Positions 1-64,000 of a stretch of 64,000 nt of DNA are shown here, piece by piece. The DNA is taken from positions 1 through 64,000 of the forward strand of contig NZ_BBXE01000022.1 in NCBI RefSeq assembly GCF_001570565.1, written 5' to 3'. The notes under the pieces were generated by a model. It did not search any database. It saw nothing but the letters and a program-made list of their open reading frames with translations, and was not told the origin of the DNA. Each line of letters begins with the position of its first letter. The stretch's first letter is position 1. This DNA comes from Herbidospora yilanensis (GTDB taxonomy: Bacteria; Actinomycetota; Actinomycetes; Streptosporangiales; Streptosporangiaceae). The position numbers and the translations under genes were made by a program.

Positions 1-354
1 ACGATGACGGAGATCATCCGCATCGTCGACCTGATGCTGGCGCAGGTGGACGCCCGCCTGAAGGACCGGGACATGGGCCTGGAGCTGACCCCGGCCGCCA
101 AGCAGGTGCTCGCCGACCGGGGTTACGACCCGGTGCTCGGCGCTCGCCCGCTCCGTCGCACGATCCAGCGTGAGCTGGAGGACTCGTTGTCGGAGAAGAT
201 CCTCTACGGCGAGCTGCGCCCCGGCCAGGTCGTCAAGGTCGACGTCGAGGGTGAGGGCGAGGCCGCCAAGTTCACCTTCGTCGGCGAGGCGAAGGCCGAA
301 GGTGTTCCCGACAGCGCCGCCGCGATCGTCGACGCGATCACCAAGGGCGCGTAG
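1..354 (+). CDS. clpC: ATP-dependent Clp protease ATP-binding subunit ClpC (C-terminal end only)
   Basis: The gene enters from the left edge in frame 1 and only the last 117 codons are present. The product is the C-terminal D2 small domain of a Hsp100/ClpC unfoldase, which feeds substrates to the ClpP protease in the cytoplasm. The family motif GYDPVLGARPLRRTIQRE (about 35 residues after the first internal Met) is the classic sensor-2 region, and the adjacent DSLSEKILYGEL segment is typical of ClpC/ClpB. The tail after about residue 85 is short and polar, as in actinobacterial ClpC. A strong intrinsic-type hairpin follows at 370-404. Assignment to ClpC rather than ClpB rests on the short tail and is good but not absolute. 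Confidence 0.9.
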   Translation, partial: TMTEIIRIVDLMLAQVDARLKDRDMGLELTPAAKQVLADRGYDPVLGARPLRRTIQRELEDSLSEKILYGELRPGQVVKVDVEGEGEAAKFTFVGEAKAEGVPDSAAAIVDAITKGA

Positions 355-369
355 GCCACACGGTTCACC

Positions 370-404
370 AGCGGGCCGTCCCTCCGGGGGCGGCCCGCTG
401 TTTT
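370..404 (+). terminator. Intrinsic terminator after clpC
   Basis: A 10-bp perfect stem (AGCGGGCCG at 370-378 pairing with CGGCCCGCT at 391-399) encloses a 12-nt loop and is followed by TTTT at 401-404. It lies 16 bp after the clpC stop codon. Confidence 0.85.
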
Positions 405-452
405 ACGTTCACGTCACAACTGGGTGAAGTTACGTGGCAGCGCCACCAAAGG

Positions 453-473
453 TAGTACTACACTGCGTAGAGC
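453..473. promoter_or_regulatory. BlaI/MecI-like palindrome upstream of the EboE-like gene
   Basis: CTACACTGCGTAG (458-470) inside TAGTACTACACTGCGTAGAG resembles the TACTACA-N-TGTAGTA operators of the BlaI/MecI family. It sits about 170 bp upstream of the gene at 639 in an otherwise gene-free stretch (405-638). In the rest of that stretch I see only short GC-rich inverted repeats around 517-550. The match is imperfect on the right arm and no BlaI-type regulator is encoded in the window, so the assignment is tentative. Confidence 0.35.
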
Positions 474-638
474 GAAGGGACGTCCTCCTGCAGGCGTACC
501 TCCGAATCAACTGCGGGGTGGACGCTCCGGAGTGCCGTACGACGGCATGCTCTGGAATCCCGGCGTCCCGGGACTCAGGGCCCATGCGATCAGGACAACT
601 GACATGGGTGGATCTGAGTCGGACCTTTGGAGGCATCG

Positions 639-1556
639 ATGCGGCTGCGCCACGACGACGGAACCGTCGTCCACCTGGCCTACAACGCGGGCGTTCACCC
701 GGCGGAAGATCTGGAGAACCTGATCGCCCACCTGACCCGCTACGCCGTGCCGGTCCGGAAGAAACTCGGCGTCGACCGGCTCGGCATCGGCCTCTGGCTG
801 GCGCCCACGGTCGCCGACCACCTCGTCTCCGACCGGATCGAGCTGGTCCGCCTCCGGCGGTCGCTGGAGGAACGCGGCCTGGAGGTGGTGAGCCTCAACG
901 GAACCGGAGGCCGCCACCAGGAGACGCCCGGCCCCGACTGGGCCAAGCCGGAGCGCTACCGCTACACGATGTCGCTGGCCAAGATCCTCGCCTTCCTGCT
1001 GCCGGACGACGTCCGGTTCGGCTCGATCTCCACCATCCCGATCGGCTGGCGCCGCGACTGGCCCGCCGACCTGCACGCCATCGCCTCCCGCCGGCTGGAG
1101 CGCCTGTCCCGGGAGCTGCGCGGGATCTACAGCGTGACCGGCAAGCACATCCGGGTCGGCTTCGAGCCGTGGCCCGGCTGCGTGCTCGAAACGACCGAGC
1201 AGGCGCTGGAGCGGGTCTGCGGCATCGACTCCGAACACCTGGGCGTGTGCCTGGACGCCTGTCATTTGACCTGTGGCGGCGCGGAGGAGGCCGGAAAGGC
1301 TCTCCTCGGTCTGGCGCAGGCGGGGGCGCCTGTCGTCAAACTGGGGCACGTACACAACAACATGGACGAGATCCCCAACACGCTCAACGCGCTTTTGTCG
1401 GGCGCGGTCCACGGCAGCGCCCACCTTGAGGTCGAGGCCCACGAGTGGGTCGCCCCGAAGACCAAGGGCCCGGCCGCCCTGGTGGCCCGCCTGGCCGACG
1501 ACCTCGACTGGACCAGACGCAACCTGACGGCGTTGGGCCTCAAACTCGCCGCCTGA
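639..1556 (+). CDS. EboE-like TIM-barrel (sugar phosphate isomerase/epimerase-like) protein
   Basis: This encodes a 305-aa cytoplasmic protein. The N-terminal HLAYNAGVHPAEDLENLIAHL segment and later GSISTIPIGW resemble EboE, the TIM-barrel member of the ebo gene set (edge-cell/metabolite-traffic cluster) known from cyanobacteria and many other bacteria. Barrel-type acidic and His positions are visible in EPWPG, CLDACHL and KLGHVHNN. ATG at 639 is chosen because TTTGGAGG lies 6 nt upstream; a TTG at 627 in the same frame has no ribosome-binding site. EboE proteins are usually somewhat longer. None of the other ebo genes (eboA-D) are adjacent, so this is an orphan copy or a relative with a different job. 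Substrate is unknown. Confidence 0.7.
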   Translation: MRLRHDDGTVVHLAYNAGVHPAEDLENLIAHLTRYAVPVRKKLGVDRLGIGLWLAPTVADHLVSDRIELVRLRRSLEERGLEVVSLNGTGGRHQETPGPDWAKPERYRYTMSLAKILAFLLPDDVRFGSISTIPIGWRRDWPADLHAIASRRLERLSRELRGIYSVTGKHIRVGFEPWPGCVLETTEQALERVCGIDSEHLGVCLDACHLTCGGAEEAGKALLGLAQAGAPVVKLGHVHNNMDEIPNTLNALLSGAVHGSAHLEVEAHEWVAPKTKGPAALVARLADDLDWTRRNLTALGLKLAA

Positions 1557-1574
1557 CCCTCCCGAGAGGTTTCC

Positions 1575-2039
1575 GTGCCGCCGAACCTCGACGCTTATGT
1601 GTGGGTGGCCGATCCGCGGCCGAGCCTGCTCGGCGGGTTCATCGCGCGCTACGCGGCCGAAGACGGGCACAGCGCGCGTTATCTGTTGGCGTTTCGGCGT
1701 GCCTACGTCTTAGGAGCGGCCGACGGCGACGACTGGGCGGTGCTCGACGAACTGCGTACCGGCGACGGTTCGTTCACCTTGTACCTCAAGGGCCGGGGGC
1801 CACACGGCCCGATCATCGCCTTCACCGACGAAGGCGCCGTTGTTCTCGGCCTCAGCGTGCACGCCGCAGACGATCTCCACACGGTGATCGCCCAGGCGGA
1901 GGAGCTTCTCGATCGTCTCCGCGAGGAACTCTCCGCAGAGGCGGGGATCGCGGGCGTCGAGCTGCCGCCGCCCCGCAACCGTGCCGAGTGGCACGAGCAG
2001 GACCCCATGGTGCTGCTGCGCTTCCCGGATCCCGCCTGA
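1575..2039 (+). CDS. Hypothetical protein (154 aa)
   Basis: Starts with GTG at 1575, preceded by GAGAGG at 1564-1569, only 18 bp after the EboE-like stop, so it is probably cotranscribed. The product is a small mixed alpha/beta soluble protein with no signal peptide or membrane segment. Segments such as SARYLLAFRRAYVLG and GPIIAFTDEGAVVLGLSVH suggest a compact beta-rich fold with a C-terminal amphipathic helix (AEELLDRLREEL). I do not recognise the family. It converges with mutY, the stop codons being 16 bp apart. Confidence 0.7.
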   Translation: MPPNLDAYVWVADPRPSLLGGFIARYAAEDGHSARYLLAFRRAYVLGAADGDDWAVLDELRTGDGSFTLYLKGRGPHGPIIAFTDEGAVVLGLSVHAADDLHTVIAQAEELLDRLREELSAEAGIAGVELPPPRNRAEWHEQDPMVLLRFPDPA

Positions 2040-2055
2040 GGAACGTCGGGTCAGG

Positions 2056-2922
2056 TCAGCCGGGCAGGGCGTAGAGGTCGTCGTCGACCAGTTCGGCCAA
2101 GCCGTCGGCGAGTAGGCCGTCCAGGGCGCGTTCTCGCTGGACCGAATCGGCCCACACCGCGTCGAGCAGCGCCTTCTCCACCGGACCCGGCGCGTCGCGC
2201 AGGACGGCCAGCAGGCGGCCGCGGCACTGGCGGTCGGTGCCGGCGTAGGTCTGGCCCTTGCGCTCCGGGCCGTCGTGGGCGGGCTTTCCGGCCAGCAGCC
2301 AGGCGCAGCGGGAGGCGACCGGGCAGTCGGCGCAGCGGGGAGAGCGGGCGGTGCAGACGAGGGCGCCCAGTTCCATCACCGCGACGGCCCAGCGGGGGGC
2401 GCCGACCGGGGGGATCAGCGACTCGGCCAGGCGCTTCTCCGGGGTGGTCGTCGCCTTGGGGGGATATTCCTCGCCGCGGATCGTGCGGGCCAGGACCCGG
2501 CGGACGTTCGTGTCGAGGACCGCGTGGCTCTTCCCGTAGGCGAAGCTGGCGACCGCGGCGGCCGTGTAGTCGCCGATGCCGGGGAGGGTGCGGAGTTCGT
2601 CGTAGGTGGCGGGGACCGTACCGGCGAAATCGGCGGTGATCGCCTTGGCGCAGGCGTGCAGGTTCAGCGCCCGCCGGGGGTAGCCGAGGCGGCCCCAGTG
2701 CCGCACCGCCTCGCCCGGCGCCTCTTTGGCCAGGGCCTCGGGGGTCGGCCAGCGGGCCATCCACTCCTCCCAGATCGGGAGCACACGCACCACGGGCGTC
2801 TGCTGGAGCATGATCTCGCTGACCAGGATGCCCCACGGGGTCGCCTCGGGGCGGCGCCAGGGGAGGTCGCGGTTGTGCTCGGCATACCAGTCGAGGATGG
2901 GGGAGTGAAGCGGATGAGCCAC
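2056..2922 (-). CDS. mutY: A/G-specific adenine glycosylase MutY
   Basis: Base-excision repair glycosylase that removes adenine mispaired with 8-oxoguanine. The 288-aa protein has the HhH-GPD core: the catalytic Glu36 in SEIMLQQT, the hairpin LPGIGDYTAAAV (113-124), and catalytic Asp137 in DTNVRR. The Fe-S cluster loop is complete (Cys190, Cys197, Cys200, Cys206, spacing C-X6-C-X2-C-X5-C). The C-terminal region is short and lacks the full MutT-like 8-oxoG recognition domain of E. coli MutY, a common actinobacterial form. ATG start. It is divergent from the membrane protein at 2994, with 71 bp between them. Confidence 0.95.
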   Translation of the reverse strand: MAHPLHSPILDWYAEHNRDLPWRRPEATPWGILVSEIMLQQTPVVRVLPIWEEWMARWPTPEALAKEAPGEAVRHWGRLGYPRRALNLHACAKAITADFAGTVPATYDELRTLPGIGDYTAAAVASFAYGKSHAVLDTNVRRVLARTIRGEEYPPKATTTPEKRLAESLIPPVGAPRWAVAVMELGALVCTARSPRCADCPVASRCAWLLAGKPAHDGPERKGQTYAGTDRQCRGRLLAVLRDAPGPVEKALLDAVWADSVQRERALDGLLADGLAELVDDDLYALPG

Positions 2923-2993
2923 GTTTCCGCACTGTAGTTGACCTCGCTCCCCGGCGAGGCGCGTCCGCCGAGACCATCAGGTCTATTAATACT

Positions 2994-3671
2994 GTGAGTA
3001 TGGATCCGGACACCTTCCGTGGTGAGGTAGTCGAGGGCCCGGACGTCTACTGGCGGCGCCGAGTGCTGGTGCTGACCGGCGTGCTCGTCGTGGGGGCCGT
3101 AATCGCCTGGGCCTTCACGAGTGGCCCCGACACGCCGCTGGCCGGCGCCGCTCCCGCCAAGGGCGGGTCCGACGCGCTGATCGTCTCGCTGCCCTCACCA
3201 CCCGCCCCAAGCCCTTCTTCCTCCGGTACGCCCACGCCGTCTGCCACCCCGACGCCGTCGCGCGCCCCGGCGAAACGCGAGAGCGGCACCTGTAATCCGA
3301 AGGACCTGGTCGTCAACCTGACCGCCGGCCGCGAGATCTACACCGGCGCCGACCGCCCCGGGTTCATGCTGACCGTCGTCAACACGGCCAAGACCCCGTG
3401 CAAGGTCGACGTCGGCCCCCGGGCCCTGGAGATGCGCATCACCTCGGGCCCGGCCCGCATCTGGTCGACCGCCGACTGCGTCAGCGGCTCAGGCGTCGAC
3501 CGCCAAACCCTGAAGCGCGGCATCCCCTACGTCCGCTCGATCGAATGGGACCGCAACCGCTCAGGCGAAAGCTGCACCACAAGATCAAGCGTGGCCGGCA
3601 AAGGCACCTACGTGGCAATAGCCAGGTCAGGCAGCCTACGCAGCAAGAAGAACGTCTTCCACCTGAGATAA
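2994..3671 (+). CDS. Membrane-anchored extracytoplasmic protein, Pro/Ser/Thr-rich linker
   Basis: 225 aa. A single transmembrane segment (about residues 22-41) follows the basic stretch WRRR, giving an N-in, C-out topology. A low-complexity Pro/Ser/Thr linker follows (about 66-92), then a C-terminal beta-rich domain of about 130 aa with four cysteines (CNPKD, CKVDV, DCVSG, SCTTR) that could form two disulfides outside the cell. The sequence reads GTG AGT ATG, so the start is GTG at 2994 or ATG at 3000. No ribosome-binding site is seen, and TATTAA at about 2983-2988 could be a -10 box for a leaderless mRNA. The gene sits next to mutY and disA, but no functional link is evident. Confidence 0.8.
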   Translation: MSMDPDTFRGEVVEGPDVYWRRRVLVLTGVLVVGAVIAWAFTSGPDTPLAGAAPAKGGSDALIVSLPSPPAPSPSSSGTPTPSATPTPSRAPAKRESGTCNPKDLVVNLTAGREIYTGADRPGFMLTVVNTAKTPCKVDVGPRALEMRITSGPARIWSTADCVSGSGVDRQTLKRGIPYVRSIEWDRNRSGESCTTRSSVAGKGTYVAIARSGSLRSKKNVFHLR

Positions 3672-3685
3672 GTCGTATGGCCCGC

Positions 3686-3831
3686 GAGGGCGCGCCCCCG
3701 TCTGGACTGAGGAGCGCAGGAGAGCGAAGCGAACCGGAGTGACGAGGGAAGACGGGGGCTGGAGGCGCCCGAGCCCCCGCGCCGGAGGCGCGGCGATCAA
3801 ACAGGCCCGAGCCGCCGCGCCGGAGGCGCGG
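3686..3831. repeat. Dispersed structured repeat, copy 1
   Basis: Nested inverted repeats: outer stem GGGCGC (3688-3693) with GCGCCC (3765-3770), and inner stem GCCCCCGTC (3694-3702) with GACGGGGGC (3751-3759). These enclose a 48-nt core containing GAGAGCGAAGCGAAC. The unit is followed by two GGA-loop hairpins of CCGCGCC/GGCGCGG (3777-3793 and 3815-3831). A second copy lies at 17416-17527 with the same 48-nt spacing and compensatory changes in the inner stem. It lies between the convergent gene ends 3671 and 3836, so the last hairpins may also terminate disA. Confidence 0.85.
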
Positions 3832-3835
3832 CAAT

Positions 3836-4921
3836 CTACACGTATCGTTCCAAGATCGAGGACTCGGCCAGGCGGGACAGGCCCTCCCGCACGCTGCGGG
3901 CTCTCGTCTCGCCCACCCCGCCGACCATCTGCAGATCGACGATGCTGGCGGCCAGGAGCTTCTGCAGACCGCCGAAGTGGTCGACCAAACGGTTGACGAT
4001 CGACGCCGGCAGGCGGGGCACCCGGGCCAGCAGGCGGAACCCCCGGGGGCTCACGGGCGAGTCGAGGGCCTCGGGGCCGGTGCTGCCGAGGATGGCCGCC
4101 ACTCGTGACAGGTCGAGCAGGTCGGTGGAGCTCAGGTCGTCGAGCTCGCGGAGGGCGTCGCTGAAGCCGCGCTGCTTGGGGCCGAGGGCGTCGGGCAGGT
4201 AGTCGCGGACGATGAACGCGCGGTCGTCTTCGACCCCGGCGACCAGTTCGTCGAGCTGCAGGGAGATCAGGCGGCCGTCGGTGCCGAGTTCGACGACGTA
4301 GCCCTCGATCTCGCGGGCGATGCGCCGGACCATCTCCATGCGCTGCACGGCGGCGACCATGTCGCGCACGGTGACCAGGTCTTCGATCTCCAGCGCGGAA
4401 AGGGTGCCGGAGACCTCGTCGAGGCGCATCTTGTAGCGCTCAAGGGTGGCCAGCGCCTGGTTGGCCTTCGACAGGATCGCGGCCGACTCTTCGAGCACGT
4501 GTCTGACACCGTCGAGGTAGACGGCGATGATGCGCATGGATTTGCTGATCGCGACGACCGGGTAGCCGGTCTGGCGGGCGACCCGCTGGGCGGTGCGGTG
4601 GCGGGTGCCCGACTCGTCGGTGGGCACGCCGGGATCGGGAACCAGGTGGACGGCCGCCCGGAGGATGCGGTGATCACCCTCGCCGAGCACGATCGCGCCG
4701 TCCATCTTGGCGAGTTCCCGCAGGCCCGTGGCGGTGAACTCGACGTTGAGCTGGAACCCTCCGGTGCACAGCTCTTCGACGGTCGGGTCGTATCCGAGCA
4801 CGATCAGACCGCCGGTATGGCCCCGGAGGATGCGCTCGAGCCCGTCGCGCAACATGGTTCCCGGGGCGAGCGTCGCCAGGACGGCGCGCCTGCGCTCGTC
4901 GGCTTGTTTGTCGTTTTGCAC
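3836..4921 (-). CDS. disA: DNA integrity scanning diadenylate cyclase DisA
   Basis: Makes cyclic di-AMP from two ATP and scans DNA for branched structures. The 361-aa protein has the DAC domain at the N-terminus, with the diagnostic D74-G75-A76 and G-T-R107-H108-R109 motifs, a central helical spine (about 150-300) and a C-terminal HhH DNA-binding region ([18 protein letters not shown]). Length matches actinobacterial DisA. It lies 60 bp downstream of radA on the same strand, the usual radA-disA pair; RadA is known to interact with DisA and restrain it in Bacillus. ATG start at 4921. Confidence 0.97.
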
Positions 4922-4980
4922 GTAAGTGACCCCCGCTGGTTCACACGGCTAGTACGCAGTTTACCGACGTAACCGGCTCC

Positions 4981-6414
4981 TCACCGGATGTGTGTCAGAG
5001 CGTCCCAGACGTTCTCCGCCTCGGTGACGGTGAACCCGGGGGCGAAGGTGGAGGTGCGCAGCGGTTCGCGGACGGCCACGACCTCACCGCGCCGGCTTCT
5101 CGGCGCGGGGTCGAGGCGGGGCGGGGTGACGACCTCCATCGAGCCGGCCGGGACCAGCGCGCGGGTGAAGCCCAGGCGGGCGGCCTCGGCGAGGCGGCGG
5201 CGGACCTCCCGGACCGGGCGCAGCTCTCCGGCCAGCCCGACCTCGCCCATCGCGATCAGGCCTTGGGGGAGCGGGTTGTCTCCGGCGGCGCTGACGACCG
5301 AGAGCATCAGGGCCAGGTCGACGGCCGGGTCGGTGAGGCGGATGCCGCCGACGGTGGCGGTGAAGACGTCACAGCGGCCGATCTTGGCGTTGAGGCGGCG
5401 CTCCATGACGGCCAGGACCATCGCGACGCGGTAGGAGTCGAGGCCGGAGGAGGTGCGCCGGGGCTGGGGGGCCTCGGTGGGGCCGACGAGGGCCTGGAGT
5501 TCGGCGGGGATGGGGCGGGTGCCCTCGATCGTCACGGTCACGCAGGTGCCCGGCACGGGTTCGGGGTGGCGGGAGACGAAAAGGCCGCTCGGGTCGGTGA
5601 TGCCGGTGATGCCCTTCTCATGGAGGTCGAAGCAGCCGACCTCTTCGATCGGGCCGAACCTGTTCTTGATCGCCCGGACCATGCGCAGCCGCGAGTTGCG
5701 GTCACCCTCGAAGTGGAGGACGACGTCGACGAGGTGTTCCAGCACACGCGGCCCGGCGATCGAGCCGTCTTTGGTGACGTGGCCGACCAGGACGGTCGCC
5801 ATGCCGCGCTCCTTGGCCAGCCGGACCAGGTTCCCGGCGACCTCGCGGACCTGGGTGACCCCGCCCGGCACGCCGGTCGCCTCGGTGGAGCCGATGGTCT
5901 GGACCGAGTCGACGATCAGCAGCTTCGGGTTGACGCGCTCGACGTGGGTGACCAGGGCGCCCAGATCGGTCTCGGCGGCCAGGTAGAGGTGGTCGACCAC
6001 GGCGCCGATTCGGTCGGCCCGCATGCGCACCTGCGAAGCGGACTCCTCACCGGTCACATAGAGCACGGTCTCGCGCCGCCCGGCATGGGCCGCAGCCTCA
6101 AGCAGCAGCGTCGACTTGCCGATGCCCGGCTCCCCGGCCAGCAGCACCACCGCGCCGGGCACCAGCCCGCCCCCGAGCACCCGGTCGAGCTCGCTCACCC
6201 CGGTCGGCCTGGCATGGGCGACCTCGGCCTTGACCTGCCCGATCGGGATGGCCGGCGAGGTGATCGCGCCCGCCTTGACCTCGGTCACCCCGGCCCGGAC
6301 CCCGGCCTCTTCGACCGTGCCCCACGCCTGGCACTCCCCGCACCGGCCGACCCATTTGACGGTCACCCAGCCGCACTCGCCACACCGATAGGACACCTTG
6401 GTCGCTTTAGCCAC
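4981..6414 (-). CDS. radA: DNA repair protein RadA (branch-migration ATPase)
   Basis: RecA-like ATPase that processes recombination intermediates. From the GTG at 6414 the protein is 477 aa and begins with the family N-terminus MAKATKVSYRCGECGW. It has a C4 zinc finger (Cys11, Cys14, Cys25, Cys28), Walker A GEPGIGKST, the RadA-specific KNRFG motif (in AIKNRFGPIEEVG) and a C-terminal Lon-protease-like domain. An in-frame GTG at 6465 would add 17 residues unlike the family. Neither start has a clear ribosome-binding site, so the start is by homology. It is the first gene of the radA-disA pair. Confidence 0.95.
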   Translation of the reverse strand: MAKATKVSYRCGECGWVTVKWVGRCGECQAWGTVEEAGVRAGVTEVKAGAITSPAIPIGQVKAEVAHARPTGVSELDRVLGGGLVPGAVVLLAGEPGIGKSTLLLEAAAHAGRRETVLYVTGEESASQVRMRADRIGAVVDHLYLAAETDLGALVTHVERVNPKLLIVDSVQTIGSTEATGVPGGVTQVREVAGNLVRLAKERGMATVLVGHVTKDGSIAGPRVLEHLVDVVLHFEGDRNSRLRMVRAIKNRFGPIEEVGCFDLHEKGITGITDPSGLFVSRHPEPVPGTCVTVTIEGTRPIPAELQALVGPTEAPQPRRTSSGLDSYRVAMVLAVMERRLNAKIGRCDVFTATVGGIRLTDPAVDLALMLSVVSAAGDNPLPQGLIAMGEVGLAGELRPVREVRRRLAEAARLGFTRALVPAGSMEVVTPPRLDPAPRSRRGEVVAVREPLRTSTFAPGFTVTEAENVWDALTHIR

Positions 6415-6538
6415 GAGCCGCAGGCTACCGGCGCCCCCCGACAGATTCGGCAACCGCAACGTCACCGGCCACCCGCACGGGGCCTCTCTTACCAGCGTCC
6501 GGGGGTGAGCTCGCGCGAATCAGGAAAGCTCCGCTTCC

Positions 6539-6673
6539 GCTGAGCAGAGCGACCGTCTCAGAACGCTGGGCAGAGCGCGCGGTCATGCCGGGACGCTGAG
6601 CAGGGTGGTCATGTCGGGACGCTGAGCAGGGCGGCCATCTCAAGACGGTCAGAAGAGCCGCCATCTCAGGATG
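6539..6673. repeat. Degenerate 26-bp tandem repeat array overlapping the 3' end of a methyltransferase gene
   Basis: Five imperfect units start at 6539, 6565, 6595, 6621 and 6647. They have the general form GCTGAGCAG-RG-YGGYCATSTC followed by RRGAC. Spacing is 26 bp, except 30 bp for the second unit. The last unit overlaps the stop codon and final codons of the methyltransferase (6649-6673), as if the gene 3' end had been duplicated downstream. Confidence 0.75.
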
Positions 6674-7347
6674 TTCGGGTAGGCGATTTCCAGGCCCTCG
6701 GTCTCGGCGATGGCCGCCCTCGCGACCGTGTGGGCGAACTCGATCTTCAGGACCGCTTCCAGGTCGGCGCGGCGTTCGAAGACCATCCGCAGGTCGAGTT
6801 CCTGCCGGGACCACCCCTGCCGGGCCCAGAAGGCCTCCACGGCCTCCGGTGAGTAGGTCGGCACCGTTGCCGAGAACCAGCGTCCGAACGAGCCCCGTGT
6901 CGCGTCCAGGTCGACGATGAAGGCCGCGCCGCCCTTTCGCAGGACCCGTGACAACTCGGCCAGGCCCGGTTCGCAGCCGGGGCCGAAGAAGTAGGCCCAG
7001 CGGGCCATCGCCACGTCGACCGAGTGGTCGGGGAGGGGGATCTCCTGGGCGGTCGCCGTGTGAACCGTCACGTTCGGCACGCGGGCGCAGCGGCGGCGGG
7101 CGAGGGCGGCCAGGTCGCCGTGGGGTTCGACGCCGATCACCGACGACGCCTCCAGGGCGAGGCCGGGCAGGTGGTAGCCGGTGCCGCAGCCGATGTCGAG
7201 GACGGTGGCGCCGGTCCACGGGCGGAGGGCGCGCATGGCCGACTCGACCTGCCGGTCGGGGTCGACCGCGTGGTTCTCCAGCTCGTAGACGGCGGGGGTG
7301 TTCCAGATGTTGGGGCTCGGCACGGCGCCCTTGACGATGCTGGCCAT
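6649..7347 (-). CDS. Class I SAM-dependent methyltransferase
   Basis: 232 aa, soluble. The Rossmann methyltransferase motif I VLDIGCGTGYHLPG (about residues 49-62), the acidic end of strand 2 (VIGVEPHG) and motif II ENH-type IPLPDHSVDVAMARWAYFF are all clear. The domain resembles the UbiE/Coq5-like methyltransferase_11 group. ATG start at 7347; it is divergent from the isomerase-like gene at 7455, with a short shared promoter region. Methyl acceptor unknown. The gene end is embedded in a tandem repeat array. Confidence 0.85.
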   Translation of the reverse strand: MASIVKGAVPSPNIWNTPAVYELENHAVDPDRQVESAMRALRPWTGATVLDIGCGTGYHLPGLALEASSVIGVEPHGDLAALARRRCARVPNVTVHTATAQEIPLPDHSVDVAMARWAYFFGPGCEPGLAELSRVLRKGGAAFIVDLDATRGSFGRWFSATVPTYSPEAVEAFWARQGWSRQELDLRMVFERRADLEAVLKIEFAHTVARAAIAETEGLEIAYPNILRWRLF

Positions 7348-7454
7348 GACGCAACCCTAGGTTCGCCTCGACCGGACACGCGCCCGCTTAGGCTGGCAGG
7401 GTGAGCAAGAGTCGTGGCGAGCGTACATATATCGGAAGGAGCGAGGTCGTCCGG

Positions 7455-8255
7455 GTGCCCAATGCGAAGATCGCGTTGTCGACCGCATCGGTCTATCCCG
7501 AGCGAACCCCCGACGCCTTCGAGCTCGCGGCACGCCTGGGTTACGACGGCGTCGAGATCATGGTCGGGCAGGATCCGGTCAGTCAGGACGTCGACGTGCT
7601 CCAGCGTCTCCGCGACCACTACGAGCTGCCCATCCTCGCGATCCACGCGCCCTGTCTGCTGGTCACCCAGCGGGTGTGGGGCAAGGACCCGTGGCTCAAG
7701 CTGCGCAAGGCCCAGGCCGCCGCCGAGCGGCTGGGCGCCGGCACCGTCGTGGTGCATCCCCCTTTCCGCTGGCAGCGTGACTACGCCCGTGACTTCGAGA
7801 TCGGGCTGGCCCGCATGCGCGACGAGACCGACGTGGTCTTCGCGGTCGAGAACATGTTCCCCCTCCGGGCCCGGGGCAACGAGGTCGTGCCCTACTCACC
7901 CGACTGGAACCCCCTCGACTACGACTTCCCCAACGTCACCCTCGACCTGTCCCACACGGCGGTGTCCGGGTCGGACGCCATGGAGATGGCCACCAAGCTG
8001 GGCGACCGGCTGGCCCACCTTCATCTGGCCGACGGCGTCGGCACCACGAACAAGGACGAACACCTCGTACCGGGACGGGGCAACCAGCCCTGCGCTCCCA
8101 TGCTGGAGCGCCTCGCCAACGCGGGCTATGGTGGGCTGATCGTGCTGGAGATCAACACGCGGAGGGCGGCGACCCGCACCGAGCGGATCGACGACCTGGC
8201 CGAGGCGCTGGCCTTCGCCCGGCTCAACTTCGCCGCCTCGTCCGCGAGGAAATGA
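7455..8255 (+). CDS. Sugar phosphate isomerase/epimerase family protein (xylose-isomerase-like TIM barrel)
   Basis: 266 aa. The AP-endonuclease-2/xylose-isomerase-like barrel is shown by [35 protein letters not shown] at the N-terminus and by metal-ligand segments [29 protein letters not shown] and VLEINTR. These supply the usual Glu/Asp/His set for divalent metals. GTG at 7455 is preferred because GAGG lies 8 nt upstream; an upstream in-frame GTG at 7401 has a -10-like TAGGCT and would add 18 residues. It is followed 13 bp later by a methyltransferase. Substrate unknown; a sugar or inosose epimerase/isomerase is the general expectation. Confidence 0.8.
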
Positions 8256-8268
8256 GCGCTACAACCCC

Positions 8269-9009
8269 ATGAGTCACCTGGTCTTCGACGCGCCCAGGGT
8301 GGCCGAGGCGTACGACGCGGCCCGACCGGAATACCCCGCCGCGCTCTACGACGCCCTGTCCGAACTGTCCGGCACGACGCTCGACGGCGCCACCGTGGTC
8401 GACGTCGGCGCCGGGACCGGCATCTCCTCCCGCGGCATGCAGCGGCGGGGCGCCCGGGTGGTGGCCGCCGATCTCGCCGGGCACATGCTGGCCTATCACG
8501 ACGGCGCCTCCGTGCTGGCCGACGGCAACGTGTTGCCCTTCCGCGACGGCTCGGCCGACCTGGTGACCTACGCCCAGGCGTGGCACTGGCTCGACCCGGC
8601 GCGGTCGATCGAGGAGGCCAAGCGGGTCAGCAGGACGGCCGTCGCCGGATGGTGGAATTCCGTCGACACCGGCAAGGCCGACTGGCTGGCCCAATGTCAG
8701 ATCAGGTTGTCCGACGTGCCGGGCTACACCGGGCCCGAGGGCCGGGACCTGCCGGCCATCGCGCGGGCGATGACCGAGGGCGGGCTCGACGTCCGCGACC
8801 GGTGGGTCCACTGGACCCGTCACGTGCGGCTCGACGTCTTCCTGACCAACCTGCGCTCCCACTCCTACATGGCCCGGCTCGACCCGGAAAGGGCCGACGA
8901 GCTGATCGAGCGCGAGCGGGCCGAACTCCTGCGCGTCCGCCCTGGTGGTGATCTTGTCGTGCCGATGCGCGTTTACCTCGCGGTCGGCAGGAAAGAGCCC
9001 GCCGGATGA
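8269..9009 (+). CDS. Class I SAM-dependent methyltransferase
   Basis: 246 aa. Motif I VVDVGAGTGISSRG (about residues 42-55), a strand-2 acidic residue in VVAADLAGHML, and the FRDGSADLVTYAQAWHWLDP segment place it among methyltransferase_11 proteins of the type often called trans-aconitate/phosphatidyl-type methyltransferase relatives. ATG start at 8269. Its stop overlaps the start of the TetR gene (ATGA at 9006-9009), so the isomerase-like gene, this gene and the TetR gene likely form one operon. Substrate unknown. Confidence 0.85.
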   Translation: MSHLVFDAPRVAEAYDAARPEYPAALYDALSELSGTTLDGATVVDVGAGTGISSRGMQRRGARVVAADLAGHMLAYHDGASVLADGNVLPFRDGSADLVTYAQAWHWLDPARSIEEAKRVSRTAVAGWWNSVDTGKADWLAQCQIRLSDVPGYTGPEGRDLPAIARAMTEGGLDVRDRWVHWTRHVRLDVFLTNLRSHSYMARLDPERADELIERERAELLRVRPGGDLVVPMRVYLAVGRKEPAG

Positions 9010-9593
9010 CGGAACAGCGGCGGCGCAGGCCCGGCAGACGGCCCGGATCACTCGACACCCGGGGTGAGATCATCACCGCGGCCCGGGGGGTCTTCGCGGA
9101 GAAGGGGTTCGACAAGGCGACGGTCCGGGGCATCGCCCGTGCGGCGAACGTCGACCCGGCCCTGGTCCACCACTATTTCGACACGAAGGAGGGCCTGTTC
9201 GTCGCGGCCATGCAGTTCCCGGTCGAGCCGAGCGTGGCGGTGCCGATGATCCTGGCCGGGCCGCGCGAGGAGCTGGGGGAGCGGCTGATCAGGTTCATCC
9301 TGACGGTCGCCTCCGACGAAGACCGGCGGGCCCCGATCATCGCGATGATCCGGTCGGCGATGTCGAACGAGCAGGCCGCCACGATGGTGCGCGAGTTCCT
9401 CGGCGAGGCGGTGCTCCAGCGGCTCGCCCAGGGGCTGGGCATCGATCCGATCAGGATCGAGGCGGCCTTCGGGCAGATGATCGGCGTGGTGATGTTGCGG
9501 TATATCGTCAAGATCGAGCCGATCGCGTCGGCGACGCCCGACGAGCTGGTCGCCCTGCTCGCGCCCACGTTGCAGCGATATGTCGACCCCTGA
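9006..9593 (+). CDS. TetR/AcrR family transcriptional regulator
   Basis: 195 aa. The N-terminal HTH (about residues 18-64, with AARGVFAEKGFDKATVRGIARAAN then VDPALVHHYFDTKEGLF) is textbook TetR. The C-terminal ligand/dimer domain is helical and of the TetR_C_17-like type (APIIAMIRSAMSNEQAA). Translationally coupled to the methyltransferase. The palindrome at 9604-9621, between this gene and the EtfD-like gene, is a plausible operator. Ligand unknown; the downstream gene suggests fatty-acid or redox control, which is inference. Confidence 0.9.
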   Translation: MTEQRRRRPGRRPGSLDTRGEIITAARGVFAEKGFDKATVRGIARAANVDPALVHHYFDTKEGLFVAAMQFPVEPSVAVPMILAGPREELGERLIRFILTVASDEDRRAPIIAMIRSAMSNEQAATMVREFLGEAVLQRLAQGLGIDPIRIEAAFGQMIGVVMLRYIVKIEPIASATPDELVALLAPTLQRYVDP

Positions 9594-9603
9594 CGGAGCG
9601 CCT

Positions 9604-9621
9604 TCTAGAGGTTTGTTCTAG
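9604..9621. promoter_or_regulatory. Inverted repeat between TetR gene and EtfD-like gene
   Basis: TCTAGAGGTTTGTTCTAG contains CTAGA (9605-9609) and TCTAG (9617-9621) separated by 7 bp, 41 bp upstream of the EtfD-like ATG. Size and position suit a TetR-family operator. No binding evidence is available. Confidence 0.45.
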
Positions 9622-9662
9622 GGTCTGATTATGGTGACCACGATGGCGATGAGGAGGCCCCA

Positions 9663-11762
9663 ATGTTGCTGGTCTGCATAATCGGGCTGCTGATGACGGC
9701 GCTGACGATCGCGGTGGTGGCCAGGCGGGTGGGCTTCCTCTATCGGCTCGCCACTGTCGGCGAACCGGCGCCCGAACGTATCGAATACGCCCGCGCGAAC
9801 ATCGGGACCGAGATAAAGGCCCAGTTGGTCGAGGTGTTCGGGCAGAAGAAGCTGCTCAAGTGGACGCCCTCGGGCATCGCCCACTTCTTTGTCATGTGGG
9901 CGTTTTTCATTCTTTTGACCGTTTATCTGGAAGCCTACGGCGCGATGATCCAGGGCGCCGTCACCGGGCGGCCCGACTTCCACATCCCGCTGATCGGCCG
10001 CTGGCCGGTGCTGGGCTTCCTGCAGGACTTCATCGCGCTGGCCGCGCTGCTCGGCCTGGTCGCCTTCGCCGTGATCCGGATCAGGAACGCGCCCTCGAAG
10101 CTCGGCCGCGACTCCCGCTTCTCGGGGTCCCACCTGGGCGGCGCGTGGCTCATCCTGTTCATGATCTTCAACATCATCTGGTCGCTGTTCCTGTTCCGGG
10201 GCGCCGCGATCAACACCGGCAACTTCCCCTACGAGTCGGGGGCGTTCGTCTCCGAGCTCGTGGCGCGGATCCTGCCGACGTCGTCACTGCTGGAAGAGAT
10301 CGCGCTGCTGCTGCACATCGGCCTGATGCTGGTCTTCGCGGTGATCGTGGTCAACTCCAAGCACCTGCACATCTTCACCGCCCCGCTGAACGTGTTGTTC
10401 TCCCGTCGTCCCGACGGTCTGGGCGCGGCCCAGGAGATGCGCAGCGGCGGGAAGGTGCTCGACTTCGAGGAGGCCGACCCGGAGACCGACGTCTTCGGCC
10501 GCGGCAAGATCGAGGAGACGAGCTGGAAGGGCTTCCTCGACTTCTACACGTGCACCGAGTGCGGCCGCTGCCAGTCGCAGTGCCCGGCGTGGAACACCGA
10601 CAAGCCGCTGTCGCCCAAGATGCTCATCCTCGACCAGCGTGACCACGCCTTCGCGGTCGCGCCCTACCTGCTGATGAGCGAGGAGCAGCGCGCCCACGCC
10701 GGTCAGGACGTGCTGGCCCTGCTGGAGAAGCCCCTCGTCGGCGAGCAGGGCGTCATCCACCCCGACGTGCTCTGGTCGTGCACCAACTGCGGGGCCTGCG
10801 TCGAGCAGTGCCCGGTCGACATCGAGCACATCGACCACATCCTCGACATGCGCCGCTACCAGGTCATGATCGAGTCGGCCTTCCCGTCCGAGGCCGGCGT
10901 GATGCTGAAGAACCTGGAGAACAAGGGCAACCCGTGGGGCATGCCCGAGATGAAGCGGGCCGAGTGGATCGAGGAGCTCGACTTCGAGGTCGAGATGATC
11001 GACGAGAAGATGCCGGAAGACACCGAATACCTCTTCTGGGTCGGCTGCGCGGGCGCGCTCGAAGACCGGGCGAAGAAGACCACCAAGGCGGTCGCCGAAC
11101 TGCTGCACATCGCGGGCGTGAAGTTCGCGGTGCTCGGGCCGATGGAGGCGTGCACGGGCGACCCGGCCCGCCGCCTGGGCATGGAGTTCCTGTTCAACAT
11201 GCTGGCCCAGCAGAACATCGAGACGCTCAACGAGGCCGGGGTCAAGAAGATCGTGGCCACCTGTCCTCACTGCTTCAACACCCTGGCCAACGAATATCCG
11301 CAGCTCGGCGGGCACTTCGAGGTCGTACACCACACGCAGTTGTTGTCTCATCTGGTCGACACCGGGAAGCTGACCCCGATCACGCCGATCGAGGAGAAGA
11401 TCACCTACCACGACCCGTGCTTCCTCGGGCGGCACAACAAGGTCTACTCGCAGCCGCGCGACATCATGGCCAAGGTGCCCGGCGTCACGACGCAGGAGAT
11501 GCACCGCCACAAGGACCGCGGCTTCTGCTGCGGCGCCGGCGGTGCGCGGATGTGGATGGAGGAGCGCATCGGCAAGCGCATCAACACCGAACGGGTCGAC
11601 GAGGCGCTCACCACCGATCCCGACACGGTGTCCACCGCCTGCCCGTTCTGTCTCGTGATGCTCGGCGACGCGATCAACGAGAAGAAGAACAGCGGCAAGG
11701 CGAAGGAGACGCTGGAAGTCGTCGACGTGGCCCAGCTCTTGATCAAATCCATCAAGGGCTGA
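9663..11762 (+). CDS. Membrane Fe-S oxidoreductase, EtfD-like (ETF:menaquinone oxidoreductase type)
   Basis: 699 aa. The N-terminal third is membrane-embedded (NarI-like), with about five helices between residues 1 and 250. Two [4Fe-4S] motifs follow, CTECGRCQSQCP (first Cys at 297) and CTNCGACVEQCP (first Cys at 373). The C-terminal half carries two CCG domains (CPHCFNTL and GFCCGAGGARMW) as in HdrD/GlpC-type enzymes. This architecture is that of mycobacterial EtfD (Rv0338c), which passes electrons from electron-transfer flavoprotein, reduced in beta-oxidation, to menaquinone. The Mycobacterium tuberculosis protein is longer. ATG at 9663 is preceded by GAGGAGG. A TetR gene and a palindrome lie directly upstream. 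Confidence 0.85.
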   Translation: MLLVCIIGLLMTALTIAVVARRVGFLYRLATVGEPAPERIEYARANIGTEIKAQLVEVFGQKKLLKWTPSGIAHFFVMWAFFILLTVYLEAYGAMIQGAVTGRPDFHIPLIGRWPVLGFLQDFIALAALLGLVAFAVIRIRNAPSKLGRDSRFSGSHLGGAWLILFMIFNIIWSLFLFRGAAINTGNFPYESGAFVSELVARILPTSSLLEEIALLLHIGLMLVFAVIVVNSKHLHIFTAPLNVLFSRRPDGLGAAQEMRSGGKVLDFEEADPETDVFGRGKIEETSWKGFLDFYTCTECGRCQSQCPAWNTDKPLSPKMLILDQRDHAFAVAPYLLMSEEQRAHAGQDVLALLEKPLVGEQGVIHPDVLWSCTNCGACVEQCPVDIEHIDHILDMRRYQVMIESAFPSEAGVMLKNLENKGNPWGMPEMKRAEWIEELDFEVEMIDEKMPEDTEYLFWVGCAGALEDRAKKTTKAVAELLHIAGVKFAVLGPMEACTGDPARRLGMEFLFNMLAQQNIETLNEAGVKKIVATCPHCFNTLANEYPQLGGHFEVVHHTQLLSHLVDTGKLTPITPIEEKITYHDPCFLGRHNKVYSQPRDIMAKVPGVTTQEMHRHKDRGFCCGAGGARMWMEERIGKRINTERVDEALTTDPDTVSTACPFCLVMLGDAINEKKNSGKAKETLEVVDVAQLLIKSIKG

Positions 11763-11887
11763 CTAGACCATTGATCGATTGTCGAATCCGCTGGTCAGGG
11801 CCACATGCGCGCCACCCTGTTCTCCACATAACGGGAGAATCACGGTAGCCTCAACGTTGGCTCAATCAACGGGGAGGGGGCTGAACG

Positions 11888-12679
11888 GTGGCCGTGGTCG
11901 TCACAGACGCGGAAGTGACTCTTGCCGACGTGCTCTCCCTGCGGATGGCGATCGACCATCCGCTGGAGGCGGGCACGCATCTGGTGCTCCGGCACCGCGG
12001 CACCGGCTCGGAACGGAAGGTGCGGCTCGGGACCCCGGGCCGCCCGGCCAAGGACGCCACCGTCGCCGTCTCGCTGGCGGGATTGAAGCTCACCCCCGGC
12101 CGCTGGGACGCCTACCTTCAGCAGAGTGGTCCCCGCACCCGCATGCAGAGCGTCGACCCGGGCTTCTCGCTCGACCGCCTCGACGCCTACGCGCTCGGCC
12201 GCCGGACCATGTCCTACCGGGCCTACCGCACCCGCAACGGCTTCCTGGCCATCAAGATCGCCGATGCCGAGCCGGTCGCCGACGTGCGGGCGGTCTGGTT
12301 CCGCGAGGGCCGGTTCGAGGTGACGGGGCTGCTGGCGTACACGGGGCTGGGAGACGACGACCAGCACCACCGCGCCCGGCTCTCCCTGAGGCACAGTGAC
12401 GCCACCGTGACCGCGACGGCCACGGTCCAGGGTGTACGGTTTCACGCCGCCCTCTCCCTGTGCGACGTCCTGGCCGCCACCCCCGACTCCGAGGGGGTGT
12501 GGGAGCCCTCCCTCGAAGTCGACGGGGTCGACGGCCCGATGGCTTTGGGAGCGCTCCTCGACGACGTGGAGGGCAAACGCCGCCGCGTCCACTATCCGGC
12601 GACGAAGATCGACGGTGTCCCGATCAAACCGAGCTTCTCGCCCGCCGACCATCTCCGGCTCGAGGTGGGCACGGCGTGA
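11888..12679 (+). CDS. Uncharacterised protein coupled to a glycosyltransferase
   Basis: 263 aa, soluble, beta-rich. The sequence reads as two related all-beta halves: one with HLVLRHRGTGSERKVRLG, AYLQQSG and VDPGFSLDRL, and a second with RARLSLRHSDATVTATATVQG and LEVDGVDGPM. The same kind of protein accompanies glycosyl- or glycerophosphotransferase genes in wall-polymer loci of actinomycetes, but I cannot name its function. GTG at 11888 lies behind a strong GGGGAGGGGG ribosome-binding site. The stop overlaps the GTG of the glycosyltransferase (GTGA at 12676-12679), so the two are translationally coupled. The 125 bp before it hold no gene. Confidence 0.75.
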   Translation: MAVVVTDAEVTLADVLSLRMAIDHPLEAGTHLVLRHRGTGSERKVRLGTPGRPAKDATVAVSLAGLKLTPGRWDAYLQQSGPRTRMQSVDPGFSLDRLDAYALGRRTMSYRAYRTRNGFLAIKIADAEPVADVRAVWFREGRFEVTGLLAYTGLGDDDQHHRARLSLRHSDATVTATATVQGVRFHAALSLCDVLAATPDSEGVWEPSLEVDGVDGPMALGALLDDVEGKRRRVHYPATKIDGVPIKPSFSPADHLRLEVGTA

Positions 12680-13749
12680 AGATCACGTTCCTGGTGCCGT
12701 CCGCGTACGGGATGCGCGGAGACATACGGGCGATGCTGAACCTCGCGGCCGCCCTGACCAGCGGGCACCAGGTCGAGGTGGTCAGCGTCAAGCGCACCAG
12801 GGACGCCCCGTTCTTCCCCGTCGACCCCGCGATCAGGCTGCGCTGGCTGGTCGACGCCCGGCCCGGCCGTCACCTGCTGCCGCGCGGCCAGGTGCGCACC
12901 GAGGTCGCCCTCTGGCGGGCGCTGCGTGCCATCCGCTCCGACGTGCTGGTCACCGCCCGGCCGGGCCTGAGCGTGCAGTCGGCCCGCTATGCCCCCCGCG
13001 AGGTGGTCAGGATCGCCCGCGAGTGGACCCGGCCGGCCGTGCCGACCCCCGTCCAGCGCTACTACCCGCGCCTCGACGCCGTGGTGACCAGCACCGACGC
13101 CGGGCGCTGCGAGTGGACGCGGCTGCTCGACGACGAGCTCAGCGTGCACACCATCCCCGACCCGCTGCCCAAGGGCCCGTGGCCGAGGTCGCGCATGGAC
13201 AACCGGATCATCAGCGCCGGGGGCAGGTGGGTGGCCGACAAGGCGTTCGACCGGCTGATCAGGGCCTTCGCGATGGTCGCCGACAAGCGGCCCGACTGGC
13301 GGCTGCGCCTCTACGGCGCCGGCTCGGAGGAGAAGCGGCTGCGCGCCCTGGTGGCCGAGCTCAGCCTGCACAACCACGTCTATTTCATGGGCACCACTCC
13401 CGACCTGCCCGGCGAGTTCGCCAAGGCGTCGATCGTGGCCGTCCCGTCGCGCCACGAGGTGCTCGGCATGACCGTGAACGAGGCGCTCAGCACGGGGGTG
13501 CCCATCGTGGGCTTCGACGGCCCGAAGGGGCTGGCCCAGTTCGTGCGTCCCGGGGTCGACAGCGTGCTGGTCAGCGAGGGGACCGGGGAGATCGAGGCCT
13601 ATGCGGGGGCGTTGCTCTCGCTGGTCGACGACGAGCGCAAACGTATGACGCTGGCCGCCGGGGCGCTCGAATCGGCCACGCAGCGCGCCGCCATCGCCAT
13701 CGCCGCCCGCTGGCAGGACTTGATGTATGGTTTGCGCTCCAGAGCCTGA
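12676..13749 (+). CDS. Glycosyltransferase family 4 protein
   Basis: 357 aa, GT-B fold. The N-terminal domain starts KITFLVPSAYGMRGDIRAMLNLAAAL. The C-terminal nucleotide-sugar domain has the GT4 landmarks ISAGGRWVADKAFDRLIRAFA, LYGAGSEEKRL, FMGTT and the E-X7-E-type segment PSRHEVLGMTVNEALSTGVPIV. No transmembrane segment is visible, so it is cytoplasmic or peripheral. GTG start overlaps the preceding stop. Likely builds a cell-wall glycan such as teichoic-acid- or polysaccharide-type glycosylation; acceptor and donor cannot be read from sequence. Confidence 0.88.
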   Translation: MKITFLVPSAYGMRGDIRAMLNLAAALTSGHQVEVVSVKRTRDAPFFPVDPAIRLRWLVDARPGRHLLPRGQVRTEVALWRALRAIRSDVLVTARPGLSVQSARYAPREVVRIAREWTRPAVPTPVQRYYPRLDAVVTSTDAGRCEWTRLLDDELSVHTIPDPLPKGPWPRSRMDNRIISAGGRWVADKAFDRLIRAFAMVADKRPDWRLRLYGAGSEEKRLRALVAELSLHNHVYFMGTTPDLPGEFAKASIVAVPSRHEVLGMTVNEALSTGVPIVGFDGPKGLAQFVRPGVDSVLVSEGTGEIEAYAGALLSLVDDERKRMTLAAGALESATQRAAIAIAARWQDLMYGLRSRA

Positions 13750-13812
13750 CCCCCGTGGAATAACAGATCCCGAGCCCCCAAATCCGGAAGCCCGGGACTG
13801 TGATCTTCAGCT

Positions 13813-13974
13813 TCAGCGACTCGCCGAAGTCCGCAACCCGAGCGCGTTGTCGAGCTCCTCCAAGGTCAGTCGGTCATCCGTGAAGTTGACGGCCTCCAGA
13901 ACCTCGGCGTAAAGCGCGATTTCGTCCAACGCGACACGGTCATGGACCCGGGAGTCCAAGTCGTCGTGCCCCAC
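13813..13974 (-). CDS. Small conserved actinomycete protein (53 aa)
   Basis: From GTG at 13974 the product contains SRVHDRVALDEIALYAEVLEAV and LTLEELDNALGL, a pattern I know from many short orphan proteins in actinomycete genomes, often near XRE/DUF397 genes. AAGGAAGG lies about 8-13 nt upstream. A longer reading from 14088 adds an N-terminus unlike anything recognisable. Function unknown. Beyond it, 13975-14193 has no gene I can support; TTGACC at about 14114-14119 on the minus strand could be a -35 element. Confidence 0.6.
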   Translation of the reverse strand: MGHDDLDSRVHDRVALDEIALYAEVLEAVNFTDDRLTLEELDNALGLRTSASR

Positions 13975-14193
13975 CGCGTCGTCCTTCCTTCCGCAGCCCA
14001 CACCCTCTTCGAGGTTACGTCCGCGTCGGTTTCGGCGACATGGCCCATCGGGACCATTCCCGCCACCGGACCCCCCTCGACTAACCATTTCCCGCTAAGC
14101 GCGATCACAATTCGGTCAATTTCCCAAGGTGGGTGGGACCTGATTGCTAAAGGATGATTTGTCGGTCTTTGCGGGGTAAGGGGGATCTGGCGG

Positions 14194-15567
14194 TCAGGAG
14201 TGGTACAACCACTCCGAGGTGATCTCCGAGACGGGCCTTCCGGGCATCCGCAACGGCGAAGGAACCGTGTCGTCGCGCTCGTGAATCAACTTCCCAGAGA
14301 CCGCGGAAGCCAACGGGAATCCTCTTTCCGGCACCGCCGTGCCGATCATGGCAGACCATGCCAGACCTGTGGCGTAGGCCGCGCCGAGCAGTGTCGAGGC
14401 GGCCTCGCGGCCCGGCGGGGACAACACGTCGGGCAGGGCGCCTTCTGCGGGCCACAGGGCCCTCAGCGGGTGGGCCGAATCGTCAAGGGCCTCGCGCGCG
14501 GCCCGGCGCACCTCGTCGTCGAGCAGGGGGAAGACATCTGTCACCTGAGCGTCAGCCACCGTTGACAGGTCACAGGCGAGGAGGCTCGCGGCGGCCAGGC
14601 GCGGGTCGACGCCCCGGCCGGCCAGGTAGCCCAGTGCCTCGGTCAGGTCGTAGAAGGTGTGCTGGAAGTGGTCCTTCGGGGCGGTCTCGTGGATGGTCGT
14701 ACTGGTCAGATGGGGTGGCAACCGGTGCAGCCAGTGTCTGGCCAGGTCTGACACCCGGTCGACGTGGCCGTGGTCGAGCCAGGGTTGCCGCAGCAGGGGC
14801 TCGATCATCACCGTGAGGGCCTGGGCGCGCGGCCGGAAGCGCGGGTCGTCGCTCAGCACGGTCGCGACCTCCGCCGCCAGCCCGGCCAGGCGCAGCGCGG
14901 TCTCGTGGGCCCCGGCGGCCAGCCTCTCCCTGTACGGCTCCAGCAACGACTCCAGCCGCACCCCCGGCAGCCACCTGACCCAGTCGTCTCCCGGCAGCGG
15001 CCGGCCCAGGAACTCGCCGAACATGGTCAGCAACTGCTCGTTGCCGTCGAAGGCCGGCGCGTAGGCGCACCACATGACGACGCCCCACACCACCGCCACG
15101 GGCGAGGTCACCTCGGGGGCGAACAGGTCTTTCAGCGGGCCCGGGACGAGCGGGAAGTCGTCCTGGCTCAGCCCCCGGTGGGCCGCCAGGATGGCCCTGA
15201 TCCGCTCGGCCACCTCCGGCAGCACGTCGGGCCCCACGAACCCCTGCGTCGATCCCCGGTCGGCCGCGAAGTCGGGGCCTTGCGGCACCAGCCACCACGG
15301 GATGGCGGGGTTGACGCGTACACAGGTGTTGCGCACCCCGGGCTCGGCCGGGGGCGGCGCCAGCATCCACTGGCCGTCGGCGTCGCGCCGGTACCAGCGC
15401 GCGCCCAGCCCGAAGATCCAGCACGAGCCGTCGTGGGCCGACAGCCCACGGCGGGCGAGCGCCTCGGCGCGTGACTCCATCCGGCGGAGCGACCACTGCG
15501 GGTCGGCCACCATCGCCCGGACGTCCTGCTCCACGGCCGCGAAACCGTCAAACTGCACGAGCCACAT
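14194..15567 (-). CDS. Hypothetical protein (457 aa)
   Basis: Soluble protein with no signal peptide or transmembrane helix and Trp-rich patches (RNTCVRVNPAIPWWLVPQG, WGVVMWCAYAP). The body looks alpha-helical with repeats of Ala/Leu-rich segments. I do not recognise a domain or catalytic motif. ATG at 15567 begins MWLVQFDGFAAVEQDVRAMV; upstream in-frame codons run through the divergent promoter region and were rejected. The 13-bp palindrome at 15578-15590 sits 11 bp upstream of the start and probably controls it. Confidence 0.7.
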   Translation of the reverse strand: MWLVQFDGFAAVEQDVRAMVADPQWSLRRMESRAEALARRGLSAHDGSCWIFGLGARWYRRDADGQWMLAPPPAEPGVRNTCVRVNPAIPWWLVPQGPDFAADRGSTQGFVGPDVLPEVAERIRAILAAHRGLSQDDFPLVPGPLKDLFAPEVTSPVAVVWGVVMWCAYAPAFDGNEQLLTMFGEFLGRPLPGDDWVRWLPGVRLESLLEPYRERLAAGAHETALRLAGLAAEVATVLSDDPRFRPRAQALTVMIEPLLRQPWLDHGHVDRVSDLARHWLHRLPPHLTSTTIHETAPKDHFQHTFYDLTEALGYLAGRGVDPRLAAASLLACDLSTVADAQVTDVFPLLDDEVRRAAREALDDSAHPLRALWPAEGALPDVLSPPGREAASTLLGAAYATGLAWSAMIGTAVPERGFPLASAVSGKLIHERDDTVPSPLRMPGRPVSEITSEWLYHS

Positions 15568-15577
15568 GCTAGAACAT

Positions 15578-15590
15578 GTGAAACTTTCAC
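15578..15590. promoter_or_regulatory. Perfect 13-bp palindrome in divergent promoter
   Basis: GTGAAACTTTCAC is a perfect inverted repeat around a central C. It lies in the 103-bp space between the divergent genes starting at 15567 (minus) and 15671 (plus), close to the former. It resembles an operator more than a terminator. Cognate regulator unknown. Confidence 0.5.
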
Positions 15591-15670
15591 CCGCCTGAGC
15601 TGGATAAATGGCTCTGAGCTGGGGGACCTGCGGCACAACCTCTTGGCATGTCCGCTGTTGTTCCACTTCG

Positions 15671-16840
15671 ATGGTCTTCGTGACGGACACCCAGCAGGCC
15701 AAGACCGACGCGGACCAGCCGGAAAACGTTCCCTCCGCCAGGCGGAGATGGCTCGGCCAACCAGGCGACCTGACCGCGCTGGGCATCTGGTTCTGCTGGC
15801 ACGTCGCGACGTACGTCTACATGGTTCTGGCCGCCCCCGGCCGGACCGAGGCGCCCCTCCTCGACCGGCTGACGCCCTGGGACGCCGAGAACTTCATCAC
15901 GATCGCCCAATACGGCTACGACGGCGCTCCCGGGATGACCGACGCGCCCAAGCTGGTGGCGTTCTTCCCAGGGCTGCCGCTGCTGCTGCGTGATCTCAAC
16001 TGGCTGGTGCCCAACTATGACCTGCTGATCGTGCTGGTGTCGGTCGTGGGGAGCGCGGTGGTCGCCGTGTTCCTGTCGCGGCTGAGCGAGTCGTACAAGG
16101 AGGGGACGGGCACCTGGACGGTGCTGGCGTTCTTCCTGTCGCCGTTCGCGGTGTTCATGTGGGCGGGCTACTCCGAGGCCCCGTTCCTGGCGCTGGCGAT
16201 CCCGGCCTGGTTGCTGGCCCGTCAGGGCCGCTGGGAGTGGGCGGCCGTCTGCGCGGCGTTCGCCTCGTCGATCAGGATCACCGGGTTGTTCCTCGCGCTG
16301 GGCCTGGCGGTCATGTTCCTGGTCTCGGAGAACGGGCTGCGCGCCGACTGGCGGAAGCTGTTCTGGCTCGTGGTGCCGGGGTTGCCGGTGCTGGCGTACA
16401 TGATCTTCCTGAAGATCCGGGTCGGCGACTGGATGGCCTGGAACGCCGCCCAGGCGCAGTACTGGGGGCGCTATCCCGTCGACCCGGTCGAGGTGCTGAC
16501 GAACACCTGGAACCGGTCGCTGGAGGAGCCGGTGCTCGCGACGTCGTATCGTGAGGAGATCATCGCGGCGTTCGTGCTGGTCATCCTGATCGTCTGGCAA
16601 CTGGTGCGGCGGAGATGGGCGGAGTTCGCCTACCTGGCACCCCAGGCGGTCGCGTTGCTGGCGATGTCCTCGTTCTACATGTCGGTCGGGCGGGCATCGT
16701 TGTTGTGGTGGCCGCTCTACATCGGGGTCGGCATCGCCGCGGCGCGCAACAAATGGGCGTTCATGGCGTATGTCGCGGTGGCGGCGCCGGTCATGGCGAT
16801 CAATGTAGGAAACTTCACCACGGGGGCCTGGGTTGGCTGA
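15671..16840 (+). CDS. PIG-V/GPI-type integral membrane mannosyltransferase-like protein
   Basis: 389 aa with about nine to ten transmembrane helices, a GT-C type polyprenyl-sugar-dependent glycosyltransferase topology. The first extracytoplasmic loop carries RLTPWDAENFITIAQYGYDG, matching the WD-containing catalytic loop of the PIG-V / Mpi18-like mannosyltransferase family. LVAFFPGLPLLLR and FFLSPFAVFMWAGYSEAPFLAL are further family-like segments. ATG at 15671 has no good ribosome-binding site and GTG at 15680 is an alternative. The stop overlaps the TTG of the next gene. Likely adds mannose to an extracytoplasmic glycan or lipid. Confidence 0.8.
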   Translation: MVFVTDTQQAKTDADQPENVPSARRRWLGQPGDLTALGIWFCWHVATYVYMVLAAPGRTEAPLLDRLTPWDAENFITIAQYGYDGAPGMTDAPKLVAFFPGLPLLLRDLNWLVPNYDLLIVLVSVVGSAVVAVFLSRLSESYKEGTGTWTVLAFFLSPFAVFMWAGYSEAPFLALAIPAWLLARQGRWEWAAVCAAFASSIRITGLFLALGLAVMFLVSENGLRADWRKLFWLVVPGLPVLAYMIFLKIRVGDWMAWNAAQAQYWGRYPVDPVEVLTNTWNRSLEEPVLATSYREEIIAAFVLVILIVWQLVRRRWAEFAYLAPQAVALLAMSSFYMSVGRASLLWWPLYIGVGIAAARNKWAFMAYVAVAAPVMAINVGNFTTGAWVG

Positions 16841-17354
16841 GGTGTTCGCTCTGGACGACGACCTGCCGTCGATCGATCCGACGGCGTGGATCGCGCCGGG
16901 CGCGGTCGTGGCCGGCCGCGTCCGCGTCGGCACGCACGCGAACGTCTGGTACGGCAGCGTGCTACGGGGAGACGACGAGTCCATCGAGGTCGGCGCCCAG
17001 TGCAACGTCCAGGACCTGTGCTGCCTCCACGCCGACCCCGGCTTCCCCGCGGTCCTCGAACCAAGGGTCAGCGTCGGCCACAAGGCGGTGGTCCACGGCG
17101 CATACGTGGAGACGGGCGCCCTGATCGGCATCGGCGCCATCCTCCTGAACGGCGCCTACATCGGCGCGGGCACCTTGGTGGCCGCGGGCGCACTGGTGAC
17201 CCCGGGCAAACGATTCCCCGGCGGCGTGCTGTTGGCGGGCTCACCCGCGAAGATCATCCGAGATCTGGACGAAGACGACGTCGCGACGTTCGCGGAAACC
17301 CCAGACCGCTATATGGAGAAGGCAAGGCGTCACGCCCGAGCCCGCCGCTGGTGA
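16833..17354 (+). CDS. Gamma-carbonic-anhydrase family protein
   Basis: 173 aa left-handed beta-helix built of hexapeptide repeats (VVAGRVRVGTHANVWYGSVLRGDD onward). The metal ligands expected for gamma-CA/YrdA proteins are visible: His in CCLHADPG and the pair in VGHKAVVHG. Such proteins form trimers with Zn or Fe between subunits; many are annotated as carbonic anhydrase or transferase without proof. The start is TTG at 16833, overlapping the upstream stop; GTG at 16842 is an alternative. Confidence 0.88.
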   Translation: MAEVFALDDDLPSIDPTAWIAPGAVVAGRVRVGTHANVWYGSVLRGDDESIEVGAQCNVQDLCCLHADPGFPAVLEPRVSVGHKAVVHGAYVETGALIGIGAILLNGAYIGAGTLVAAGALVTPGKRFPGGVLLAGSPAKIIRDLDEDDVATFAETPDRYMEKARRHARARRW

Positions 17355-17415
17355 CTAACCCGGTGTCCTGATCATCCACGCCCGACTGTCACACATTTGT
17401 CGCTTTGGTACCGAC

Positions 17416-17527
17416 GCGGGCGCGCCCGCGTCCGGACCGAGGAACGCGGGAGAGCGAAGCGAACCGTAGTGACGAGGGAAGACGCGGGCATGAGGGCGCC
17501 CGCGTCCGCCGAGCCCGGAGGGCTCGG
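17416..17527. repeat. Dispersed structured repeat, copy 2
   Basis: Outer stem GCGGGCGC (17416-17423) with GCGCCCGC (17496-17503). Inner stem GCCCGCGTC (17424-17432) with GACGCGGGC (17481-17489). A 48-nt core shares 42 or more identical positions with copy 1 at 3686-3831. It ends in a hairpin CCGAGCCC-GGA-GGGCTCGG (17509-17527), the same GGA loop on a different stem. It occupies most of the 263-bp space between the genes ending at 17354 and starting at 17618. Confidence 0.85.
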
Positions 17528-17617
17528 CCAATAACAGGGTTCGGGTTGCGCCTCGCCGCTGATGGCAGGAAAGTCGTGTCTTGATACGTCTTCCCGCCAT
17601 CTCCCCCAAGGCTCTTC

Positions 17618-18667
17618 ATGACGAACCAGACTGACAGTTTCCCCGACCTCATGAGCGACGACTCGTTCGAAGTCGTCATGCGTGGATACAGCCGCCGTCA
17701 GGTGCATGACTACATGATCCGCACCCGGAACCAGATTCGTGATCTTGAGGAGCGTCTGGCACGTACCATCGACCAAGCCGAGCAGAGCCGGCTGGAGCTC
17801 GCCGAGGCCCGCCGGAAGCTGACCGAGGCTCCGCAGAGCCCCGACGAGCTGGGCGAGCGACTGAGCCAGATTCTCAAGCTGGCCCACGAAGAGGCGCGTG
17901 CGAACAAGGAGGCCTCGGAGAGCGCGGCCTCGCAGATGCGCGACCAGGCGGCGACCGAGGCCGACCGTGTGGTGTCGACGGCGCGGGAGCAGGCCGACTC
18001 GATCAGGTCGGCGGCGCAGGAGGAGGCCGAGCGGCGCATCCACGACGCGACGGCGTCGGCCGAGCGGCTGCTGGCGCAGGCCGGGGCCGAGGCGGAGGAG
18101 AAGGTGGCGACGGCCAACGCCGAGGCCGAGGAGACGTTGCGGGACGCGCGGGCCGAGGCCGACCGGCGGGTGACCGCCGCGACGCTGGAGGCCGAGAAGC
18201 TGGTGGCCGAGGCGAACGCGGTGTCGGAGCAGACCTTGACTTCGGCCAAGCAGCGTGCGGGTTACCTTGACGAGCACACCGGTCGGCGTGTGGTCTATCT
18301 GACCGACACCCACACCGAGGTGATGCGCCGGCTGAACGAGATCGGCGCCGTGCTGGGTGACCTGCTGCACCGGGAGCAGGCCGCCGGTGCGCTGATCGAC
18401 GAGGCGTCGGTGCTGCCGCCGGCTCCGTCGATCGACGAGGAGCTCCCGGTCGAGCGGGTGGAAGAGGACGAGGTTCCGGCGTCGGCCGCGCAGCCGGCAG
18501 CCGCGCCTTCCCCGGCCGCCGCCGGTCCCGCCGTGCTGGCCGATCAGGCCGCCGAGGAGGATGACTCCGAAGACGAGCACGTGATCGTCGATCACGACCC
18601 GGCCGTCGAGGCCGCGCCGGTTGACCTGCGACGCGGGCTGCCTCCGATGGATGCCCGCGGCGCGTGA
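17618..18667 (+). CDS. DivIVA-domain coiled-coil protein
   Basis: 349 aa. The N-terminal DivIVA-like lipid-binding segment (DSFEVVMRGYSRRQVHDYMIR, about residues 15-35) is followed by a long coiled coil (about 38-240) of Ala/Glu-rich heptads (EEAERRIHDATASAERLLAQAG and similar). An acidic, Pro/Ala-rich tail follows from about 262. This is the layout of actinomycete polar-growth scaffold relatives (DivIVA/Scy/FilP group), which organise cell-wall synthesis at poles. ATG at 17618 with a weak AAGG upstream. Exact family member not assigned. Confidence 0.85.
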   Translation: MTNQTDSFPDLMSDDSFEVVMRGYSRRQVHDYMIRTRNQIRDLEERLARTIDQAEQSRLELAEARRKLTEAPQSPDELGERLSQILKLAHEEARANKEASESAASQMRDQAATEADRVVSTAREQADSIRSAAQEEAERRIHDATASAERLLAQAGAEAEEKVATANAEAEETLRDARAEADRRVTAATLEAEKLVAEANAVSEQTLTSAKQRAGYLDEHTGRRVVYLTDTHTEVMRRLNEIGAVLGDLLHREQAAGALIDEASVLPPAPSIDEELPVERVEEDEVPASAAQPAAAPSPAAAGPAVLADQAAEEDDSEDEHVIVDHDPAVEAAPVDLRRGLPPMDARGA

Positions 18668-18675
18668 GCGGTGGA

Positions 18676-18710
18676 GATGGGCCCGCCAATGGGGTGGCGG
18701 CGGGCCCATC
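18676..18710 (+). terminator. Strong hairpin after DivIVA-like gene
   Basis: GATGGGCCCGCC (18676-18687) pairs perfectly with GGCGGGCCCATC (18699-18710), 8 bp after the stop codon. No T-run follows, so it is a factor-assisted terminator or mRNA-end stabiliser. The rest of 18711-18868 holds no gene I can support. Confidence 0.65.
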
Positions 18711-18868
18711 GCCGATCGTGAGCGGGGACGGCTGCCGGTCGTACCCGCTGTTCGACTCCGGCCGGCGTCGTCGGCGGCCGGTGTGGTGCCCCGTGAGAGC
18801 GCCTCTTCGTTGGCTGGCACCAGTGGAAAGCGCCCCCACGGGGGTCTGTGGTTAATTTGTGTACGAGA

Positions 18869-18912
18869 AAGCGGAAGCCTCCGCCCCCGATAGGGTCGGA
18901 GGCTTCCGCGCT
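18869..18912 (-). terminator. Intrinsic terminator of the small gene at 18941-19159
   Basis: GCGGAAGCCTCCG (18871-18883) pairs with CGGAGGCTTCCGC (18897-18909). Read on the minus strand the hairpin is followed by TTTCTCGT, fitting termination of the gene ending at 18941. Confidence 0.75.
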
Positions 18913-18940
18913 TGCGGTGGGAATCTGTCCGACAGACACG

Positions 18941-19159
18941 TCAAGGATCCGCCGTGTTGGCACGTTCCTCCTGATCGCGTAACAACTGGCGTAATCCTTC
19001 CGGCTCGTCCGCGTCGATGGTCATCGCGCAGCCGGCCTCCCGCTGGGCGGAACTGAGGGGATGGTGGCGGGTTGCCCACCACCGTCCCGCATCGCTCCGC
19101 CAGATAGTCCATTCCGGATACTCGCGGGCAATTTCGGCAAGATGCCGGTCAAAGGACAT
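18941..19159 (-). CDS. Small conserved protein downstream of a GntR regulator (72 aa)
   Basis: The product begins MSFDRHLAEIAREYPEWTIWRSDAGRWWATRH and has a Trp-rich N-terminal half followed by an acidic helix (EPEGLRQLLRDQEERA). This pattern recurs in actinomycetes as a short orphan next to UTRA-type GntR genes. ATG at 19159 follows AAAGGTGGG; a longer reading from 19252 was rejected because it lacks a ribosome-binding site. It lies 140 bp downstream of the GntR gene on the same strand and has its own terminator. Function unknown. Confidence 0.75.
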   Translation of the reverse strand: MSFDRHLAEIAREYPEWTIWRSDAGRWWATRHHPLSSAQREAGCAMTIDADEPEGLRQLLRDQEERANTADP

Positions 19160-19236
19160 CTGCCCACCTTTCCCTCGCCGAGCCGCCCCGGGTGTACCCC
19201 GATCTCCTTGACGTCTCCCTATCAAGGTGCGGGACA

Positions 19237-19246
19237 TCTCTAGAGA
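19237..19246. promoter_or_regulatory. Palindrome, possible GntR operator (site 1)
   Basis: TCTCTAGAGA is a perfect 10-bp palindrome between the GntR gene and the small gene at 18941-19159. A near-identical TCTCCAGAGA occurs at 20089-20098 upstream of the GntR gene. The two-site arrangement suggests that the GntR protein controls itself and the small gene. Confidence 0.4.
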
Positions 19247-19299
19247 AGACAAGATCCTGGGAGGACAGGTCCACCTATCGTCCGATTTTTCAACTTGAA

Positions 19300-20052
19300 C
19301 TACGCATCGAAGTCGTACTGGAGTACATACGACGCGGCGTCGAGTGTCATCTCGTTCAGCTCAACCGGTATGCCTCCCGAGGTGTACGCCGTGCGCACGA
19401 CGACGATGATCGGGTTCCCCGGTGGCAGATGCAGGAGCTCGGCCTCCTGCGGCTGGGGCATGCGTGCGCGTAACTCCTCGGTGAAGTGGGCCGGAAGATA
19501 TCCGAGGTCGCCCAGCCGGGCGTAGACGCCGCCGGGACCGGTGTCGGGCAGGGTGATGGCGGTCCCCTCCACCAGGTCGGCGGGGAAGTGGGAGACGGCC
19601 AGTTGCACGGGCCTGCCGTCGACGTTGTAGCGCCGTCGGCGGATCCAGACCTCGTCGACGTCGAGGACGCGCCCGATGTCCTCGCTCGCCGGCAACCGTT
19701 CGATGTGGACCTCGTCGACGGTGTAAGCACGACCCCGGGTGTCGGAATCCCAGATCGCCCGCCCCTGCCCCCACTGTTCACGGGACAGACGGCGTGACCC
19801 ATGTCGCCTGATGGGTCGAAACAGCCTCACGTATACCCCCGAACCTCGCCGCGGAACAGCCAGGCCCTCATTGATGAGTACGGCCAGCGCCTGCCGTGCG
19901 GTGGCGCGGGCGATGCCGTACTCGGTCATGAGGGCGTTTTCGCCCGGTAGCCGCTCCCCATCGCGGAGTTCACCGGACAGGATCTGCGTGCGCAGCCTGT
20001 CGGCGATACGCCGGTAAATGGGGGGCTCGTGATGCACCGGGGACTCGGTCAC
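19300..20052 (-). CDS. GntR/HutC family transcriptional regulator with UTRA domain
   Basis: 250 aa. The N-terminal winged HTH (about residues 10-76: IYRRIADRLRTQILSGELRDGERLPGENALMTEYGIARATARQAL) is followed by a C-terminal UTRA effector domain (about 95-240). The latter includes VWIRRRRYNVDGRPVQLAVSHFP and the terminal IIVVVRTAYTSGGIPVELNEM. ATG start. It is likely an orphan regulator of the small gene downstream; the effector is unknown. The 178 bp upstream (20053-20230) hold no gene, only the palindrome at 20089. Confidence 0.9.
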   Translation of the reverse strand: MTESPVHHEPPIYRRIADRLRTQILSGELRDGERLPGENALMTEYGIARATARQALAVLINEGLAVPRRGSGVYVRLFRPIRRHGSRRLSREQWGQGRAIWDSDTRGRAYTVDEVHIERLPASEDIGRVLDVDEVWIRRRRYNVDGRPVQLAVSHFPADLVEGTAITLPDTGPGGVYARLGDLGYLPAHFTEELRARMPQPQEAELLHLPPGNPIIVVVRTAYTSGGIPVELNEMTLDAASYVLQYDFDA

Positions 20053-20088
20053 GTTTGATCACCCTCTGTCACCAACGGGGGGTTAGCG

Positions 20089-20098
20089 TCTCCAGAGA
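20089..20098. promoter_or_regulatory. Palindrome, possible GntR operator (site 2)
   Basis: TCTCCAGAGA lies 37 bp upstream of the GntR start and differs by one base from the palindrome at 19237-19246. Confidence 0.4.
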
Positions 20099-20230
20099 AC
20101 TTGCCCCGTCTTGTCCACGATCGCACAGAGAGAATGGTTGGTCCCGAGCCTAATTTGAGCGGATCGTGCCCCTGTGGCGATCTTCAGCGGTTAGTGCAGC
20201 CCATTACCCTGGAACGGTCCTAGCCGCTAT

Positions 20231-20755
20231 TCACCCGGCCCACCAACGCTGCGTCATGACCGCAGCCAGGACCGCACCTGTCGTGTTCAGCAGGATGTCA
20301 TCGACTGACGACACACGGTGGAGCTCCAGGCCGTATTGAAGTAACTCGACGGTAAGAGATCCGGCCGCCGCGACGGCCGCGACGATCTTCAAACGAGCCA
20401 ACTTTTGAGACCTGAGGGGCAAAAGCGCGCCCAGTGCGGCGAACACCAGCAGGTTGCCTCCGACCTGCACGAACGCCGTCCCGGCCGGTCCCGTCACAAC
20501 CTGTGCAAGATCGTGAAACGGGACCAGACCGACCGCCCGGTCAGGAGCCGACGGGTCACCGGGAGTGAGGATCATCCAGAGCCAGGGCGCCGTGCCGATC
20601 ACGATGAAGACGTCCGCGTACGCCGTCCGCGCAGGTTCCGGGTGGTTGGAACGCTCCCGGAGCCGAGTGAGCAGGTGGGCGACACCCCATCCGGCGGGAA
20701 TGGTCAAGAGGGTGGCGATGACGACATGTCCCCATAGATCCCACGCCAGCAACAT
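20231..20755 (-). CDS. VanZ family membrane protein
   Basis: 174 aa with four to five transmembrane helices. The VanZ-like pattern is seen in VGLVPFHDL, the glycine-rich VQVGGNLLVFAALGALLPL, ELLQYGLELHRVSSVDDILLNTTGAVLAAV (a classic VanZ C-terminal motif with the conserved R-X-X-X-X-D-D-X-X-X-N). Function is not settled for most members; VanZ itself raises teicoplanin resistance. ATG at 20755 is chosen because AAAAAGGA lies 7 nt upstream; ATG at 20779 is an alternative. Confidence 0.85.
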   Translation of the reverse strand: MLLAWDLWGHVVIATLLTIPAGWGVAHLLTRLRERSNHPEPARTAYADVFIVIGTAPWLWMILTPGDPSAPDRAVGLVPFHDLAQVVTGPAGTAFVQVGGNLLVFAALGALLPLRSQKLARLKIVAAVAAAGSLTVELLQYGLELHRVSSVDDILLNTTGAVLAAVMTQRWWAG

Positions 20756-20940
20756 GACTGTGTCCTTTTTGGCATCCATCGGGCCCGTTGTTCCGGACAC
20801 CCCATGGCATTTGCGGTCAGGTCTAAATGCGACAAAGAACTTAGCCGTAAACGGTCACCAGAAGGTGGCCCATTGGGAAGCCGACCCTTGGTGACGCATT
20901 GGGCTGCCGAGTCAGGATATTTCTGGAGATGATGTCTGGC

Positions 20941-22158
20941 ATGAGCATCACCCGCGCCGGCTGTGCCGCGCTCGACTCCGCCGACCCCCTTCGCGGTTTC
21001 CGTGCGGAGTTCGTCCTGCCGGAGAACGTGGTCTACATGCTCGGCAACTCGCTCGGCGCGTTGCCGCGGCGCACGATCGAGGCCGTCTCCCACACGGTCA
21101 CCACCGAATGGGGTCGTGACCTGGGGCAGAGCTGGAACACCGCCGGATGGTGGGACCTGCCCGAGGTGATCGGCGACCGGATCGGGAACCTGATCGGCGC
21201 CGGGCCCGGCACGGTGCTCACCGGAGAGTCGACCTCCGTCTCGATCTTCAAAGTGATGTCGGCGGCCGTCCGGCTGCGTCCGGGCCGCCGCACTGTCGTC
21301 GTCGAGTCGGAGGGCTTTCCGACCGATCGGTACGCCGTCCAGGGGCTCGCGGCGGGCTTCGACCTGAACGTGCGAGATTTCGGTCCCGACGATTCGCTCG
21401 CCGACCGCCTCGACGACGACGTGGCCGTGGTGCTGCTGTCCCACGTCGACTACCGGACCGGCGCGCTGCGCGACCTGGCCGCCGACACCGCGTCGGCGCA
21501 CGCCGCCGGGGCGCTGGTGATCTGGGACCTCTGCCACAGCGCCGGGGCGCTGCCCGTGGAGGTGGGCGCGGCCGACTTCGCGGTCGGGTGCACGTACAAA
21601 TATCTGAACGGCGGGCCCGGAGCGCCGGCCTATCTCTACTGCGCGCCCGCGCACCTGGCGGAGGCCGAGCCGGTGCTGCGCGGCTGGCACGGGCACGCCG
21701 CGCCCTTCGCCTTCGAGGCCGACTACCGGCCCGCCGACGGCGTTCGCCGCTTCGGCGCCGGCACCCCGCCGATCCTGTCGATGAGCGCGCTCGGCGCCTC
21801 GCTGGAACTGTGGGAGAAGGTCGACATCAGGTCGGTGCGGGCCAAGAGCGTGGCGCTGACCGAACTGTTCATCGCGTTGACCGAGCCGCTCGGGCTCGAC
21901 CTGGCCACCCCGCGCGACCCGGTCGCCCGCGGCAGCCAGATCAGCTTCCGGCACGAGCACGGCTACCCGATCATGCGGGCTCTGCTCGACCACGGGGTGC
22001 ACGGCGACTTCCGCGCCCCCGACATCATGCGGTTCGGGTTCACCCCGCTCTACCTGCGCTACGTCGACGTGTACGACGCCGCCGACACCCTCGCCGAGAT
22101 CATCGGCAAGGGCATCTGGCGGGACGAGCGTTATCAGCGCCGGGTGACGGTCACCTAA
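20941..22158 (+). CDS. kynU: Kynureninase
   Basis: PLP enzyme that cleaves kynurenine or 3-hydroxykynurenine to (3-hydroxy)anthranilate and alanine in tryptophan catabolism. The 405-aa product begins MSITRAGCAALDSADPLRGFR and has LGNSLGALPR, the PLP phosphate site GESTSVSIFK, WDLCHSAGALP and the cofactor lysine Lys220 in CTYKYLNGGPGAPAYLY. ATG at 20941 fits the family N-terminus; ATGs at 20929 and 20932 are closer to GGAG at 20925. No other kynurenine genes (kynA, kynB) are in the window, so its partners lie elsewhere. Converges with the next gene, overlapping by 4 bp. Confidence 0.93.
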   Translation: MSITRAGCAALDSADPLRGFRAEFVLPENVVYMLGNSLGALPRRTIEAVSHTVTTEWGRDLGQSWNTAGWWDLPEVIGDRIGNLIGAGPGTVLTGESTSVSIFKVMSAAVRLRPGRRTVVVESEGFPTDRYAVQGLAAGFDLNVRDFGPDDSLADRLDDDVAVVLLSHVDYRTGALRDLAADTASAHAAGALVIWDLCHSAGALPVEVGAADFAVGCTYKYLNGGPGAPAYLYCAPAHLAEAEPVLRGWHGHAAPFAFEADYRPADGVRRFGAGTPPILSMSALGASLELWEKVDIRSVRAKSVALTELFIALTEPLGLDLATPRDPVARGSQISFRHEHGYPIMRALLDHGVHGDFRAPDIMRFGFTPLYLRYVDVYDAADTLAEIIGKGIWRDERYQRRVTVT

Positions 22159-22556
22159 CGCGTCTTGGCCTTGTCGGCGACGATCTCGGCGGCCAAGGCG
22201 ACGCATTCGGCGCAGATCCGGCCGCCCTCGCCGTAGACCATGTGCAGGTGTGGGTTCGGCGGCTTGCGGCAGAACGAGCAGGCCGCCGCGCGCCGCGTCT
22301 TGCGGGCCGAGAACGGGTGGGTGAAGTTGCGGGTGAAGCGCTTACGGGCGGCCTGCTTCGACACGCCGAGGCGGTCGCCGATGGCCGTCCAGGAGGTGCC
22401 CGCGGCGCGGGCGTCGCGGACCGCCAGATCGATCAGGGCGTCGGCGTCGCGGGTCATCTCCTGGCTCAGCTCGTTGGCTGCGGCCAGGGTGTCCAGCGGG
22501 TCAGAGGGGTTGGCCGCGCGTTTGCGTGCGCGGGCGAGTAACTCTGATGGCTCCAT
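22155..22556 (-). CDS. HTH protein with ClpX-type C4 zinc finger
   Basis: 133 aa. The central part (about residues 50-76: TSWTAIGDRLGVSKQAARKRF) is a sigma-70-region-4-like or AsnC-like helix-turn-helix. The C-terminal part (about 91-127) has Cys93, Cys96, Cys115 and Cys118 in CSFCRK and GRICAECV, matching the zinc finger at the N-terminus of ClpX, which binds substrates and adaptors. The two modules on one small protein suggest a DNA-binding regulator that may also dimerise or contact the protease system through the zinc domain. ATG at 22556. Function inferred only. Confidence 0.8.
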   Translation of the reverse strand: MEPSELLARARKRAANPSDPLDTLAAANELSQEMTRDADALIDLAVRDARAAGTSWTAIGDRLGVSKQAARKRFTRNFTHPFSARKTRRAAACSFCRKPPNPHLHMVYGEGGRICAECVALAAEIVADKAKTR

Positions 22557-22583
22557 ATCGACAACATTAGGTTGTCATCTGGG

Positions 22584-22922
22584 TCAGAGCAACTTGCCGA
22601 GCCGTTTCGGCGCGACGAGCCGGTAGCTCTCCTCGACCCAGTCCTGGAGCACGTCGATCTCGGGCAGATCGCCCTCGTAGGGGACGGTCACCCAGCCATG
22701 CCGGCCCAGGCCGTAGCGGCTCGGGATGGCGCCCGGCACGCTCAGCGCGTGTCCGTGGGCGACGACCAGCTTCATGCCGAAGCCCGTGCCCCGATCAGGG
22801 GAACCGAGGAACAGGAAGATCTTCTTGTTCACTTTGACGACGGCGTCGTCGTCCCAGGGGAAGTCCTCGAACGCCTCGGGCAGGGTGAGGGCGTACGCGC
22901 GGAGTTCGGCTCGGATACTCAT
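22584..22922 (-). CDS. MmcQ/YjbR family protein
   Basis: 112 aa. The fold of this family (a CyaY-like DNA-binding domain) is shown by LTLPEAFEDFPWDDDAVVKVNKKIFLFLG near the N-terminus and by GRHGWVTVPYEGDLPEIDVLQDWVEESYRLVAPKR at the C-terminus. Length is normal. ATG start; followed by the zinc-finger gene 27 bp downstream on the same strand. The biochemical role of the family is unclear. Confidence 0.9.
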   Translation of the reverse strand: MSIRAELRAYALTLPEAFEDFPWDDDAVVKVNKKIFLFLGSPDRGTGFGMKLVVAHGHALSVPGAIPSRYGLGRHGWVTVPYEGDLPEIDVLQDWVEESYRLVAPKRLGKLL

Positions 22923-22992
22923 GTGCTACTCACCGGTAACTTGGGCTGCGGGGCTCAGGTCGGGCCCCAGGCTGGGCCTCCAGCATTGCCCC

Positions 22993-23274
22993 ATGAACAA
23001 GCCCGTGCCAAACAAGACCACATCCGCCTATTTCGCGCAGTCCGTCATCTCGTTCGGGCTGGCGCTCGGCGCCCTCACACTGGGGGTCGCCTACCTGCCC
23101 GTCGATCCCTGGATCAGGTCGTTCTTCGCCGTCGGCGTCTTCTATCTGGTGACCGCGTCGTTCACGCTGGCCAAGGTGATCCGCGACCGGCAGGAGGAGT
23201 CGGCCGTGGTGGCCCGGGTCGACCAGGCGAGACTCGACCGGCTCCTCGCTGAGCACGATCCCTATCAGAACTGA
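22993..23274 (+). CDS. YiaA/YiaB-type two-helix membrane protein
   Basis: 93 aa. Two transmembrane helices (about residues 15-35 and 42-62) with a short loop YLPVDPWIRSF, as in the YiaAB two-helix family, are followed by a charged cytoplasmic tail. ATG at 22993. No function is established for the family. Converges with the L,D-transpeptidase gene, the ends being 5 bp apart. Confidence 0.85.
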   Translation: MNKPVPNKTTSAYFAQSVISFGLALGALTLGVAYLPVDPWIRSFFAVGVFYLVTASFTLAKVIRDRQEESAVVARVDQARLDRLLAEHDPYQN

Positions 23275-23279
23275 CCGGC

Positions 23280-24803
23280 TTAGGTGTACTTGCTCTGCGC
23301 GCCACGGACGTAGACCGGTTCGCCGGAGTTGACCATGGCGTAGATGATCTTTGAGGTGTGGATCGGAATCCGGATGCATCCGTGTGAGGCCGGATATTTC
23401 GGTACCTCCGAGGATCCGTGCATGGCGATGCCGCCGTTGAAGTAGATCGAGTTGAACATCGTGCCGAGCGGACTCGTCGTCCAGCCCGGCGCCCGCGTCC
23501 CCGCCCGGAAGTCGCCGGCAGGGGTGCGGGCGAAGCCACAGTGACCGTTGTCGCAGTACGACCGGTTCGCGCCCGTCGAGATGTGGGTCGTCAGATCGGG
23601 CTTGCCGTCCCGCCAGACGGTGAGAAGCTGACGCCGTACGTCGATCTCGACCCGGTCGGTGGCCCTGGGCCGGACCAGCGGCTTGACCCGACGCGGGTGG
23701 CGGAGCGCCCACAAGGTGTCCCGGTCGATGCGGTTGGTCATGCGCAGGCCGTTGACCTTCTGGAAGGCCCAGACGGCGTAACGGGTCGTCTCGCCGTAAC
23801 GGCCGTCGTCGACGCCGGAGTCGAAGCCGAGCTCGCGCAGGCGCTGCTTCATCGCGCGGATCTGGTAGCTCTTGTCGCCGAACTTCATGACCTCGGGACG
23901 GCGGGGCCGTTGACGTTCGTGCCGCTGGTGGCCGACCTGGTGGGCGTGGTGCGTGCCGTTGTGGGCGGCGGGGTGGGCGGCGGCGTGGGCATGGTGCGCG
24001 TTCGGGTGCTCGTGATGCCGACCGTGCGCGTCGTGATGCCGGCCGTGCGTGCTGTGGTGGCGGGTGTCCACCTCATGACGTCTGTCGTCCATGTCGTGGT
24101 GCCGGCCGTGCGCGTCGTGGCGGCCGCCGCGCATGTCATGGTGTCGGCCGTGTGCGTTCGCGCGGTCGCCGTGGACGTCGTGATGTCGCGGATGCCCGTC
24201 ATGGTGTCGGTCGTGCGCGTCCGGGCGGTCGGTGTAGTGGAACCGCATGTGCTGGCGGCCGTCCCGGCCGTCAGGGTGTCTGCGGGGCGTCATCGAGCGC
24301 CGGTGATTCGCCTCGGAGTGGCGGTGGCCGAGGACCGTGCGTGCGTTCGTGGTGTTGTAGGCCGCGCGCTGGACGGTCGTGCCGGTGACCGTGCGCCGGG
24401 CCGTCGTGCTCGGGGCCACACGGCGTTGCGCCCCGCCGTTGGCCGCGCGCCGTTGTGCCGCCGCGGGAGCGGCGTGCTGGTCGGCCGGGTGGGCGACCGC
24501 GCGCCCGGCGGCGGTGTCCCGGGCCGCGTGCCGCTGGAGTGCGGCGTAGGCCGCGCGCTGGTGGGCCGTGCCCATGGCGGCGCGCCGCTGGATGCTGGCG
24601 CGGGTGGCAACCGGGCGCCGGTCCCGTGTGTGGTCACGGTTCACGGTCGGGCGCCCGTGCTGCTTGTTCTCCTGTACGTGCTTGTGGTGCCGGTCTTTCA
24701 CGGCCTGGTTGCCGTGCTTTCTATCCGCCGAGTCGGCGAAGGCCGCCGACCCGGTGATCAGCGCCAGCCCGAATCCGAGGCCGACGACCATATATGTCCG
24801 CAT
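23280..24803 (-). CDS. L,D-transpeptidase with peptidoglycan-binding domain and His-rich linker
   Basis: 507 aa secreted wall enzyme. A signal peptide spans residues 1-23 (AAFADS cleavage). A low-complexity Arg/Ala/His region follows, then about 110 residues (190-300) of HGRHHD-type repeats with more than 50 histidines. After this come a PG_binding_1 domain (about 310-365: YQIRAMKQRLRELGFDSG) and a C-terminal YkuD domain ending in the active-site motif S473-H474-G475-C476 (HGSSEVPKYPASHGCIR). The enzyme would form 3-3 cross-links in peptidoglycan. The His-rich stretch could bind Zn, Ni or Cu. Next to a polysaccharide deacetylase, also an envelope enzyme. Confidence 0.92.
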   Translation of the reverse strand: MRTYMVVGLGFGLALITGSAAFADSADRKHGNQAVKDRHHKHVQENKQHGRPTVNRDHTRDRRPVATRASIQRRAAMGTAHQRAAYAALQRHAARDTAAGRAVAHPADQHAAPAAAQRRAANGGAQRRVAPSTTARRTVTGTTVQRAAYNTTNARTVLGHRHSEANHRRSMTPRRHPDGRDGRQHMRFHYTDRPDAHDRHHDGHPRHHDVHGDRANAHGRHHDMRGGRHDAHGRHHDMDDRRHEVDTRHHSTHGRHHDAHGRHHEHPNAHHAHAAAHPAAHNGTHHAHQVGHQRHERQRPRRPEVMKFGDKSYQIRAMKQRLRELGFDSGVDDGRYGETTRYAVWAFQKVNGLRMTNRIDRDTLWALRHPRRVKPLVRPRATDRVEIDVRRQLLTVWRDGKPDLTTHISTGANRSYCDNGHCGFARTPAGDFRAGTRAPGWTTSPLGTMFNSIYFNGGIAMHGSSEVPKYPASHGCIRIPIHTSKIIYAMVNSGEPVYVRGAQSKYT

Positions 24804-24872
24804 GGGGGCGAAATTCCCACGATGATCCCCGGACAGACCGGACTTAGGCGATCTTGATGGAAAGATGATCTT

Positions 24873-25892
24873 TTAATAGGCGAGTGCCTTTGTCTTGGCG
24901 CTCGGGGCCAGCATCGTCTCCTGGAACTTCGGGAACGCGACCGTGCGCGCGTCGCCGTCACTGGTGTAGCGCTCGCCCGGGTTCTCCTTCAGCCAGTCGA
25001 GCCACCCCGTCGAGCAGAACTTCGCGCAGTCGCCCTTCTTGTCCATCGACCGGATGCGCGGGATGCCCAGCGGGTCGAACGCTCCGCTGAACGGCGACTG
25101 GGCCGGCATGTAGCCCGCCAGGAACACGCCGGAGTAGTTGTACTTCACCCCCTTGTCGGAGCCCTTGAGCGCCCACTCCTTGGTCTTCGGCTGGTTGCCG
25201 TAGGGGAGGGCGAAGGTGACGACCTCGCCGCCGTTGAGGTCGGTGATCAGCTTGTGCCCGGCGGTGACCTCGTCGAGCACGACCTGCTTGGGCTTGCCCA
25301 TCAGGTTGGTGTGGTCTTTCGTGTGGTTGCCGAGTTCCATGCCGTGCTGCTTCAGCCAGGCGACGATCTGCGCCTGCTCGGCCGGGCTGCTCTTGCCGAA
25401 CATGTCGCGCGTCACGTAGAAGGTGGCCACCGGGCGGAAGCCCGGGTACTTCGCACCCGCCTCCAGCAGGATCGCCACCGCCGTGTCCTTGGCCGGGGTG
25501 CCGGTCCCGTCAAGGGTGACCTGCGACGGCGACGAGTCGTCGAAGGTCAGCACGACCGGGTGCTTCCCGGCCGGAATGTCGATCTTCCCGGTCACGTACT
25601 CGGCGGCGGTGATCGGCACGTAGCCTTCCTTGGCCAGCCGTTCGAGCTCGGTGCGGAACTGCTTGGGCGTGCGGTCGTCCTGGGTGGTCGGGTTCTCGAT
25701 GATGCGGTGGTACATCAGGACCGGGATCTGACCCAGTTCGTTGGCCTTGACCGCCTTCGCGTTGGCCGCGCTCACCGGCTTGATGGCCGCCGGTTTGACC
25801 TCGACCGCCGTAGCGGGCTTCTGGCCTTGGTTGGCGCCACATGCCACACACCCGGCCAGCACGATCAATCCGACAGTCGCCGCGGCTCTCAT
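24873..25892 (-). CDS. Polysaccharide deacetylase family lipoprotein
   Basis: 339 aa. The N-terminus MRAAATVGLIVLAGCVAC is a lipoprotein signal with lipobox LAGC (Cys15), so the protein is probably membrane-anchored outside. The NodB-homology domain begins at about residue 55: PVLMYHRI, the catalytic LTFDDSSPSQ, the metal-binding HTKDHTNL, and later FALPYG. The spacing is that of the CE4 group; a substitution in the first motif (FDDSSP rather than FDDG) is noted. It may deacetylate wall or surface glycan. ATG at 25892 with GGAGGGG upstream. Confidence 0.88.
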   Translation of the reverse strand: MRAAATVGLIVLAGCVACGANQGQKPATAVEVKPAAIKPVSAANAKAVKANELGQIPVLMYHRIIENPTTQDDRTPKQFRTELERLAKEGYVPITAAEYVTGKIDIPAGKHPVVLTFDDSSPSQVTLDGTGTPAKDTAVAILLEAGAKYPGFRPVATFYVTRDMFGKSSPAEQAQIVAWLKQHGMELGNHTKDHTNLMGKPKQVVLDEVTAGHKLITDLNGGEVVTFALPYGNQPKTKEWALKGSDKGVKYNYSGVFLAGYMPAQSPFSGAFDPLGIPRIRSMDKKGDCAKFCSTGWLDWLKENPGERYTSDGDARTVAFPKFQETMLAPSAKTKALAY

Positions 25893-26005
25893 CTCTGGTG
25901 CCCCTCCGATAAGTCATGTCATTGACACGGAGAGTGATCCCCTTAGGTGAGGACGAAGACGGCTAAGAGATTTTAAAGTTCACGTACAGGGCGAAATGTG
26001 GCATT

Positions 26006-26052
26006 CGGGATGCCGGTGGTGAGGGGGCGAAGTGTCACCGACCGGCATCCCG
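26006..26052 (-). terminator. Hairpin terminating the formate dehydrogenase operon
   Basis: CGGGATGCCGGT (26006-26017) pairs with ACCGGCATCCCG (26041-26052), and an inner GGTGA/TCACC pair extends the stem. It lies 53 bp after the fdhD stop. No long T-run is present. Confidence 0.6.
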
Positions 26053-26104
26053 TCCGCCATCGTGAAGACGCCACCGGCCATGCCCCTGACCTCGGGCGGC
26101 GGTA

Positions 26105-26935
26105 TCACGATGACGTGCTGATCCGCTCCTCTCCGGAGTAGACGTTCATGGACCGGCCACGCACGAACCCGAGCAGGGTCAACCCGGATTCGGCGGCCAG
26201 TTCCACCGCCAAGCTTGACGGCGCCGACACCGCGGCCAGCACCGGAACGCCCGCCATGACGGCCTTCTGGACGAGTTCGAACGAGGCCCTGCCCGACACC
26301 ATGAGCGCCGTTTGCCGAAGGGGCAGCCGGTCGTCGCGCAGCGCCCACCCGACGAGCTTGTCGACCGCGTTGTGACGGCCGACGTCCTCTCTGACGGCCA
26401 GCGCCCGCCCGGCCGGCGTGAACAGCCCGGCGGCGTGCAGGCCGCCGGTCCGGTCGAACACCTTCTGGGCGGTACGCAGCCTTTCGGGCAACTCGGCGAT
26501 GACCTCTTCGGAGAACGTGACGTCGTCGGGGGCGACGTCCCAGCGGGCGACGGTCCGGACCGCGTCGAGCGAGGCCTTGCCGCAGACGCCGCACGACGAG
26601 GTCGTGTAGAAGTTGCGCTCCAGGGAGGTGGCCGGCGGCCGTACGCCCGTCGTGAGCCGCACGTCGAGCACGTTGTAGGTGTTCTGGCCGTTCTCCAGGG
26701 CCCCCGCGCAGTAGCGGATCGCCTCGATGTCGCTCGCCTTGCCGATGACGCCCTCGCTGACGAGGAACCCGGCGGCGAGGTCGAAGTCGTCGCCGGGGGT
26801 GCGCATCGTGATGGTGAGCGGCTTGCCGTTGAGCCGGATCTCCAGCGGTTCCTCGGCGGCCAGCACGTCGACCCGGTGGTTGTGCCCGGTCTCCCGGAGC
26901 CGCAGGATCCGCCGCTGGACGGTGACCCTACCCAT
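26105..26935 (-). CDS. fdhD: Formate dehydrogenase accessory sulfurtransferase FdhD
   Basis: 276 aa. Transfers sulfur from a cysteine desulfurase to the Mo-bis-MGD cofactor, needed for active formate dehydrogenase. The functional CXXC (Cys115-Gly-Val-Cys118 in SSCGVCGK), EDVGRHNAVDKLVG and LMVSGRASFELVQKA are all present. It is the last gene of the fdh operon and overlaps the upstream small-subunit gene by 8 bp. Confidence 0.96.
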   Translation of the reverse strand: MGRVTVQRRILRLRETGHNHRVDVLAAEEPLEIRLNGKPLTITMRTPGDDFDLAAGFLVSEGVIGKASDIEAIRYCAGALENGQNTYNVLDVRLTTGVRPPATSLERNFYTTSSCGVCGKASLDAVRTVARWDVAPDDVTFSEEVIAELPERLRTAQKVFDRTGGLHAAGLFTPAGRALAVREDVGRHNAVDKLVGWALRDDRLPLRQTALMVSGRASFELVQKAVMAGVPVLAAVSAPSSLAVELAAESGLTLLGFVRGRSMNVYSGEERISTSS

Positions 26936-27794
26936 CGGAGGCCACGTTCTGGACGTGCTGGAAGCCGAACCGCCCCTTGATGCACAGGTTGCCGTGGGTC
27001 ACCGGGTTGTCGTGGGGGGAGGTGACCTTCACGATCGTGTTGTCCTGCACGTGGAGGGTCAGGTTGCAGCCCACGCCGCAGTAGCTGCAGATCGTGGTGG
27101 TCTGGGTCTGCCGATCTTCGTCCCAGGTGCCGGCCTCGCGCATGTCGAACTCGTTCTTGAACGACAACGCGCCCGTCGGGCAGACCTCGACGCAGTTGCC
27201 GCAGAACACGCACGCCGAGTCGGTCAGGGGGGCGTCGAACTCGGTGGAGATCGTGGCGTCGAAGCCGCGCCCGGCGACCGAGATGGCGAAGGAGTTCTGC
27301 CACTGCTCGCCGCACGCGTCGACGCACTTGTAGCACAGGATGCACTTGGCGTAGTCGCGCACGTAGAGGTCGTTGTCGACCTTCGGGGGCTCGGCGACCG
27401 TGGCGGCGTCTTCGCCGAAGCGGGCCGGGTCGGCCCCGTATTCGGCCATCCACTCCTTGGCGTTGGGAGTGGTCGACAGGTCGACCGAGGAGCCGAGCAG
27501 CTCCAGCACCACCTTGCGGCTGTGGCGGGCGCGGTCGGAATCGGTCTTCACGACCATGCCGGGTTCGGCCTTGCGGGAGCACGCCGGGGCGAGGGTGCGG
27601 GCGCCCTCGACCTCGACGACGCAGACCCGGCAGGCGTTCTTCGGGCTGAGGGTGTCGCCGTAGCAGAGGGTCGGGATGTCCTTGCCGGCCGTCTGGCAGG
27701 CGTCGAGCAGGGTGTCGCCTTCGGGGACGCGCATCGCCTCGCCGTCGACGGTGATCTCGATGAGCCGCCGTGGCGGACGCAGGGGGACGCTCAT
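26928..27794 (-). CDS. Formate dehydrogenase alpha subunit, N-terminal Fe-S half (separate gene)
   Basis: 288 aa carrying four Fe-S sites in the order found at the N-terminus of NAD-linked FdhA/FdsA: [2Fe-2S] (Cys44, 55, 58, 72), two ferredoxin-like [4Fe-4S] (Cys151/154/157/161 and Cys195/198/201/205), and the [4Fe-4S] motif of the molybdopterin domain (Cys236, 239, 243, 271 in CSYCGVGCNL). The chain stops just after LCIKGRFG, where FdhA normally continues into the Mo-binding body. That body is encoded by the first gene of the operon (29670-31595). Starts by ATGA overlap with fdhB. Confidence 0.9.
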   Translation of the reverse strand: MSVPLRPPRRLIEITVDGEAMRVPEGDTLLDACQTAGKDIPTLCYGDTLSPKNACRVCVVEVEGARTLAPACSRKAEPGMVVKTDSDRARHSRKVVLELLGSSVDLSTTPNAKEWMAEYGADPARFGEDAATVAEPPKVDNDLYVRDYAKCILCYKCVDACGEQWQNSFAISVAGRGFDATISTEFDAPLTDSACVFCGNCVEVCPTGALSFKNEFDMREAGTWDEDRQTQTTTICSYCGVGCNLTLHVQDNTIVKVTSPHDNPVTHGNLCIKGRFGFQHVQNVASDG

Positions 27795-29662
27795 GAGCTC
27801 TCCTTAGCCGTGAACACTCCAAGCCGGTCGATGGCCGATTCGACGGCGTTCCAGGCGGTCTGGCCCAGGCCGCAGATCGAGGCGTCGCGCATGGCCTGGC
27901 CCACCTCCCGCAGGAGCACCAGATCGCCCTCGCTGCGCCGTTTGGAGAGCCGGTGGAGGGCCTCCTCCTGGCGGACCGTGCCGACCCGGCAGGGCACGCA
28001 CTGGCCGCACGACTCGTCGCGGAAGAACTCGGCGATGCGCAGCAGCACGCCGGGCAGCTCGACCGTGTCGTTCAGCACCAGCACGACCCCGGAGCCGAGC
28101 GTGGCCCCGGCGGCGCGGGTGCCCTCGAAGGTCAGCGGGATGTCGAGCTCGTCGGCCCGCACGAACGCCCCGGCCGCACCGCCGAGCAGGACCGCCCGGA
28201 GCTCGCCGGTCGCGCCCCCGGCGAGGTCGAGCAGGTCGCGCAGGCTGGCGCCGAACGGAACCTCGTAGATGCCCGGCCGATCGACCGTGCCCGAGACGCA
28301 GAACAGCTTGGTGCCGGTCGACGACGACGTGCCGACGGCCGCGTAGGCGGCGGCGCCCATCTCAAGAATGTGGGGGACGTTGACGAGGGTCTCGACGTTG
28401 TTGACGACCGTGGGCTTGCCGAACAGGCCCTTCTCCACCGGGAACGGGGGCTTGGTCCGGGGCTCGCCCCGGAACCCCTCGATCGAGTTGAAGATCGCGG
28501 TTTCCTCGCCGCAGATGTAGGCCCCCGCGCCCCGCCGGATCTCGATGTCGAAGGAGAACCCCTGGCCGAGGATGTCGTCGCCCAGCAGGCCCCGCGACCG
28601 CGCGACGGATATCGCGTTCTCCAGCCGTTTGAGCGCGCGCGGGTACTCGCCCCGGATGTAGAGGTAGCCGAGGGCGCAGCCGTTGGCGTAACCCGCGATG
28701 GTCATGGCCTCGATCAGGGCGAACGGGTCGCCCTCCATCAGGACCCGGTCTTTGAAGGTGCCCGGCTCGCTCTCGTCGGCGTTGCAGACGAGGTAGTGGG
28801 GCCGGTCGAGCTGCCGCGCGGTCGCCTCCCACTTGCGGCCGGTGGGGAAGGCCGCGCCGCCCCGCCCGACGAGCCCGGACTCCAGGACCTCGCGGATGAC
28901 CCCGTTGGGACCGAGCTCGAAGGCCCGGCGTAAGCCGGTGTAGCCCCCGGTCGCCCGGTAGTCGTCGAGGCTCAGGGGGTCGACGACGCCGATGCGCCTG
29001 AGCAGGACCAGATCGTCGGGCCGGGGCGACCGGCCGCCCTCACCCGGAACGGCATCCGGGCCTGTCTGCCCGCGCGGTCGGGTCTGTGGCACCGCGGCCT
29101 CGACCGGAGGTTCTTCCGTCGTGGTCGGCCACTCCTGCCCGACGGCGCACGGCCCGTAGACCGCGTTCGCCGGGGGATCGCCCGCCTCGATCGCCAACGC
29201 GGCGGGAGCACGTTCGCACAGGCCCAGGCACGGGCTGGGCTGCCAGGAGACCCCGGGTGGGCCGAAGCGTTCCTCGACGTCGCGGCGGACCGCATCGGCG
29301 CCCTTGGCCGCGCACGCGAGGTCGGTGCAGACGTGGAGCACCCGCGCCTGGCGGGGCTTGACGGAGAACAGCGAGTAGAAGGTCGCCACCGAATAGGCCT
29401 CGGCCGGCGGGATCGTCAGACGGCGGCAGATGTAGTCGAGCGCGCCCTCGCTGATCCAGCCGACCCGGTCGTTGACCGCGTGGAGGGCGGGCAGCAGCAG
29501 GTCGCGGCGGTCGCGTGCCACCCGGGGGGCCTGCGTGGCGAAGCGCAGGTCGAACTCGGTGCGGTCGCCGCCGTCCCAGGCGGACGAGGGCGCCCCGAGG
29601 AGCGCGTCGACTGCGGCGCGCTCCTCGGCGGTCGGTTCGGCGTCGCGGAACCGAAGATCCAT
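27791..29662 (-). CDS. NAD-dependent formate dehydrogenase diaphorase subunit (NuoE-NuoF fusion)
   Basis: 623 aa. The N-terminal NuoE-like thioredoxin-fold domain holds a [2Fe-2S] site (Cys112, 117, 145, 149). After an acidic/Pro linker (about 190-215) comes a NuoF-like domain with the FMN/NAD signature (VGRGGAAFPTGRKW and NADESEPGTFKDR) and a [4Fe-4S] site (Cys552, 555, 558, 597). It would take electrons from the Fe-S chain and reduce NAD+. Such E-F fusions occur in soluble NAD-formate dehydrogenases and bidirectional hydrogenases. Second gene of the operon, 7 bp from the catalytic subunit gene. Confidence 0.92.
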   Translation of the reverse strand: MDLRFRDAEPTAEERAAVDALLGAPSSAWDGGDRTEFDLRFATQAPRVARDRRDLLLPALHAVNDRVGWISEGALDYICRRLTIPPAEAYSVATFYSLFSVKPRQARVLHVCTDLACAAKGADAVRRDVEERFGPPGVSWQPSPCLGLCERAPAALAIEAGDPPANAVYGPCAVGQEWPTTTEEPPVEAAVPQTRPRGQTGPDAVPGEGGRSPRPDDLVLLRRIGVVDPLSLDDYRATGGYTGLRRAFELGPNGVIREVLESGLVGRGGAAFPTGRKWEATARQLDRPHYLVCNADESEPGTFKDRVLMEGDPFALIEAMTIAGYANGCALGYLYIRGEYPRALKRLENAISVARSRGLLGDDILGQGFSFDIEIRRGAGAYICGEETAIFNSIEGFRGEPRTKPPFPVEKGLFGKPTVVNNVETLVNVPHILEMGAAAYAAVGTSSSTGTKLFCVSGTVDRPGIYEVPFGASLRDLLDLAGGATGELRAVLLGGAAGAFVRADELDIPLTFEGTRAAGATLGSGVVLVLNDTVELPGVLLRIAEFFRDESCGQCVPCRVGTVRQEEALHRLSKRRSEGDLVLLREVGQAMRDASICGLGQTAWNAVESAIDRLGVFTAKESS

Positions 29663-29669
29663 GCGTCGG

Positions 29670-31595
29670 TCACCCGGCCTTCGCGGGAACGAGGCGGTCG
29701 ATGCGCACCGCCGCGGCCTTGAACTCCGCCGTTCCGGCGATCGGGCAGGTCGCCTCGATCGTCAGGGCGTTGGTGTCGACCTCGTCGGGGAAGTGCATCG
29801 TCATGAAGACCAGGCCGGGACGCAGCGCCGGGTCGATGTAGACCGGGGCCACGACGGTGCCCCGCCGTGAGGAGACGCGGACCTCTTCGCCCGCGGTGAC
29901 GCCCAGCGTGGCGGCGTCTTCCGGGGACAACTCGATGTTCTCGCCGCGCCGCAGCGGGGAGGCGAAGCCGGAGCTCTGCACCCCCGTGTTGTAGGAGTCG
30001 AGGCGGCGGCCGGTGGTGAGCCGGAACGGGTATTCGTCGTCGAGCAGGTCGACCGGTGGCGAATGGCGCAGGATCGCGAACGGCGCCGGTCTGCCACGTT
30101 TGCCGGGGTCGGTCTCCCACAGCCGGCCGTGGAGGAACGGGGGTTCGAGCTCCTCGGTCGAGGGGCAGGGCCACTGGATGCCCTGGTGTTCGGCCAGCCG
30201 CTCGTAGGTCATGCCGTAGTGGGCGGGCGAGACCGAACGCAGTTCGTCCCAGACCTCTTCGGCGCCGGAGTAGTTCCAGTCGTGGCCGAGCCGGCGGGCC
30301 AGCTCGCACAGGATCCAGATGTCGTCGCGGGCCTCGCCCGGCGGCACCAGCGCGGCGCGCACCCGCTGGACACGGCGCTCGCTGTTGGTGAAGGTGCCGT
30401 CGGACTCGCACCAGGCCGCCCCGGCGGGCAGCACCACGTCGGCCATCTGGGCCGTCTTGGTCAGGAAGATGTCTTGGACGACCAGGTGGTCGAGCATGCT
30501 GAGCCGCTTGACGCAGCTCAGCGAGTCGGCCTCGGACTGGACCGGGTTCTCGCCGATCAGATAGCAGGTGGTGACCTCGCCCTCGGCCATGGCCTCGAGC
30601 ATCTCGGTCAGGTTGAGGCCGTAGCGGGGCTGGATGGGCACCTGCCAGGCCGACTCGAAGCGGGCCCGGATCGCGGGGTCGAGGATGTCTTGGAAGCCGG
30701 GGAGACGGTTGGGGATGGCGCCCATGTCGCCGCCGCCCTGCACGTTGTTCTGGCCGCGCAGCGGCGACAGGCCCGAGCCGTAGCGGCCGACGTGGCCGGT
30801 CAGCAGGGACAGGTTGATGAGGGCGCGCACGTTGTCGGTGGCGTTGTGGTGTTCGGTGATGCCGAGCGTCCACACCAGTTGCGCGCGGTCGGCGCGGGCG
30901 TAGGCGTGGGCCATCTCGCGGATCGCCTCGGCGGGCACGCCGGTGACCTGCTCGGCCGCCGACAGAGTCCACGGTTCGACGCTGGCGGCGTATTCGGCGA
31001 AACCCTCGGTGGCGCGCTCGATGAACGTCGTGTTGTGGAGACCGGCGTGGATGATCTCGCGGGCCACGGCGTGGGCGAGCGGGATGTCGGTGCCGACGTT
31101 GAGCCCCAGCCAGCGGTCGGCCCACTGGGCGGTGCCGGTCCGGCGGGGGTCGACGGCGAACATCCTGGCGCCCTTGCGGATGCCCTTGAGGACGTGCTGG
31201 AAGAAGATGGGGTGGGCGTTGCGGGCCGCCGAACCCCACATCAGGATCACGTCGGCGTCTTCGACCTCCTGGTAGGAGGAGGTGCCGCCGCCGCTGCCGA
31301 AGACGGCCGACAGGCCCGCCACGCTCGGGGCGTGGCAGGTGCGGTTGCACGAGTCGACGTTGTTGGTGCCGATGACCACCCGGGTGAACTTCTGGCCGAT
31401 GTAGTTCATCTCGTTGGTCGACCGGGCGCACGACAACATGGCGAAGGCGTTGGGCCCGTGGGCCGCCACGTTGCGCCGGAACCCCTCGGCCGCGCGGTCG
31501 AGCGCCTCATCCCACGTGGCCCGCCGCAGCACACCGTTCTCGCGCACCAGGGGATGGGTCAGCCGGTCGTAGTGCTCGGCCTTCTTCCTCTTCAT
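29670..31595 (-). CDS. Formate dehydrogenase catalytic (Mo-bis-MGD) subunit, lacking its N-terminal Fe-S part
   Basis: 641 aa. This is the molybdopterin oxidoreductase body: it starts at the segment that normally follows the first [4Fe-4S] motif (HPLVRENGVLRRATWDEALD). It has the Mo ligand and catalytic pair Cys87-His88 (DSCNRTCHAPSVAGL) and later the molydop-binding domain (about 530-635, FRLTTGRRLDSYNTG). Cys rather than Sec is used. Its missing [4Fe-4S] half is encoded by the third gene of the same operon. ATG at 31595 follows GGTGAGG. Regulatory motif at 31616-31637. Confidence 0.92.
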   Translation of the reverse strand: MKRKKAEHYDRLTHPLVRENGVLRRATWDEALDRAAEGFRRNVAAHGPNAFAMLSCARSTNEMNYIGQKFTRVVIGTNNVDSCNRTCHAPSVAGLSAVFGSGGGTSSYQEVEDADVILMWGSAARNAHPIFFQHVLKGIRKGARMFAVDPRRTGTAQWADRWLGLNVGTDIPLAHAVAREIIHAGLHNTTFIERATEGFAEYAASVEPWTLSAAEQVTGVPAEAIREMAHAYARADRAQLVWTLGITEHHNATDNVRALINLSLLTGHVGRYGSGLSPLRGQNNVQGGGDMGAIPNRLPGFQDILDPAIRARFESAWQVPIQPRYGLNLTEMLEAMAEGEVTTCYLIGENPVQSEADSLSCVKRLSMLDHLVVQDIFLTKTAQMADVVLPAGAAWCESDGTFTNSERRVQRVRAALVPPGEARDDIWILCELARRLGHDWNYSGAEEVWDELRSVSPAHYGMTYERLAEHQGIQWPCPSTEELEPPFLHGRLWETDPGKRGRPAPFAILRHSPPVDLLDDEYPFRLTTGRRLDSYNTGVQSSGFASPLRRGENIELSPEDAATLGVTAGEEVRVSSRRGTVVAPVYIDPALRPGLVFMTMHFPDEVDTNALTIEATCPIAGTAEFKAAAVRIDRLVPAKAG

Positions 31596-31615
31596 TGACC
31601 TCACCCTTTCGCATT

Positions 31616-31637
31616 CTGTATGCAGACTACGGTATGC
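31616..31637. promoter_or_regulatory. Operator site A upstream of fdhA
   Basis: CTGTATGCAG (31616-31625) and CTACGGTATGC (31627-31637) lie 21-42 bp upstream of the catalytic subunit gene. GTATGCAG is shared with sites C and D, and the reverse complement of the second part (GCATACCGTAG) matches the CATAC-N-GTA core of the others. Confidence 0.55.
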
Positions 31638-31641
31638 CCGC

Positions 31642-32625
31642 TCATGCGGCGCCAACAAGCCGGGTCTGGGTGTCGAGCAGATCGGTGACGGCATGGATCG
31701 CCCGGAGCGTGGGCACCGGGGTCTCGGTCAGGCCGGCCAGTTCGACCACCGCCGACAGCAGCACGTCGAGTTCGAGGGGCTTGCCCTTCTCCAGGTCCTG
31801 GAGCGTGGAGGTCTTGTGCTCGCCGGCCTTCTCGGCCCCGGCGAGCCGCCGCTCGATCGAGATGTGGGGGTTGCAGCCGACCGCCTGGGCGACCGCGACC
31901 GTCTCTTCCATCATGGTTCTGACGAGCTCGCGGGCGCCGGTGTGGCGGCAGATGCCGGCCATCGTCGCGCGGGCGAGCGCGCTGATCGGGTTGAACGCGA
32001 CGTTGCCCATCAGCTTGACCCAGATGTCTTTGCGCAGATCGGCTTCGACCGGGCATTTGAGGTCGCCGGCGACCATGGCGTTGCTGAACTCGACGCACCT
32101 GGGCGACAACCGCCCGCTGGGCTCGCCGATGGAGAAGCGGGTTCCTTCGAGGTGGCGGATCACGCCGGGGGCCTCGATCTCGGTGGCGGCGTAGACGACG
32201 CAGCCGATGGCGCGCTCCAGCGGGAGCGCCTCGGTCACCGAGCCGCCAGGGTCGACGCTCTCGATGCGGTAGCCGTCGTAGGGGCCGCCGAGCCGGTGGA
32301 AATACCACCACGGGATGCCGTTCTGGGCGGCGATGAGGCTGGTGGACTCGTGGAGCATGGGCGCGATCATCTGACCGGCCGCGGCGTAGGAGTTGGCCTT
32401 CAGGCCGAGGAAGACGTGGTCGACGGGGCCGACCTCGTGGGGATCGTCGGTGGTGTGCGGGTGGGCGGTGAAGTCGCCGCGCGGGCTGAGCACGCGCACG
32501 CCTGACTTCCGCATGGCCGCGAGATGCTCCCCGCGGGCTATCAGATGCACCTCGACGCCGGCGCGATGCAGGGCGGCCCCCACATACGCGCCGATGGCGC
32601 CGGCGCCAAGAACAGCGACCTTCAC
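31642..32625 (-). CDS. PanE-family (2-dehydropantoate 2-reductase-like) reductase, candidate oxalyl-CoA reductase
   Basis: 327 aa. The N-terminal Rossmann domain begins KVAVLGAGAIGAYVGAALHRAG, typical of NADPH-dependent ketopantoate reductases. A conserved KANS follows (GLKANSYAAA, catalytic Lys region), and the C-terminal domain has KDIWVKLMGNVAFNPISALARATM. In Methylobacterium extorquens a PanE-family protein (PanE2) was assigned as oxalyl-CoA reductase for oxalate assimilation. Placement here between fdh, moeA and the frc locus, with a shared operator, makes the same role likely. Pantoate synthesis is the alternative. GTG at 32625 has CGGAGC 5 nt upstream. Confidence 0.85.
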   Translation of the reverse strand: MKVAVLGAGAIGAYVGAALHRAGVEVHLIARGEHLAAMRKSGVRVLSPRGDFTAHPHTTDDPHEVGPVDHVFLGLKANSYAAAGQMIAPMLHESTSLIAAQNGIPWWYFHRLGGPYDGYRIESVDPGGSVTEALPLERAIGCVVYAATEIEAPGVIRHLEGTRFSIGEPSGRLSPRCVEFSNAMVAGDLKCPVEADLRKDIWVKLMGNVAFNPISALARATMAGICRHTGARELVRTMMEETVAVAQAVGCNPHISIERRLAGAEKAGEHKTSTLQDLEKGKPLELDVLLSAVVELAGLTETPVPTLRAIHAVTDLLDTQTRLVGAA

Positions 32626-32656
32626 ACTAGCTCCGTTCTCGCGTCGACAGTGCATT

Positions 32657-32671
32657 CGGTATACGGTATGG
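32657..32671. promoter_or_regulatory. Operator site B between panE-like gene and moeA
   Basis: CGGTATACGGTATGG; its reverse complement CCATACCGTATACCG differs from site E (CCATACGGTATACCG) at one position. It lies 32 bp from the panE-like start and 28 bp from the moeA start, so it could control both divergent genes. Confidence 0.65.
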
Positions 32672-32698
32672 CAACGGTGTCGTCAAGGAGGTCGACCG

Positions 32699-33892
32699 AT
32701 GACCGTGTTGTCGCATACCCGGCCCGAACACGCCGCCGGGCACGCCGACCTGCCCTGGGATCACGCCCGCCGGCTCGCCGCCGCGGCCACGCTGCCGCTG
32801 GTCGCGGCGGAGGTCCCGCTGTCGTCCGCCCACGGCCGCCGGCTCGCCGCCGCGCTGCGTGCGCTCGTGGCCCTGCCGGGCGCGGACCTGTCGGCGATGG
32901 ACGGCTACGCGGTCGGCGGCCCCGGCCCGTGGCAGGTCGTCGGCGGCGTGCTCGCCGGGGGTGCGCCGTTCCCGAGGGAACTCGGTCCGGGCGAGGCCGT
33001 GGAGATCGCCACGGGGGCGCCCGTGCCCGAGGGGGCGGTCTGCGTGGTGCCGTACGAAAAGACGGAGCGGGCCGGGCCGGTGATCGGCGGGCCGTGTGAG
33101 CCGGGCAGGCACATCAGGCGGCGGGGGGAGAACGTCTCCGAGGGCGAGGTCGTGCTGACCTCCGGGGCACTGGTCACGCCGGCGGTGCTCGGGCTGGCCG
33201 CCGGGCTCGGCCACGACACCCTGTGGGTGCGGCCGCGGCCCGTCGTGTCGGTGCTGGTCACCGGTGACGAGGTGGTGGGCTCGGGGGTTCCGGGGGCCGG
33301 GCTCGTGCGCGACGCGATGGGGCCGATGCTGCCGCCGCTGATCGCCTCGGCCGGGGGCGAGGCGCTGCCGCCGCGCCACCTGCCCGACGGGGCCGGGGTG
33401 CTGGAGGCCGCCCTCGGGGAACCAGGGGCCGACGTCGTCGTGGTCTGCGGCGCGTCGTCGAAGGGGCCGGCCGATCACCTGCGCGGCGTGCTCGGCCGGC
33501 TCGGCGCGGCGGTCCTGGTCGACGGCGTCGCGGTGCGGCCCGGCCATCCGCAGGCCCTCGCCCGGCTTCCGGGAGGGCGGCTGGTGGTCGGGCTGCCCGG
33601 CAATCCCTTCGCCGCCCTGGCGGCCGCGATGACGCTGCTGGTGCCGGTGTTGCGTGCCCTTGACGGGCGGCCCGAGCCCGAAGGCGAGCTCAGCGCCGTC
33701 GCCGGGCCGGTGCGCGCTCATCGGCGCGACACCCGCCTGGTGCCCGTCTGGAGATCGGCGCGCGGCGCGATCCCGGTGGGCCACGACCAGCCCGGGTCGC
33801 TGCGAGGTGCGGCGATGGCCGACGCCCTGGCCGTGATCCCGCCCGGCTGGGAGGGCGGCCCGGTGGAGCTTCTCGCGCTGCCCCTGCGGTAA
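32699..33892 (+). CDS. moeA: Molybdopterin molybdenumtransferase MoeA
   Basis: 397 aa. Inserts molybdate into adenylated molybdopterin to give Mo-cofactor. Family features: LSAMDGYAV (residues about 64-72), EIATGAPVPEGA, RRRGENV, VLVTGDEVV, and the C-terminal LVVGLPGNPFAALA. Several usual residues are altered (GASSKGPADHL in place of the common GGVSVGDYD). ATG at 32699 with AAGGAGG upstream. A cluster copy beside a Mo-formate dehydrogenase suggests dedicated cofactor supply. Confidence 0.9.
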   Translation: MTVLSHTRPEHAAGHADLPWDHARRLAAAATLPLVAAEVPLSSAHGRRLAAALRALVALPGADLSAMDGYAVGGPGPWQVVGGVLAGGAPFPRELGPGEAVEIATGAPVPEGAVCVVPYEKTERAGPVIGGPCEPGRHIRRRGENVSEGEVVLTSGALVTPAVLGLAAGLGHDTLWVRPRPVVSVLVTGDEVVGSGVPGAGLVRDAMGPMLPPLIASAGGEALPPRHLPDGAGVLEAALGEPGADVVVVCGASSKGPADHLRGVLGRLGAAVLVDGVAVRPGHPQALARLPGGRLVVGLPGNPFAALAAAMTLLVPVLRALDGRPEPEGELSAVAGPVRAHRRDTRLVPVWRSARGAIPVGHDQPGSLRGAAMADALAVIPPGWEGGPVELLALPLR

Positions 33893-33962
33893 CCGGTTCG
33901 AAATCTTGTAACCCGCCGGAAAGGTATGGACATCCTCGGAAGCCGGGGGTAACCATGTTCCT

Positions 33963-33976
33963 CATACGGTATGCAG
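33963..33976. promoter_or_regulatory. Operator site C upstream of the ThDP enzyme gene
   Basis: CATACGGTATGCAG, an exact 14-bp match to the reverse complement of site D (45270-45283), lies 46-59 bp upstream of the start at 34022. Confidence 0.65.
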
Positions 33977-34021
33977 TATGGCGTAGACGCAAGCAGAAAC
34001 GTCTTTGAGAGGACGGCCCTG

Positions 34022-35704
34022 ATGACGGAACCAGCCCCGGACCAGATCTCCGGTGGTCACCTGGTCGCTAAGGCGCTCAAGGCGGAGGGGATCGACGTGA
34101 TCTTCACCCTCTGCGGCGGCCACATCATCGACATCTACGACGGCTGTGTCGACGAGGGCATCGACGTGATCGACGTGCGCCACGAGCAGGTCGCCGCCCA
34201 CGCGGCCGACGGCTACGCGCGCATCACCGGCAAGCCCGGTTGCGCCGTGGTCACCGCGGGGCCCGGCACCACCGACGCGGTGACGGGCGTGGCCAACGCC
34301 TTCCGCGCCGAGAGCCCGATGTTGCTCATCGGCGGCCAGGGCGCCCTGAGCCAGCACAAGATGGGCTCGCTGCAGGACCTGCCCCACGTCGACATGATGA
34401 CCCCGATCACCAAGTTCGCCGCGACGGTGCCCTCCACCGAGCGGGTGGCCGACATCGTGTCGATGGCGTTCCGCGAGTGCTACAACGGCGCGCCCGGCCC
34501 GTCGTTCCTCGAGATCCCGCGCGACGTGCTCGACGCCAGCGTCCCGGTGGCCAAGGCCCGAATCCCCCAGGCCGGCCGCTACCGCGCCTCCACCCGCCAG
34601 GCCGGCGACCCCGAGGCGATCGAGCGCCTGGCCGACCTGCTCGTCCACTCGGAGAAGCCCTGCGTGCTCCTCGGCAGCCAGGTCTGGACGACCCGCGGCA
34701 CCGACGCCGCGATCGACTTCGTCCGCGCACTCAACGTGCCCGCCTACATGAACGGCAGCGGCCGGGGCACCCTCCCGCCCGGCGACCCCCACCACTTCCA
34801 GCTCTCGCGCCGCTACGCGTTCAACGAGGCCGACCTCATCATCATCGTCGGCACCCCGTTCGACTTCCGCATGGGCTACGGCAAGCGGCTGTCCAGCACG
34901 GCCAACGTCGTGCAGATCGACCTCGACTACCGCACCGTCGGCAAGAACCGCGACATCGACCTCGGCATCGTCGGCGACGCGGGGCTCATCCTGGCCGCCG
35001 CCGCGCAGGCCGCCTCCGGCCGGGTCGACAACGGCGCCGCCAAGCGCAAGGAGTGGATCGAGGAGCTGCGCGCGGTCGAGACCCAGGCCTTCGAGAAGCG
35101 GCTCCCGCGCCAGCTCTCGGCGGCCGCGCCGATCGACCCCTACCGGCTGGTCCACGAGATCAACGAGTTCCTCACCGAAGACACCATCTACATCGGCGAC
35201 GGCGGCGACATCGTCACCTTCTCCGGCCAGGTCGTGCAGCCCAAGTCGCCCGGCCACTGGATGGACCCGGGCCCCCTCGGCACCCTCGGCGTCGGCGTCG
35301 CCTTCGCGATGGCCGCCAAGTACGCCGAGCCCGACAAGGAGGTGTTGTGCCTGTTCGGCGACGGCGCCTTCTCCCTCACCGGGTGGGACTTCGAGACGAT
35401 GGTCCGCTTCGACCTGCCGTTCATCGGCGTCATCGGCAACAACTCGTCGATGAACCAGATCCGCTACGGCCAGGCCGCCAAATACGGGCAAGACCGCGGC
35501 CGTGTCGGCAACACCCTCGGCGACGTCCGCTACGACGAGTTCGCCCGCATGCTCGGCGGCTACGGCGAAGAGGTCCGCGACCCCGCCGACATCCGCCCGG
35601 CGCTGGAGCGCGCCCGTGAGTCGGGCAAGCCCGCGCTGATCAACGTGTGGGTCGACCCCGACGTCTACGCCCCCGGGACCATGAACCAGACGATGTACAA
35701 GTAG
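34022..35704 (+). CDS. ThDP-dependent enzyme, candidate oxalyl-CoA decarboxylase / 2-hydroxyacyl-CoA lyase-like
   Basis: 560 aa, full three-domain ThDP fold. The catalytic Glu55 is in DVRHEQVAAH. The cofactor/Mg motif runs from G446-D447-G448 to N473-N474. It sits directly before frc, 8 bp apart, the usual partner of oxalyl-CoA decarboxylase (oxalyl-CoA to formyl-CoA plus CO2). The sequence is not close to Oxalobacter Oxc: the Tyr120-Glu121 region there corresponds to GSLQDLPHVD here, which looks more like 2-hydroxyacyl-CoA lyase. An acetolactate-synthase label is likely from automatic annotation but fits the context poorly. ATG at 34022 with GAGAGGA upstream. Confidence 0.8.
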   Translation: MTEPAPDQISGGHLVAKALKAEGIDVIFTLCGGHIIDIYDGCVDEGIDVIDVRHEQVAAHAADGYARITGKPGCAVVTAGPGTTDAVTGVANAFRAESPMLLIGGQGALSQHKMGSLQDLPHVDMMTPITKFAATVPSTERVADIVSMAFRECYNGAPGPSFLEIPRDVLDASVPVAKARIPQAGRYRASTRQAGDPEAIERLADLLVHSEKPCVLLGSQVWTTRGTDAAIDFVRALNVPAYMNGSGRGTLPPGDPHHFQLSRRYAFNEADLIIIVGTPFDFRMGYGKRLSSTANVVQIDLDYRTVGKNRDIDLGIVGDAGLILAAAAQAASGRVDNGAAKRKEWIEELRAVETQAFEKRLPRQLSAAAPIDPYRLVHEINEFLTEDTIYIGDGGDIVTFSGQVVQPKSPGHWMDPGPLGTLGVGVAFAMAAKYAEPDKEVLCLFGDGAFSLTGWDFETMVRFDLPFIGVIGNNSSMNQIRYGQAAKYGQDRGRVGNTLGDVRYDEFARMLGGYGEEVRDPADIRPALERARESGKPALINVWVDPDVYAPGTMNQTMYK

Positions 35705-35712
35705 GGAGCGGC

Positions 35713-36939
35713 ATGCCCAAGGCCTTGGAGGGCGTTCGCGTCCTCGACATGACCCATGTGCAGTCGGGCCCGTCCGCGACGCAGCTGCTCGCGTGGCTCG
35801 GCGCCGACGTCGTCAAGCTGGAGGCCCCCACCGGCGACATCACCCGGAGCCAACTGCGTGACGTGCCCGGTGTCGACAGCCTCTATTTCACGATGCTCAA
35901 CTGCAACAAGCGCTCCATCACGCTGAACATGAAGAGCGAGCGCGGCAAGGAGCTGTTCGTCAAGCTCGTGCAGGAGTCCGACGTCCTGGTCGAGAACTTC
36001 GGCCCCGGCGCGGTCGACCGCATGGGCTTCCCCTGGGAGCGGCTCCAGGAGCTCAACCCCCGCCTCGTCTACGCCTCCATCAAGGGCTTCGGCGGCGGGA
36101 GGTACGCCAAGTTCAAGGCCTACGAGGTCATCGCCCAGGCGATGGGCGGCTCGATGGCCACCACCGGGTTCGAAGACGGCCCGCCGCTGGCCACCGGCGC
36201 GCAGATCGGCGACTCCGGCACCGGCGTCCACGCCGTCGCCGGCATCCTGGCCGCGCTCTACCAGCGCGAGTCCACCGGCCAGGGGCAGCGGGTGCAGGTC
36301 GCCATGCAGCACGCCGTGCTCAACCTGTGCCGGGTCAAGCTGCGCGACCAGCAGCGGCTGGCCCACGGCCCCCTCAAGGAATATCCGAACCGGACCTTCG
36401 GCACCGAGGTGCCCCGGTCGGGCAACGCCTCCGGCGGCGGTCAGCCGGGCTGGGCGGTCAGGTGCGCGCCCGGCGGGCCCAACGACTACATCTACGTCAT
36501 CGTCCAGCCGGTCGGCTGGAAGCCCGTATCCGAGATCATCGGCCGCCCGGAGCTGGCCGACGACCCCGAGTGGGCCACCCCCGAGGCGCGGCTCAACAAG
36601 CTCGACAAGATGTTCCAGCTCATCGAAGAGTGGTCGAGCCAGCACGACAAATGGACCGTCCTCGACCGGCTCAACGCGGCCAACGTGCCGTGCGGGCCGA
36701 TCCTGTCCACCGCCGAGCTCATCGACGACGAGTCGCTGCGCGCCGAGGGCGCGGTCGTCACCGTCCCCCACCCCGCGCGCGGGGAGTTCACGACGGTCGG
36801 CAGCCCCCTTCAGCTCTCCGACTCCCCGGTCGACATCACGACGCCGCCGCTGCTCGGAGAGCACAACGACGAGATCTACACGCGGCTCGGGGTCACGGCC
36901 GAGGAGCTGGCCGAGCTGAAGACGAACGGAGTGATCTGA
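35713..36939 (+). CDS. frc: Formyl-CoA:oxalate CoA-transferase
   Basis: 408 aa, class III CoA-transferase. It moves CoA from formyl-CoA to oxalate, giving oxalyl-CoA and formate. It aligns well with Oxalobacter Frc throughout: THVQSGPSATQLLAWLGADVVKLE with Gln17, VDSLYFTMLNCNKRSI, the catalytic Asp167 in QIGDSGTGVH, and the flexible glycine loop ASGGGQPGW. This level of motif match separates it from generic CaiB/BaiF proteins. GGGAG precedes ATG at 35713. One base separates its stop from the next gene. Confidence 0.93.
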   Translation: MPKALEGVRVLDMTHVQSGPSATQLLAWLGADVVKLEAPTGDITRSQLRDVPGVDSLYFTMLNCNKRSITLNMKSERGKELFVKLVQESDVLVENFGPGAVDRMGFPWERLQELNPRLVYASIKGFGGGRYAKFKAYEVIAQAMGGSMATTGFEDGPPLATGAQIGDSGTGVHAVAGILAALYQRESTGQGQRVQVAMQHAVLNLCRVKLRDQQRLAHGPLKEYPNRTFGTEVPRSGNASGGGQPGWAVRCAPGGPNDYIYVIVQPVGWKPVSEIIGRPELADDPEWATPEARLNKLDKMFQLIEEWSSQHDKWTVLDRLNAANVPCGPILSTAELIDDESLRAEGAVVTVPHPARGEFTTVGSPLQLSDSPVDITTPPLLGEHNDEIYTRLGVTAEELAELKTNGVI

Positions 36940-36940
36940 G

Positions 36941-39067
36941 ATGTCGGCAGAAGTCCGGGAGATCCTGGACAAGGCACGGGCCGAGGGGCGCACCGCGCTC
37001 ACCGCCCCCGAGGGCAAGCTCGTCTGCGACGCCTACGGCATCGCCACCCCCGGCGAGGGCCTGGCGACGTCGGCCGACCACGCCGTCGAGCTGGCCACCT
37101 CGATCGGGTTCCCGGTCGTGCTGAAGATCGTCTCCCCGGACATCCTGCACAAGACCGAGGCCGGCGGCGTCCTGGTGGGCGTGGGCTCGGCCGAGGCCGT
37201 ACGCGCCGGCTACGACCAGATCATCGCCAACGCCCAGGCCTACGACGCCGGGGCCGTCATCGACGGCGTCCAGGTGCAGCAGATGGTCGGCGGCGGCCAC
37301 GAGGTGATCATCGGCGCGGTGACCGATCCGACCTTCGGCAAGGTGGTCGCGTTCGGCCTCGGCGGAACGTTGGTCGAAGTGTTAAAGGATGTGACCTTCC
37401 GGCTCGCCCCCCTAACAGTGCATGATTCCCTGGCGATGCTGGACGACATCAAGGCGGCCGAAGTGCTGCGTGGGGCCCGCGGAGCCGCACCGGCCGACCG
37501 GGCGGCTCTGTCGACCATGATCGAACGCGTCGGCGCGCTGGTCGCCGACTTCCCCGAGATCGCCGAGGTCGACCTCAACCCCGTCTTCGCGTCCGTGAAC
37601 GGCGCCGTGGCCGCCGACGTGCGCATCATCCTCTCGGCCGAACCGCCGGTGGAGACCCCGCGCATCCCGCGCGAGGAGATCCTCGCCAAGATGAACCGCA
37701 TCTTCCACCCCCGCGCCGTCGCCGTCATCGGCGCCTCGGGCGAGACCGGGAAGATCGGCAACTCGGTCATGCGCAACCTGATCAACGGCGGCTTCCGGGG
37801 CAACATCTACCCGATCAACCCGAAGTCCTCCGAGATCCTCGGCTTACCCGCCTACCCGAGCATCGCCGACGTGCCCGGCGAGATCGACGTCGCGGTCTTC
37901 GCCATCCCGGCCGCGTTCGTGCCGGCCGCTCTGGAGGCCGCGGGCGAGAAGGGCGTCGCCGGCGCCATCATGATCCCCTCGGGCTTCGCCGAGACCGGCA
38001 ACGTCGAGGGCCAGCAGGAGGTCGTCGAGATCGCCCGCAAGCACGGCGTACGCATGCTGGGCCCCAACATCTACGGCTACTACTACACCCCCGAGAACCT
38101 CTGCGCGACCTTCTGCACCCCCTACGACGTGCAAGGACACGTCGCGCTGACCTCCCAGAGCGGCGGCATCGGGATGGCGATCCTGGGCTTCAGCCGCACC
38201 ACCCGCATGGGCGTCTCCGCGATCGTCGGGGTCGGCAACAAGGCCGACGTCGACGAAGACGACCTCCTCACCTTCTTCGAGCAGGACGACAACACCAAGT
38301 GCGTCGCCATGCACCTCGAAGACCTCAAAGACGGCAGAGGCTTCGTCGAGGCCGTCCAGCGGGTCGTCAAGGAGAAGCCGGTGATCGTGCTCAAGGCGGG
38401 CCGGACCGCCATGGGCGCCAAGGCCGCCGGGTCCCACACCGGCGCGCTCGCCGGTGACGACAAGGTCTACGACGACATCCTCCGGCACGCCGGTGTGGTC
38501 CGTGCCCCCGGGCTCAACGACATGCTGGAATACGCCCGATCCCTGCCGATCATGCCGACCCCGCAGGGAGAGAACGTCGTGATCATCACCGGAGCGGGCG
38601 GCTCCGGTGTGCTCCTCTCCGACGCCTGCGTCGACAACGGGCTGACTCTCATGGAGATCCCGCCCGACCTCGACGAGGCGTTCCGCGCCTACATCCCGCC
38701 GTTCGGAGCGGCGGGCAACCCGATCGACATCACGGGCGGCGAGCCGCCCTCGACCTACGAGAACACTCTCAGGCTGGGCCTCACCGACCCCCGGATCCAC
38801 GCGCTCGTGCTCGGTTACTGGCACACCATCGTCACCCCCCCGATGGTCTTCGCCGAACTGGTCGCGCGCGTCGTGGCCGAGGAAAGGGCCAAGGGCAACC
38901 ACAAGCCGGTCGTCGCCTCACTGGCCGGTGACACCGAGGTCGAAGAGGCCTGCGAATACCTCTTCGACCACGGCGTGGTCGCCTACCCCTACACCACGGA
39001 GAAGCCCGTGGCCGTGCTCGGCGCGAAATACCGCTGGGCCAGGGCGGCGGGACTCATGCCCGGCTGA
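36941..39067 (+). CDS. ADP-forming acyl-CoA synthetase (beta-alpha fused acetate-CoA ligase family)
   Basis: 708 aa. The N-terminal ATP-grasp domain (about 1-230: GFPVVLKIVSPDILHKTEAGGV) corresponds to the beta subunit. It is followed by the alpha-type CoA-binding domain (about 245-370: HPRAVAVIGASGETGKIGNSV), then the ligase domain with TSQSGGIGMAI and the phospho-His-bearing SHTGALAGDD. The usual fused ACD order is alpha-beta; here it is beta-alpha. Cotranscription with frc suggests either formation of oxalyl-CoA from oxalate with ATP to prime the cycle, or ATP recovery from formyl-CoA. Substrate unproven. Confidence 0.85.
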   Translation: MSAEVREILDKARAEGRTALTAPEGKLVCDAYGIATPGEGLATSADHAVELATSIGFPVVLKIVSPDILHKTEAGGVLVGVGSAEAVRAGYDQIIANAQAYDAGAVIDGVQVQQMVGGGHEVIIGAVTDPTFGKVVAFGLGGTLVEVLKDVTFRLAPLTVHDSLAMLDDIKAAEVLRGARGAAPADRAALSTMIERVGALVADFPEIAEVDLNPVFASVNGAVAADVRIILSAEPPVETPRIPREEILAKMNRIFHPRAVAVIGASGETGKIGNSVMRNLINGGFRGNIYPINPKSSEILGLPAYPSIADVPGEIDVAVFAIPAAFVPAALEAAGEKGVAGAIMIPSGFAETGNVEGQQEVVEIARKHGVRMLGPNIYGYYYTPENLCATFCTPYDVQGHVALTSQSGGIGMAILGFSRTTRMGVSAIVGVGNKADVDEDDLLTFFEQDDNTKCVAMHLEDLKDGRGFVEAVQRVVKEKPVIVLKAGRTAMGAKAAGSHTGALAGDDKVYDDILRHAGVVRAPGLNDMLEYARSLPIMPTPQGENVVIITGAGGSGVLLSDACVDNGLTLMEIPPDLDEAFRAYIPPFGAAGNPIDITGGEPPSTYENTLRLGLTDPRIHALVLGYWHTIVTPPMVFAELVARVVAEERAKGNHKPVVASLAGDTEVEEACEYLFDHGVVAYPYTTEKPVAVLGAKYRWARAAGLMPG

Positions 39068-39093
39068 CGCACCACCCGCACCACCACCGCGGC

Positions 39094-39121
39094 GGCCCGC
39101 CGCACCTGAGCACGGCGGGCC
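39094..39121 (+). terminator. Hairpin between acyl-CoA synthetase and transporter genes
   Basis: GGCCCGCCG (39094-39102) pairs with CGGCGGGCC (39113-39121), 27 bp after the stop. No T-run follows. Confidence 0.6.
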
Positions 39122-39214
39122 GGCGCACGACGCTCCGGTGACCAGGGCCGGAGACCCAAGAGGGGGGCGAATCGGGGACAGGCGGGACCAATCAACTCCC
39201 GAGGAGGTCCATAC

Positions 39215-40711
39215 GTGGACACGTCAAGTACACCGGCGACCGAACCCACGGCTGCCACCGCAGGACAAGAAGAGAAAGTGTGGCGGGCGGGCAAGCTGGA
39301 GCCGATGCCCATCCGCACCCTGCCCGACGCGCCCCCGTCGGTGCACATCCTCGGACCCACCGTGTTCCTCGTCGCGCTCGGCGTGGGCATGGGCGAGTCG
39401 TACATGTGGCCCCGGTTGGTGCTGCTGTTCGGGCCGGAGATCCGCTGGCTGTTCCTCGTCGGCGTGACCCTGCAGGCCGTCGTCATGCTGGAGATGGCCC
39501 GCTACGCCATGGCGACCGGCGAGAGCATCTTCTTCGGCGCGGCGCGGGTCTTCAAGCCGCTGATGTGGTTCTTCTTCGTCGTCGCCATAGCCGTCTACAT
39601 CTGGCCTGGCCACCTGTCGGCGGGCGCGGCGGCGTTCGAGGAGATAACCGGCATCCCATGGACAGTGACCGCGGTATGCGGCCTGCTCCTGGTCGGGGTG
39701 GTCTTCAGCCTCGCCAAGGTCATCTACAGCCTGCTCGAAAGCCTGCTGTCGATCCTGATCGGGGCGCTGGTCATCGGCACCGCGATCGTCGCCGCCATGG
39801 TCGGCACCTGGGGCGACGTCGTCAGCACCGTCTCGGGCATGTTCGCCATCGGCTACATCCCCGACGGGGCGTTGTCGGCCGCGTGGTTCCCGGTGATCGT
39901 GGGGTCGATCGCCTTCGCCGGTCCGTCCGGAATGCAGCAGATGTGGTACACCCTGCACCTGCGTGACTCCGGCGCCGGCATGGGCGCGCACATTCCGCAG
40001 ATCCGCGGCCTGCGCCACGCCGGCGAAGAAGAGCAGATGCCCTCGCGGGGCTTCATGTTCGACACGAACAACCCCGAGGAGATGAAGAAGTGGCGCGGCT
40101 GGCGCCGCTGGGTCACCTTCGACGCCTTATTGCTCTTCTGGGGCGTCACCATGCTGGTCACCATCTCGTTCACGGTGATCGCGCAGGCGGCGACGCGGCA
40201 GACGCCGGGCGTCAAGGAGATCATCGCGAACGGTGAGCGCGAGGCCGCCCTGTCGGCCATGGCCGACTCGTTCGCCTCGGCGGGCAGCTCGGTCCTCGGC
40301 GTCATCTTCCTCGGCTTCATCTCGCTCATCGGTCTCAACGCGACCCTCGGCCTGTTCGACTCGTTCTCGCGCGGCCAGGCCGACATGACCTACCACTTCG
40401 TCAAGGGCGCCAAGAAGATGCGCATGTCGCACCTCTACGCGGCCTTCCTGTGGGGCGTCATCGCGTTCGGCATCCTGATCCTGCTGTTCGGCCCGGCCGA
40501 CGGACCGAGCGGCATCCTCGACACGCTGGCGTTCCTGTCGACGTTCGCCATGGGCGCCTACTGCGTGACACTGCTCCTGGTGAACAACCGCATGTTGCCG
40601 AAACCGATCCGCCCCAAGTGGTGGTCGAACCTGATCATCGGCTTCGGCGCCGTCTTCTACCTCGGCATGCTCCTCTACAGCCTCTTCGCCTACGGCGTCG
40701 TGGTCGGCTGA
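39215..40711 (+). CDS. Nramp-related membrane transporter without the canonical metal-binding motif
   Basis: 498 aa, about 11 transmembrane helices. It has the shape of Nramp-related carriers: LGPTVFLVALGVGMGESYMWPRLVLLFG at the first helix and IVGSIAFAGPSGMQQMWYTLHLRDSG at the sixth. The first helix lacks the DPGN metal-binding motif of true Nramp proteins (GMGES instead), and the sixth-helix MPH-type metal motif is absent. A cytoplasmic loop (about 265-300) is hydrophilic. Position in the oxalate island makes a carboxylate or Mg-type substrate possible. GTG at 39215 behind GAGGAGG. Confidence 0.75.
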   Translation: MDTSSTPATEPTAATAGQEEKVWRAGKLEPMPIRTLPDAPPSVHILGPTVFLVALGVGMGESYMWPRLVLLFGPEIRWLFLVGVTLQAVVMLEMARYAMATGESIFFGAARVFKPLMWFFFVVAIAVYIWPGHLSAGAAAFEEITGIPWTVTAVCGLLLVGVVFSLAKVIYSLLESLLSILIGALVIGTAIVAAMVGTWGDVVSTVSGMFAIGYIPDGALSAAWFPVIVGSIAFAGPSGMQQMWYTLHLRDSGAGMGAHIPQIRGLRHAGEEEQMPSRGFMFDTNNPEEMKKWRGWRRWVTFDALLLFWGVTMLVTISFTVIAQAATRQTPGVKEIIANGEREAALSAMADSFASAGSSVLGVIFLGFISLIGLNATLGLFDSFSRGQADMTYHFVKGAKKMRMSHLYAAFLWGVIAFGILILLFGPADGPSGILDTLAFLSTFAMGAYCVTLLLVNNRMLPKPIRPKWWSNLIIGFGAVFYLGMLLYSLFAYGVVVG

Positions 40712-40712
40712 C

Positions 40713-41270
40713 ATGGCGACCGACCGACCCTCCATCCGGCACGCCGCGGAGCTCGCCCTCCCCGGCTTCGCGATCGGAGCCGTCGGCGGCGCCATGGCCG
40801 GCGGGCTGACCCTCATCGCAGGGCAGCCCGCCGGTTGGGCCGCCGTCTCGGCGCTCACGCTCGCCCTCCCGCTGGGCCTGTTCGGCGGCCTCTTCAGCAC
40901 TCTGTGCGGGCTCGGCGGCCCGTTCCGGCCGGGCCTGTTCGCCCCCGCCGGGCTGTTCTGGCTGCTGGCCTTCCCGCTCTCCCGGCTGACCCAGGAGGTC
41001 GGCACCGGACTCGTCATCGACGGCCAGGTCGTCCTCGCGGGCGGCGTGGCGGGCTTCCTCGCCTATCAGGCGCTGGTCAGCCTGGGTTTCGCGATCGGTT
41101 TCGTCTGGCTCCACGAACGGCTCATGCCCCATTGGCTGATCCGGTTGGCAGGACGCAACCCCGTGGCGCGTACCCTGCTTCAGCGCTATATCGAGCACGC
41201 CGAGGCCCTCGACCACCAACGCCGTAACCGGAAGGCACGTGGAAAGGGCCAGACGAAAGGAGTCCGATGA
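40713..41270 (+). CDS. Integral membrane protein (185 aa)
   Basis: Four to five transmembrane helices rich in Gly/Ala/Leu (LPGFAIGAVGGAMAGGLTLIAG, SALTLALPLGLFGGLFSTLCGLGG, VVLAGGVAGFLAYQALVSLGFAIGFVWL) with a basic cytoplasmic tail (RRNRKARGKGQ). I do not recognise the family. ATG lies 1 bp after the transporter stop and the end overlaps the TerC start (ATGA), so the three genes form a tightly coupled operon. It may be an accessory subunit of one of its neighbours. Confidence 0.75.
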   Translation: MATDRPSIRHAAELALPGFAIGAVGGAMAGGLTLIAGQPAGWAAVSALTLALPLGLFGGLFSTLCGLGGPFRPGLFAPAGLFWLLAFPLSRLTQEVGTGLVIDGQVVLAGGVAGFLAYQALVSLGFAIGFVWLHERLMPHWLIRLAGRNPVARTLLQRYIEHAEALDHQRRNRKARGKGQTKGVR

Positions 41271-42286
41271 ACCTTCCCGCCTGGGTCTGGGTGGCCACGG
41301 TCGCGGGATTCGCCCTCGTGCTCGCGTTCGACTTCTGGCTGGTCGCACGCAACCCGCATGAACCGTCTTTCCGCGAGTGCGTGAGCTGGGTCCTGTTCTA
41401 TGTGGGCCTGGCCGTCGTGTTCGGCATCGGCCTCTGGGTCCTGTGGGGCGGCGACCACGGCGGAGAGTTCTTCGCCGGATGGATCACCGAATACTCACTG
41501 AGCGTCGACAACCTGTTCGTCTTCCTCATAATCATGAGCCGGTTCCAGGTGCCGCGGAAGTATCGCCAGAAGGTCCTGCTGATCGGCATCATCATCGCCC
41601 TGTTCATGCGGGGCGGCTTCATCGCCGCCGGCGCCGGAGCGATCTCCCGGTTCGACTGGCTCTTCTACATCTTCGGCGCCTTCCTGATCTACACGGCGTG
41701 GAAGCTGATCGGCCACGAGGAGGAAGAGGCCGAGTTCTCCGAGAACATCGCCCTGCGCACGGTCCGCCGGGTCCTGCCCTCGACCGACAAGTACCACGGC
41801 GCCGCGATGACCGCCCGCGTCGACGGCCGCCGCGTGGTGACCCCGATGCTGATCGTCATGGTGGCGATCGGCACCACCGACCTGTTGTTCGCCCTCGACT
41901 CGATCCCGGCCATCTTCGGCCTGACCCGCGAGCCCTACATCGTGTTCACCGCCAACGCGTTCGCGCTGATGGGCCTGCGCCAGCTCTTCTTCCTGATCGG
42001 CGGCCTGCTCGACCGGCTCGTCTACCTGAGCAAGGGCCTGTCGGTCGTGCTCGCCTTCATCGGCGTGAAGCTGATCATGGAGGCCCTGCACCACGACGGC
42101 GTCTCGTGGGCGCCCGAGGTGCCGATCGTGGTCAGCCTCGGAGTGATCATCGGGACCCTGATCGTGACCACCGTCGCCAGCCTGATCAAGACCCGCATGG
42201 ACGACCGCCGCGCCGCGGCCGAGCCCGCGGCCCCCAAAGACGACGCGGGCGAGGAGGACCGCCCGAAGGCCGACATCGAAGGCTGA
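41267..42286 (+). CDS. TerC family integral membrane protein
   Basis: 339 aa with eight to nine transmembrane helices. Family signatures: GWITEYSLSVDNLFVFLIIMSRFQVP, with acidic residue in the membrane, and IGTTDLLFALDSIPAIFGLTREPYIVFTANAFALMGLRQLFFLI. TerC proteins are linked to tellurite resistance and, in Bacillus, to Mn export and metalation of secreted enzymes. Here it follows an Nramp-related carrier in one operon, which could mean paired metal import and export, or help to a metalloprotein of the island. Acidic cytoplasmic tail at the end. Confidence 0.92.
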   Translation: MNLPAWVWVATVAGFALVLAFDFWLVARNPHEPSFRECVSWVLFYVGLAVVFGIGLWVLWGGDHGGEFFAGWITEYSLSVDNLFVFLIIMSRFQVPRKYRQKVLLIGIIIALFMRGGFIAAGAGAISRFDWLFYIFGAFLIYTAWKLIGHEEEEAEFSENIALRTVRRVLPSTDKYHGAAMTARVDGRRVVTPMLIVMVAIGTTDLLFALDSIPAIFGLTREPYIVFTANAFALMGLRQLFFLIGGLLDRLVYLSKGLSVVLAFIGVKLIMEALHHDGVSWAPEVPIVVSLGVIIGTLIVTTVASLIKTRMDDRRAAAEPAAPKDDAGEEDRPKADIEG

Positions 42287-42316
42287 CCCGTTTCACCCGG
42301 CTTCACCCGGCTTCAC

Positions 42317-42350
42317 GCGGCCTCCGTGGGTTCCTCCCCACGGGGGCCGC
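42317..42350. terminator. Bidirectional hairpin between terC and a small convergent gene
   Basis: GCGGCCTCCGTGGG (42317-42330) pairs with CCCCACGGGGGCCGC (42336-42350), allowing a one-base bulge. It lies between the terC stop (42286) and the stop of the small minus-strand gene (42412). Confidence 0.65.
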
Positions 42351-42411
42351 TTCACCTCAGTGCATCAGTGTTGGGTTTCGCCCCCGGATGACGCCGGAGG
42401 CTGGGGGCGGG

Positions 42412-42588
42412 TCAGCGCTGCTCGGCCTTGACGGGCTCGGTGGCCCACTGGCGGACGTGGCTCTCGACGCCATCGGCGGAACGCGCCTTCCGCAGCGCGC
42501 TGGCGAGGCCCAGCCCCATCGGGCGGCCGTCGGCCGAGGCGCCCAGCGGGCCCTCGAAGGCGCGCAGCTTCTCGAAGAACGACTTCAT
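42412..42588 (-). CDS. Small unannotated-type ORF, 58 aa
   Basis: Reading the minus strand from ATG at 42588 gives MKSFFEKLRAFEGPLGASAD and ends VRQWATEPVKAEQR, with stop TGA at 42412-42414. The start has a near-perfect ribosome-binding site (AAGGAGGTG, 9 nt spacing). Codon third positions are GC-rich as in neighbours. The N-terminus is an amphipathic basic helix and the rest is Gly/Ala-rich and hydrophilic; no membrane segment. I do not recognise it. It lies within the oxalate island, just before the regulator. Confidence 0.65.
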   Translation of the reverse strand: MKSFFEKLRAFEGPLGASADGRPMGLGLASALRKARSADGVESHVRQWATEPVKAEQR

Positions 42589-43133
42589 GCGAATACACCT
42601 CCTTCGGGACTGTCTCCACTACCCCGGAAGGTCCGGGGGAATCTGGGGGCGCCGGCTGCCCGGTGCGGGCGACCGGCGGGTCATGGTGCGGAACGGCTTG
42701 GCGGTATTCCATATCCGGAATCCCTGCCAAGTTTCCCGGTGTGGCATTAGGGCCGGGTTTCACACGTGGAAACACTGCGGTGATTCCGACGATTCCCGGA
42801 TTTTGTTCCGTCAGGCACGGATTACTGAAAGTGACGCGCCGACGGCGGCCGCGACGTATCGCTCCGTGCTGATGAATAGGGTTCGCCTGGATTTCAAGCG
42901 ACGATTTCTTTCGGAGGTCCCAGGGTGTGCTGCACCGTCCGTGCGGTTCGGTGCCCGGACGGCTCACCGCCTTGCCGATGAGCGTCTGCCGCCGCAGATC
43001 GCTTTCGGCCCTCAGCTCGCATTCTCGAACGCTCGGCGCACTTCCGCCGATTGGAGGTCATCGTTCGGGAATGAGTGGCCGGTTTATAGGCCGGCCATTC
43101 TTTCCTCCCTGGACGGGCTCGCTCGACGTCGGT
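42589..43133. other. 545-bp non-coding region upstream of the small ORF
   Basis: No reading frame here has both a plausible start site and recognisable protein. GC content is visibly lower than in the surroundings (for example 42700-42910). Features seen are an inverted repeat ATTCC-ATATCC-GGAAT (42706-42721), whose left side resembles the island operator (ATTCCATA), and a hairpin GAATGAGTGGCCGG with CCGGCCATTC at 43069-43100 followed by TTT. It may hold the promoter and long leader of the small ORF or a non-coding RNA. Confidence 0.5.
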
Positions 43134-43862
43134 TCAGCCGGATACCGCGCGCGGCCGGCGGCGGCGGATGGGGGCCGGGGGCTCCTCCACCGGGTGCTGG
43201 GCGCGGGACTCCAGGTAGGACTGACGGGTGTGCTCGGTGTGGCGGCGCATGATGTCGGCGGCGACGTCCTCGTCGCCGGCCTCGATCGCGTCGATCAGGG
43301 CGGCGTGCTCCTCCCACGAGGCCCGGCCTCGGTGGCGGGCCACGGGGGTGTGATACCAGCGCACCCGGCGGGCGACCTGTGAGGTCAGGTCGGCCAGGAC
43401 GCGGTTGCCCGACATGTTCACCACGGCGGTGTGGAGCTCGCTGTTCGCGGCGACGGCGGCGTCGACGTCGTCGGCCACGCAGGCGGCGAGGCCACGGTTG
43501 CAGATGTCGCGCAGGTCGGAGATGTCGGTCTTGTCTGGGTTGCGGGCGGCCAGGCGGGCCGACTCCGTTTCCAGCAGCGTGCGGACGGCGAGGAGCTGGT
43601 CGGCTTCCTCGACCGTGGGGGAGTGGACATAGGCGCCGTGGCCGGGCCGCAGGTCGACCCAGCCCTCGCCGCTCAGCAACTGGAGGGCCTCTCTGACCGG
43701 CTGGCGGGAGACGCCGAGGTTGTCGGCAAGCTCGTTCTCGACCAGGTGCTGACCCGGCTTCAGGCTGCCGATGATGATGAGCTCGAGGATCCTCTCCAAA
43801 ACGCTCTCCCGCAGGGTTGTGGGACGAACGATCTTCGCGGTGGAGCCCTGGTTGGCGAGCAT
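43134..43862 (-). CDS. FadR/FCD-type GntR transcriptional regulator of the oxalate island
   Basis: 242 aa. The N-terminal winged HTH (about 15-75: LRESVLERILELIIIGSLKPGQHLVENELADNLGVSRQPVREAL) is of the FadR type. The C-terminal all-helical FCD domain (about 85-215) has the metal/carboxylate-ligand His pattern (SELHTAVVNMSGN, EEHAALIDAIEAGD). FCD regulators typically bind small organic acids. ATG at 43862 is used; a TTG at 43874 abuts the AGGAG. A weak copy of the island operator lies at 43919-43929, consistent with autoregulation. Its central place makes it the likely regulator of sites A-F. Confidence 0.9.
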   Translation of the reverse strand: MLANQGSTAKIVRPTTLRESVLERILELIIIGSLKPGQHLVENELADNLGVSRQPVREALQLLSGEGWVDLRPGHGAYVHSPTVEEADQLLAVRTLLETESARLAARNPDKTDISDLRDICNRGLAACVADDVDAAVAANSELHTAVVNMSGNRVLADLTSQVARRVRWYHTPVARHRGRASWEEHAALIDAIEAGDEDVAADIMRRHTEHTRQSYLESRAQHPVEEPPAPIRRRRPRAVSG

Positions 43863-43918
43863 CGGGTTTCTCAACTCCTGGAAACGACCACTAAAATGTT
43901 TGTCGTCGACTGCCTACA

Positions 43919-43929
43919 GCATACATTCC
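43919..43929. promoter_or_regulatory. Operator-like site F upstream of the GntR gene
   Basis: GCATACATTCC, about 57 bp upstream of the regulator start, shares GCATAC and ATTCC elements with the other sites but lacks the full palindrome. Confidence 0.35.
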
Positions 43930-43988
43930 AGACATTATCGCTGGCCGTGACATCGCTCACATCGGCCTGTCGCAATTCGTAACGGTCT

Positions 43989-45275
43989 TTACAGAGACGG
44001 GGCGGGAAGAGTGGCCGGCACTCCCGGCCGTCGCAGGGTGGTGCAGAGCAGGGCGGTCGTGGCGGCGATGAGGGTCGCCGCCACGAAGACGGGCGCTCCC
44101 GCGCCGGCCGCCAGGCCGGGCAGTGCCATGATCGTCAGGCCCACCCCGGCCGGGCCCGCCACGGCCTTGGCCGTGTAGACCAGGCCGTGGATCCCGTGGA
44201 CGCGGTCTTCGCCGAAGTACTCCCGCACCAGCGCCGCGATGAGCGGGTAGATCGCGCCGCCGCCCACGCCCGCCGGGATCGCGGCCGCCACCGCGACCAT
44301 GTGGGCCGCGGCGACCGCGGCGGCGACGGCCAGCATGCCCTGGGCCAGCGCCAGCAGCACCAGGGCCGAGGCCAGCACCTTGACGCGGCCGAAGTGCTCC
44401 GCCAGGGGGACCGCCGCCGCCCGGCCGGCGCCGGTCAGGGCCAGCAGGACGGCCAGGGCGAGCCACGGCGGCGTGGGGCCGAGGAAGGCCAGGGCGATCA
44501 CGTCGAAGATGGCGACCGCGCCCGCGCCGACGAGGATCACGGTCAGCACGACCAGCGTCGGCGTGCGGACCGCCTCGCCCAGCGAGAACTGGCGGGCGGC
44601 GCGGGGCTGGCGGTGGAGGACCCGCCGGTCGAGCGCCCACGCGCGCGGGTCGATCTCCGGAGGCCACCAATTGGCGGGCGGAGTGCGGAGGACGGCCGCC
44701 GCCCACGCGATCGCGGCCAGGCCGAAGCCGGCCATGACCGGCCATAAGCGCAGGTCGAGGGCGAGCGGAAGCGCGCTGCACGAGTAGGCGCCGGTCACGA
44801 AGGCGACCCGCACCCCCGGGCGTTCGGGATACCAGCGGGCGATGGTCTCGGTGCAGGCGGCGTAGACGAGCCCGGCGCCGGTGCCGCCGAGCAGGCCGTA
44901 ACCCACCAGCAGCGGGACGCCCGGAGCGGTGAGCGACGGGATCGCCAGGGCGCAGAGGAGGGCGCCCAGCCAGAGGGCGACGCGGACGCCGACGACCCCG
45001 CGCGAGAGCAGGCGGGTCGCGGGCAGCGCGACGGCGGCCTGGCAGGTGAGCCAGACCGCCAGCGGAAGCAGGACCTCGGCGGCGGAGGTGCCGTGGGCGC
45101 GGGCGATCGACGGGGCGAGGGCGGCGTAGCCGTATTGCATCGGGCCGACCGCGGCCATGGCCGCCATGGCGGGCCACACCATCGCCGATCTGGGACGCCC
45201 GGTGATCTGTGGGGCCGCCGGGCCCACCTGGTAGAGCCGTCCGCGCCAGTCTCTGACTTCCAATGTATCCTGCAT
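43989..45275 (-). CDS. MFS transporter of the oxalate:formate antiporter (OFA/OxlT) type
   Basis: 428 aa, 12 transmembrane helices. The first half carries the OFA-like segment [35 protein letters not shown], close to the GGIGAGLVY...KWYPER signature of OxlT. The second half resumes at [21 protein letters not shown] and has [21 protein letters not shown]. OxlT exchanges oxalate for formate, driving proton-motive force in Oxalobacter. Context supports oxalate and/or formate transport. The start is ATG at 45275, which lies inside operator D; no ribosome-binding site is seen, so translation may be leaderless. An internal GTG start cannot be excluded. Confidence 0.85.
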
Positions 45276-45283
45276 ACCGTATG
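45270..45283. promoter_or_regulatory. Operator site D at the MFS gene start
   Basis: CTGCATACCGTATG, whose reverse complement CATACGGTATGCAG is identical to site C. It overlaps the MFS start codon, so a bound repressor would block initiation. Confidence 0.65.
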
Positions 45284-45332
45284 GAATATCCCAAGCATCG
45301 CCTCTTGTCGAGAGGGGTTTACGACCTCGGTT

Positions 45333-45347
45333 CCATACGGTATACCG
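45333..45347. promoter_or_regulatory. Operator site E upstream of sucC
   Basis: CCATACGGTATACCG, centred on the perfect palindrome ACGGTATACCGT (45337-45348), lies 28-42 bp upstream of the sucC start. This is the most symmetric copy of the motif. Confidence 0.7.
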
Positions 45348-45374
45348 TCTACAAGATGCGTTGAGGGAGGCCCG

Positions 45375-46526
45375 ATGGACCTGTTCGAGCACCAGGCGAA
45401 GGAGCTGTTCGCGCGCTACGGCGTTCCCGTCCCCGAGGGGGCGGTGGCGGCGACGCCCGAGGAGGCGCGCGCCATAGCCGCCGAGCTGGCCGGGCCGGTC
45501 GTGGTCAAGGCCCAGGTGAAGACGGGCGGCCGCGGCAAGGCCGGCGGCATCAAGCCCGCTCCCGGCCCGGCCGCGGCGGAAGACGCCGCGCGGGCGATCC
45601 TCGGGATGGACATCAAGGGTCACCTGACCCGGCGGGTCCTCGTCGAGGTGGCCAACGTGCCGGCCGAGGAGTACTACGCGGCCTTCCTGGTCGATCGCGC
45701 GGCCGGGTCGTTCCTGGCGATGTGCTCGGCCTCGGGCGGCATGGAGATCGAGGAACTGGCGGCCACCGATCCGGGCGCGCTGGTCAAAGTGCCGATCGAT
45801 CCGCTGCGCGGGGTCGACCACGAGACGGCGACCTTCATCGTCACCGAGGCGGGCCTGCCCGCCGACGTCGCGGGCGAGGCGGCCGGCATCCTCGTCGGCT
45901 TATGGAAGGTCATGGCCGGTGAAGACGCCGTGCTCGTCGAGGTCAACCCGCTGGCCCGCACCGCCGACGGCCGCGTGCTCGCCCTCGACGGCAAGGTCAC
46001 GCTCGACGAGAACGCCGACTACCGGCACGAACGCCCCGCCGGCGAAACCACGGGCGGTGACGATCTGGAGAGCCGGGCCAAGGCCAAGGGCCTCAACTAC
46101 GTCAAGCTCGACGGGTCCGTCGGCGTCATCGGCAACGGCGCGGGGCTCGTCATGAGCACCCTCGACGTCGTCGCGCAGGCCGGCGCCAGGCCCGCCAACT
46201 TCCTCGACATCGGCGGTGGCGCCTCCGCCCAGGTCATGGCCGACGGCCTCGGCGTCATCCTGTCCGACCCCGACGTGAAATCGGTGCTGGTCAACGTGTT
46301 CGGCGGGATCACCGCCTGTGACGCGGTGGCCGACGGCATCGTGGCCGCCCTCGCCACGCTCGGCGAGCAGGGTGCGACCCACCCGATCGTGGTGCGGCTC
46401 GACGGCAACAACGCCGAGGCGGGCCGCCGGATCCTCGATCAGGCCGCACACCCCGCCGTCCGGCAGGTCCCGACCATGGACGGCGCCGCCGAAGAGGCGG
46501 CCAGGCTGGCCAACGCGGCCGCGTGA
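45375..46526 (+). CDS. sucC: Succinate-CoA ligase (ADP-forming) beta subunit, island copy
   Basis: 383 aa. ATP-grasp domain at the N-terminus ([38 protein letters not shown]) and ligase domain at the C-terminus ([35 protein letters not shown]), as in the SucC/MtkA family. ATG behind GAGGGAGG. It begins a tight operon sucC-sucD-hyi-glxR-gcl-aldh preceded by operator E. Linkage to glyoxylate genes rather than TCA genes suggests a specialised CoA ligase, for instance acting on oxalate, malate or another dicarboxylate, but the sequence itself looks like normal SucC. Confidence 0.9.
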
Positions 46527-46539
46527 GGAGACCCCCAGA

Positions 46540-47409
46540 ATGTCGATCTTCCTGAGCAAGGACAGCCGCGTCGTCGTGCAGGGCATGACCGGCGCCGAAG
46601 GCGGCAGGCACACCGCCCGCATGGTCGCCGCGGGCACCAACGTCGTGGCCGGGGTGACGCCGGGCAAGGGCGGCCTGGTCCATCAGGGCATCCCGGTGTT
46701 CTCGTCGGTCGCCGAGGCGATGGATTCGACCGGCGCCGACGTGTCGGTGGTGTTCGTGCCGCCCCGGTTCACCAAGGGCGCGGTCCTCGAAGCGGTCGAC
46801 GCCGGGATCGGGTTGTGCGTGGTGATCACCGAAGGCGTGCCCGTACACGACAGTCTCGAGTTCCTGACCCTGGCCAGGCAGAGCACGACCCGGATCATCG
46901 GGCCCAACTGCCCCGGCCTGATCTCGCCCGGCGCCTCCAACGCCGGCATCATCCCGGCCGACATCACCGCGCCCGGGCGCATCGGCCTGGTGTCCAAGTC
47001 GGGCACCCTGACCTACCAGCTCATGTACGAGCTCCGCGACCTCGGGTTCTCCACGGCGGTGGGGATCGGCGGCGACCCGGTCATCGGCACCACCCACATC
47101 GACTGTCTGCGCGCCTTCCAAGACGACCCCGACACCGACGCGATCGTCATGATCGGCGAGATCGGCGGCGACGCCGAAGAACGCGCCGCCGCCTACATCG
47201 AGCAGCACGTCACCAAGCCGGTCGTCGCCTATGTCGCCGGGTTCACCGCGCCCGAGGGCAAGACGATGGGCCACGCGGGCGCGATCATCTCCGGCTCGGC
47301 CGGCACCGCCCAGGCCAAGAAAGAGGCCCTGGAGAAGGTCGGCGTCAGCGTCGGCCGCACCCCCAGCGAGACCGCCCGGCTCATGCGCGCGCTGCTGGAG
47401 GCCGCATGA
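46540..47409 (+). CDS. sucD: Succinate-CoA ligase alpha subunit, island copy
   Basis: 289 aa. The CoA-binding Rossmann domain ([37 protein letters not shown]) is followed by the ligase domain with [25 protein letters not shown] and the phospho-histidine motif [10 protein letters not shown]. Length equals normal SucD. It is 13 bp after sucC and overlaps hyi by 4 bp. Forms an alpha/beta enzyme with the preceding gene; see sucC for the substrate question. Confidence 0.92.
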
Positions 47410-48200
47410 ACACGCTCAGGTTCGACGTCAACCTGTCGATTCTGTTCACCGAGCTGCCGCTGCTCGAACGGTTCGAGGCCGCCGCGAAGGCCGGGTTCGA
47501 CGCCGTCGAGTTGTGGTGGCCGTTCGACGGTCCGCAACCGTCCGAGCTCGAACTCGACCGGCTGCGCACGGCCGTCGACGATGCCGGGGTCCGGCTCGTC
47601 GGGCTCAACTTCGACGCGGGCGACATGGCCCAGGGCGACCGCGGTCTGGTCTCCTCCCCCGGCGGGTCGGCGCGGTTCCGGGCCAACGTCGAGGTCGCCG
47701 TGGGGCTGGCCGAGTCGCTCGGGTGCCGGCGGCTGAACGCGCTCTACGGCAACGCCGAACCCGACGTGTCCGTAGAGGTCCACCGGGCCATCGCGGTGGA
47801 GAACCTGCTCTACGCCGCCGAGGTGGCCGACCAGGCCGGGGCGATGGTGCTGGTCGAGGCGCTCAACTCCCATGAGAGCCCGGCCTACCCGATCGTCTCG
47901 TCCGAGGAGGCGTTCCGGCTGCTCGACCAGGTGGGCGTGGCCAACGTCGGGTTCCTGGCCGACCTCTACCACCTGCACCGCATGGGAGAAGACGTCCTCG
48001 ACCTGATCGGCCGCCAGTGGGAGCGGTTCGGTCACGTGCAGATCGCCGACGATCCGGGGCGGGGGCAGCCGGGCACCGGCGCCATGCCCTACGACCGGAT
48101 CTTCGCCCGGCTGGCGGCCACCGGCTACGACGGCCACGTGGGCCTCGAATACCGTCCGGTCGGCCCGAGCGCCGACAGTTTCGCCTGGAGGAACGGATGA
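47406..48200 (+). CDS. hyi: Hydroxypyruvate isomerase
   Basis: 264 aa TIM-barrel. Interconverts hydroxypyruvate and tartronate semialdehyde. The family start [37 protein letters not shown] is clear, and the metal ligands lie in [34 protein letters not shown] and GLEYRP. Overlaps sucD (ATGA) and glxR (ATGA). Together with GlxR and Gcl it forms the glycerate pathway of glyoxylate assimilation. Confidence 0.93.
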
Positions 48201-49066
48201 ACATCGGCTTCATCGGCCTCGGCATCATGGGCACGCCCATGGCCGTCAACCTCGTCCGGGCCGGGCACACCGTGGTCGGCTACGACGTCAGCACCACCCG
48301 GCTCGACGAACTGGCCGAGCTCGGCGGCAAGGCCGCGGCGAGCATCGGCGAGGCGGTCTCGCAGGCCCATGTGGTGATCACCATGCTGCCCGACTCCCCG
48401 CAGGTCGAAGAGGTCGTCTTCGGCGAGGGCGGGGTGCTCGAACACGCCCCGGCGGGGCTGCTCCTGATCGACATGAGCACCATCCGTCCCGAGACCTCGC
48501 GCCGGGTCGCGCAGGCGGCGGTGGTGAAGGGCGTACACGCCATCGACGCGCCCGTCAGCGGCGGGGAGAAGGGCGCGGTCGACGGCACTCTGTCGATCAT
48601 GATCGGGGGCCGGGCCGAAGACGTCGAGTCGGCCCGGGAGATCCTGCGGGTGCTCGGCACCACGATCGTCCACGTGGGGCCCGCCGGGGCCGGGCAGACC
48701 GTCAAGGCCGCCAACCAGCTCGTCGTCGGCGGAACCTACGCCCTGGTCGCCGAGGCGATCGTGCTGCTGGAGGCCTCGGGCGTCGACCCGAAGGCGGGCC
48801 TCGACGTGCTCGCGGGCGGCCTGGCCGGGTCGCGGATCCTGGAGCTCAAGCGCCACTCCATGATCGAGCGCAGCTTCCAGCCGGGCTTCCGCGTCGACCT
48901 GCACCACAAAGACATGGGCATCGCCACCGCCGCCGCCCGCGAGGCCGGAGTCGCGCTGCCCATGACGGCGCTGGTCGCCCAGCTCATCGCGGCGGCCAGG
49001 GCCCAGGGCCACGGCGCGCTCGACCACTCCGCCCTGCTGAAAGTGATCGAAAGGATCAATTCGTGA
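48197..49066 (+). CDS. glxR: 2-hydroxy-3-oxopropionate (tartronate semialdehyde) reductase
   Basis: 289 aa beta-hydroxyacid dehydrogenase. Reduces tartronate semialdehyde to D-glycerate. N-terminal NAD(P) motif IGFIGLGIMGTPMAVNL, substrate-binding IDAPVSGGEKGAVDGTLSIMIGG, catalytic Lys170 in GQTVKAANQL, and HHKDMGIA near the C-terminus. ATGA overlap with hyi and GTGA overlap with gcl. Confidence 0.93.
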   Translation: MNIGFIGLGIMGTPMAVNLVRAGHTVVGYDVSTTRLDELAELGGKAAASIGEAVSQAHVVITMLPDSPQVEEVVFGEGGVLEHAPAGLLLIDMSTIRPETSRRVAQAAVVKGVHAIDAPVSGGEKGAVDGTLSIMIGGRAEDVESAREILRVLGTTIVHVGPAGAGQTVKAANQLVVGGTYALVAEAIVLLEASGVDPKAGLDVLAGGLAGSRILELKRHSMIERSFQPGFRVDLHHKDMGIATAAAREAGVALPMTALVAQLIAAARAQGHGALDHSALLKVIERINS

Positions 49067-50787
49067 AGCGGATCCCCTGCATGGAGGCGGCCGTCGCGGT
49101 GATGGAGAGCGAAGGCGTCGACACCGTCTTCGGCATCCCGGGCGCGGCGATCCTGCCGCTCTACGCGGCCCTTCAGCACAGTTCGATCAAGCACATCACG
49201 GTCCGCCACGAAGAGGGCGGCACCCACGCCGCCGACGGCTGGGCGCGGGTCACCGGGAACGTCGGCGTCTGCATCGGCACCTCCGGCCCGGCGGGCACCA
49301 ACATGATCACCGGGCTCTACACGGCGCTGGCCGACTCGATCCCGATGATCTGCATCACCGGCCAGGCCGCGCGGAGCAAGCTCCATCAGGAGGCCTTTCA
49401 GGCGGTCGACATCGTCGAGATCGCCAAGCCGGTGACCAAGTGGGCGGTCCAGCTCAAAGAGCCCGCGCAGGCCGCGTGGGTGTTCCGCGAGGCGTTCCGC
49501 ATCGCCCGGTCGGGGCGGCCGGGGCCGGTCCTGATCGACCTGCCGATCGACGTCCAGCGCGGCACCTGCCTCTACGACCCCGAGCTCGACGCGCCGCTGC
49601 CCGTCGACGTGCCGCAACCCTTACCCAAGGCCGTCGCGGCGGCGGTCGACATGTTGTCGGCCGCCGAACGCCCGCTCATCCTCGCGGGCGGCGGCGTCGT
49701 CATCGCCGACGCCTCGACCGAGCTGCGGGCGCTGGCCGAACACCTCCAGGTGCCGGTCCAGGTCACCCTGATGGGCAAGGGCGCCTTCCCCGAAGACCAC
49801 CCGCTGTTCGCCGGCATGGCCGGCATCCAGACCCAGACCCGGTGGGGCAACGCGGCGTTCCTCGAGAGCGACCTGGTGCTGGCGGTCGGCGCCCGATTCG
49901 GCGACCGGCACACCGGCGACCTCGACGTCTACCGCAAGGGCCGCCAGTTCATCCACGTCGACATCGAGCCGACCCAGATCGGCCGGGTCTTCGAGCCCGA
50001 CCTCGGGGTCGTCGGGCACGCCCGGCCGACGCTGGCGGCGATGGCCACCGAGGCGCAGAGCCGCGGCAAGGCCAGACGCGCGTCGGCGTGGGCCCACCGG
50101 GTCGGCGAACTACGGCGGACACTCCCGCGCCGCGACGACTTCGACGAGGTGCCGATCAAGCCACCGCGGGTGTTCCGGGAGCTCAACGAGTTCTACGGCC
50201 CCGACACGACCTTCGTGACCGCCATCGGGCTCTACCAGATCTGGTCGGGCCAGTTCCAGAAGACCTACCTGCCGCGCCGCTACCTCGTCTGCGGCCAGGC
50301 CGGGCCGCTGGGCTGGGAGGTGCCGGCGGCGATGGGCGTGAAGTGCGCCCACCCCGACCGCGAGGTCGTCGTGGTCGTCGGCGACTACTCCTTCCAGTTC
50401 CTGATGGAAGAGGTCGCGGTCGCCGCGCAATACCAGATCCCGTTCGTCATCGTCATGATCAACAACGAATACCTGGGGCTGATCCGGCAGGCCGAGATCC
50501 CCTACGACATGAACTTCGCCGTCGACCTCCACTACGGCGAGGGCGGCATCGACCACGTGAAGGCCATGGAGGCCTTCGGCTGCCCGGCCCGCCGGGTCGA
50601 GGAGCCCGGCGACATCCGGCCCGCCCTCGAATGGGCCACCGCCGAAGCCCACCGCTCACGGCTTCCGGTGCTGGTCGAGGTCATGGTCGAACGCGAGGCC
50701 AACGCCGCGATGGGCCCGTCGCTCGACGCCGTCAAGGAGTTCGAGCCGCTGCCCGTGCTGGCCGAAGACATCGACTGGTCCGACTGA
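49063..50787 (+). CDS. gcl: Glyoxylate carboligase-like ThDP enzyme
   Basis: 574 aa. Expected reaction: two glyoxylate to tartronate semialdehyde plus CO2. It aligns along its length with Gcl (GVDTVFGIPGAAILPLYAAL, SGPAGTNMITGLYTALADSIPMICITGQA, QAGPLGWEVPAAMG, GDYSFQFLMEEVAV ending at NNEYLGLIRQAEI). One oddity: Glu50 occupies the place of Val51, the residue that marks E. coli Gcl among ThDP enzymes. It also lacks the short insertion after the cofactor domain seen in E. coli Gcl. GTG start overlaps glxR. Confidence 0.85.
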   Translation: MKRIPCMEAAVAVMESEGVDTVFGIPGAAILPLYAALQHSSIKHITVRHEEGGTHAADGWARVTGNVGVCIGTSGPAGTNMITGLYTALADSIPMICITGQAARSKLHQEAFQAVDIVEIAKPVTKWAVQLKEPAQAAWVFREAFRIARSGRPGPVLIDLPIDVQRGTCLYDPELDAPLPVDVPQPLPKAVAAAVDMLSAAERPLILAGGGVVIADASTELRALAEHLQVPVQVTLMGKGAFPEDHPLFAGMAGIQTQTRWGNAAFLESDLVLAVGARFGDRHTGDLDVYRKGRQFIHVDIEPTQIGRVFEPDLGVVGHARPTLAAMATEAQSRGKARRASAWAHRVGELRRTLPRRDDFDEVPIKPPRVFRELNEFYGPDTTFVTAIGLYQIWSGQFQKTYLPRRYLVCGQAGPLGWEVPAAMGVKCAHPDREVVVVVGDYSFQFLMEEVAVAAQYQIPFVIVMINNEYLGLIRQAEIPYDMNFAVDLHYGEGGIDHVKAMEAFGCPARRVEEPGDIRPALEWATAEAHRSRLPVLVEVMVEREANAAMGPSLDAVKEFEPLPVLAEDIDWSD

Positions 50788-50801
50788 GAGGGACGACAGC
50801 C

Positions 50802-52340
50802 ATGCCGCTCATGCTCAAACCGGGCACGGCCTGGTCCGACGCCTACGGCCGCTGCGTCGACCTGGCCCCCGAGGCGTTCAACGACGACCGGGTGCTCAAC
50901 CACTGGGGAGGCATCTGGCACCGCGACGGCCGCACCACCCCCGCCGTCACCCCGGTCGACGGCACGTCCATCGCCGGGCCGCCCCGCCTCGACCGTTCGG
51001 CCGCCGCGCGGGCCGTCCACGCCGCCGTCGACGAACACCGCCGCTGGCGGCACACCCCCGTGGCCGAACGCGCCGCCCGGGTGTCGGCCGCGCTCGACGC
51101 GATGGAGGCCCACCGCGACCTGCTGTCGCTGCTGCTGGTCTGGGAGATCGGCAAACCGTGGAAGCTCGCGACCGCCGACGTCGACCGGTGCATCGAGGGC
51201 GTCCGCTGGTATGTCGGCGAGATCGCCCGCATGACCGACGGCCGCGTCCCCCTGGCCGGTCCGGTCTCCAACATCGCGAGCTGGAACTACCCGATGAGCG
51301 TGCTCATGCACGCCATGCTGGTGCAGGTCCTGGCCGGCAACGCCGCCATCGCCAAGACCCCCACTGACGGCGGCCTTTCCTGCCTGACCCTCGCGACCGC
51401 GCTCGCCGTCCGCGAAGGCCTCCCGCTGACCCTCGTGTCGGGGAGCGGGTCGGAGTTGTCGCGGGTGCTGGTGCGCGGCCAGGAGATCGGCTGCGTGTCC
51501 TTCGTCGGCGGCCGCGACACCGGCGGCCAGGTCGCCACGTCGCTGGCCGACCTCGGGCGGCGGCACATCCTCGAACAGGAGGGCCTCAACTGCTGGGGGG
51601 TCTGGGAATACAGCGACTGGGCCACCCTGACCGGCCAGATCCGCAAGACCTACGACTACGCCAAACAGCGGTGCACGGCCTACCCGAGGTTCATCGTGCA
51701 GCGGTCGGCGTTCGACCACTTCCTGGCGGCCTACCTGCCCGCCGTGCAAGGGGTGCGATTCGGGCATCCCCTCGCCGTCGAGTCGGCCGACGACCCGCTG
51801 CCGGAGCTCGACTTCGGCCCGCTGATCAACAACGCCAAGGTGAAAGACCTGGCCGACCAGGTCGACGAGGCGATTTCCAAGGGCGGCGTGCCACTGTTCC
51901 GGGGAGCGCTGGATGACGGGCGGTTCCTGCCGGGGCAGGACATCTCGGCCTACATGGCCCCGGTGGCGATCCTCGCGCCGCCTCGCTCCTCACCGCTGTT
52001 CCACGCCGAACCGTTCGGCCCGGTCGACACGGTGGTGCTCGTCGACACCGAAGCCGAGCTGCTCGCGGCGATGAACGCCAGCAACGGGGCCCTGGTCGCG
52101 ACCATCTCGTGCGACGACATCCGCACCGCGTCACGACTCGCCTCCGAGGTGCGGGCCTTCAAGGTGGGGCACAACACGCCCCGCTCGCGGGGTGACCGTG
52201 AAGAGTTGTTCGGCGGGTTCGGCGGGTCGTGGCGGGGGGCGTTCGTGGGGGGTGAACTGCTGGTCCGCGCGGTGACCCAGGGGCCCGCCGACGAACGGCT
52301 GCCGGGGAACTTCGGGAACCAGACGCTGTTACCGGCATAA
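50802..52340 (+). CDS. NAD(P)-dependent aldehyde dehydrogenase
   Basis: 512 aa ALDH-superfamily enzyme. Oxyanion-hole Asn162 in ASWNYP, cofactor Lys in AIAKTPTDGG, general-base Glu260 in LEQEGLN and catalytic Cys291 in AKQRCTAYPR are present, so it should be active. The usual GQxC is AKQRC and GxTxxG is SFVGGRDTGG. It follows gcl by 14 bp with GAGAGGG before ATG 50802. Possible substrates by context are glyoxylate, glycolaldehyde or tartronate semialdehyde; none can be chosen from sequence. Confidence 0.85.
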   Translation: MPLMLKPGTAWSDAYGRCVDLAPEAFNDDRVLNHWGGIWHRDGRTTPAVTPVDGTSIAGPPRLDRSAAARAVHAAVDEHRRWRHTPVAERAARVSAALDAMEAHRDLLSLLLVWEIGKPWKLATADVDRCIEGVRWYVGEIARMTDGRVPLAGPVSNIASWNYPMSVLMHAMLVQVLAGNAAIAKTPTDGGLSCLTLATALAVREGLPLTLVSGSGSELSRVLVRGQEIGCVSFVGGRDTGGQVATSLADLGRRHILEQEGLNCWGVWEYSDWATLTGQIRKTYDYAKQRCTAYPRFIVQRSAFDHFLAAYLPAVQGVRFGHPLAVESADDPLPELDFGPLINNAKVKDLADQVDEAISKGGVPLFRGALDDGRFLPGQDISAYMAPVAILAPPRSSPLFHAEPFGPVDTVVLVDTEAELLAAMNASNGALVATISCDDIRTASRLASEVRAFKVGHNTPRSRGDREELFGGFGGSWRGAFVGGELLVRAVTQGPADERLPGNFGNQTLLPA

Positions 52341-52350
52341 AGAGGAGTGA

Positions 52351-52395
52351 CCTGGCGGCGGCGTTCAACGGCTCGGGGCCGACACCGCCGCCAGG
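52351..52395 (+). terminator. Hairpin ending the glyoxylate operon
   Basis: CCTGGCGGCGG (52351-52361) pairs perfectly with CCGCCGCCAGG (52385-52395), 11 bp after the aldehyde dehydrogenase stop, with a 23-nt loop and no T-run. Confidence 0.65.
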
Positions 52396-52461
52396 GGCGG
52401 ACCCCCGCCGCCCCGTTCAAGGTCCTCCGCGCCGGCCGCCACCCATGGCTCGTCCTCATGC

Positions 52462-53031
52462 TCAGAACTCCATCGGGTTCTCCGGAATGTCTGCCTTGGC
52501 GTAAATCTGGTGCGTCACGCCGTTCTTGAAGACCTTCAGGTCAACGAGTTCCAGCCCCAGCCGCTCCCCGTCGTCGAACAGCCGCTTCTTCCCCTCGCCC
52601 ACGATGATCGGGTGCACCAGCAGCCGCAGTTCGTCGAGCAGCCCCTGCCGCAGCAGCCACATCACCAGCGTCCCGCTCCCGGTGATCGAGATGTCCTTCC
52701 CCTCCGACGCCTTCAGCTCACGGATCTGAGCCGCCACGTCACCCGAGATGATCGACGAGTCGGCCCACGTCGTCTCCGTCAGGGTCGTCGACACGACGTA
52801 CTTGCGGACGTTGTTGATGAAGCTGGAGAACGGCACCTCCGGGCCCTGATCGGGCCAGTAGCTCTGGAAGTCGGTGAAGGTGCGGCGGCCGAACAGGACC
52901 GCGTCGGCGTTGGCGACGGTGGCGTCGACCGCTTCGCCCATCTCGTCGTTGAAGTAGGGGAAGTGCCACTGGTCGGGGGCCTCGACGACGCCGTCGAGGG
53001 AGATGAAGAGGCCCGAGACGATCTTCCGCAT
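52462..53031 (-). CDS. Dihydrofolate reductase family protein (RibD C-terminal type)
   Basis: 189 aa. Starts MRKIVSGLFISLDGVVEAPDQW, with FGRRTFTDFQSYWPDQG, ISITGSGTLVMWLLRQGLLDELRLLVHPIIVGEGKKRLF, the standard RibD_C/YyaP-like pattern binding NADPH. Such proteins in actinomycetes are rarely characterised and are not folate enzymes. ATG at 53031 with AAGGAGC upstream. Monocistronic. Confidence 0.9.
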   Translation of the reverse strand: MRKIVSGLFISLDGVVEAPDQWHFPYFNDEMGEAVDATVANADAVLFGRRTFTDFQSYWPDQGPEVPFSSFINNVRKYVVSTTLTETTWADSSIISGDVAAQIRELKASEGKDISITGSGTLVMWLLRQGLLDELRLLVHPIIVGEGKKRLFDDGERLGLELVDLKVFKNGVTHQIYAKADIPENPMEF

Positions 53032-53208
53032 GTCTGCTCCTTGAGAGGTGGTCCCCGTTGCGGGGGCCGATGTCCGTAGCCTTTCACCGACAACTTTTAT
53101 TGTCAAGAAGAACTTAGTGTTCGGATGGACCATCGCCATGGCCTGCGTGTTCCCCCTCCGGCTGGTCTCCCACGTTCGTCGGCGCTTCCGTCGGGCACAG
53201 ATCGGATC

Positions 53209-53463
53209 ATGGCCATGGTTGAGCCCCACGACATCCGGTCCCTGCTCGCCTCCGAGATTCCCGACGCCGCGCTGGTCGTCGAAGACGGTCGGGTGCGCAT
53301 CGTCAGTGAAGAGCACGCCCACCACGCCGCCGTCGTGGTCACGAAGCAGACCCTCGTCGACAAGCTCGACGCCGGCGGCATGTCCCCTGACGAGCTCACC
53401 GACGACCACGTCAAGCACATGGCGAAGGCGCTCGATCAGCTCGCCCAGAAACCCGGCGTTTAG
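53209..53463 (+). CDS. Hypothetical protein (84 aa)
   Basis: Begins MAMVEPHDIRSLLASEIPDAALVVEDGRVRIVSEEHAHHAAVVVTKQTLVDKL and ends in a charged helix. Small, acidic and soluble with a likely beta-hairpin core. ATG at 53209 or 53215; no strong ribosome-binding site. I do not recognise the family. It ends 60 bp before the glycosyltransferase gene. Confidence 0.6.
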   Translation: MAMVEPHDIRSLLASEIPDAALVVEDGRVRIVSEEHAHHAAVVVTKQTLVDKLDAGGMSPDELTDDHVKHMAKALDQLAQKPGV

Positions 53464-53522
53464 CCTCGCTGCGGTCATTCGCCCTTTTCGGGTGATTTAC
53501 TCGCGATTGCCACACTTCTGCC

Positions 53523-54590
53523 GTGAAGATCGTGCGGCTCGCCAACTTCGTCACGGCAACCTCTGGTGGGCTGCGTACCGCACTGGCCGAGCTCGGGGCG
53601 GGCTACGCCGCCGCGGGTCATGAGCCGTTCCTCGTCGTCCCCGGGTCGATCGCGTCGGTCCGGGAGTCGGAGGCGGGGCTGGTCATCACCCTCCCCGGAC
53701 GGATCGTGCCGGGGACCGGCGGCTATCAGGTCATCACCGCGCGCGGGGCGGTCCGGCGTGTGCTCGAACAGATCAAGCCCGACCGGATCGAGGTCTCCGA
53801 CCGGTCGACGTTGCGGTGGACCGGGCGCTGGGCGCGGGAGCGCGGCGTCGGGTCGGTCATGGTCTCGCACGAGAGCCTGGCCGCGCTGCTGCCGCCGCTC
53901 GCCGATCCGCTGAACAGGGCGACCGCGCGGTCGTACGACACCGTCGTCTGCACGACCAACTGGGCGGCGGCCGAGTTTCGCCGGATCGGCGCGCCGAACA
54001 TCACCCATGTCCCCCTTGGCGTGGACCTCGACCGGTTCACCCCCGACAACTTCGATCAGGCCACCCGCGACCGGCTGGCGCGCCCCGACGAGGTGCTGCT
54101 GGTCGTCTGCTCCCGGTTGTCGATCGAGAAGAGACCCCACCGGGCCGTCGACGCCCTCGCGGAGTTGCGGCGCCGCGGGGTGAACGCGGTGCTCGCGGTG
54201 GCGGGCGAGGGACCGCTGCGGGCCCGGCTGGAACGCCGGGCCGAAGGACTGCCGGTCAGGTTCCTCGGTCATCTCGCCGACCGGGCCGGTCTCGCCACCC
54301 TGCTGGCGACCGCCGACATCGCCATCGCCCCGGGCCCCGCCGAGACGTTCGGCCTGGCCGCCCTGGAGGCGCTGGCCTCAGGGACCCCGGTGGTGGCCGA
54401 TCGGCGCAGCGCCCTCGGGGAGGTCATCGGTCTCGCGGGGAGATGCGTCTCCGGTCATCCCGGGGCCTACGCCGACGCCGTGCAGGATCTGCTCGGCCGT
54501 GGCGACCGCCGGGATCTGGCGCGGCGACGCGCCGAACGCTTCAGTTGGGCCGCTTCGGTGGCCGGATTCTTGAAGGTGCACTCGACATGA
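53523..54590 (+). CDS. Glycosyltransferase family 4 protein
   Basis: 355 aa, GT-B fold. N-terminus KIVRLANFVTATSGGLRTALAELGAGYAAAGHEP; C-terminal donor domain VVCSRLSIEKRPHRAVDALAEL, VAGEGPLRARLE, FLGHLADR and PAETFGLAALEALASGTPVV (GT4 E-X7-E). GTG start. It overlaps the next glycosyltransferase gene (ATGA), so the two likely act on the same mannose-containing lipid or glycan. Donor is probably GDP-mannose by analogy with mannosyltransferases of this type. Confidence 0.88.
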   Translation: MKIVRLANFVTATSGGLRTALAELGAGYAAAGHEPFLVVPGSIASVRESEAGLVITLPGRIVPGTGGYQVITARGAVRRVLEQIKPDRIEVSDRSTLRWTGRWARERGVGSVMVSHESLAALLPPLADPLNRATARSYDTVVCTTNWAAAEFRRIGAPNITHVPLGVDLDRFTPDNFDQATRDRLARPDEVLLVVCSRLSIEKRPHRAVDALAELRRRGVNAVLAVAGEGPLRARLERRAEGLPVRFLGHLADRAGLATLLATADIAIAPGPAETFGLAALEALASGTPVVADRRSALGEVIGLAGRCVSGHPGAYADAVQDLLGRGDRRDLARRRAERFSWAASVAGFLKVHST

Positions 54591-55726
54591 GGGTCGCCGT
54601 CATCTCCGAATCGTTCCTGCCCCAGGTCAACGGGGTGACGAACTCCGTCTGCCGCCTGCTCGACCACCTCGCCGTCAACGGCCACGAGGCGCTCGTCATG
54701 GCTCCCGACCCTGGGCCGGCCAGCTACGCGGGGTTCCCCGTCGTGGCCACGCCGGCCCTCGCCCTGCCCTTCTACCGGGACTTCCGCGCCGGGCTGCCGA
54801 GCCGCCTGGTGCTGCGCACGTTGCAGCGGTTCCGGCCGGACATCATCCATCTCGCCTCCCCGGCGGTGCTCGGCGCGTCCGGGATCCGGGCCGCGGGCCG
54901 CCTCGGCATCCCGGTCGTCGCGGTCTTCCAGACCGACCTGGTGGGCTTCGCCCGCCAGTACGGGTTGCGGGTCGCCGGGCCGTTCATCTGGCGCCGGCTG
55001 CGCGCCATCCACGGCGCGGCCGCGCGCACCCTCGCCCCGTCGAGCGCGACGCTGAACGAGCTGCGCGCCAACGGGATCCCGCGGCTGGCCCGCTGGGGGC
55101 GCGGCGTCGACCTGACCGGGTTCCACCCCGGCCGCCGCTCCGACACGCTGCGCCGGGAGCTGGCGCCCGGCGGGGAGGTCGTCGTCGGCTACGTCGGCCG
55201 GGTCGCCGCCGACAAGCGGGTGCACCTGCTGGCCGGGGTCGCCGACATCCCCGGCGTGCAGCTCGTGGTGGTCGGCGACGGGCCGGCCAGGGAGGCGCTC
55301 GGGAAACTCATCCCGCGCGCCGTCTTCACGGGGCTCAGGACCGGCCCCGAACTGCACGAACTGGTCGCCTCGTTCGACGTGTTCGTGCACCCGGGCGGCA
55401 ACGAGACCTTCTCTCAGGCGGTCCAGGAGTCGCTCGCCTCCGGGGTGCCGGTGGTGGCGGCGGCCGCGGGCGGACCGCTCGACCTGGTTCGCGACGGCCG
55501 TACCGGACTGCTCTACCAGGCCGACGAGCCCGCCGCCATGCGCGACGCGGTCGAGCGGCTGGTCGCCGACGCCGACGCGCGGCGACGGATGGGCGAGGCG
55601 GCGCGGGCGTCGGTCGAAGACCGGACCTGGAACGCCGTCTGCGCGGAACTTCTCACGCACTACCGGGAGGTGCTGCTCGAATCGGGCGTGCGTGACGACC
55701 TAGTGTTGACGGATGGCCAAGGGTGA
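54587..55726 (+). CDS. GT4 mannosyltransferase, MgtA/PimB-like
   Basis: 379 aa. The N-terminus MRVAVISESFLPQVNGVTNSV, HEALVMAPDPGP and IIHLASPAVLGASGIRAAGRLGIPVVAVFQTD match GDP-mannose-dependent alpha-mannosyltransferases of mycobacteria (MgtA group), which act in lipoglycan or glucuronosyl-diacylglycerol mannosylation at the inner membrane face. The C-terminal domain has GYVGRVAADKRVHLL and HPGGNETFSQAVQESLASGVPVV. Its 3' end overlaps the LigD-type gene by 14 bp. Confidence 0.88.
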   Translation: MRVAVISESFLPQVNGVTNSVCRLLDHLAVNGHEALVMAPDPGPASYAGFPVVATPALALPFYRDFRAGLPSRLVLRTLQRFRPDIIHLASPAVLGASGIRAAGRLGIPVVAVFQTDLVGFARQYGLRVAGPFIWRRLRAIHGAAARTLAPSSATLNELRANGIPRLARWGRGVDLTGFHPGRRSDTLRRELAPGGEVVVGYVGRVAADKRVHLLAGVADIPGVQLVVVGDGPAREALGKLIPRAVFTGLRTGPELHELVASFDVFVHPGGNETFSQAVQESLASGVPVVAAAAGGPLDLVRDGRTGLLYQADEPAAMRDAVERLVADADARRRMGEAARASVEDRTWNAVCAELLTHYREVLLESGVRDDLVLTDGQG

Positions 55727-56657
55727 GGAACGTGACGGCGTCGAGCTGAGCAATCTCGACGCGGGGCTCTTCGACGGCGCGAACGCCACCAAGCGCGACC
55801 TGATCGACTACCTCGACGCCGTCTCGGCGCGGATGTTGCCGGGCCTGCGCGACCGGCCGCTGTCGGTCATGCGGGTCAGGCCGGGGCAGCCGCCCTTCAT
55901 GCAGAAGAACCTGCCCAAGTACGCCCCCGCGTGGATCCGCACCGAGGAGATCTGGGCTGAGGCGTCCAAGCGCGAGGTGCGCTATCCGGTCTGCGACGAC
56001 CGCCGCACCCTGCTCTGGTTCGGCAACCAGCGCGCCGTCGAATACCACGCGCAGCTCTACCGGTCGTCGGGGGAGCCGCACCAGACCCACCTGGTCCTCG
56101 ACCTCGACCCGCCCGAGGGTGCGGGCTTCGACGTGGTGGTGAAGGCCGCTTCGCTGGTACGCCAGGCGCTCACCGACGACGGCCTCGAAGCGGCGGTGAA
56201 GACGAGCGGCTCGAAGGGCGTGCACATCCTGGTGCCGCTGGCCGGCGCCCCGTCGTTCGAGGACGTGGCCGCCGCCACGCGCGCCCTGGCGGTCCGGGCC
56301 GAGAGGCTGGGACCCGAGATCGCGACGACCGCGTTCATCCGCGAAGACCGGGAGGGCAAGGTCTTCCTCGATTCGACCCGCGCCGGGGGCGCGACCATCG
56401 TCGCGGCCTACTCGCCCCGCATCAGACCGGAGGTGCCGGTCTCCCACCCGGTGGCCTGGGACGATCTGGCATCGGTCACCCCCCTCGATTTCACCATCAA
56501 GACCCCTCTTCCGGACGAGGACCTGTGGGCGGCCCTGATGCCAGAGCCGCAGACCCTGCCCGCCGACCTCATCGAGCACGGCCACACGATCCCGGTGGCC
56601 CGGGTGCAGGCCATGCACGAGGGCAAACGCCGGGCCAAGGCCCGCCGGGAGGGGTAG
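55713..56657 (+). CDS. LigD-type DNA primase/polymerase domain protein (NHEJ polymerase)
   Basis: 314 aa stand-alone polymerase domain of the archaeo-eukaryotic primase family (Prim-Pol/PolDom), as at one end of bacterial LigD. Signatures: MRVRPGQPPFMQKNLPKYAPAW, the catalytic LVLDLDPPEGAGFD, and TSGSKGVHILVPL. It fills gaps and adds ribonucleotides in Ku-dependent end joining. No Ku or ligase gene is adjacent. ATG at 55713 lies within the 3' end of the mannosyltransferase gene. A strong terminator follows. Confidence 0.92.
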   Translation: MAKGEERDGVELSNLDAGLFDGANATKRDLIDYLDAVSARMLPGLRDRPLSVMRVRPGQPPFMQKNLPKYAPAWIRTEEIWAEASKREVRYPVCDDRRTLLWFGNQRAVEYHAQLYRSSGEPHQTHLVLDLDPPEGAGFDVVVKAASLVRQALTDDGLEAAVKTSGSKGVHILVPLAGAPSFEDVAAATRALAVRAERLGPEIATTAFIREDREGKVFLDSTRAGGATIVAAYSPRIRPEVPVSHPVAWDDLASVTPLDFTIKTPLPDEDLWAALMPEPQTLPADLIEHGHTIPVARVQAMHEGKRRAKARREG

Positions 56658-56675
56658 CCGCCCGCGTCGCTTCTC

Positions 56676-56710
56676 GCCGCGGAGATCCGCGGCTTCCGGC
56701 CTTTTTCTTT
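56676..56710 (+). terminator. Intrinsic terminator after LigD-type gene
   Basis: GCCGCGGA (56676-56683) and TCCGCGGC (56686-56693) form a tight hairpin. TTTTT begins 9 nt later at 56702, followed by CTTT. It lies between convergent genes. Confidence 0.75.
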
Positions 56711-56748
56711 ACGGCTCCCGCCAGATCCCTCGGCCGTCCACAAGAGGT

Positions 56749-58035
56749 CTAGTCGGCCAGCCAGTGGCCGTGGAAGCCGCGCGGCACCCGGCGCGGCAGG
56801 TGGACCGAGGCGACGTGGCCGAGGTCGTGGGCGTCGAGGACGAGCAGGTCGGAACCGCCCTCGGTGTTGACGATGGAGACGAGCCAGCCGTCGTCCTCCG
56901 CCTCGCCCCGGGGCACGAAGACCGCCTCGCCCGGACCGTCGGCCTCGTGGACGCGCACGGCGCCGGAGGTCAGGTCGTACTTGACGATCTCGCCGCCGGT
57001 CACCGCGTAGACGTAGCGGCCGTCGAGGCCCGTGCGGGCGTCGTTGATGGTCGGGAACTCGACGCGCCGGTCGTCGAGTTCCTCCTCCTTCGCGGTGGCG
57101 CCGGAGATCGTCCAGCGGTGCAGTCGTGAGCCGACCGTCTCGTAGGCGGGGTTGGCGGTCCCGCTGATGTGGCCCCACATGCCGGTGAAGGTCCCCGGTG
57201 AGTAGCGGACCGCGTCGACCACGATGTTCCCGGCGGCGTCCTCGCGGGCGTTGCCGACGTGGAAGACGTAGCAGGGGTCGACGTCGACCCAGGTCACCGG
57301 GCCGCCCGACTTGCGCATGTAGCCGATGCGGGCGCCGTAGTGGTCGTCCCAGCGGTAGGGCAGGCCCTGGCCCTTGAACGCCAGGTCGAGGTCGAACACG
57401 ACCGGCAGGTCGAGCCAGACGACGTGATTCTCGGTGATCGCGAAGTCGTGCATCATGGTCGGCCCGGGGACGGGGATCTCCCGGCTTTCGACCAGGACGC
57501 CCTCCTTCGACAGGCGGTGGTAGGTCAGGTAGGGCGCGGAGAAGCCGTAGCCGAAGGAGAACAGGTCGCCGGTGATCGGGTCTTCCTTCGGGTGGGCCGT
57601 CATCGCCGTGGTCAGCCGGCCGCCGAAGTCGACCGGGCCCAGGGTGTCGAGTTCGGGGCTCATCTCGTAGGGAAGCCCGGCCTCCACCAGCGCGAAGATC
57701 CGGTCGGCGTGCCGGATGACGTTGGTGTTCGCCGGGACGGCGGCCAGGTCGAGCGCGCCCTCGTCGCCGACGAGCCGGGCGCCCTCGGTGAGGCGGGTGG
57801 TCTTGACCCAGCGGTTGCGATACCACTCGGCCCTGCCGTTCCTGAGCCGGACGCCGTGGATCATGCCGTCGCCGGCGAACCAGTGGCCGGGGTCCTGGCC
57901 GGGCAGCGGGTTGGGGCCGTTGCGGAAGTAGCGGCCGGTCAGCTCGGGCGGCAGCGTCCCGGTGACGGGAAGGTCGAACGCCTCGATCTCGTCGGGCACC
58001 GGTGCGAGGTGCCCTTCCAGGTAGCTCTTCGCCAT
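56749..58035 (-). CDS. Carotenoid cleavage oxygenase family protein
   Basis: 428 aa seven-bladed beta-propeller Fe(II) dioxygenase (RPE65/CCD/lignostilbene dioxygenase group). The four iron-binding histidines are visible: His148 (TAHPKED), His196 (MMHDFAIT), His259 (VFHVGNA) and His422 (GFHGHW). N-terminal GRYFRNGPNP and GDGMIHGVRL are family hallmarks. It could cleave a carotenoid, apocarotenoid or stilbene. ATG at 58035 with GAGGAGCG upstream. Divergent from a PadR regulator with paired palindromes between them; PadR proteins often respond to phenolics, which favours a stilbene-like or phenolic substrate. Confidence 0.93.
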   Translation of the reverse strand: MAKSYLEGHLAPVPDEIEAFDLPVTGTLPPELTGRYFRNGPNPLPGQDPGHWFAGDGMIHGVRLRNGRAEWYRNRWVKTTRLTEGARLVGDEGALDLAAVPANTNVIRHADRIFALVEAGLPYEMSPELDTLGPVDFGGRLTTAMTAHPKEDPITGDLFSFGYGFSAPYLTYHRLSKEGVLVESREIPVPGPTMMHDFAITENHVVWLDLPVVFDLDLAFKGQGLPYRWDDHYGARIGYMRKSGGPVTWVDVDPCYVFHVGNAREDAAGNIVVDAVRYSPGTFTGMWGHISGTANPAYETVGSRLHRWTISGATAKEEELDDRRVEFPTINDARTGLDGRYVYAVTGGEIVKYDLTSGAVRVHEADGPGEAVFVPRGEAEDDGWLVSIVNTEGGSDLLVLDAHDLGHVASVHLPRRVPRGFHGHWLAD

Positions 58036-58061
58036 GTCGCGCTCCTCTGACGTTCCAGTAG

Positions 58062-58100
58062 TGACATGTCGAAGGTAGACCTTCCATTCATGACATGTCA
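58062..58100. promoter_or_regulatory. Paired PadR-type operators in the divergent promoter
   Basis: TGACATGTC occurs at 58062-58070 and as the perfect palindrome TGACATGTCA at 58091-58100, 29 bp apart. GAAGGTAGACCTTC (58071-58084), itself palindromic, lies between. TAGAGT at 58112-58117 fits a -10 box for a leaderless PadR mRNA. Confidence 0.6.
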
Positions 58101-58124
58101 ACGCATACAGGTAGAGTGCCGGAC

Positions 58125-58679
58125 ATGAGCCTGCGCCATGCCCTGCTCGGGCTGCTGTCCGAAGGTCCCGCCAGCGGTTATGACCTGCTGAAACTCTTCG
58201 AGAAGTCATTGGCCAACGTGTGGCCCGCCACGCAGAGCCAGCTCTATGGGGAACTCGGCCGCCTCGCCGACGCCGGACTGATCACGGTTCAGTCGGAGGG
58301 CGCCCGGGGGCGCAAGGAATACGCCGTCACCGACGCCGGGCGCGAAGAGCTGCGCCACTGGCTGCTCAACGTGAAGCCCACGCCGATCCGGCGCTACGAC
58401 ATGCTGCTGCGGGTCTTCTTCTTCGGCCAGATCTCCGCCGACGACGCCATCGCCTACCTGCGCGAACAGCAACAGGCGGCCGAGGCCGAGGCCGAGCGCC
58501 TGGCCGAGGTCGGCAAGATGATCGAGCCACACCAGGACAACTTCACGGTCTACGGGCGGCTGGCCCTCGAATGGGGCCTGCGCTCCAACCGCCTCCACCA
58601 GGAATGGGCCGAGTGGGCCATCGGCGAGGTCAGGGCCCACGACCCCGCGGCGAACACCGAGCCCTGCGACCCGAGCTGA
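58125..58679 (+). CDS. PadR family transcriptional regulator
   Basis: 184 aa. N-terminal winged HTH (MSLRHALLGLLSEGPASGYDLLKLFEKSLANVWPATQSQLYGELGRLADAGLI) and a C-terminal Vir/PadR dimerisation coiled coil (about 95-175). ATG at 58125 has no ribosome-binding site but is about 8 nt from a -10-like TAGAGT, so probably leaderless. An ATG at 58095 is inside the operator and was rejected. Likely represses itself and the carotenoid oxygenase gene. Confidence 0.92.
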   Translation: MSLRHALLGLLSEGPASGYDLLKLFEKSLANVWPATQSQLYGELGRLADAGLITVQSEGARGRKEYAVTDAGREELRHWLLNVKPTPIRRYDMLLRVFFFGQISADDAIAYLREQQQAAEAEAERLAEVGKMIEPHQDNFTVYGRLALEWGLRSNRLHQEWAEWAIGEVRAHDPAANTEPCDPS

Positions 58680-58686
58680 CCGGGCC

Positions 58687-59820
58687 TCAGCCCAGGATCC
58701 TGCGCAGACGGTCTCTGGCCGGGCCGCGCAGCCGCGACAACCAGCGGGTGAGCACCGTCTCGCCGAAGCCCTGGACCAGCACCTTCTCCTCATGGGGGGT
58801 CAGATCGCCCTCCAGGCGTTCCGCCACCGCCGGGAGCAGGTCGTCGGCGAACGGGGCCGCCGTGCGGAGCACCAGGTCGCGGCTGACGTTCTGCTCGACC
58901 CAGTCGGGCGGGGCGTTCACGAAACCGCCCAGCGGGCCGGCGATCATCCGCCGCAGCGCCGGGACACAACGCGGGTCGCCCTGCTTCACCAGCACGCACA
59001 TCGCGATCTCGCCCAGGTCGGGGTCGTCGGCGAGTTCGGCCACCCGGTCGAGGTAGCCCGGTTCGTCGATCCAGGCCACGATGTTCCGCAGCGCCGCCTG
59101 CCGCACGCTGAAGTCGGGGTGGTCGGTCAGCGCGAGAACCAGCGGCCCCAGCGAGCGGCCGTGGTCGCTCTGCGCGGCCAGGCCGGCCGCCTCCCAGCAG
59201 CAGGCCGCCGGCGGGCGCTTGCGGCTGAGCAGGATGGTCAGCAGGCGGCCCAGCGCGTCGGGGCGGCAGCGCAGCCGCTCGCACACCACGCCGGTCACCG
59301 TGTCCCATTCGGGGTCCATCCAGGGCAGCCGCTCGGCGCAGTTCGCCACGCCGTCGTCGGCGCACAGGGCGAGCTGGGTGACCGACTCGCCGTCGGTCTC
59401 GCCGGCCCGGATCAGCAGCCCGAACGCCGCGCCGAAGCGCAGTTCCGGCTGCTCGGAGCGCAGATATCCCCGTACGAAGGGGACCTGGGCGGGGTGCCGC
59501 GACAACGCGACCAGGGTCGCCATGCCGGCGGCCATGTCGGGCTCGACCTCCATGTGGCCGCGCAACAACGGGCCGAGGGCGGGGTCGGGGGCGTACGAGA
59601 GCACGAAGGCCACCACCCGCCGCAGGCCGGGCGACGGGTGGTCGAGCAGGTCGACCAGCCGGGGCACGTCGCACGTCACGGCGGCCAGCCGCGCCGACCA
59701 GGCCCCGGAGGGGGAGGCGTCGACCTCGTCGGCGAGCCAGCGCAGGCCGGCCGCGCTCGCGGTGCCAGGTTCGTCGCCCGAGGTGCCGAAGTCACGGACG
59801 ACGTCGTCGGCGGAGAACAC
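58687..59820 (-). CDS. HEAT-repeat protein
   Basis: 377 aa, all-helical, with repeated pairs of helices such as HPSPGLRRVVAFVLSYAPDPAL, QPELRFGAAFGLLIRAG, HPDFSVRQAALRNIVAWIDEPG and DPDLGEIAMCVLVKQGDPRCVPALRRMI, typical of HEAT or PBS-lyase-like repeats used for protein contacts. No catalytic motif. GTG start at 59820; the Nudix gene lies immediately upstream on the same strand, ending 1 bp before. Function unknown. Confidence 0.85.
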   Translation of the reverse strand: MFSADDVVRDFGTSGDEPGTASAAGLRWLADEVDASPSGAWSARLAAVTCDVPRLVDLLDHPSPGLRRVVAFVLSYAPDPALGPLLRGHMEVEPDMAAGMATLVALSRHPAQVPFVRGYLRSEQPELRFGAAFGLLIRAGETDGESVTQLALCADDGVANCAERLPWMDPEWDTVTGVVCERLRCRPDALGRLLTILLSRKRPPAACCWEAAGLAAQSDHGRSLGPLVLALTDHPDFSVRQAALRNIVAWIDEPGYLDRVAELADDPDLGEIAMCVLVKQGDPRCVPALRRMIAGPLGGFVNAPPDWVEQNVSRDLVLRTAAPFADDLLPAVAERLEGDLTPHEEKVLVQGFGETVLTRWLSRLRGPARDRLRRILG

Positions 59821-59821
59821 G

Positions 59822-60310
59822 CTACGTCGCGGCGAAGTAGGCGGCCATGACCTGCGAGTGCAGGGGGAACGCCAGCTCTTGTGGCTCCTTCACGACCAGC
59901 CACTCGGAGGTCTCCGGAGTGGGAGTGAACACCGGGAGGTCCGTGCTCGACAGGGCGGGGCCCCGGCCGAAGACGAGAACCGTGCCGTCGGGGGCGCTGA
60001 GCACGTCGAACAGCGTCACGTCGGCGGCGGAGACCTCGATGCCGGTCTCCTCGAAGAGCTCACGCGCGGCGGCCTGCTGCCACGACTCGCCGATGTCGAC
60101 GAAGCCGCCCGGGAGGGCGAGCCGCCCGAGCCGGGGTTCGATCGCCCGCCGGACGACGAGCAGGCCCTCGTCGACCGGCAGCACCATGACGGCCACCGGC
60201 AGCGGGTTCTGGTAGGAGGTGTTGCCGCAGGCGGCGCAGAGGCGGGGCCAGGGCTGGTCGAGCGCGTAGGAGGCGCCGCAGAAGGTGCAGTGTGAGTTCC
60301 GGATCGCCAC
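59822..60310 (-). CDS. Nudix hydrolase with N-terminal zinc ribbon (NADH-pyrophosphatase-like)
   Basis: 162 aa. An N-terminal zinc ribbon (CTFCGASYALDQPWPRLCAACG) is followed by the full Nudix box G-X5-E-X7-REU-X-EE-X-GU in GGFVDIGESWQQAAARELFEETGI. Zinc ribbon plus Nudix resembles the NudC-type group, though shorter. Probably hydrolyses a nucleoside diphosphate derivative. GTG at 60310; divergent from the CadD-like gene. Confidence 0.88.
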   Translation of the reverse strand: MAIRNSHCTFCGASYALDQPWPRLCAACGNTSYQNPLPVAVMVLPVDEGLLVVRRAIEPRLGRLALPGGFVDIGESWQQAAARELFEETGIEVSAADVTLFDVLSAPDGTVLVFGRGPALSSTDLPVFTPTPETSEWLVVKEPQELAFPLHSQVMAAYFAAT

Positions 60311-60347
60311 GTGCTGAGCGTATCCGGAAAAGGTGCAGGATAGCCGG

Positions 60348-60890
60348 GTGAACGCGGGCACCGTCGGCCAGGCCATCGGCCTTTTCGCCATTACGAATGT
60401 GGATGATCTCGTACTGATCGCCCTCTTCTTTACCCAGACCACGGCACTGCGCATCGTTCTGGGGCAATACCTCGGATTCGCCGCGATCCTCGCGGTCTCC
60501 GTCGTGGTCTCCCTCGGCGCGGCGGCGCTGCCCGACGGGATGATCAGATGGCTCGGGTTGATCCCGCTCGCGCTGGGTCTCAAGGCCCTGTGGGAGCTCA
60601 GGAACAACGACGACTCCCCAGAAAAGGCCCCTACCGGCATCCTCGCCATCGCCGGCATCACCTTCGCCAACGGCGGCGACAACATCGGCGTGTACGTCCC
60701 TGTCTTCGCCACCCAGGGTGTCGTCGTCTACGTGGTCGTCTTCCTGGTCATGGTGGGCGTGCTCTGCCTGGCCGGCCGGTTCCTGGCCACCCGGCCCGTC
60801 GTCGCGAAGGCGCTGGCCCGGTGGGGGCACGTGCTCTTCCCGATCGTGCTCATCGGGATCGGGATCCTCATCCTCGTGGCGCATACATGA
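60348..60890 (+). CDS. CadD-type cadmium resistance transporter
   Basis: 180 aa with five to six transmembrane helices. Two repeated acidic motifs in the membrane, [14 protein letters not shown] and [15 protein letters not shown], are the hallmark of the CadD family (LysE superfamily). It may export Cd or another cation. GTG at 60348 follows AGGA by 8 nt. Its 3' end overlaps the convergent YnfA-like gene by 23 bp. Confidence 0.88.
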
Positions 60891-61200
60891 TGACCAGCAC
60901 CCCGAGCAGGCAGATCCCGGCCCCGATCAGGTCCCACCGGTCGGGCCGGAAGCCGTCGAAGACGATGCCCCACACCAGCGACCCGGCCACGAACACCCCG
61001 CCGTAGGCGGCCAGGATCCGGCCGAACTCGGCCGAGGGCTGGAGCGTCGCGACGAACCCGTAGACCCCCAGCGCGATCACTCCGGCCCCGGCCCAGACGA
61101 GCCCGCGGTCTTCCCGCACGCCCTGCCAGACCAGCCACGCGCCGCCGATCTCGGCCACGGCGGCGAGGGCGAACAGCACCAGGGAACGAACGATCGTCAC
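60868..61200 (-). CDS. YnfA family small membrane protein
   Basis: 110 aa with four transmembrane helices, the usual size of YnfA/UPF0060, related to small multidrug transporters. It matches at [49 protein letters not shown] and [18 protein letters not shown] at 61200 gives [10 protein letters not shown]; the ribosome-binding site is weak. It starts 14 bp after the formate dehydrogenase stop on the same strand. Confidence 0.92.
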
Positions 61201-61214
61201 CCCGGTGACTGTAG

Positions 61215-62375
61215 CTACTTCTTGGTCGAGTACGAGTGGGCGCCCACCCCCGCGAGATGCCCGCCCGCCATGATCAGGTACTCCTCGCGGATCGGGCGGC
61301 CCTCGAAGAAGCACTCCAGGATCTCCCGGGTGCCCGCCGCGTAGCGGGTCTGGGCCGTCAGGGAGGAGCCCGACATGTGCGGCGTCATCCCGTGGTGGGG
61401 CATGGTGCGCCACGGGTGGTCGGGCGGGGCCGGTTGCGGGTACCACACGTCGCCCGCGTAACCGGCGAGCCGGCCGCTCTGGAGGGCCCGCACGATCGCG
61501 TCACGGTCGGCGATCTGGCCCCGGGCGGTGTTGATCAGGTAGGCCCCCCGCTTCATGGTGGACAGCAGCTCCTCGCCGAACAGGCCCTCGGTCTCCGGGT
61601 GGAGCGGCGCGTTGATCGTGACGACGTCGCACACCGGGACCATGTCGGCGGCGCTCTCGTGCCAGGTCAGGTTCAGGCTCTCCTCGACCTCGCGCGGCAG
61701 CCGGTGACGGTCGGTGTAGTGGAGGTGGACGTCGAACGGCGCCAGCCGCTTCAGCACGGCCAGCCCGATGCGGCCCGCCGCGACGGTCCCGACGTGCATG
61801 CCTTCGAGGTCGTACGACCGCTTGACGACGTCGGCGATGTTCCAGCCGCCCTCCTTGACGACCTCCCACGCGGGCAGGTAGTCGCGGACCAGCGACAGGA
61901 TCATCATCACGACGTGTTCGGAGACGCTGATGCTGTTGGAGTAGGTGATCTCGGCGACCGTGACGCCCTTCTCCGCCGCCGCGTCGAGGTCGATGTGGTC
62001 GGAGCCGATGCCGGCGGTGATGATCAGTTTGAGGTTCCGGGCCTTCTCGAACCGCTCCGGCGTCATGTACGCCGGCCAGAACGGCTGCGAGATCACGATG
62101 TCGGCGTCCGGCAGCTCGCGGTCGAACACCGAGTCGACGCCGTCCTTGTCGGAGGTGATGACCAGCGTGTGGCCGTTGTCCTCCAGGAAGTTGCGCAGCC
62201 CCAGCTCCCCCGACACGCTGCCGAGCAGCACGCCCGGGGGGAAGTCGATGCCCGACGGGGTCGGCAGGGTCTGCCCGTCCGGATAGTGGGTCAACTGCGG
62301 CAACGCGTCGCGCGCGTACTCCTTCGGATAGCCGTCGGTCGGGTCGTCGTAGAGCACACACAGGACCTTGGCCAT
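61215..62375 (-). CDS. fdh: NAD-dependent formate dehydrogenase (metal-free, D-2-hydroxyacid dehydrogenase type)
   Basis: 386 aa. Oxidises formate to CO2 with NAD+. It matches Pseudomonas sp. 101 Fdh almost from end to end: [42 protein letters not shown], the Asn in [47 protein letters not shown] and the catalytic His in MTPHMSGSS. Positions of the oxidation-prone Cys145 and Cys255 of the Pseudomonas enzyme are Ser and Ala here. ATG at 62375 with GAGAGGCG upstream. A LysR gene and a palindromic site lie directly upstream. Confidence 0.96.
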
Positions 62376-62454
62376 GGGTATCGCCTCTCGTCCGCCACGA
62401 TGGTGTCTAAGGCCAGCCTTCAAGAGGCCCCGTAGCAGGTCAAAGCGTATGTCG

Positions 62455-62481
62455 CTATCGCCGATAGGCGTCGCCTATCGG
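62455..62481. promoter_or_regulatory. Overlapping CTATCG/CGATAG palindromes upstream of fdh
   Basis: CTATCGCCGATAG (62455-62467) and CCGATAGGCG-T-CGCCTATCGG (62461-62481) overlap. The repeated ATAG/CTAT half-sites at fixed spacing resemble LysR-family binding sites. They lie 80-106 bp upstream of the fdh start and overlap the lysR stop codon. Confidence 0.6.
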
Positions 62482-63404
62482 CCCAGGTGACCCCGCAGGG
62501 TGGTGTCGAGGGCCGCGCGGAGATCGAGACCTCGGGCGACGTCGAGCAGCGCCCGGACCACCACCGGCTCCGGCGACCGCTCGGCGGTGACCAGGCCGAT
62601 CCGGGGTGAACGCGGCGGAGTCTCCATCGGGATGATCCGCATGCCGTCGGGCACGCCGATCATGTGCAGCCACGCGTGGGCGATCACGCTCGACCAGCGG
62701 TGGGTGGCGACGTGCGCGAACAGCGCCGACACGCTGTCGGTCTCGATCGCCGGGACCACCGCCGCCCCCGCGTCGTGGAACAGGCCGTCGAGGATGCGGC
62801 GGTTGCGCATCTCCTGGCCGAGCAGGCAGAGCGGCAGCGCCGCCACCTCGGTCCAGCGGACCCTCGGGCGGTCGGCCAGTTCGCCGTCGTCGGGGGTGAG
62901 CAGCAGGTAGCGCTCCTCGTAGAGCGGGATGGCCCGCTCGCCGTCCTCGCCGTCCTCGCCGTCGAGGTAGGTGAGCGCGGCGTCGATCTCGAAGTCGGTC
63001 AGCCGCCGGTGGATCTCCCGCGACGACAGGCTGCTCAGGGAGATGCGGGCGCGCGGGTGGCGTGCGCAGAAAGGGGTGGTGAGCAGGGACGCGGTCGCGA
63101 GCGCGGTGGGGATGGCGCCGAGCCGGAGCGTGCCAGAGACGCCGGCCCGCATCTGGTCGAGGTCGTCGCGCAGCCCGTCGAGGTCGGCGAGGATGCGGTG
63201 GGCCCACAGGAGCACCCGCTCGCCCTCTTCGGTCAGGCTGGTGAACCGGCGGCCCCTTCTGACCAGGGTGACGTCGAGGTCGGTCTCCAGGCGGCGGATG
63301 CCCGCCGACAACGAGGGCTGGGAGACGTGGCACGCCTCGGCGGCGCGGGCGAAGTGGCGCTCGCGGGCCAGCGCGACGAGATATTCCAGCTCGCGGAGCA
63401 GCAT
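62475..63404 (-). CDS. LysR family transcriptional regulator
   Basis: 309 aa. N-terminal HTH (LRELEYLVALARERHFARAAEACHVSQPSLSAGIRRLE) and a C-terminal substrate-binding domain beginning about residue 90 (LRLGAIPTALATASLLTTPF). A short Gly-Glu-Asp repeat (DGEDGEDGERA, about 148-158) is unusual. ATG start. Placed 99 bp upstream of fdh on the same strand, so a role in formate-responsive control of fdh is likely but inferred. Confidence 0.92.
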   Translation of the reverse strand: MLLRELEYLVALARERHFARAAEACHVSQPSLSAGIRRLETDLDVTLVRRGRRFTSLTEEGERVLLWAHRILADLDGLRDDLDQMRAGVSGTLRLGAIPTALATASLLTTPFCARHPRARISLSSLSSREIHRRLTDFEIDAALTYLDGEDGEDGERAIPLYEERYLLLTPDDGELADRPRVRWTEVAALPLCLLGQEMRNRRILDGLFHDAGAAVVPAIETDSVSALFAHVATHRWSSVIAHAWLHMIGVPDGMRIIPMETPPRSPRIGLVTAERSPEPVVVRALLDVARGLDLRAALDTTLRGHLGR

Positions 63405-63471
63405 GCCCCCAACCTAAGCCGCCAGGCCGACACGATCGTCGACCTGGCGGGCCGCCGTGCGGGAGTCGTTG

Positions 63472-64000
63472 TCAGAATCCCTGCGACAGGCGGTAGTAGG
63501 CCTGGTTCCAGCGCAGTTCCTTGGCGAACTGGCGGGTGGTGGTGTCCGCGTCGATCAGGAGGAGCTCCACGCCGAGCATGTCGGCGAAGTCGTGCAGTTC
63601 CTCCGCGCCGACCGCAGCCGACAACACCGTGTGGTGCGGCGCCCCGGCGGTCAGCCACGACTCCGAGGAGGTGCGCAGGTCGGGGCGGGGCTTCCAGACG
63701 GCGCGGGCGACCGGGAGGTTGGGCAGCGCCTCCAGCGGCTCGACCACGTCGATCTCGTTGGCGATCAGGCGGAAGCGCTCGCCCATGTCGGCCAGGCCGA
63801 TGACGACCGCCGGGCCGGGGGCCGCGTCGAAGACCAGGCGGACCGGGTCCTCCCTGCCGCCGATGCCGAGCGGGTGGATCTCGCACGACGGCTTCCCGGC
63901 GGCGATGCTCGGGCAGACCTCCAGCATGTGGGCGCCGAGGATGAGCTCCTCGTTCGGCGTCAGGTGGTAGGTGTAGTCCTCCATGAACGAGGTACCGCCC
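63472..64000 (-). CDS. araA: L-arabinose isomerase (C-terminal part, cut by window edge)
   Basis: The last 175 codons are present and the gene continues past 64000. The sequence [98 protein letters not shown] and RWNQAYYRL follows E. coli AraA closely, including metal-ligand histidines (HMLE, APHHTV). Converts L-arabinose to L-ribulose. The 66 bp between it and lysR hold no gene. Confidence 0.95.

Follow-up and report, generated by a model that had tools for sequence, protein, structure and literature searches.

The question raised by this locus is whether a 26 kb gene block of the actinomycete Herbidospora yilanensis serves growth on oxalate and, if so, which enzyme would take the place of oxalyl-CoA decarboxylase (Oxc) beside the formyl-CoA:oxalate CoA-transferase (Frc). 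The window is the whole stretch of DNA analysed (64 000 nucleotides; positions 1 to 64 000 of contig NZ_BBXE01000022.1).

The gene block and its operators

The block was confirmed to span positions 26105 to 52340, from fdhD through an aldehyde dehydrogenase gene, and contains the following features.

26105..26935, minus: fdhD, formate dehydrogenase sulfurtransferase (NF001943, 401.7 bits; cut-off 269)
26928..27794, minus: formate dehydrogenase Fe-S subunit, NuoG-like N-terminus plus Molybdop_Fe4S4 domain
27791..29662, minus: NuoE-NuoF fusion, NADH-linked formate dehydrogenase subunit
29670..31694, minus: formate dehydrogenase catalytic subunit without its own Fe4S4 domain (TIGR01591, 641.7 bits; slightly below the 666.25 cut-off)
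31642..32628, minus: PanE/ApbA-family reductase, candidate oxalyl-CoA reductase (NF005089, 443.6 bits; cut-off 223)
32660..32670: operator TATACGGTATG, between panE and moeA
32699..33892, plus: MoeA-type molybdenum cofactor gene (NCBIfam equivalog cut-offs not reached)
33963..33973: operator CATACGGTATG, upstream of the ThDP-frc-ACD operon
34022..35704, plus: ThDP enzyme, proposed non-orthologous oxalyl-CoA decarboxylase (second open start at 33971, within the operator)
35713..36939, plus: frc, formyl-CoA:oxalate CoA-transferase family (TIGR03253, 656.9 bits; cut-off 504.2)
36941..39067, plus: beta-alpha ADP-forming acyl-CoA ligase (ACD type)
39215..40711, plus: Nramp-fold carrier without the usual metal-site motifs (NF037982, 453.6 bits; cut-off 50)
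40713..41270, plus: 185-residue ORF, no family match, apparently membrane by eye (present in 46 of 80 loci, best 80 of 587)
41267..42286, plus: TerC/Alx-type membrane protein
43134..43865, minus: GntR/FCD regulator, putative operator binder
43989..45275, minus: MFS carrier, distant OxlT relative
45273..45283: operator CATACCGTATG, at the MFS start
45334..45344: operator CATACGGTATA, at the sucC promoter
45372..46526, plus: sucC paralogue (NF001913, 476.8 bits; cut-off 370)
46540..47409, plus: sucD paralogue (78% identity to the other genomic copy)
47406..48200, plus: hyi, hydroxypyruvate isomerase family (TIGR03234, 297.6 bits; below the 353.45 cut-off)
48197..49066, plus: glxR, tartronate semialdehyde reductase (TIGR01505, 366.3 bits; cut-off 340.75)
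49063..50787, plus: gcl, glyoxylate carboligase (NF008431, 885.9 bits; cut-off 791)
50883..52340, plus: aldehyde dehydrogenase, subfamily unassigned

The gene list of an earlier note on this DNA was essentially correct: fdhD, the molybdenum formate dehydrogenase (FDH, spread here over three genes), PanE, moeA, the ThDP enzyme, frc and hyi-glxR-gcl were found, as were sucCD, the ACD ligase, the Nramp-like carrier and TerC. The aldehyde dehydrogenase and the 185-residue ORF were absent from it.

ATACSGTAT gave four matches in the window against 0.03 expected, and ATACNGTAT gave four against 0.05. The form YATACSGTATR occurred four times genome-wide (7.85 Mb), every time at a block promoter, with 0 control matches; it was also found in the genomes of relatives, and an operator search over 1.62 Mb returned 191 sites against one for the reversed control. 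In 77 of 80 loci an operator was present no more than 600 bp upstream of the ThDP match; none was found upstream in the other three (best 80 of 587). Some relatives carry flanked sites off the ThDP contig (three of four in G012); of the six g49 genomes that carry the ThDP type, five had no strict flanked operator and one had it on other contigs only. The ATG of the MFS gene (45275) overlaps its operator, so that the true start may lie further in. Family identities and operators are established at the sequence level, and from the four promoter operators and their recurrence in relatives the block looks like one regulon. Operator enrichment and the conserved ThDP-frc-ACD synteny place the adjacency of these genes beyond chance. 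A single GntR/FCD-type switch would act at the ATACNGTAT palindromes and control about 20 genes.

The block had been proposed to be a self-contained oxalotrophy unit; a strong Frc and one operator at four promoters bear this out in part, whereas a known Oxc and OxlT are missing. FDH, moeA and hyi-glxR-gcl occur together in the host as claimed but are not constant among relatives: no FDH genes were found in the 40 kb fetched from G006, of the same genus, and a Streptomyces plasmid unit consists of sucC-sucD-aldh plus ThDP-frc-ACD-MFS only. Of 296 genomes, 52 had the aldehyde dehydrogenase, and 32 of these were frc-negative. Islands lacking frc but otherwise conserved, which would have counted against the proposal, were not seen in the 13 of these 32 loci that were inspected; the stretches fetched around 12 of them contained no further island gene, and the remaining one showed a fragment of sucD. 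The block is probably used to live on oxalate.

The ThDP enzyme in the presumed decarboxylase position

The energy route had been assigned to Frc with a known Oxc, and here the ThDP enzyme falls short in score, identity and residues. As an Oxc it was rejected by sequence (TIGR03254, 243.5 bits against a cut-off of 739.4), and no Oxc above this cut-off was found in any of 41 genomes searched, the host included. It is 24.5% identical to E. coli Oxc and 24.8–28.8% identical to five actinobacterial Oxc, which themselves share 59.7–61.0% identity with the E. coli enzyme; these values are below the identity of at least about 50% to known members that the network in PMC7190790 suggests for an Oxc. 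The key Oxc residues listed in PMC10192776 are E56, Y120, E121, Y483, S553 and R555, the last conserved in only about half of the sequences there. With positions mapped on E. coli Oxc by motif (there is an alignment indel near Y483), E56 alone was kept in the ThDP homologues, which carry L, Q, I, G and M at the other five, both in 80 of 80 (best 80 of 587). These replacements count against a decarboxylase; in a mycobacterial OXC, alanine versions of three matching residues retained about 10% activity (PMC7190790). In its favour, Phe-Gln replaces Tyr-Glu in plant OXC (PMC9090294), which still has Tyr at the Y483 site.

The nearest solved sequences and folds are 2-hydroxyacyl-CoA lyases and synthases, not classical Oxc. 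AcHACL (7pt1 and related entries; 279–280 bits) is nearest by sequence in the PDB and among the nearest folds. Both enzymes have Leu-Gln at the Tyr-Glu site of Oxc, but they are only 36% identical and the ThDP enzyme has Ile where AcHACL has Glu (the Y483 position). Assignment as a 2-hydroxyacyl-CoA lyase was also rejected (NF058623, 362.3 bits; cut-off 600). The best NCBIfam match was the PRK05858 'acetolactate synthase' family (505.7 bits, below the 587 cut-off), and the island clade splits from the eight sampled paralogues with 100/100 support.

Genomic context points back towards Oxc. The order ThDP-frc-ACD was found in 14 of 14 relatives, fetched for carrying the ThDP enzyme; in the named loci (the best 80 kept of 587) frc accompanied the ThDP gene in 80 and ACD did so in 79. 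Among 296 class genomes frc occurred in 25, of which 20 had the ThDP type beside frc without an Oxc above the cut-off and five had canonical Oxc instead. In the genus of G160 (presumably Streptomyces; 295 genomes), frc was present in 144: 113 with the ThDP type only, 27 with canonical Oxc only, two with both and two with neither; no genome with either enzyme was without frc. Fifteen genomes of that genus with canonical Oxc were inspected, and nine had a sucCD-aldh/frc unit that keeps the operator but has no ThDP gene at the expected place. The ThDP-type Cupriavidus metallidurans and the canonical C. campinensis have panE, gntR, frc, sucCD and the operator in common, and a Caballeronia pair is swapped similarly without the operator; in both genera the alternation was seen on plasmids. 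A Phyllobacterium plasmid has the ThDP gene in the neighbourhood of frc, ACD, sucCD, panE and a true OxlT (601 bits; cut-off 335). Synteny and near-exclusive alternation with canonical Oxc are established by these sequence comparisons. In genomic terms the ThDP enzyme thus partners frc and exchanges with known Oxc as an Oxc would, and alternation within the same kind of unit suggests equivalent roles. We consider it likely (probability about 0.7) that the ThDP enzyme is a non-orthologous oxalyl-CoA decarboxylase within an oxalate regulon.

The main rival, which we judge unlikely, is a natural HACL-type carboligase or lyase that would add a C1 unit, supplied by formyl-CoA or by oxalyl-CoA undergoing decarboxylation, to an aldehyde (glyoxylate, for example) or catalyse the reverse, so that oxalate carbon is conserved and not released as formate. 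AcHACL and the HACS enzymes are its closest PDB relatives, formyl-CoA could be regenerated by the ACD, and the regulon also includes an aldehyde dehydrogenase. An engineered set at similar positions (E135G, A415C, Y497F and S568G) shifted a Methylobacterium OXC from decarboxylation towards carboligation (PMC8411744), and the four equivalent pocket sites, mapped by motif, carry Q, G, I and G here. Against this, the ThDP type and canonical Oxc replace one another in genus g49, Cupriavidus and Caballeronia, and FDH is kept in many islands, as expected if formate is the product. Rather doubtful, too, is the wider proposal of a natural formyl-CoA/oxalyl-CoA carboligase with the island as a C1-extension route from oxalate, widespread in actinomycetes, through for example a tartronyl-CoA or glycolyl-CoA type intermediate.

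Assimilation genes, carriers and the proposed route

Frc exceeds the TIGR03253 cut-off, is 54% identical to E. coli Frc and keeps Q17, D169, G259 and G260 in 80 of 80 sequences (best 80 of 587), the glycines being mapped by motif and the first position of the GGGG run being Ser. Its Gln at position 48 is the consensus in PMC10192776. PanE belongs to the PanE/ApbA subfamily by score (NF005089), and its presence with Gcl and GlxR, both above their cut-offs, is consistent with the assimilation branch claimed earlier. Neither frc nor oxc was present in the stretch at three of five further plasmid PanE loci inspected, and no frc/oxc match was found within 12 kb of a Methylobacterium bullatum plasmid homologue (40% identity).

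An island serving glyoxylate, glycolate or another 2-hydroxyacid, with sucCD-hyi-glxR-gcl-aldh as the main pathway and oxalyl-CoA as a side metabolite, would fit the Gcl and GlxR scores and the tested catalytic motifs of the aldehyde dehydrogenase, all kept in 37 of 37 sequences. This appears improbable: the fetched parts of the compact Streptomyces units lack Gcl, GlxR and Hyi, whereas frc is constant; Frc itself scores strongly within the oxalate family, and a genuine OxlT is encoded on one plasmid island.

SucC and SucD scored 476.8 and 449.5 bits, both above their cut-offs, and the catalytic His motif GHAGA of SucD was kept in 45 of 45 sequences; the 78% identity of SucD to the other genomic copy makes succinate a likely substrate. 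This, and the presence of all three enzyme types in the block, would suit an oxalate-forming, ATP-generating direction of SucCD, Frc and aldehyde dehydrogenase as in Pseudomonas fluorescens, where glyoxylate is converted to oxalyl-CoA, CoA is transferred to succinate and ATP is gained from succinyl-CoA (PMC2752808). A decarboxylase-type ThDP enzyme, FDH and, in one relative, OxlT nevertheless indicate oxalate consumption. The aldehyde dehydrogenase, moreover, carries a Glu that we take to be the general base typical of non-acylating enzymes, and this direction is very improbable.

The 'OxlT-type' label given previously to the MFS carrier did not hold (62 bits against 374.85 for TIGR00890 and 52 against 335 for TIGR04259), and the OxlT chain 8hpj matched it with only 20.9 bits. 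The other carrier is Nramp-like by score (NF037982), with Nramp top Foldseek hits from a weak model (pLDDT 61). The metal-site motifs of Nramp proteins are DPGN and MPH. These were not found in any of 48 carrier sequences, which have near-invariant GMGE-type and GMQQ-type motifs in their place.

With the ThDP enzyme as decarboxylase, oxalate would be imported by the MFS carrier, the Nramp-fold carrier or both, and Frc would load CoA onto it. The ThDP enzyme, from its separate clade near the 2-hydroxyacyl-CoA lyases, would replace the standard decarboxylase and convert oxalyl-CoA to formyl-CoA and CO2; Frc would recycle the CoA, freeing formate for oxidation by the FDH to yield NADH. PanE may divert some oxalyl-CoA to glyoxylate by reduction, and Gcl and GlxR would carry the glyoxylate on to glycerate, while SucCD and the ACD ligase could re-prime the CoA pool when this reduction drains oxalyl-CoA.

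Significance and comparison with known systems

Soil bacteria that turn over oxalate feed the oxalate-carbonate pathway, and oxc and frc are survey marker genes. If the main reading is true, surveys by oxc overlook most genomes with frc in the genus of G160 (the 113 of 144 with the ThDP type only) and all 14 examined island-bearing relatives of the host, and the natural pocket of the ThDP enzyme bears on the divergence of OXC and HACL chemistry. The regulon motif would then offer a way to find genes for oxalate use that are homologous to neither frc nor oxc. Neither such a substitute decarboxylase nor the operator was described in the portions of the open-access PMC literature searched.

Methylobacterium assimilates oxalate through the oxalyl-CoA reductase PanE2. 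The present block resembles that route (PanE2 is named in PMC8411744) in having a PanE-family gene and gcl-glxR within the regulon, a likeness judged at the level of the family. The oxalotrophy operon of Cupriavidus oxalaticus, reported for oxalate degradation and assimilation (PMC9476978), is likened by description only. The Frc/Oxc pathway of Oxalobacter and E. coli (frc-oxc) is shared in an Frc above cut-off, its key residues and CoA-dependent oxalate handling, but its decarboxylase position is held here by a ThDP enzyme of another clade with five of the six listed residues changed. No operator site was found in the canonical oxc stretches of G580, G588, G423, G077 and G186; seven further genomes have one within 3–10 kb of oxc, and the operator of the block also precedes canonical oxc itself, by about 95 bp in genome G406 and by about 215 bp in C. 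campinensis.

Gene content of the block

The gene list drawn up in the earlier note for window positions 26105–52340 was borne out by NCBIfam and Pfam matches; the host genome measures 7.85 Mb.

Genes of the block in order, with strand, from NCBIfam and Pfam matches
Leftward: fdhD, Fe–S subunit, NuoE–NuoF fusion, formate dehydrogenase (FDH) catalytic subunit, panE
Rightward: moeA, then ThDP enzyme (34022–35704), frc, beta-alpha ADP-forming acyl-CoA ligase (ACD; 36941–39067), Nramp-like carrier (39215–40711), 185-aa ORF, TerC
Leftward: GntR/FCD regulator, MFS carrier
Rightward: sucC, sucD, hyi, glxR, gcl, aldehyde dehydrogenase (50883–52340)

The same note had interpreted these genes as a self-contained oxalotrophy system; what it had observed was confirmed and its interpretation was only partly supported. 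A chance neighbourhood as the origin of the block was ruled out by shared operators and by synteny. The FDH alpha subunit is split (26928–31694), its N-terminal Fe–S part (with an Fe4S4 domain) and its catalytic part being separate ORFs with the NuoE–NuoF fusion between them, and the same arrangement was found in relatives. Comparison of the 185-aa ORF with PHROGs gave nothing. Outside the island, a LigD-type primase-polymerase gene adjoins an RPE65-family gene (55713–58209).

The ThDP, frc and ACD genes occurred together in 14 of 14 related genomes, which were found through the ThDP protein; one relative (G016) contains an in-frame stop within the ThDP match. Among the named loci (the best 80 of 587 found with the ThDP protein) the counts were ThDP 80, frc 80, ACD 79, MFS carrier 60, GntR 57, PanE 54, SucC 52, Nramp-like carrier 47, 185-aa ORF 46, TerC 44, SucD 31, fdhD 28, moeA 28, FdhA 23, aldehyde dehydrogenase 23, FdhBF 22, FdhG 18, hyi 3, glxR 3 and gcl 1. 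These are lower bounds because the flanks were cut at 10 kb; owing to the choice of query the ThDP count is 80 by construction, and linkage to frc and ACD is conditional on it. A compact Streptomyces form carries sucC–sucD–aldh on one side and ThDP–frc–ACD–MFS on the other, the FDH genes were absent from the 40 kb fetched from G006 (a genome of the host genus), and hyi–glxR–gcl was seen in eight of the 14 related genomes, several of the others being on short contigs; the FDH genes and hyi–glxR–gcl therefore look like additions.

Q17, D169 and two loop glycines of Frc were kept in 80/80 sequences (best 80 of 587). The MFS carrier fell below both OxlT-family cut-offs and scored 20.9 bits against an OxlT chain. 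The Nramp-like carrier, encoded in the ThDP–frc operon, was predicted by a weak model to adopt an Nramp-type fold, with YcsG among the nearest folds; a PDB sequence search was uninformative. In 48 sequences of this carrier, conserved GMGE- and GMQQ-type motifs replace the usual Nramp metal-site motifs, so that it may transport something other than a metal; possible substrates are an organic anion and a metal-oxalate. The sucCD product as a malate-CoA ligase was ruled out by a beta-subunit score of 325.9 bits (cut-off 604), and is also countered by the 78% identity of the island SucD to the other copy in the genome.

The aldehyde dehydrogenase belongs to an unassigned subfamily, and its tested catalytic motifs were kept in 37/37 sequences. 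Although 20 of the 25 frc-positive genomes among 296 carry it, so do 32 that are frc-negative, many of them in one other family of the class; a role as a dedicated island enzyme was therefore ruled out. Thirteen of the 32 frc-negative loci were inspected, and no other island gene was present in the fetched stretch of 12; Pfam gave no assignment for the neighbours at three such loci. The remaining inspected locus, L265 (G209:C1:1289000-1308999), lies in a genus g49 genome in which frc was not detected and carries the aldehyde dehydrogenase with an adjoining sucD fragment; it is apparently a decayed island.

The palindrome and its proposed regulator

A palindrome, first spotted in translated upstream regions, is shared by four promoters (panE/moeA, ThDP, MFS and sucC). 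The window contains four copies of its core, ATACSGTAT (0.03 expected), and the flanked form, YATACSGTATR, has four sites genome-wide, all within the block, with no control matches; with any base at the centre there were still four in the genome versus two control matches. All four sites recur in G015, in G018 and in five of the six genomes of the host genus; the sixth, where the contig is cut, has three. Of the named loci (best 80 of 587), 77 have a core site no more than 600 bp upstream of their ThDP match; over all 80, 191 sites were counted versus one reversed-control site in 1.62 Mb. We infer that the palindrome is bound by the GntR protein, whose gene was found within the flanks of 57 of these 80 loci.

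The neat picture of a single switch is weakened, since the flanked form also occurs off the ThDP contig in some relatives (three of four sites in G012) and misses g49 sites, being absent from five of six g49 genomes with the ThDP type and found only on other contigs in the sixth. Two palindromes overlap possible start codons, the one at 45273–45283 the first MFS ATG and the one at 33963 an alternative ThDP start; the starts may thus lie further in, or the transcripts may be leaderless. On an Azospirillum oryzae plasmid (L268) the ATACNGTAT palindrome, at 11781, immediately precedes a gene for a PanE homologue (47%); a gcl homologue lies ∼6 kb away, and neither frc nor oxc was matched in the stretch. 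The regulon motif, rather than the gene mix itself, is one of two new points.

The ThDP enzyme and canonical Oxc

For the ThDP enzyme, the idea of an ordinary, if divergent, Oxc was ruled out by score, identity and residues. It scored 243.5 bits with the Oxc model TIGR03254 (cut-off 739.4), 505.7 with PRK05858 (cut-off 587) and 362.3 with the HACL model (cut-off 600), and is 24.5% identical to E. coli Oxc and 35.6% to the actinobacterial 2-hydroxyacyl-CoA lyase (AcHACL). No Oxc exceeded the cut-off in any of 41 genomes searched, host included; the E. coli control was positive. The key Oxc residues given in PMC10192776 are E56, Y120, E121, Y483, S553 and R555; in 80/80 homologues (best 80 of 587) E56 is kept and the other five are replaced by L, Q, I, G and M, respectively, with positions mapped by motif and an indel in the Y483 region. 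In a tree of the window and 16 of the 80 named loci, with AcHACL and Gcl on long branches, the ThDP type formed a single clade (100/100 support) apart from canonical Oxc. HACL/HACS and AcHACL structures were nearest to the AlphaFold model (pLDDT 84).

The ThDP enzyme probably stands in for Oxc. Among 296 genomes of the host's class, frc (E ≤ 1e-120) was present in 25; by coordinates the ThDP type lay beside it in 20, none with an Oxc over cut-off, and canonical Oxc was found in the other five. Five of the ten canonical-Oxc genomes were without frc at this threshold, and 18 further sub-cut-off matches, in frc-less genomes, were taken as paralogues. Of the 295 genomes of genus g49, 144 contained frc (113 with the ThDP type only, 27 canonical only, two both and two neither), the ThDP type being called from TIGR03254 matches below the cut-off but with E ≤ 1e-66, and not for all 113 from frc adjacency; frc was present in every genome with either enzyme. 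The alternation among frc-positive g49 genomes gave a Fisher p of ∼1e-24, in a test that ignores relatedness. The sub-cut-off match of G346 may be a paralogue. Genus g49 was taken to be Streptomyces because 13 of 18 compared stretches were nearest a named Streptomyces locus among the best 80 of 587; the other five (G129 in part, G218, G406, G567 and G358) were nearest L169, a Saccharothrix MAG, in the same set.

Fifteen canonical-Oxc genomes of g49 were inspected, with G358 and G218 partly covered and the canonical-Oxc contig of G541, G527 and G507 left out. In nine (G129, G235, G516, G571, G588, G580, G342, G541 and G527) a slot lacking the ThDP gene consists of sucC–sucD–aldh, operator and frc, with ≤∼600 bp between the last two; canonical Oxc lies elsewhere in these genomes, 21 kb from frc in G129, and three (G235, G516 and G571) have no ACD in the stretch. 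The stretches of G406, G567 and G507 contain frc–acd but neither a ThDP gene nor sucCD, and in G423 the two enzymes are encoded in separate units. In G406 canonical oxc has the operator ∼95 bp upstream of it; in G129, G218, G235, G516, G571, G342 and G358 the two lie within 3–10 kb of each other, and the oxc stretches of G580, G588 and G423 have no operator. The fetched stretches of L209 (G186), L210 (G077) and L213 (G110), with canonical Oxc in genomes from another family of the class, contain no ATACNGTAT site. At L213 no frc is nearby.

Genes on Cupriavidus, Caballeronia, Azospirillum and Methylobacterium plasmids were identified by tblastn only. The Cupriavidus metallidurans island carries the ThDP type and ACD, whereas that of C. 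campinensis carries canonical Oxc with an operator site ∼215 bp upstream; they are otherwise alike, with panE, gntR, frc and sucCD in both. The Caballeronia pair shows the same contrast (ThDP type in M1242, canonical Oxc in SBC1), with no operator in either and no sucCD in the SBC1 stretch. The C. campinensis and SBC1 records were not among the matches listed by a ThDP search of the plasmid collection, which covered plasmids only. On a Phyllobacterium plasmid a true OxlT is encoded together with the ThDP gene, frc, ACD, panE and two pairs of sucCD. Five further plasmid loci contain a PanE homologue, with frc and canonical oxc nearby in two and not in three; PanE by itself is therefore a poor marker for oxalate. 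The other new point, again not the gene mix, is a probable non-orthologous oxalyl-CoA decarboxylase common to actinomycetes and some Pseudomonadota.

Proposed pathway and comparison with known enzymes

In the best-supported account, Frc would make oxalyl-CoA, which the ThDP enzyme would split to formyl-CoA; FDH, where present, would oxidise formate, and PanE with Gcl/GlxR would form an assimilation arm. SucCD and ACD would plausibly re-prime CoA esters; ATP-forming, reverse use is reported for Pseudomonas fluorescens (PMC2752808).

A rival explanation is that the ThDP enzyme does carboligation. When positions equivalent to E121, A415, Y483 and S553 were changed in an Oxc by engineering, it gained glycolyl-CoA synthesis while its decarboxylation was lowered, not abolished (PMC8411744); the natural ThDP enzyme is altered at all four. 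For oxalyl-CoA cleavage by the ThDP enzyme, which remains the better-supported reading, the pocket of plant OXC offers a partial precedent: it has Phe and Gln at the Tyr–Glu site and keeps the other Tyr, as described in PMC9090294.
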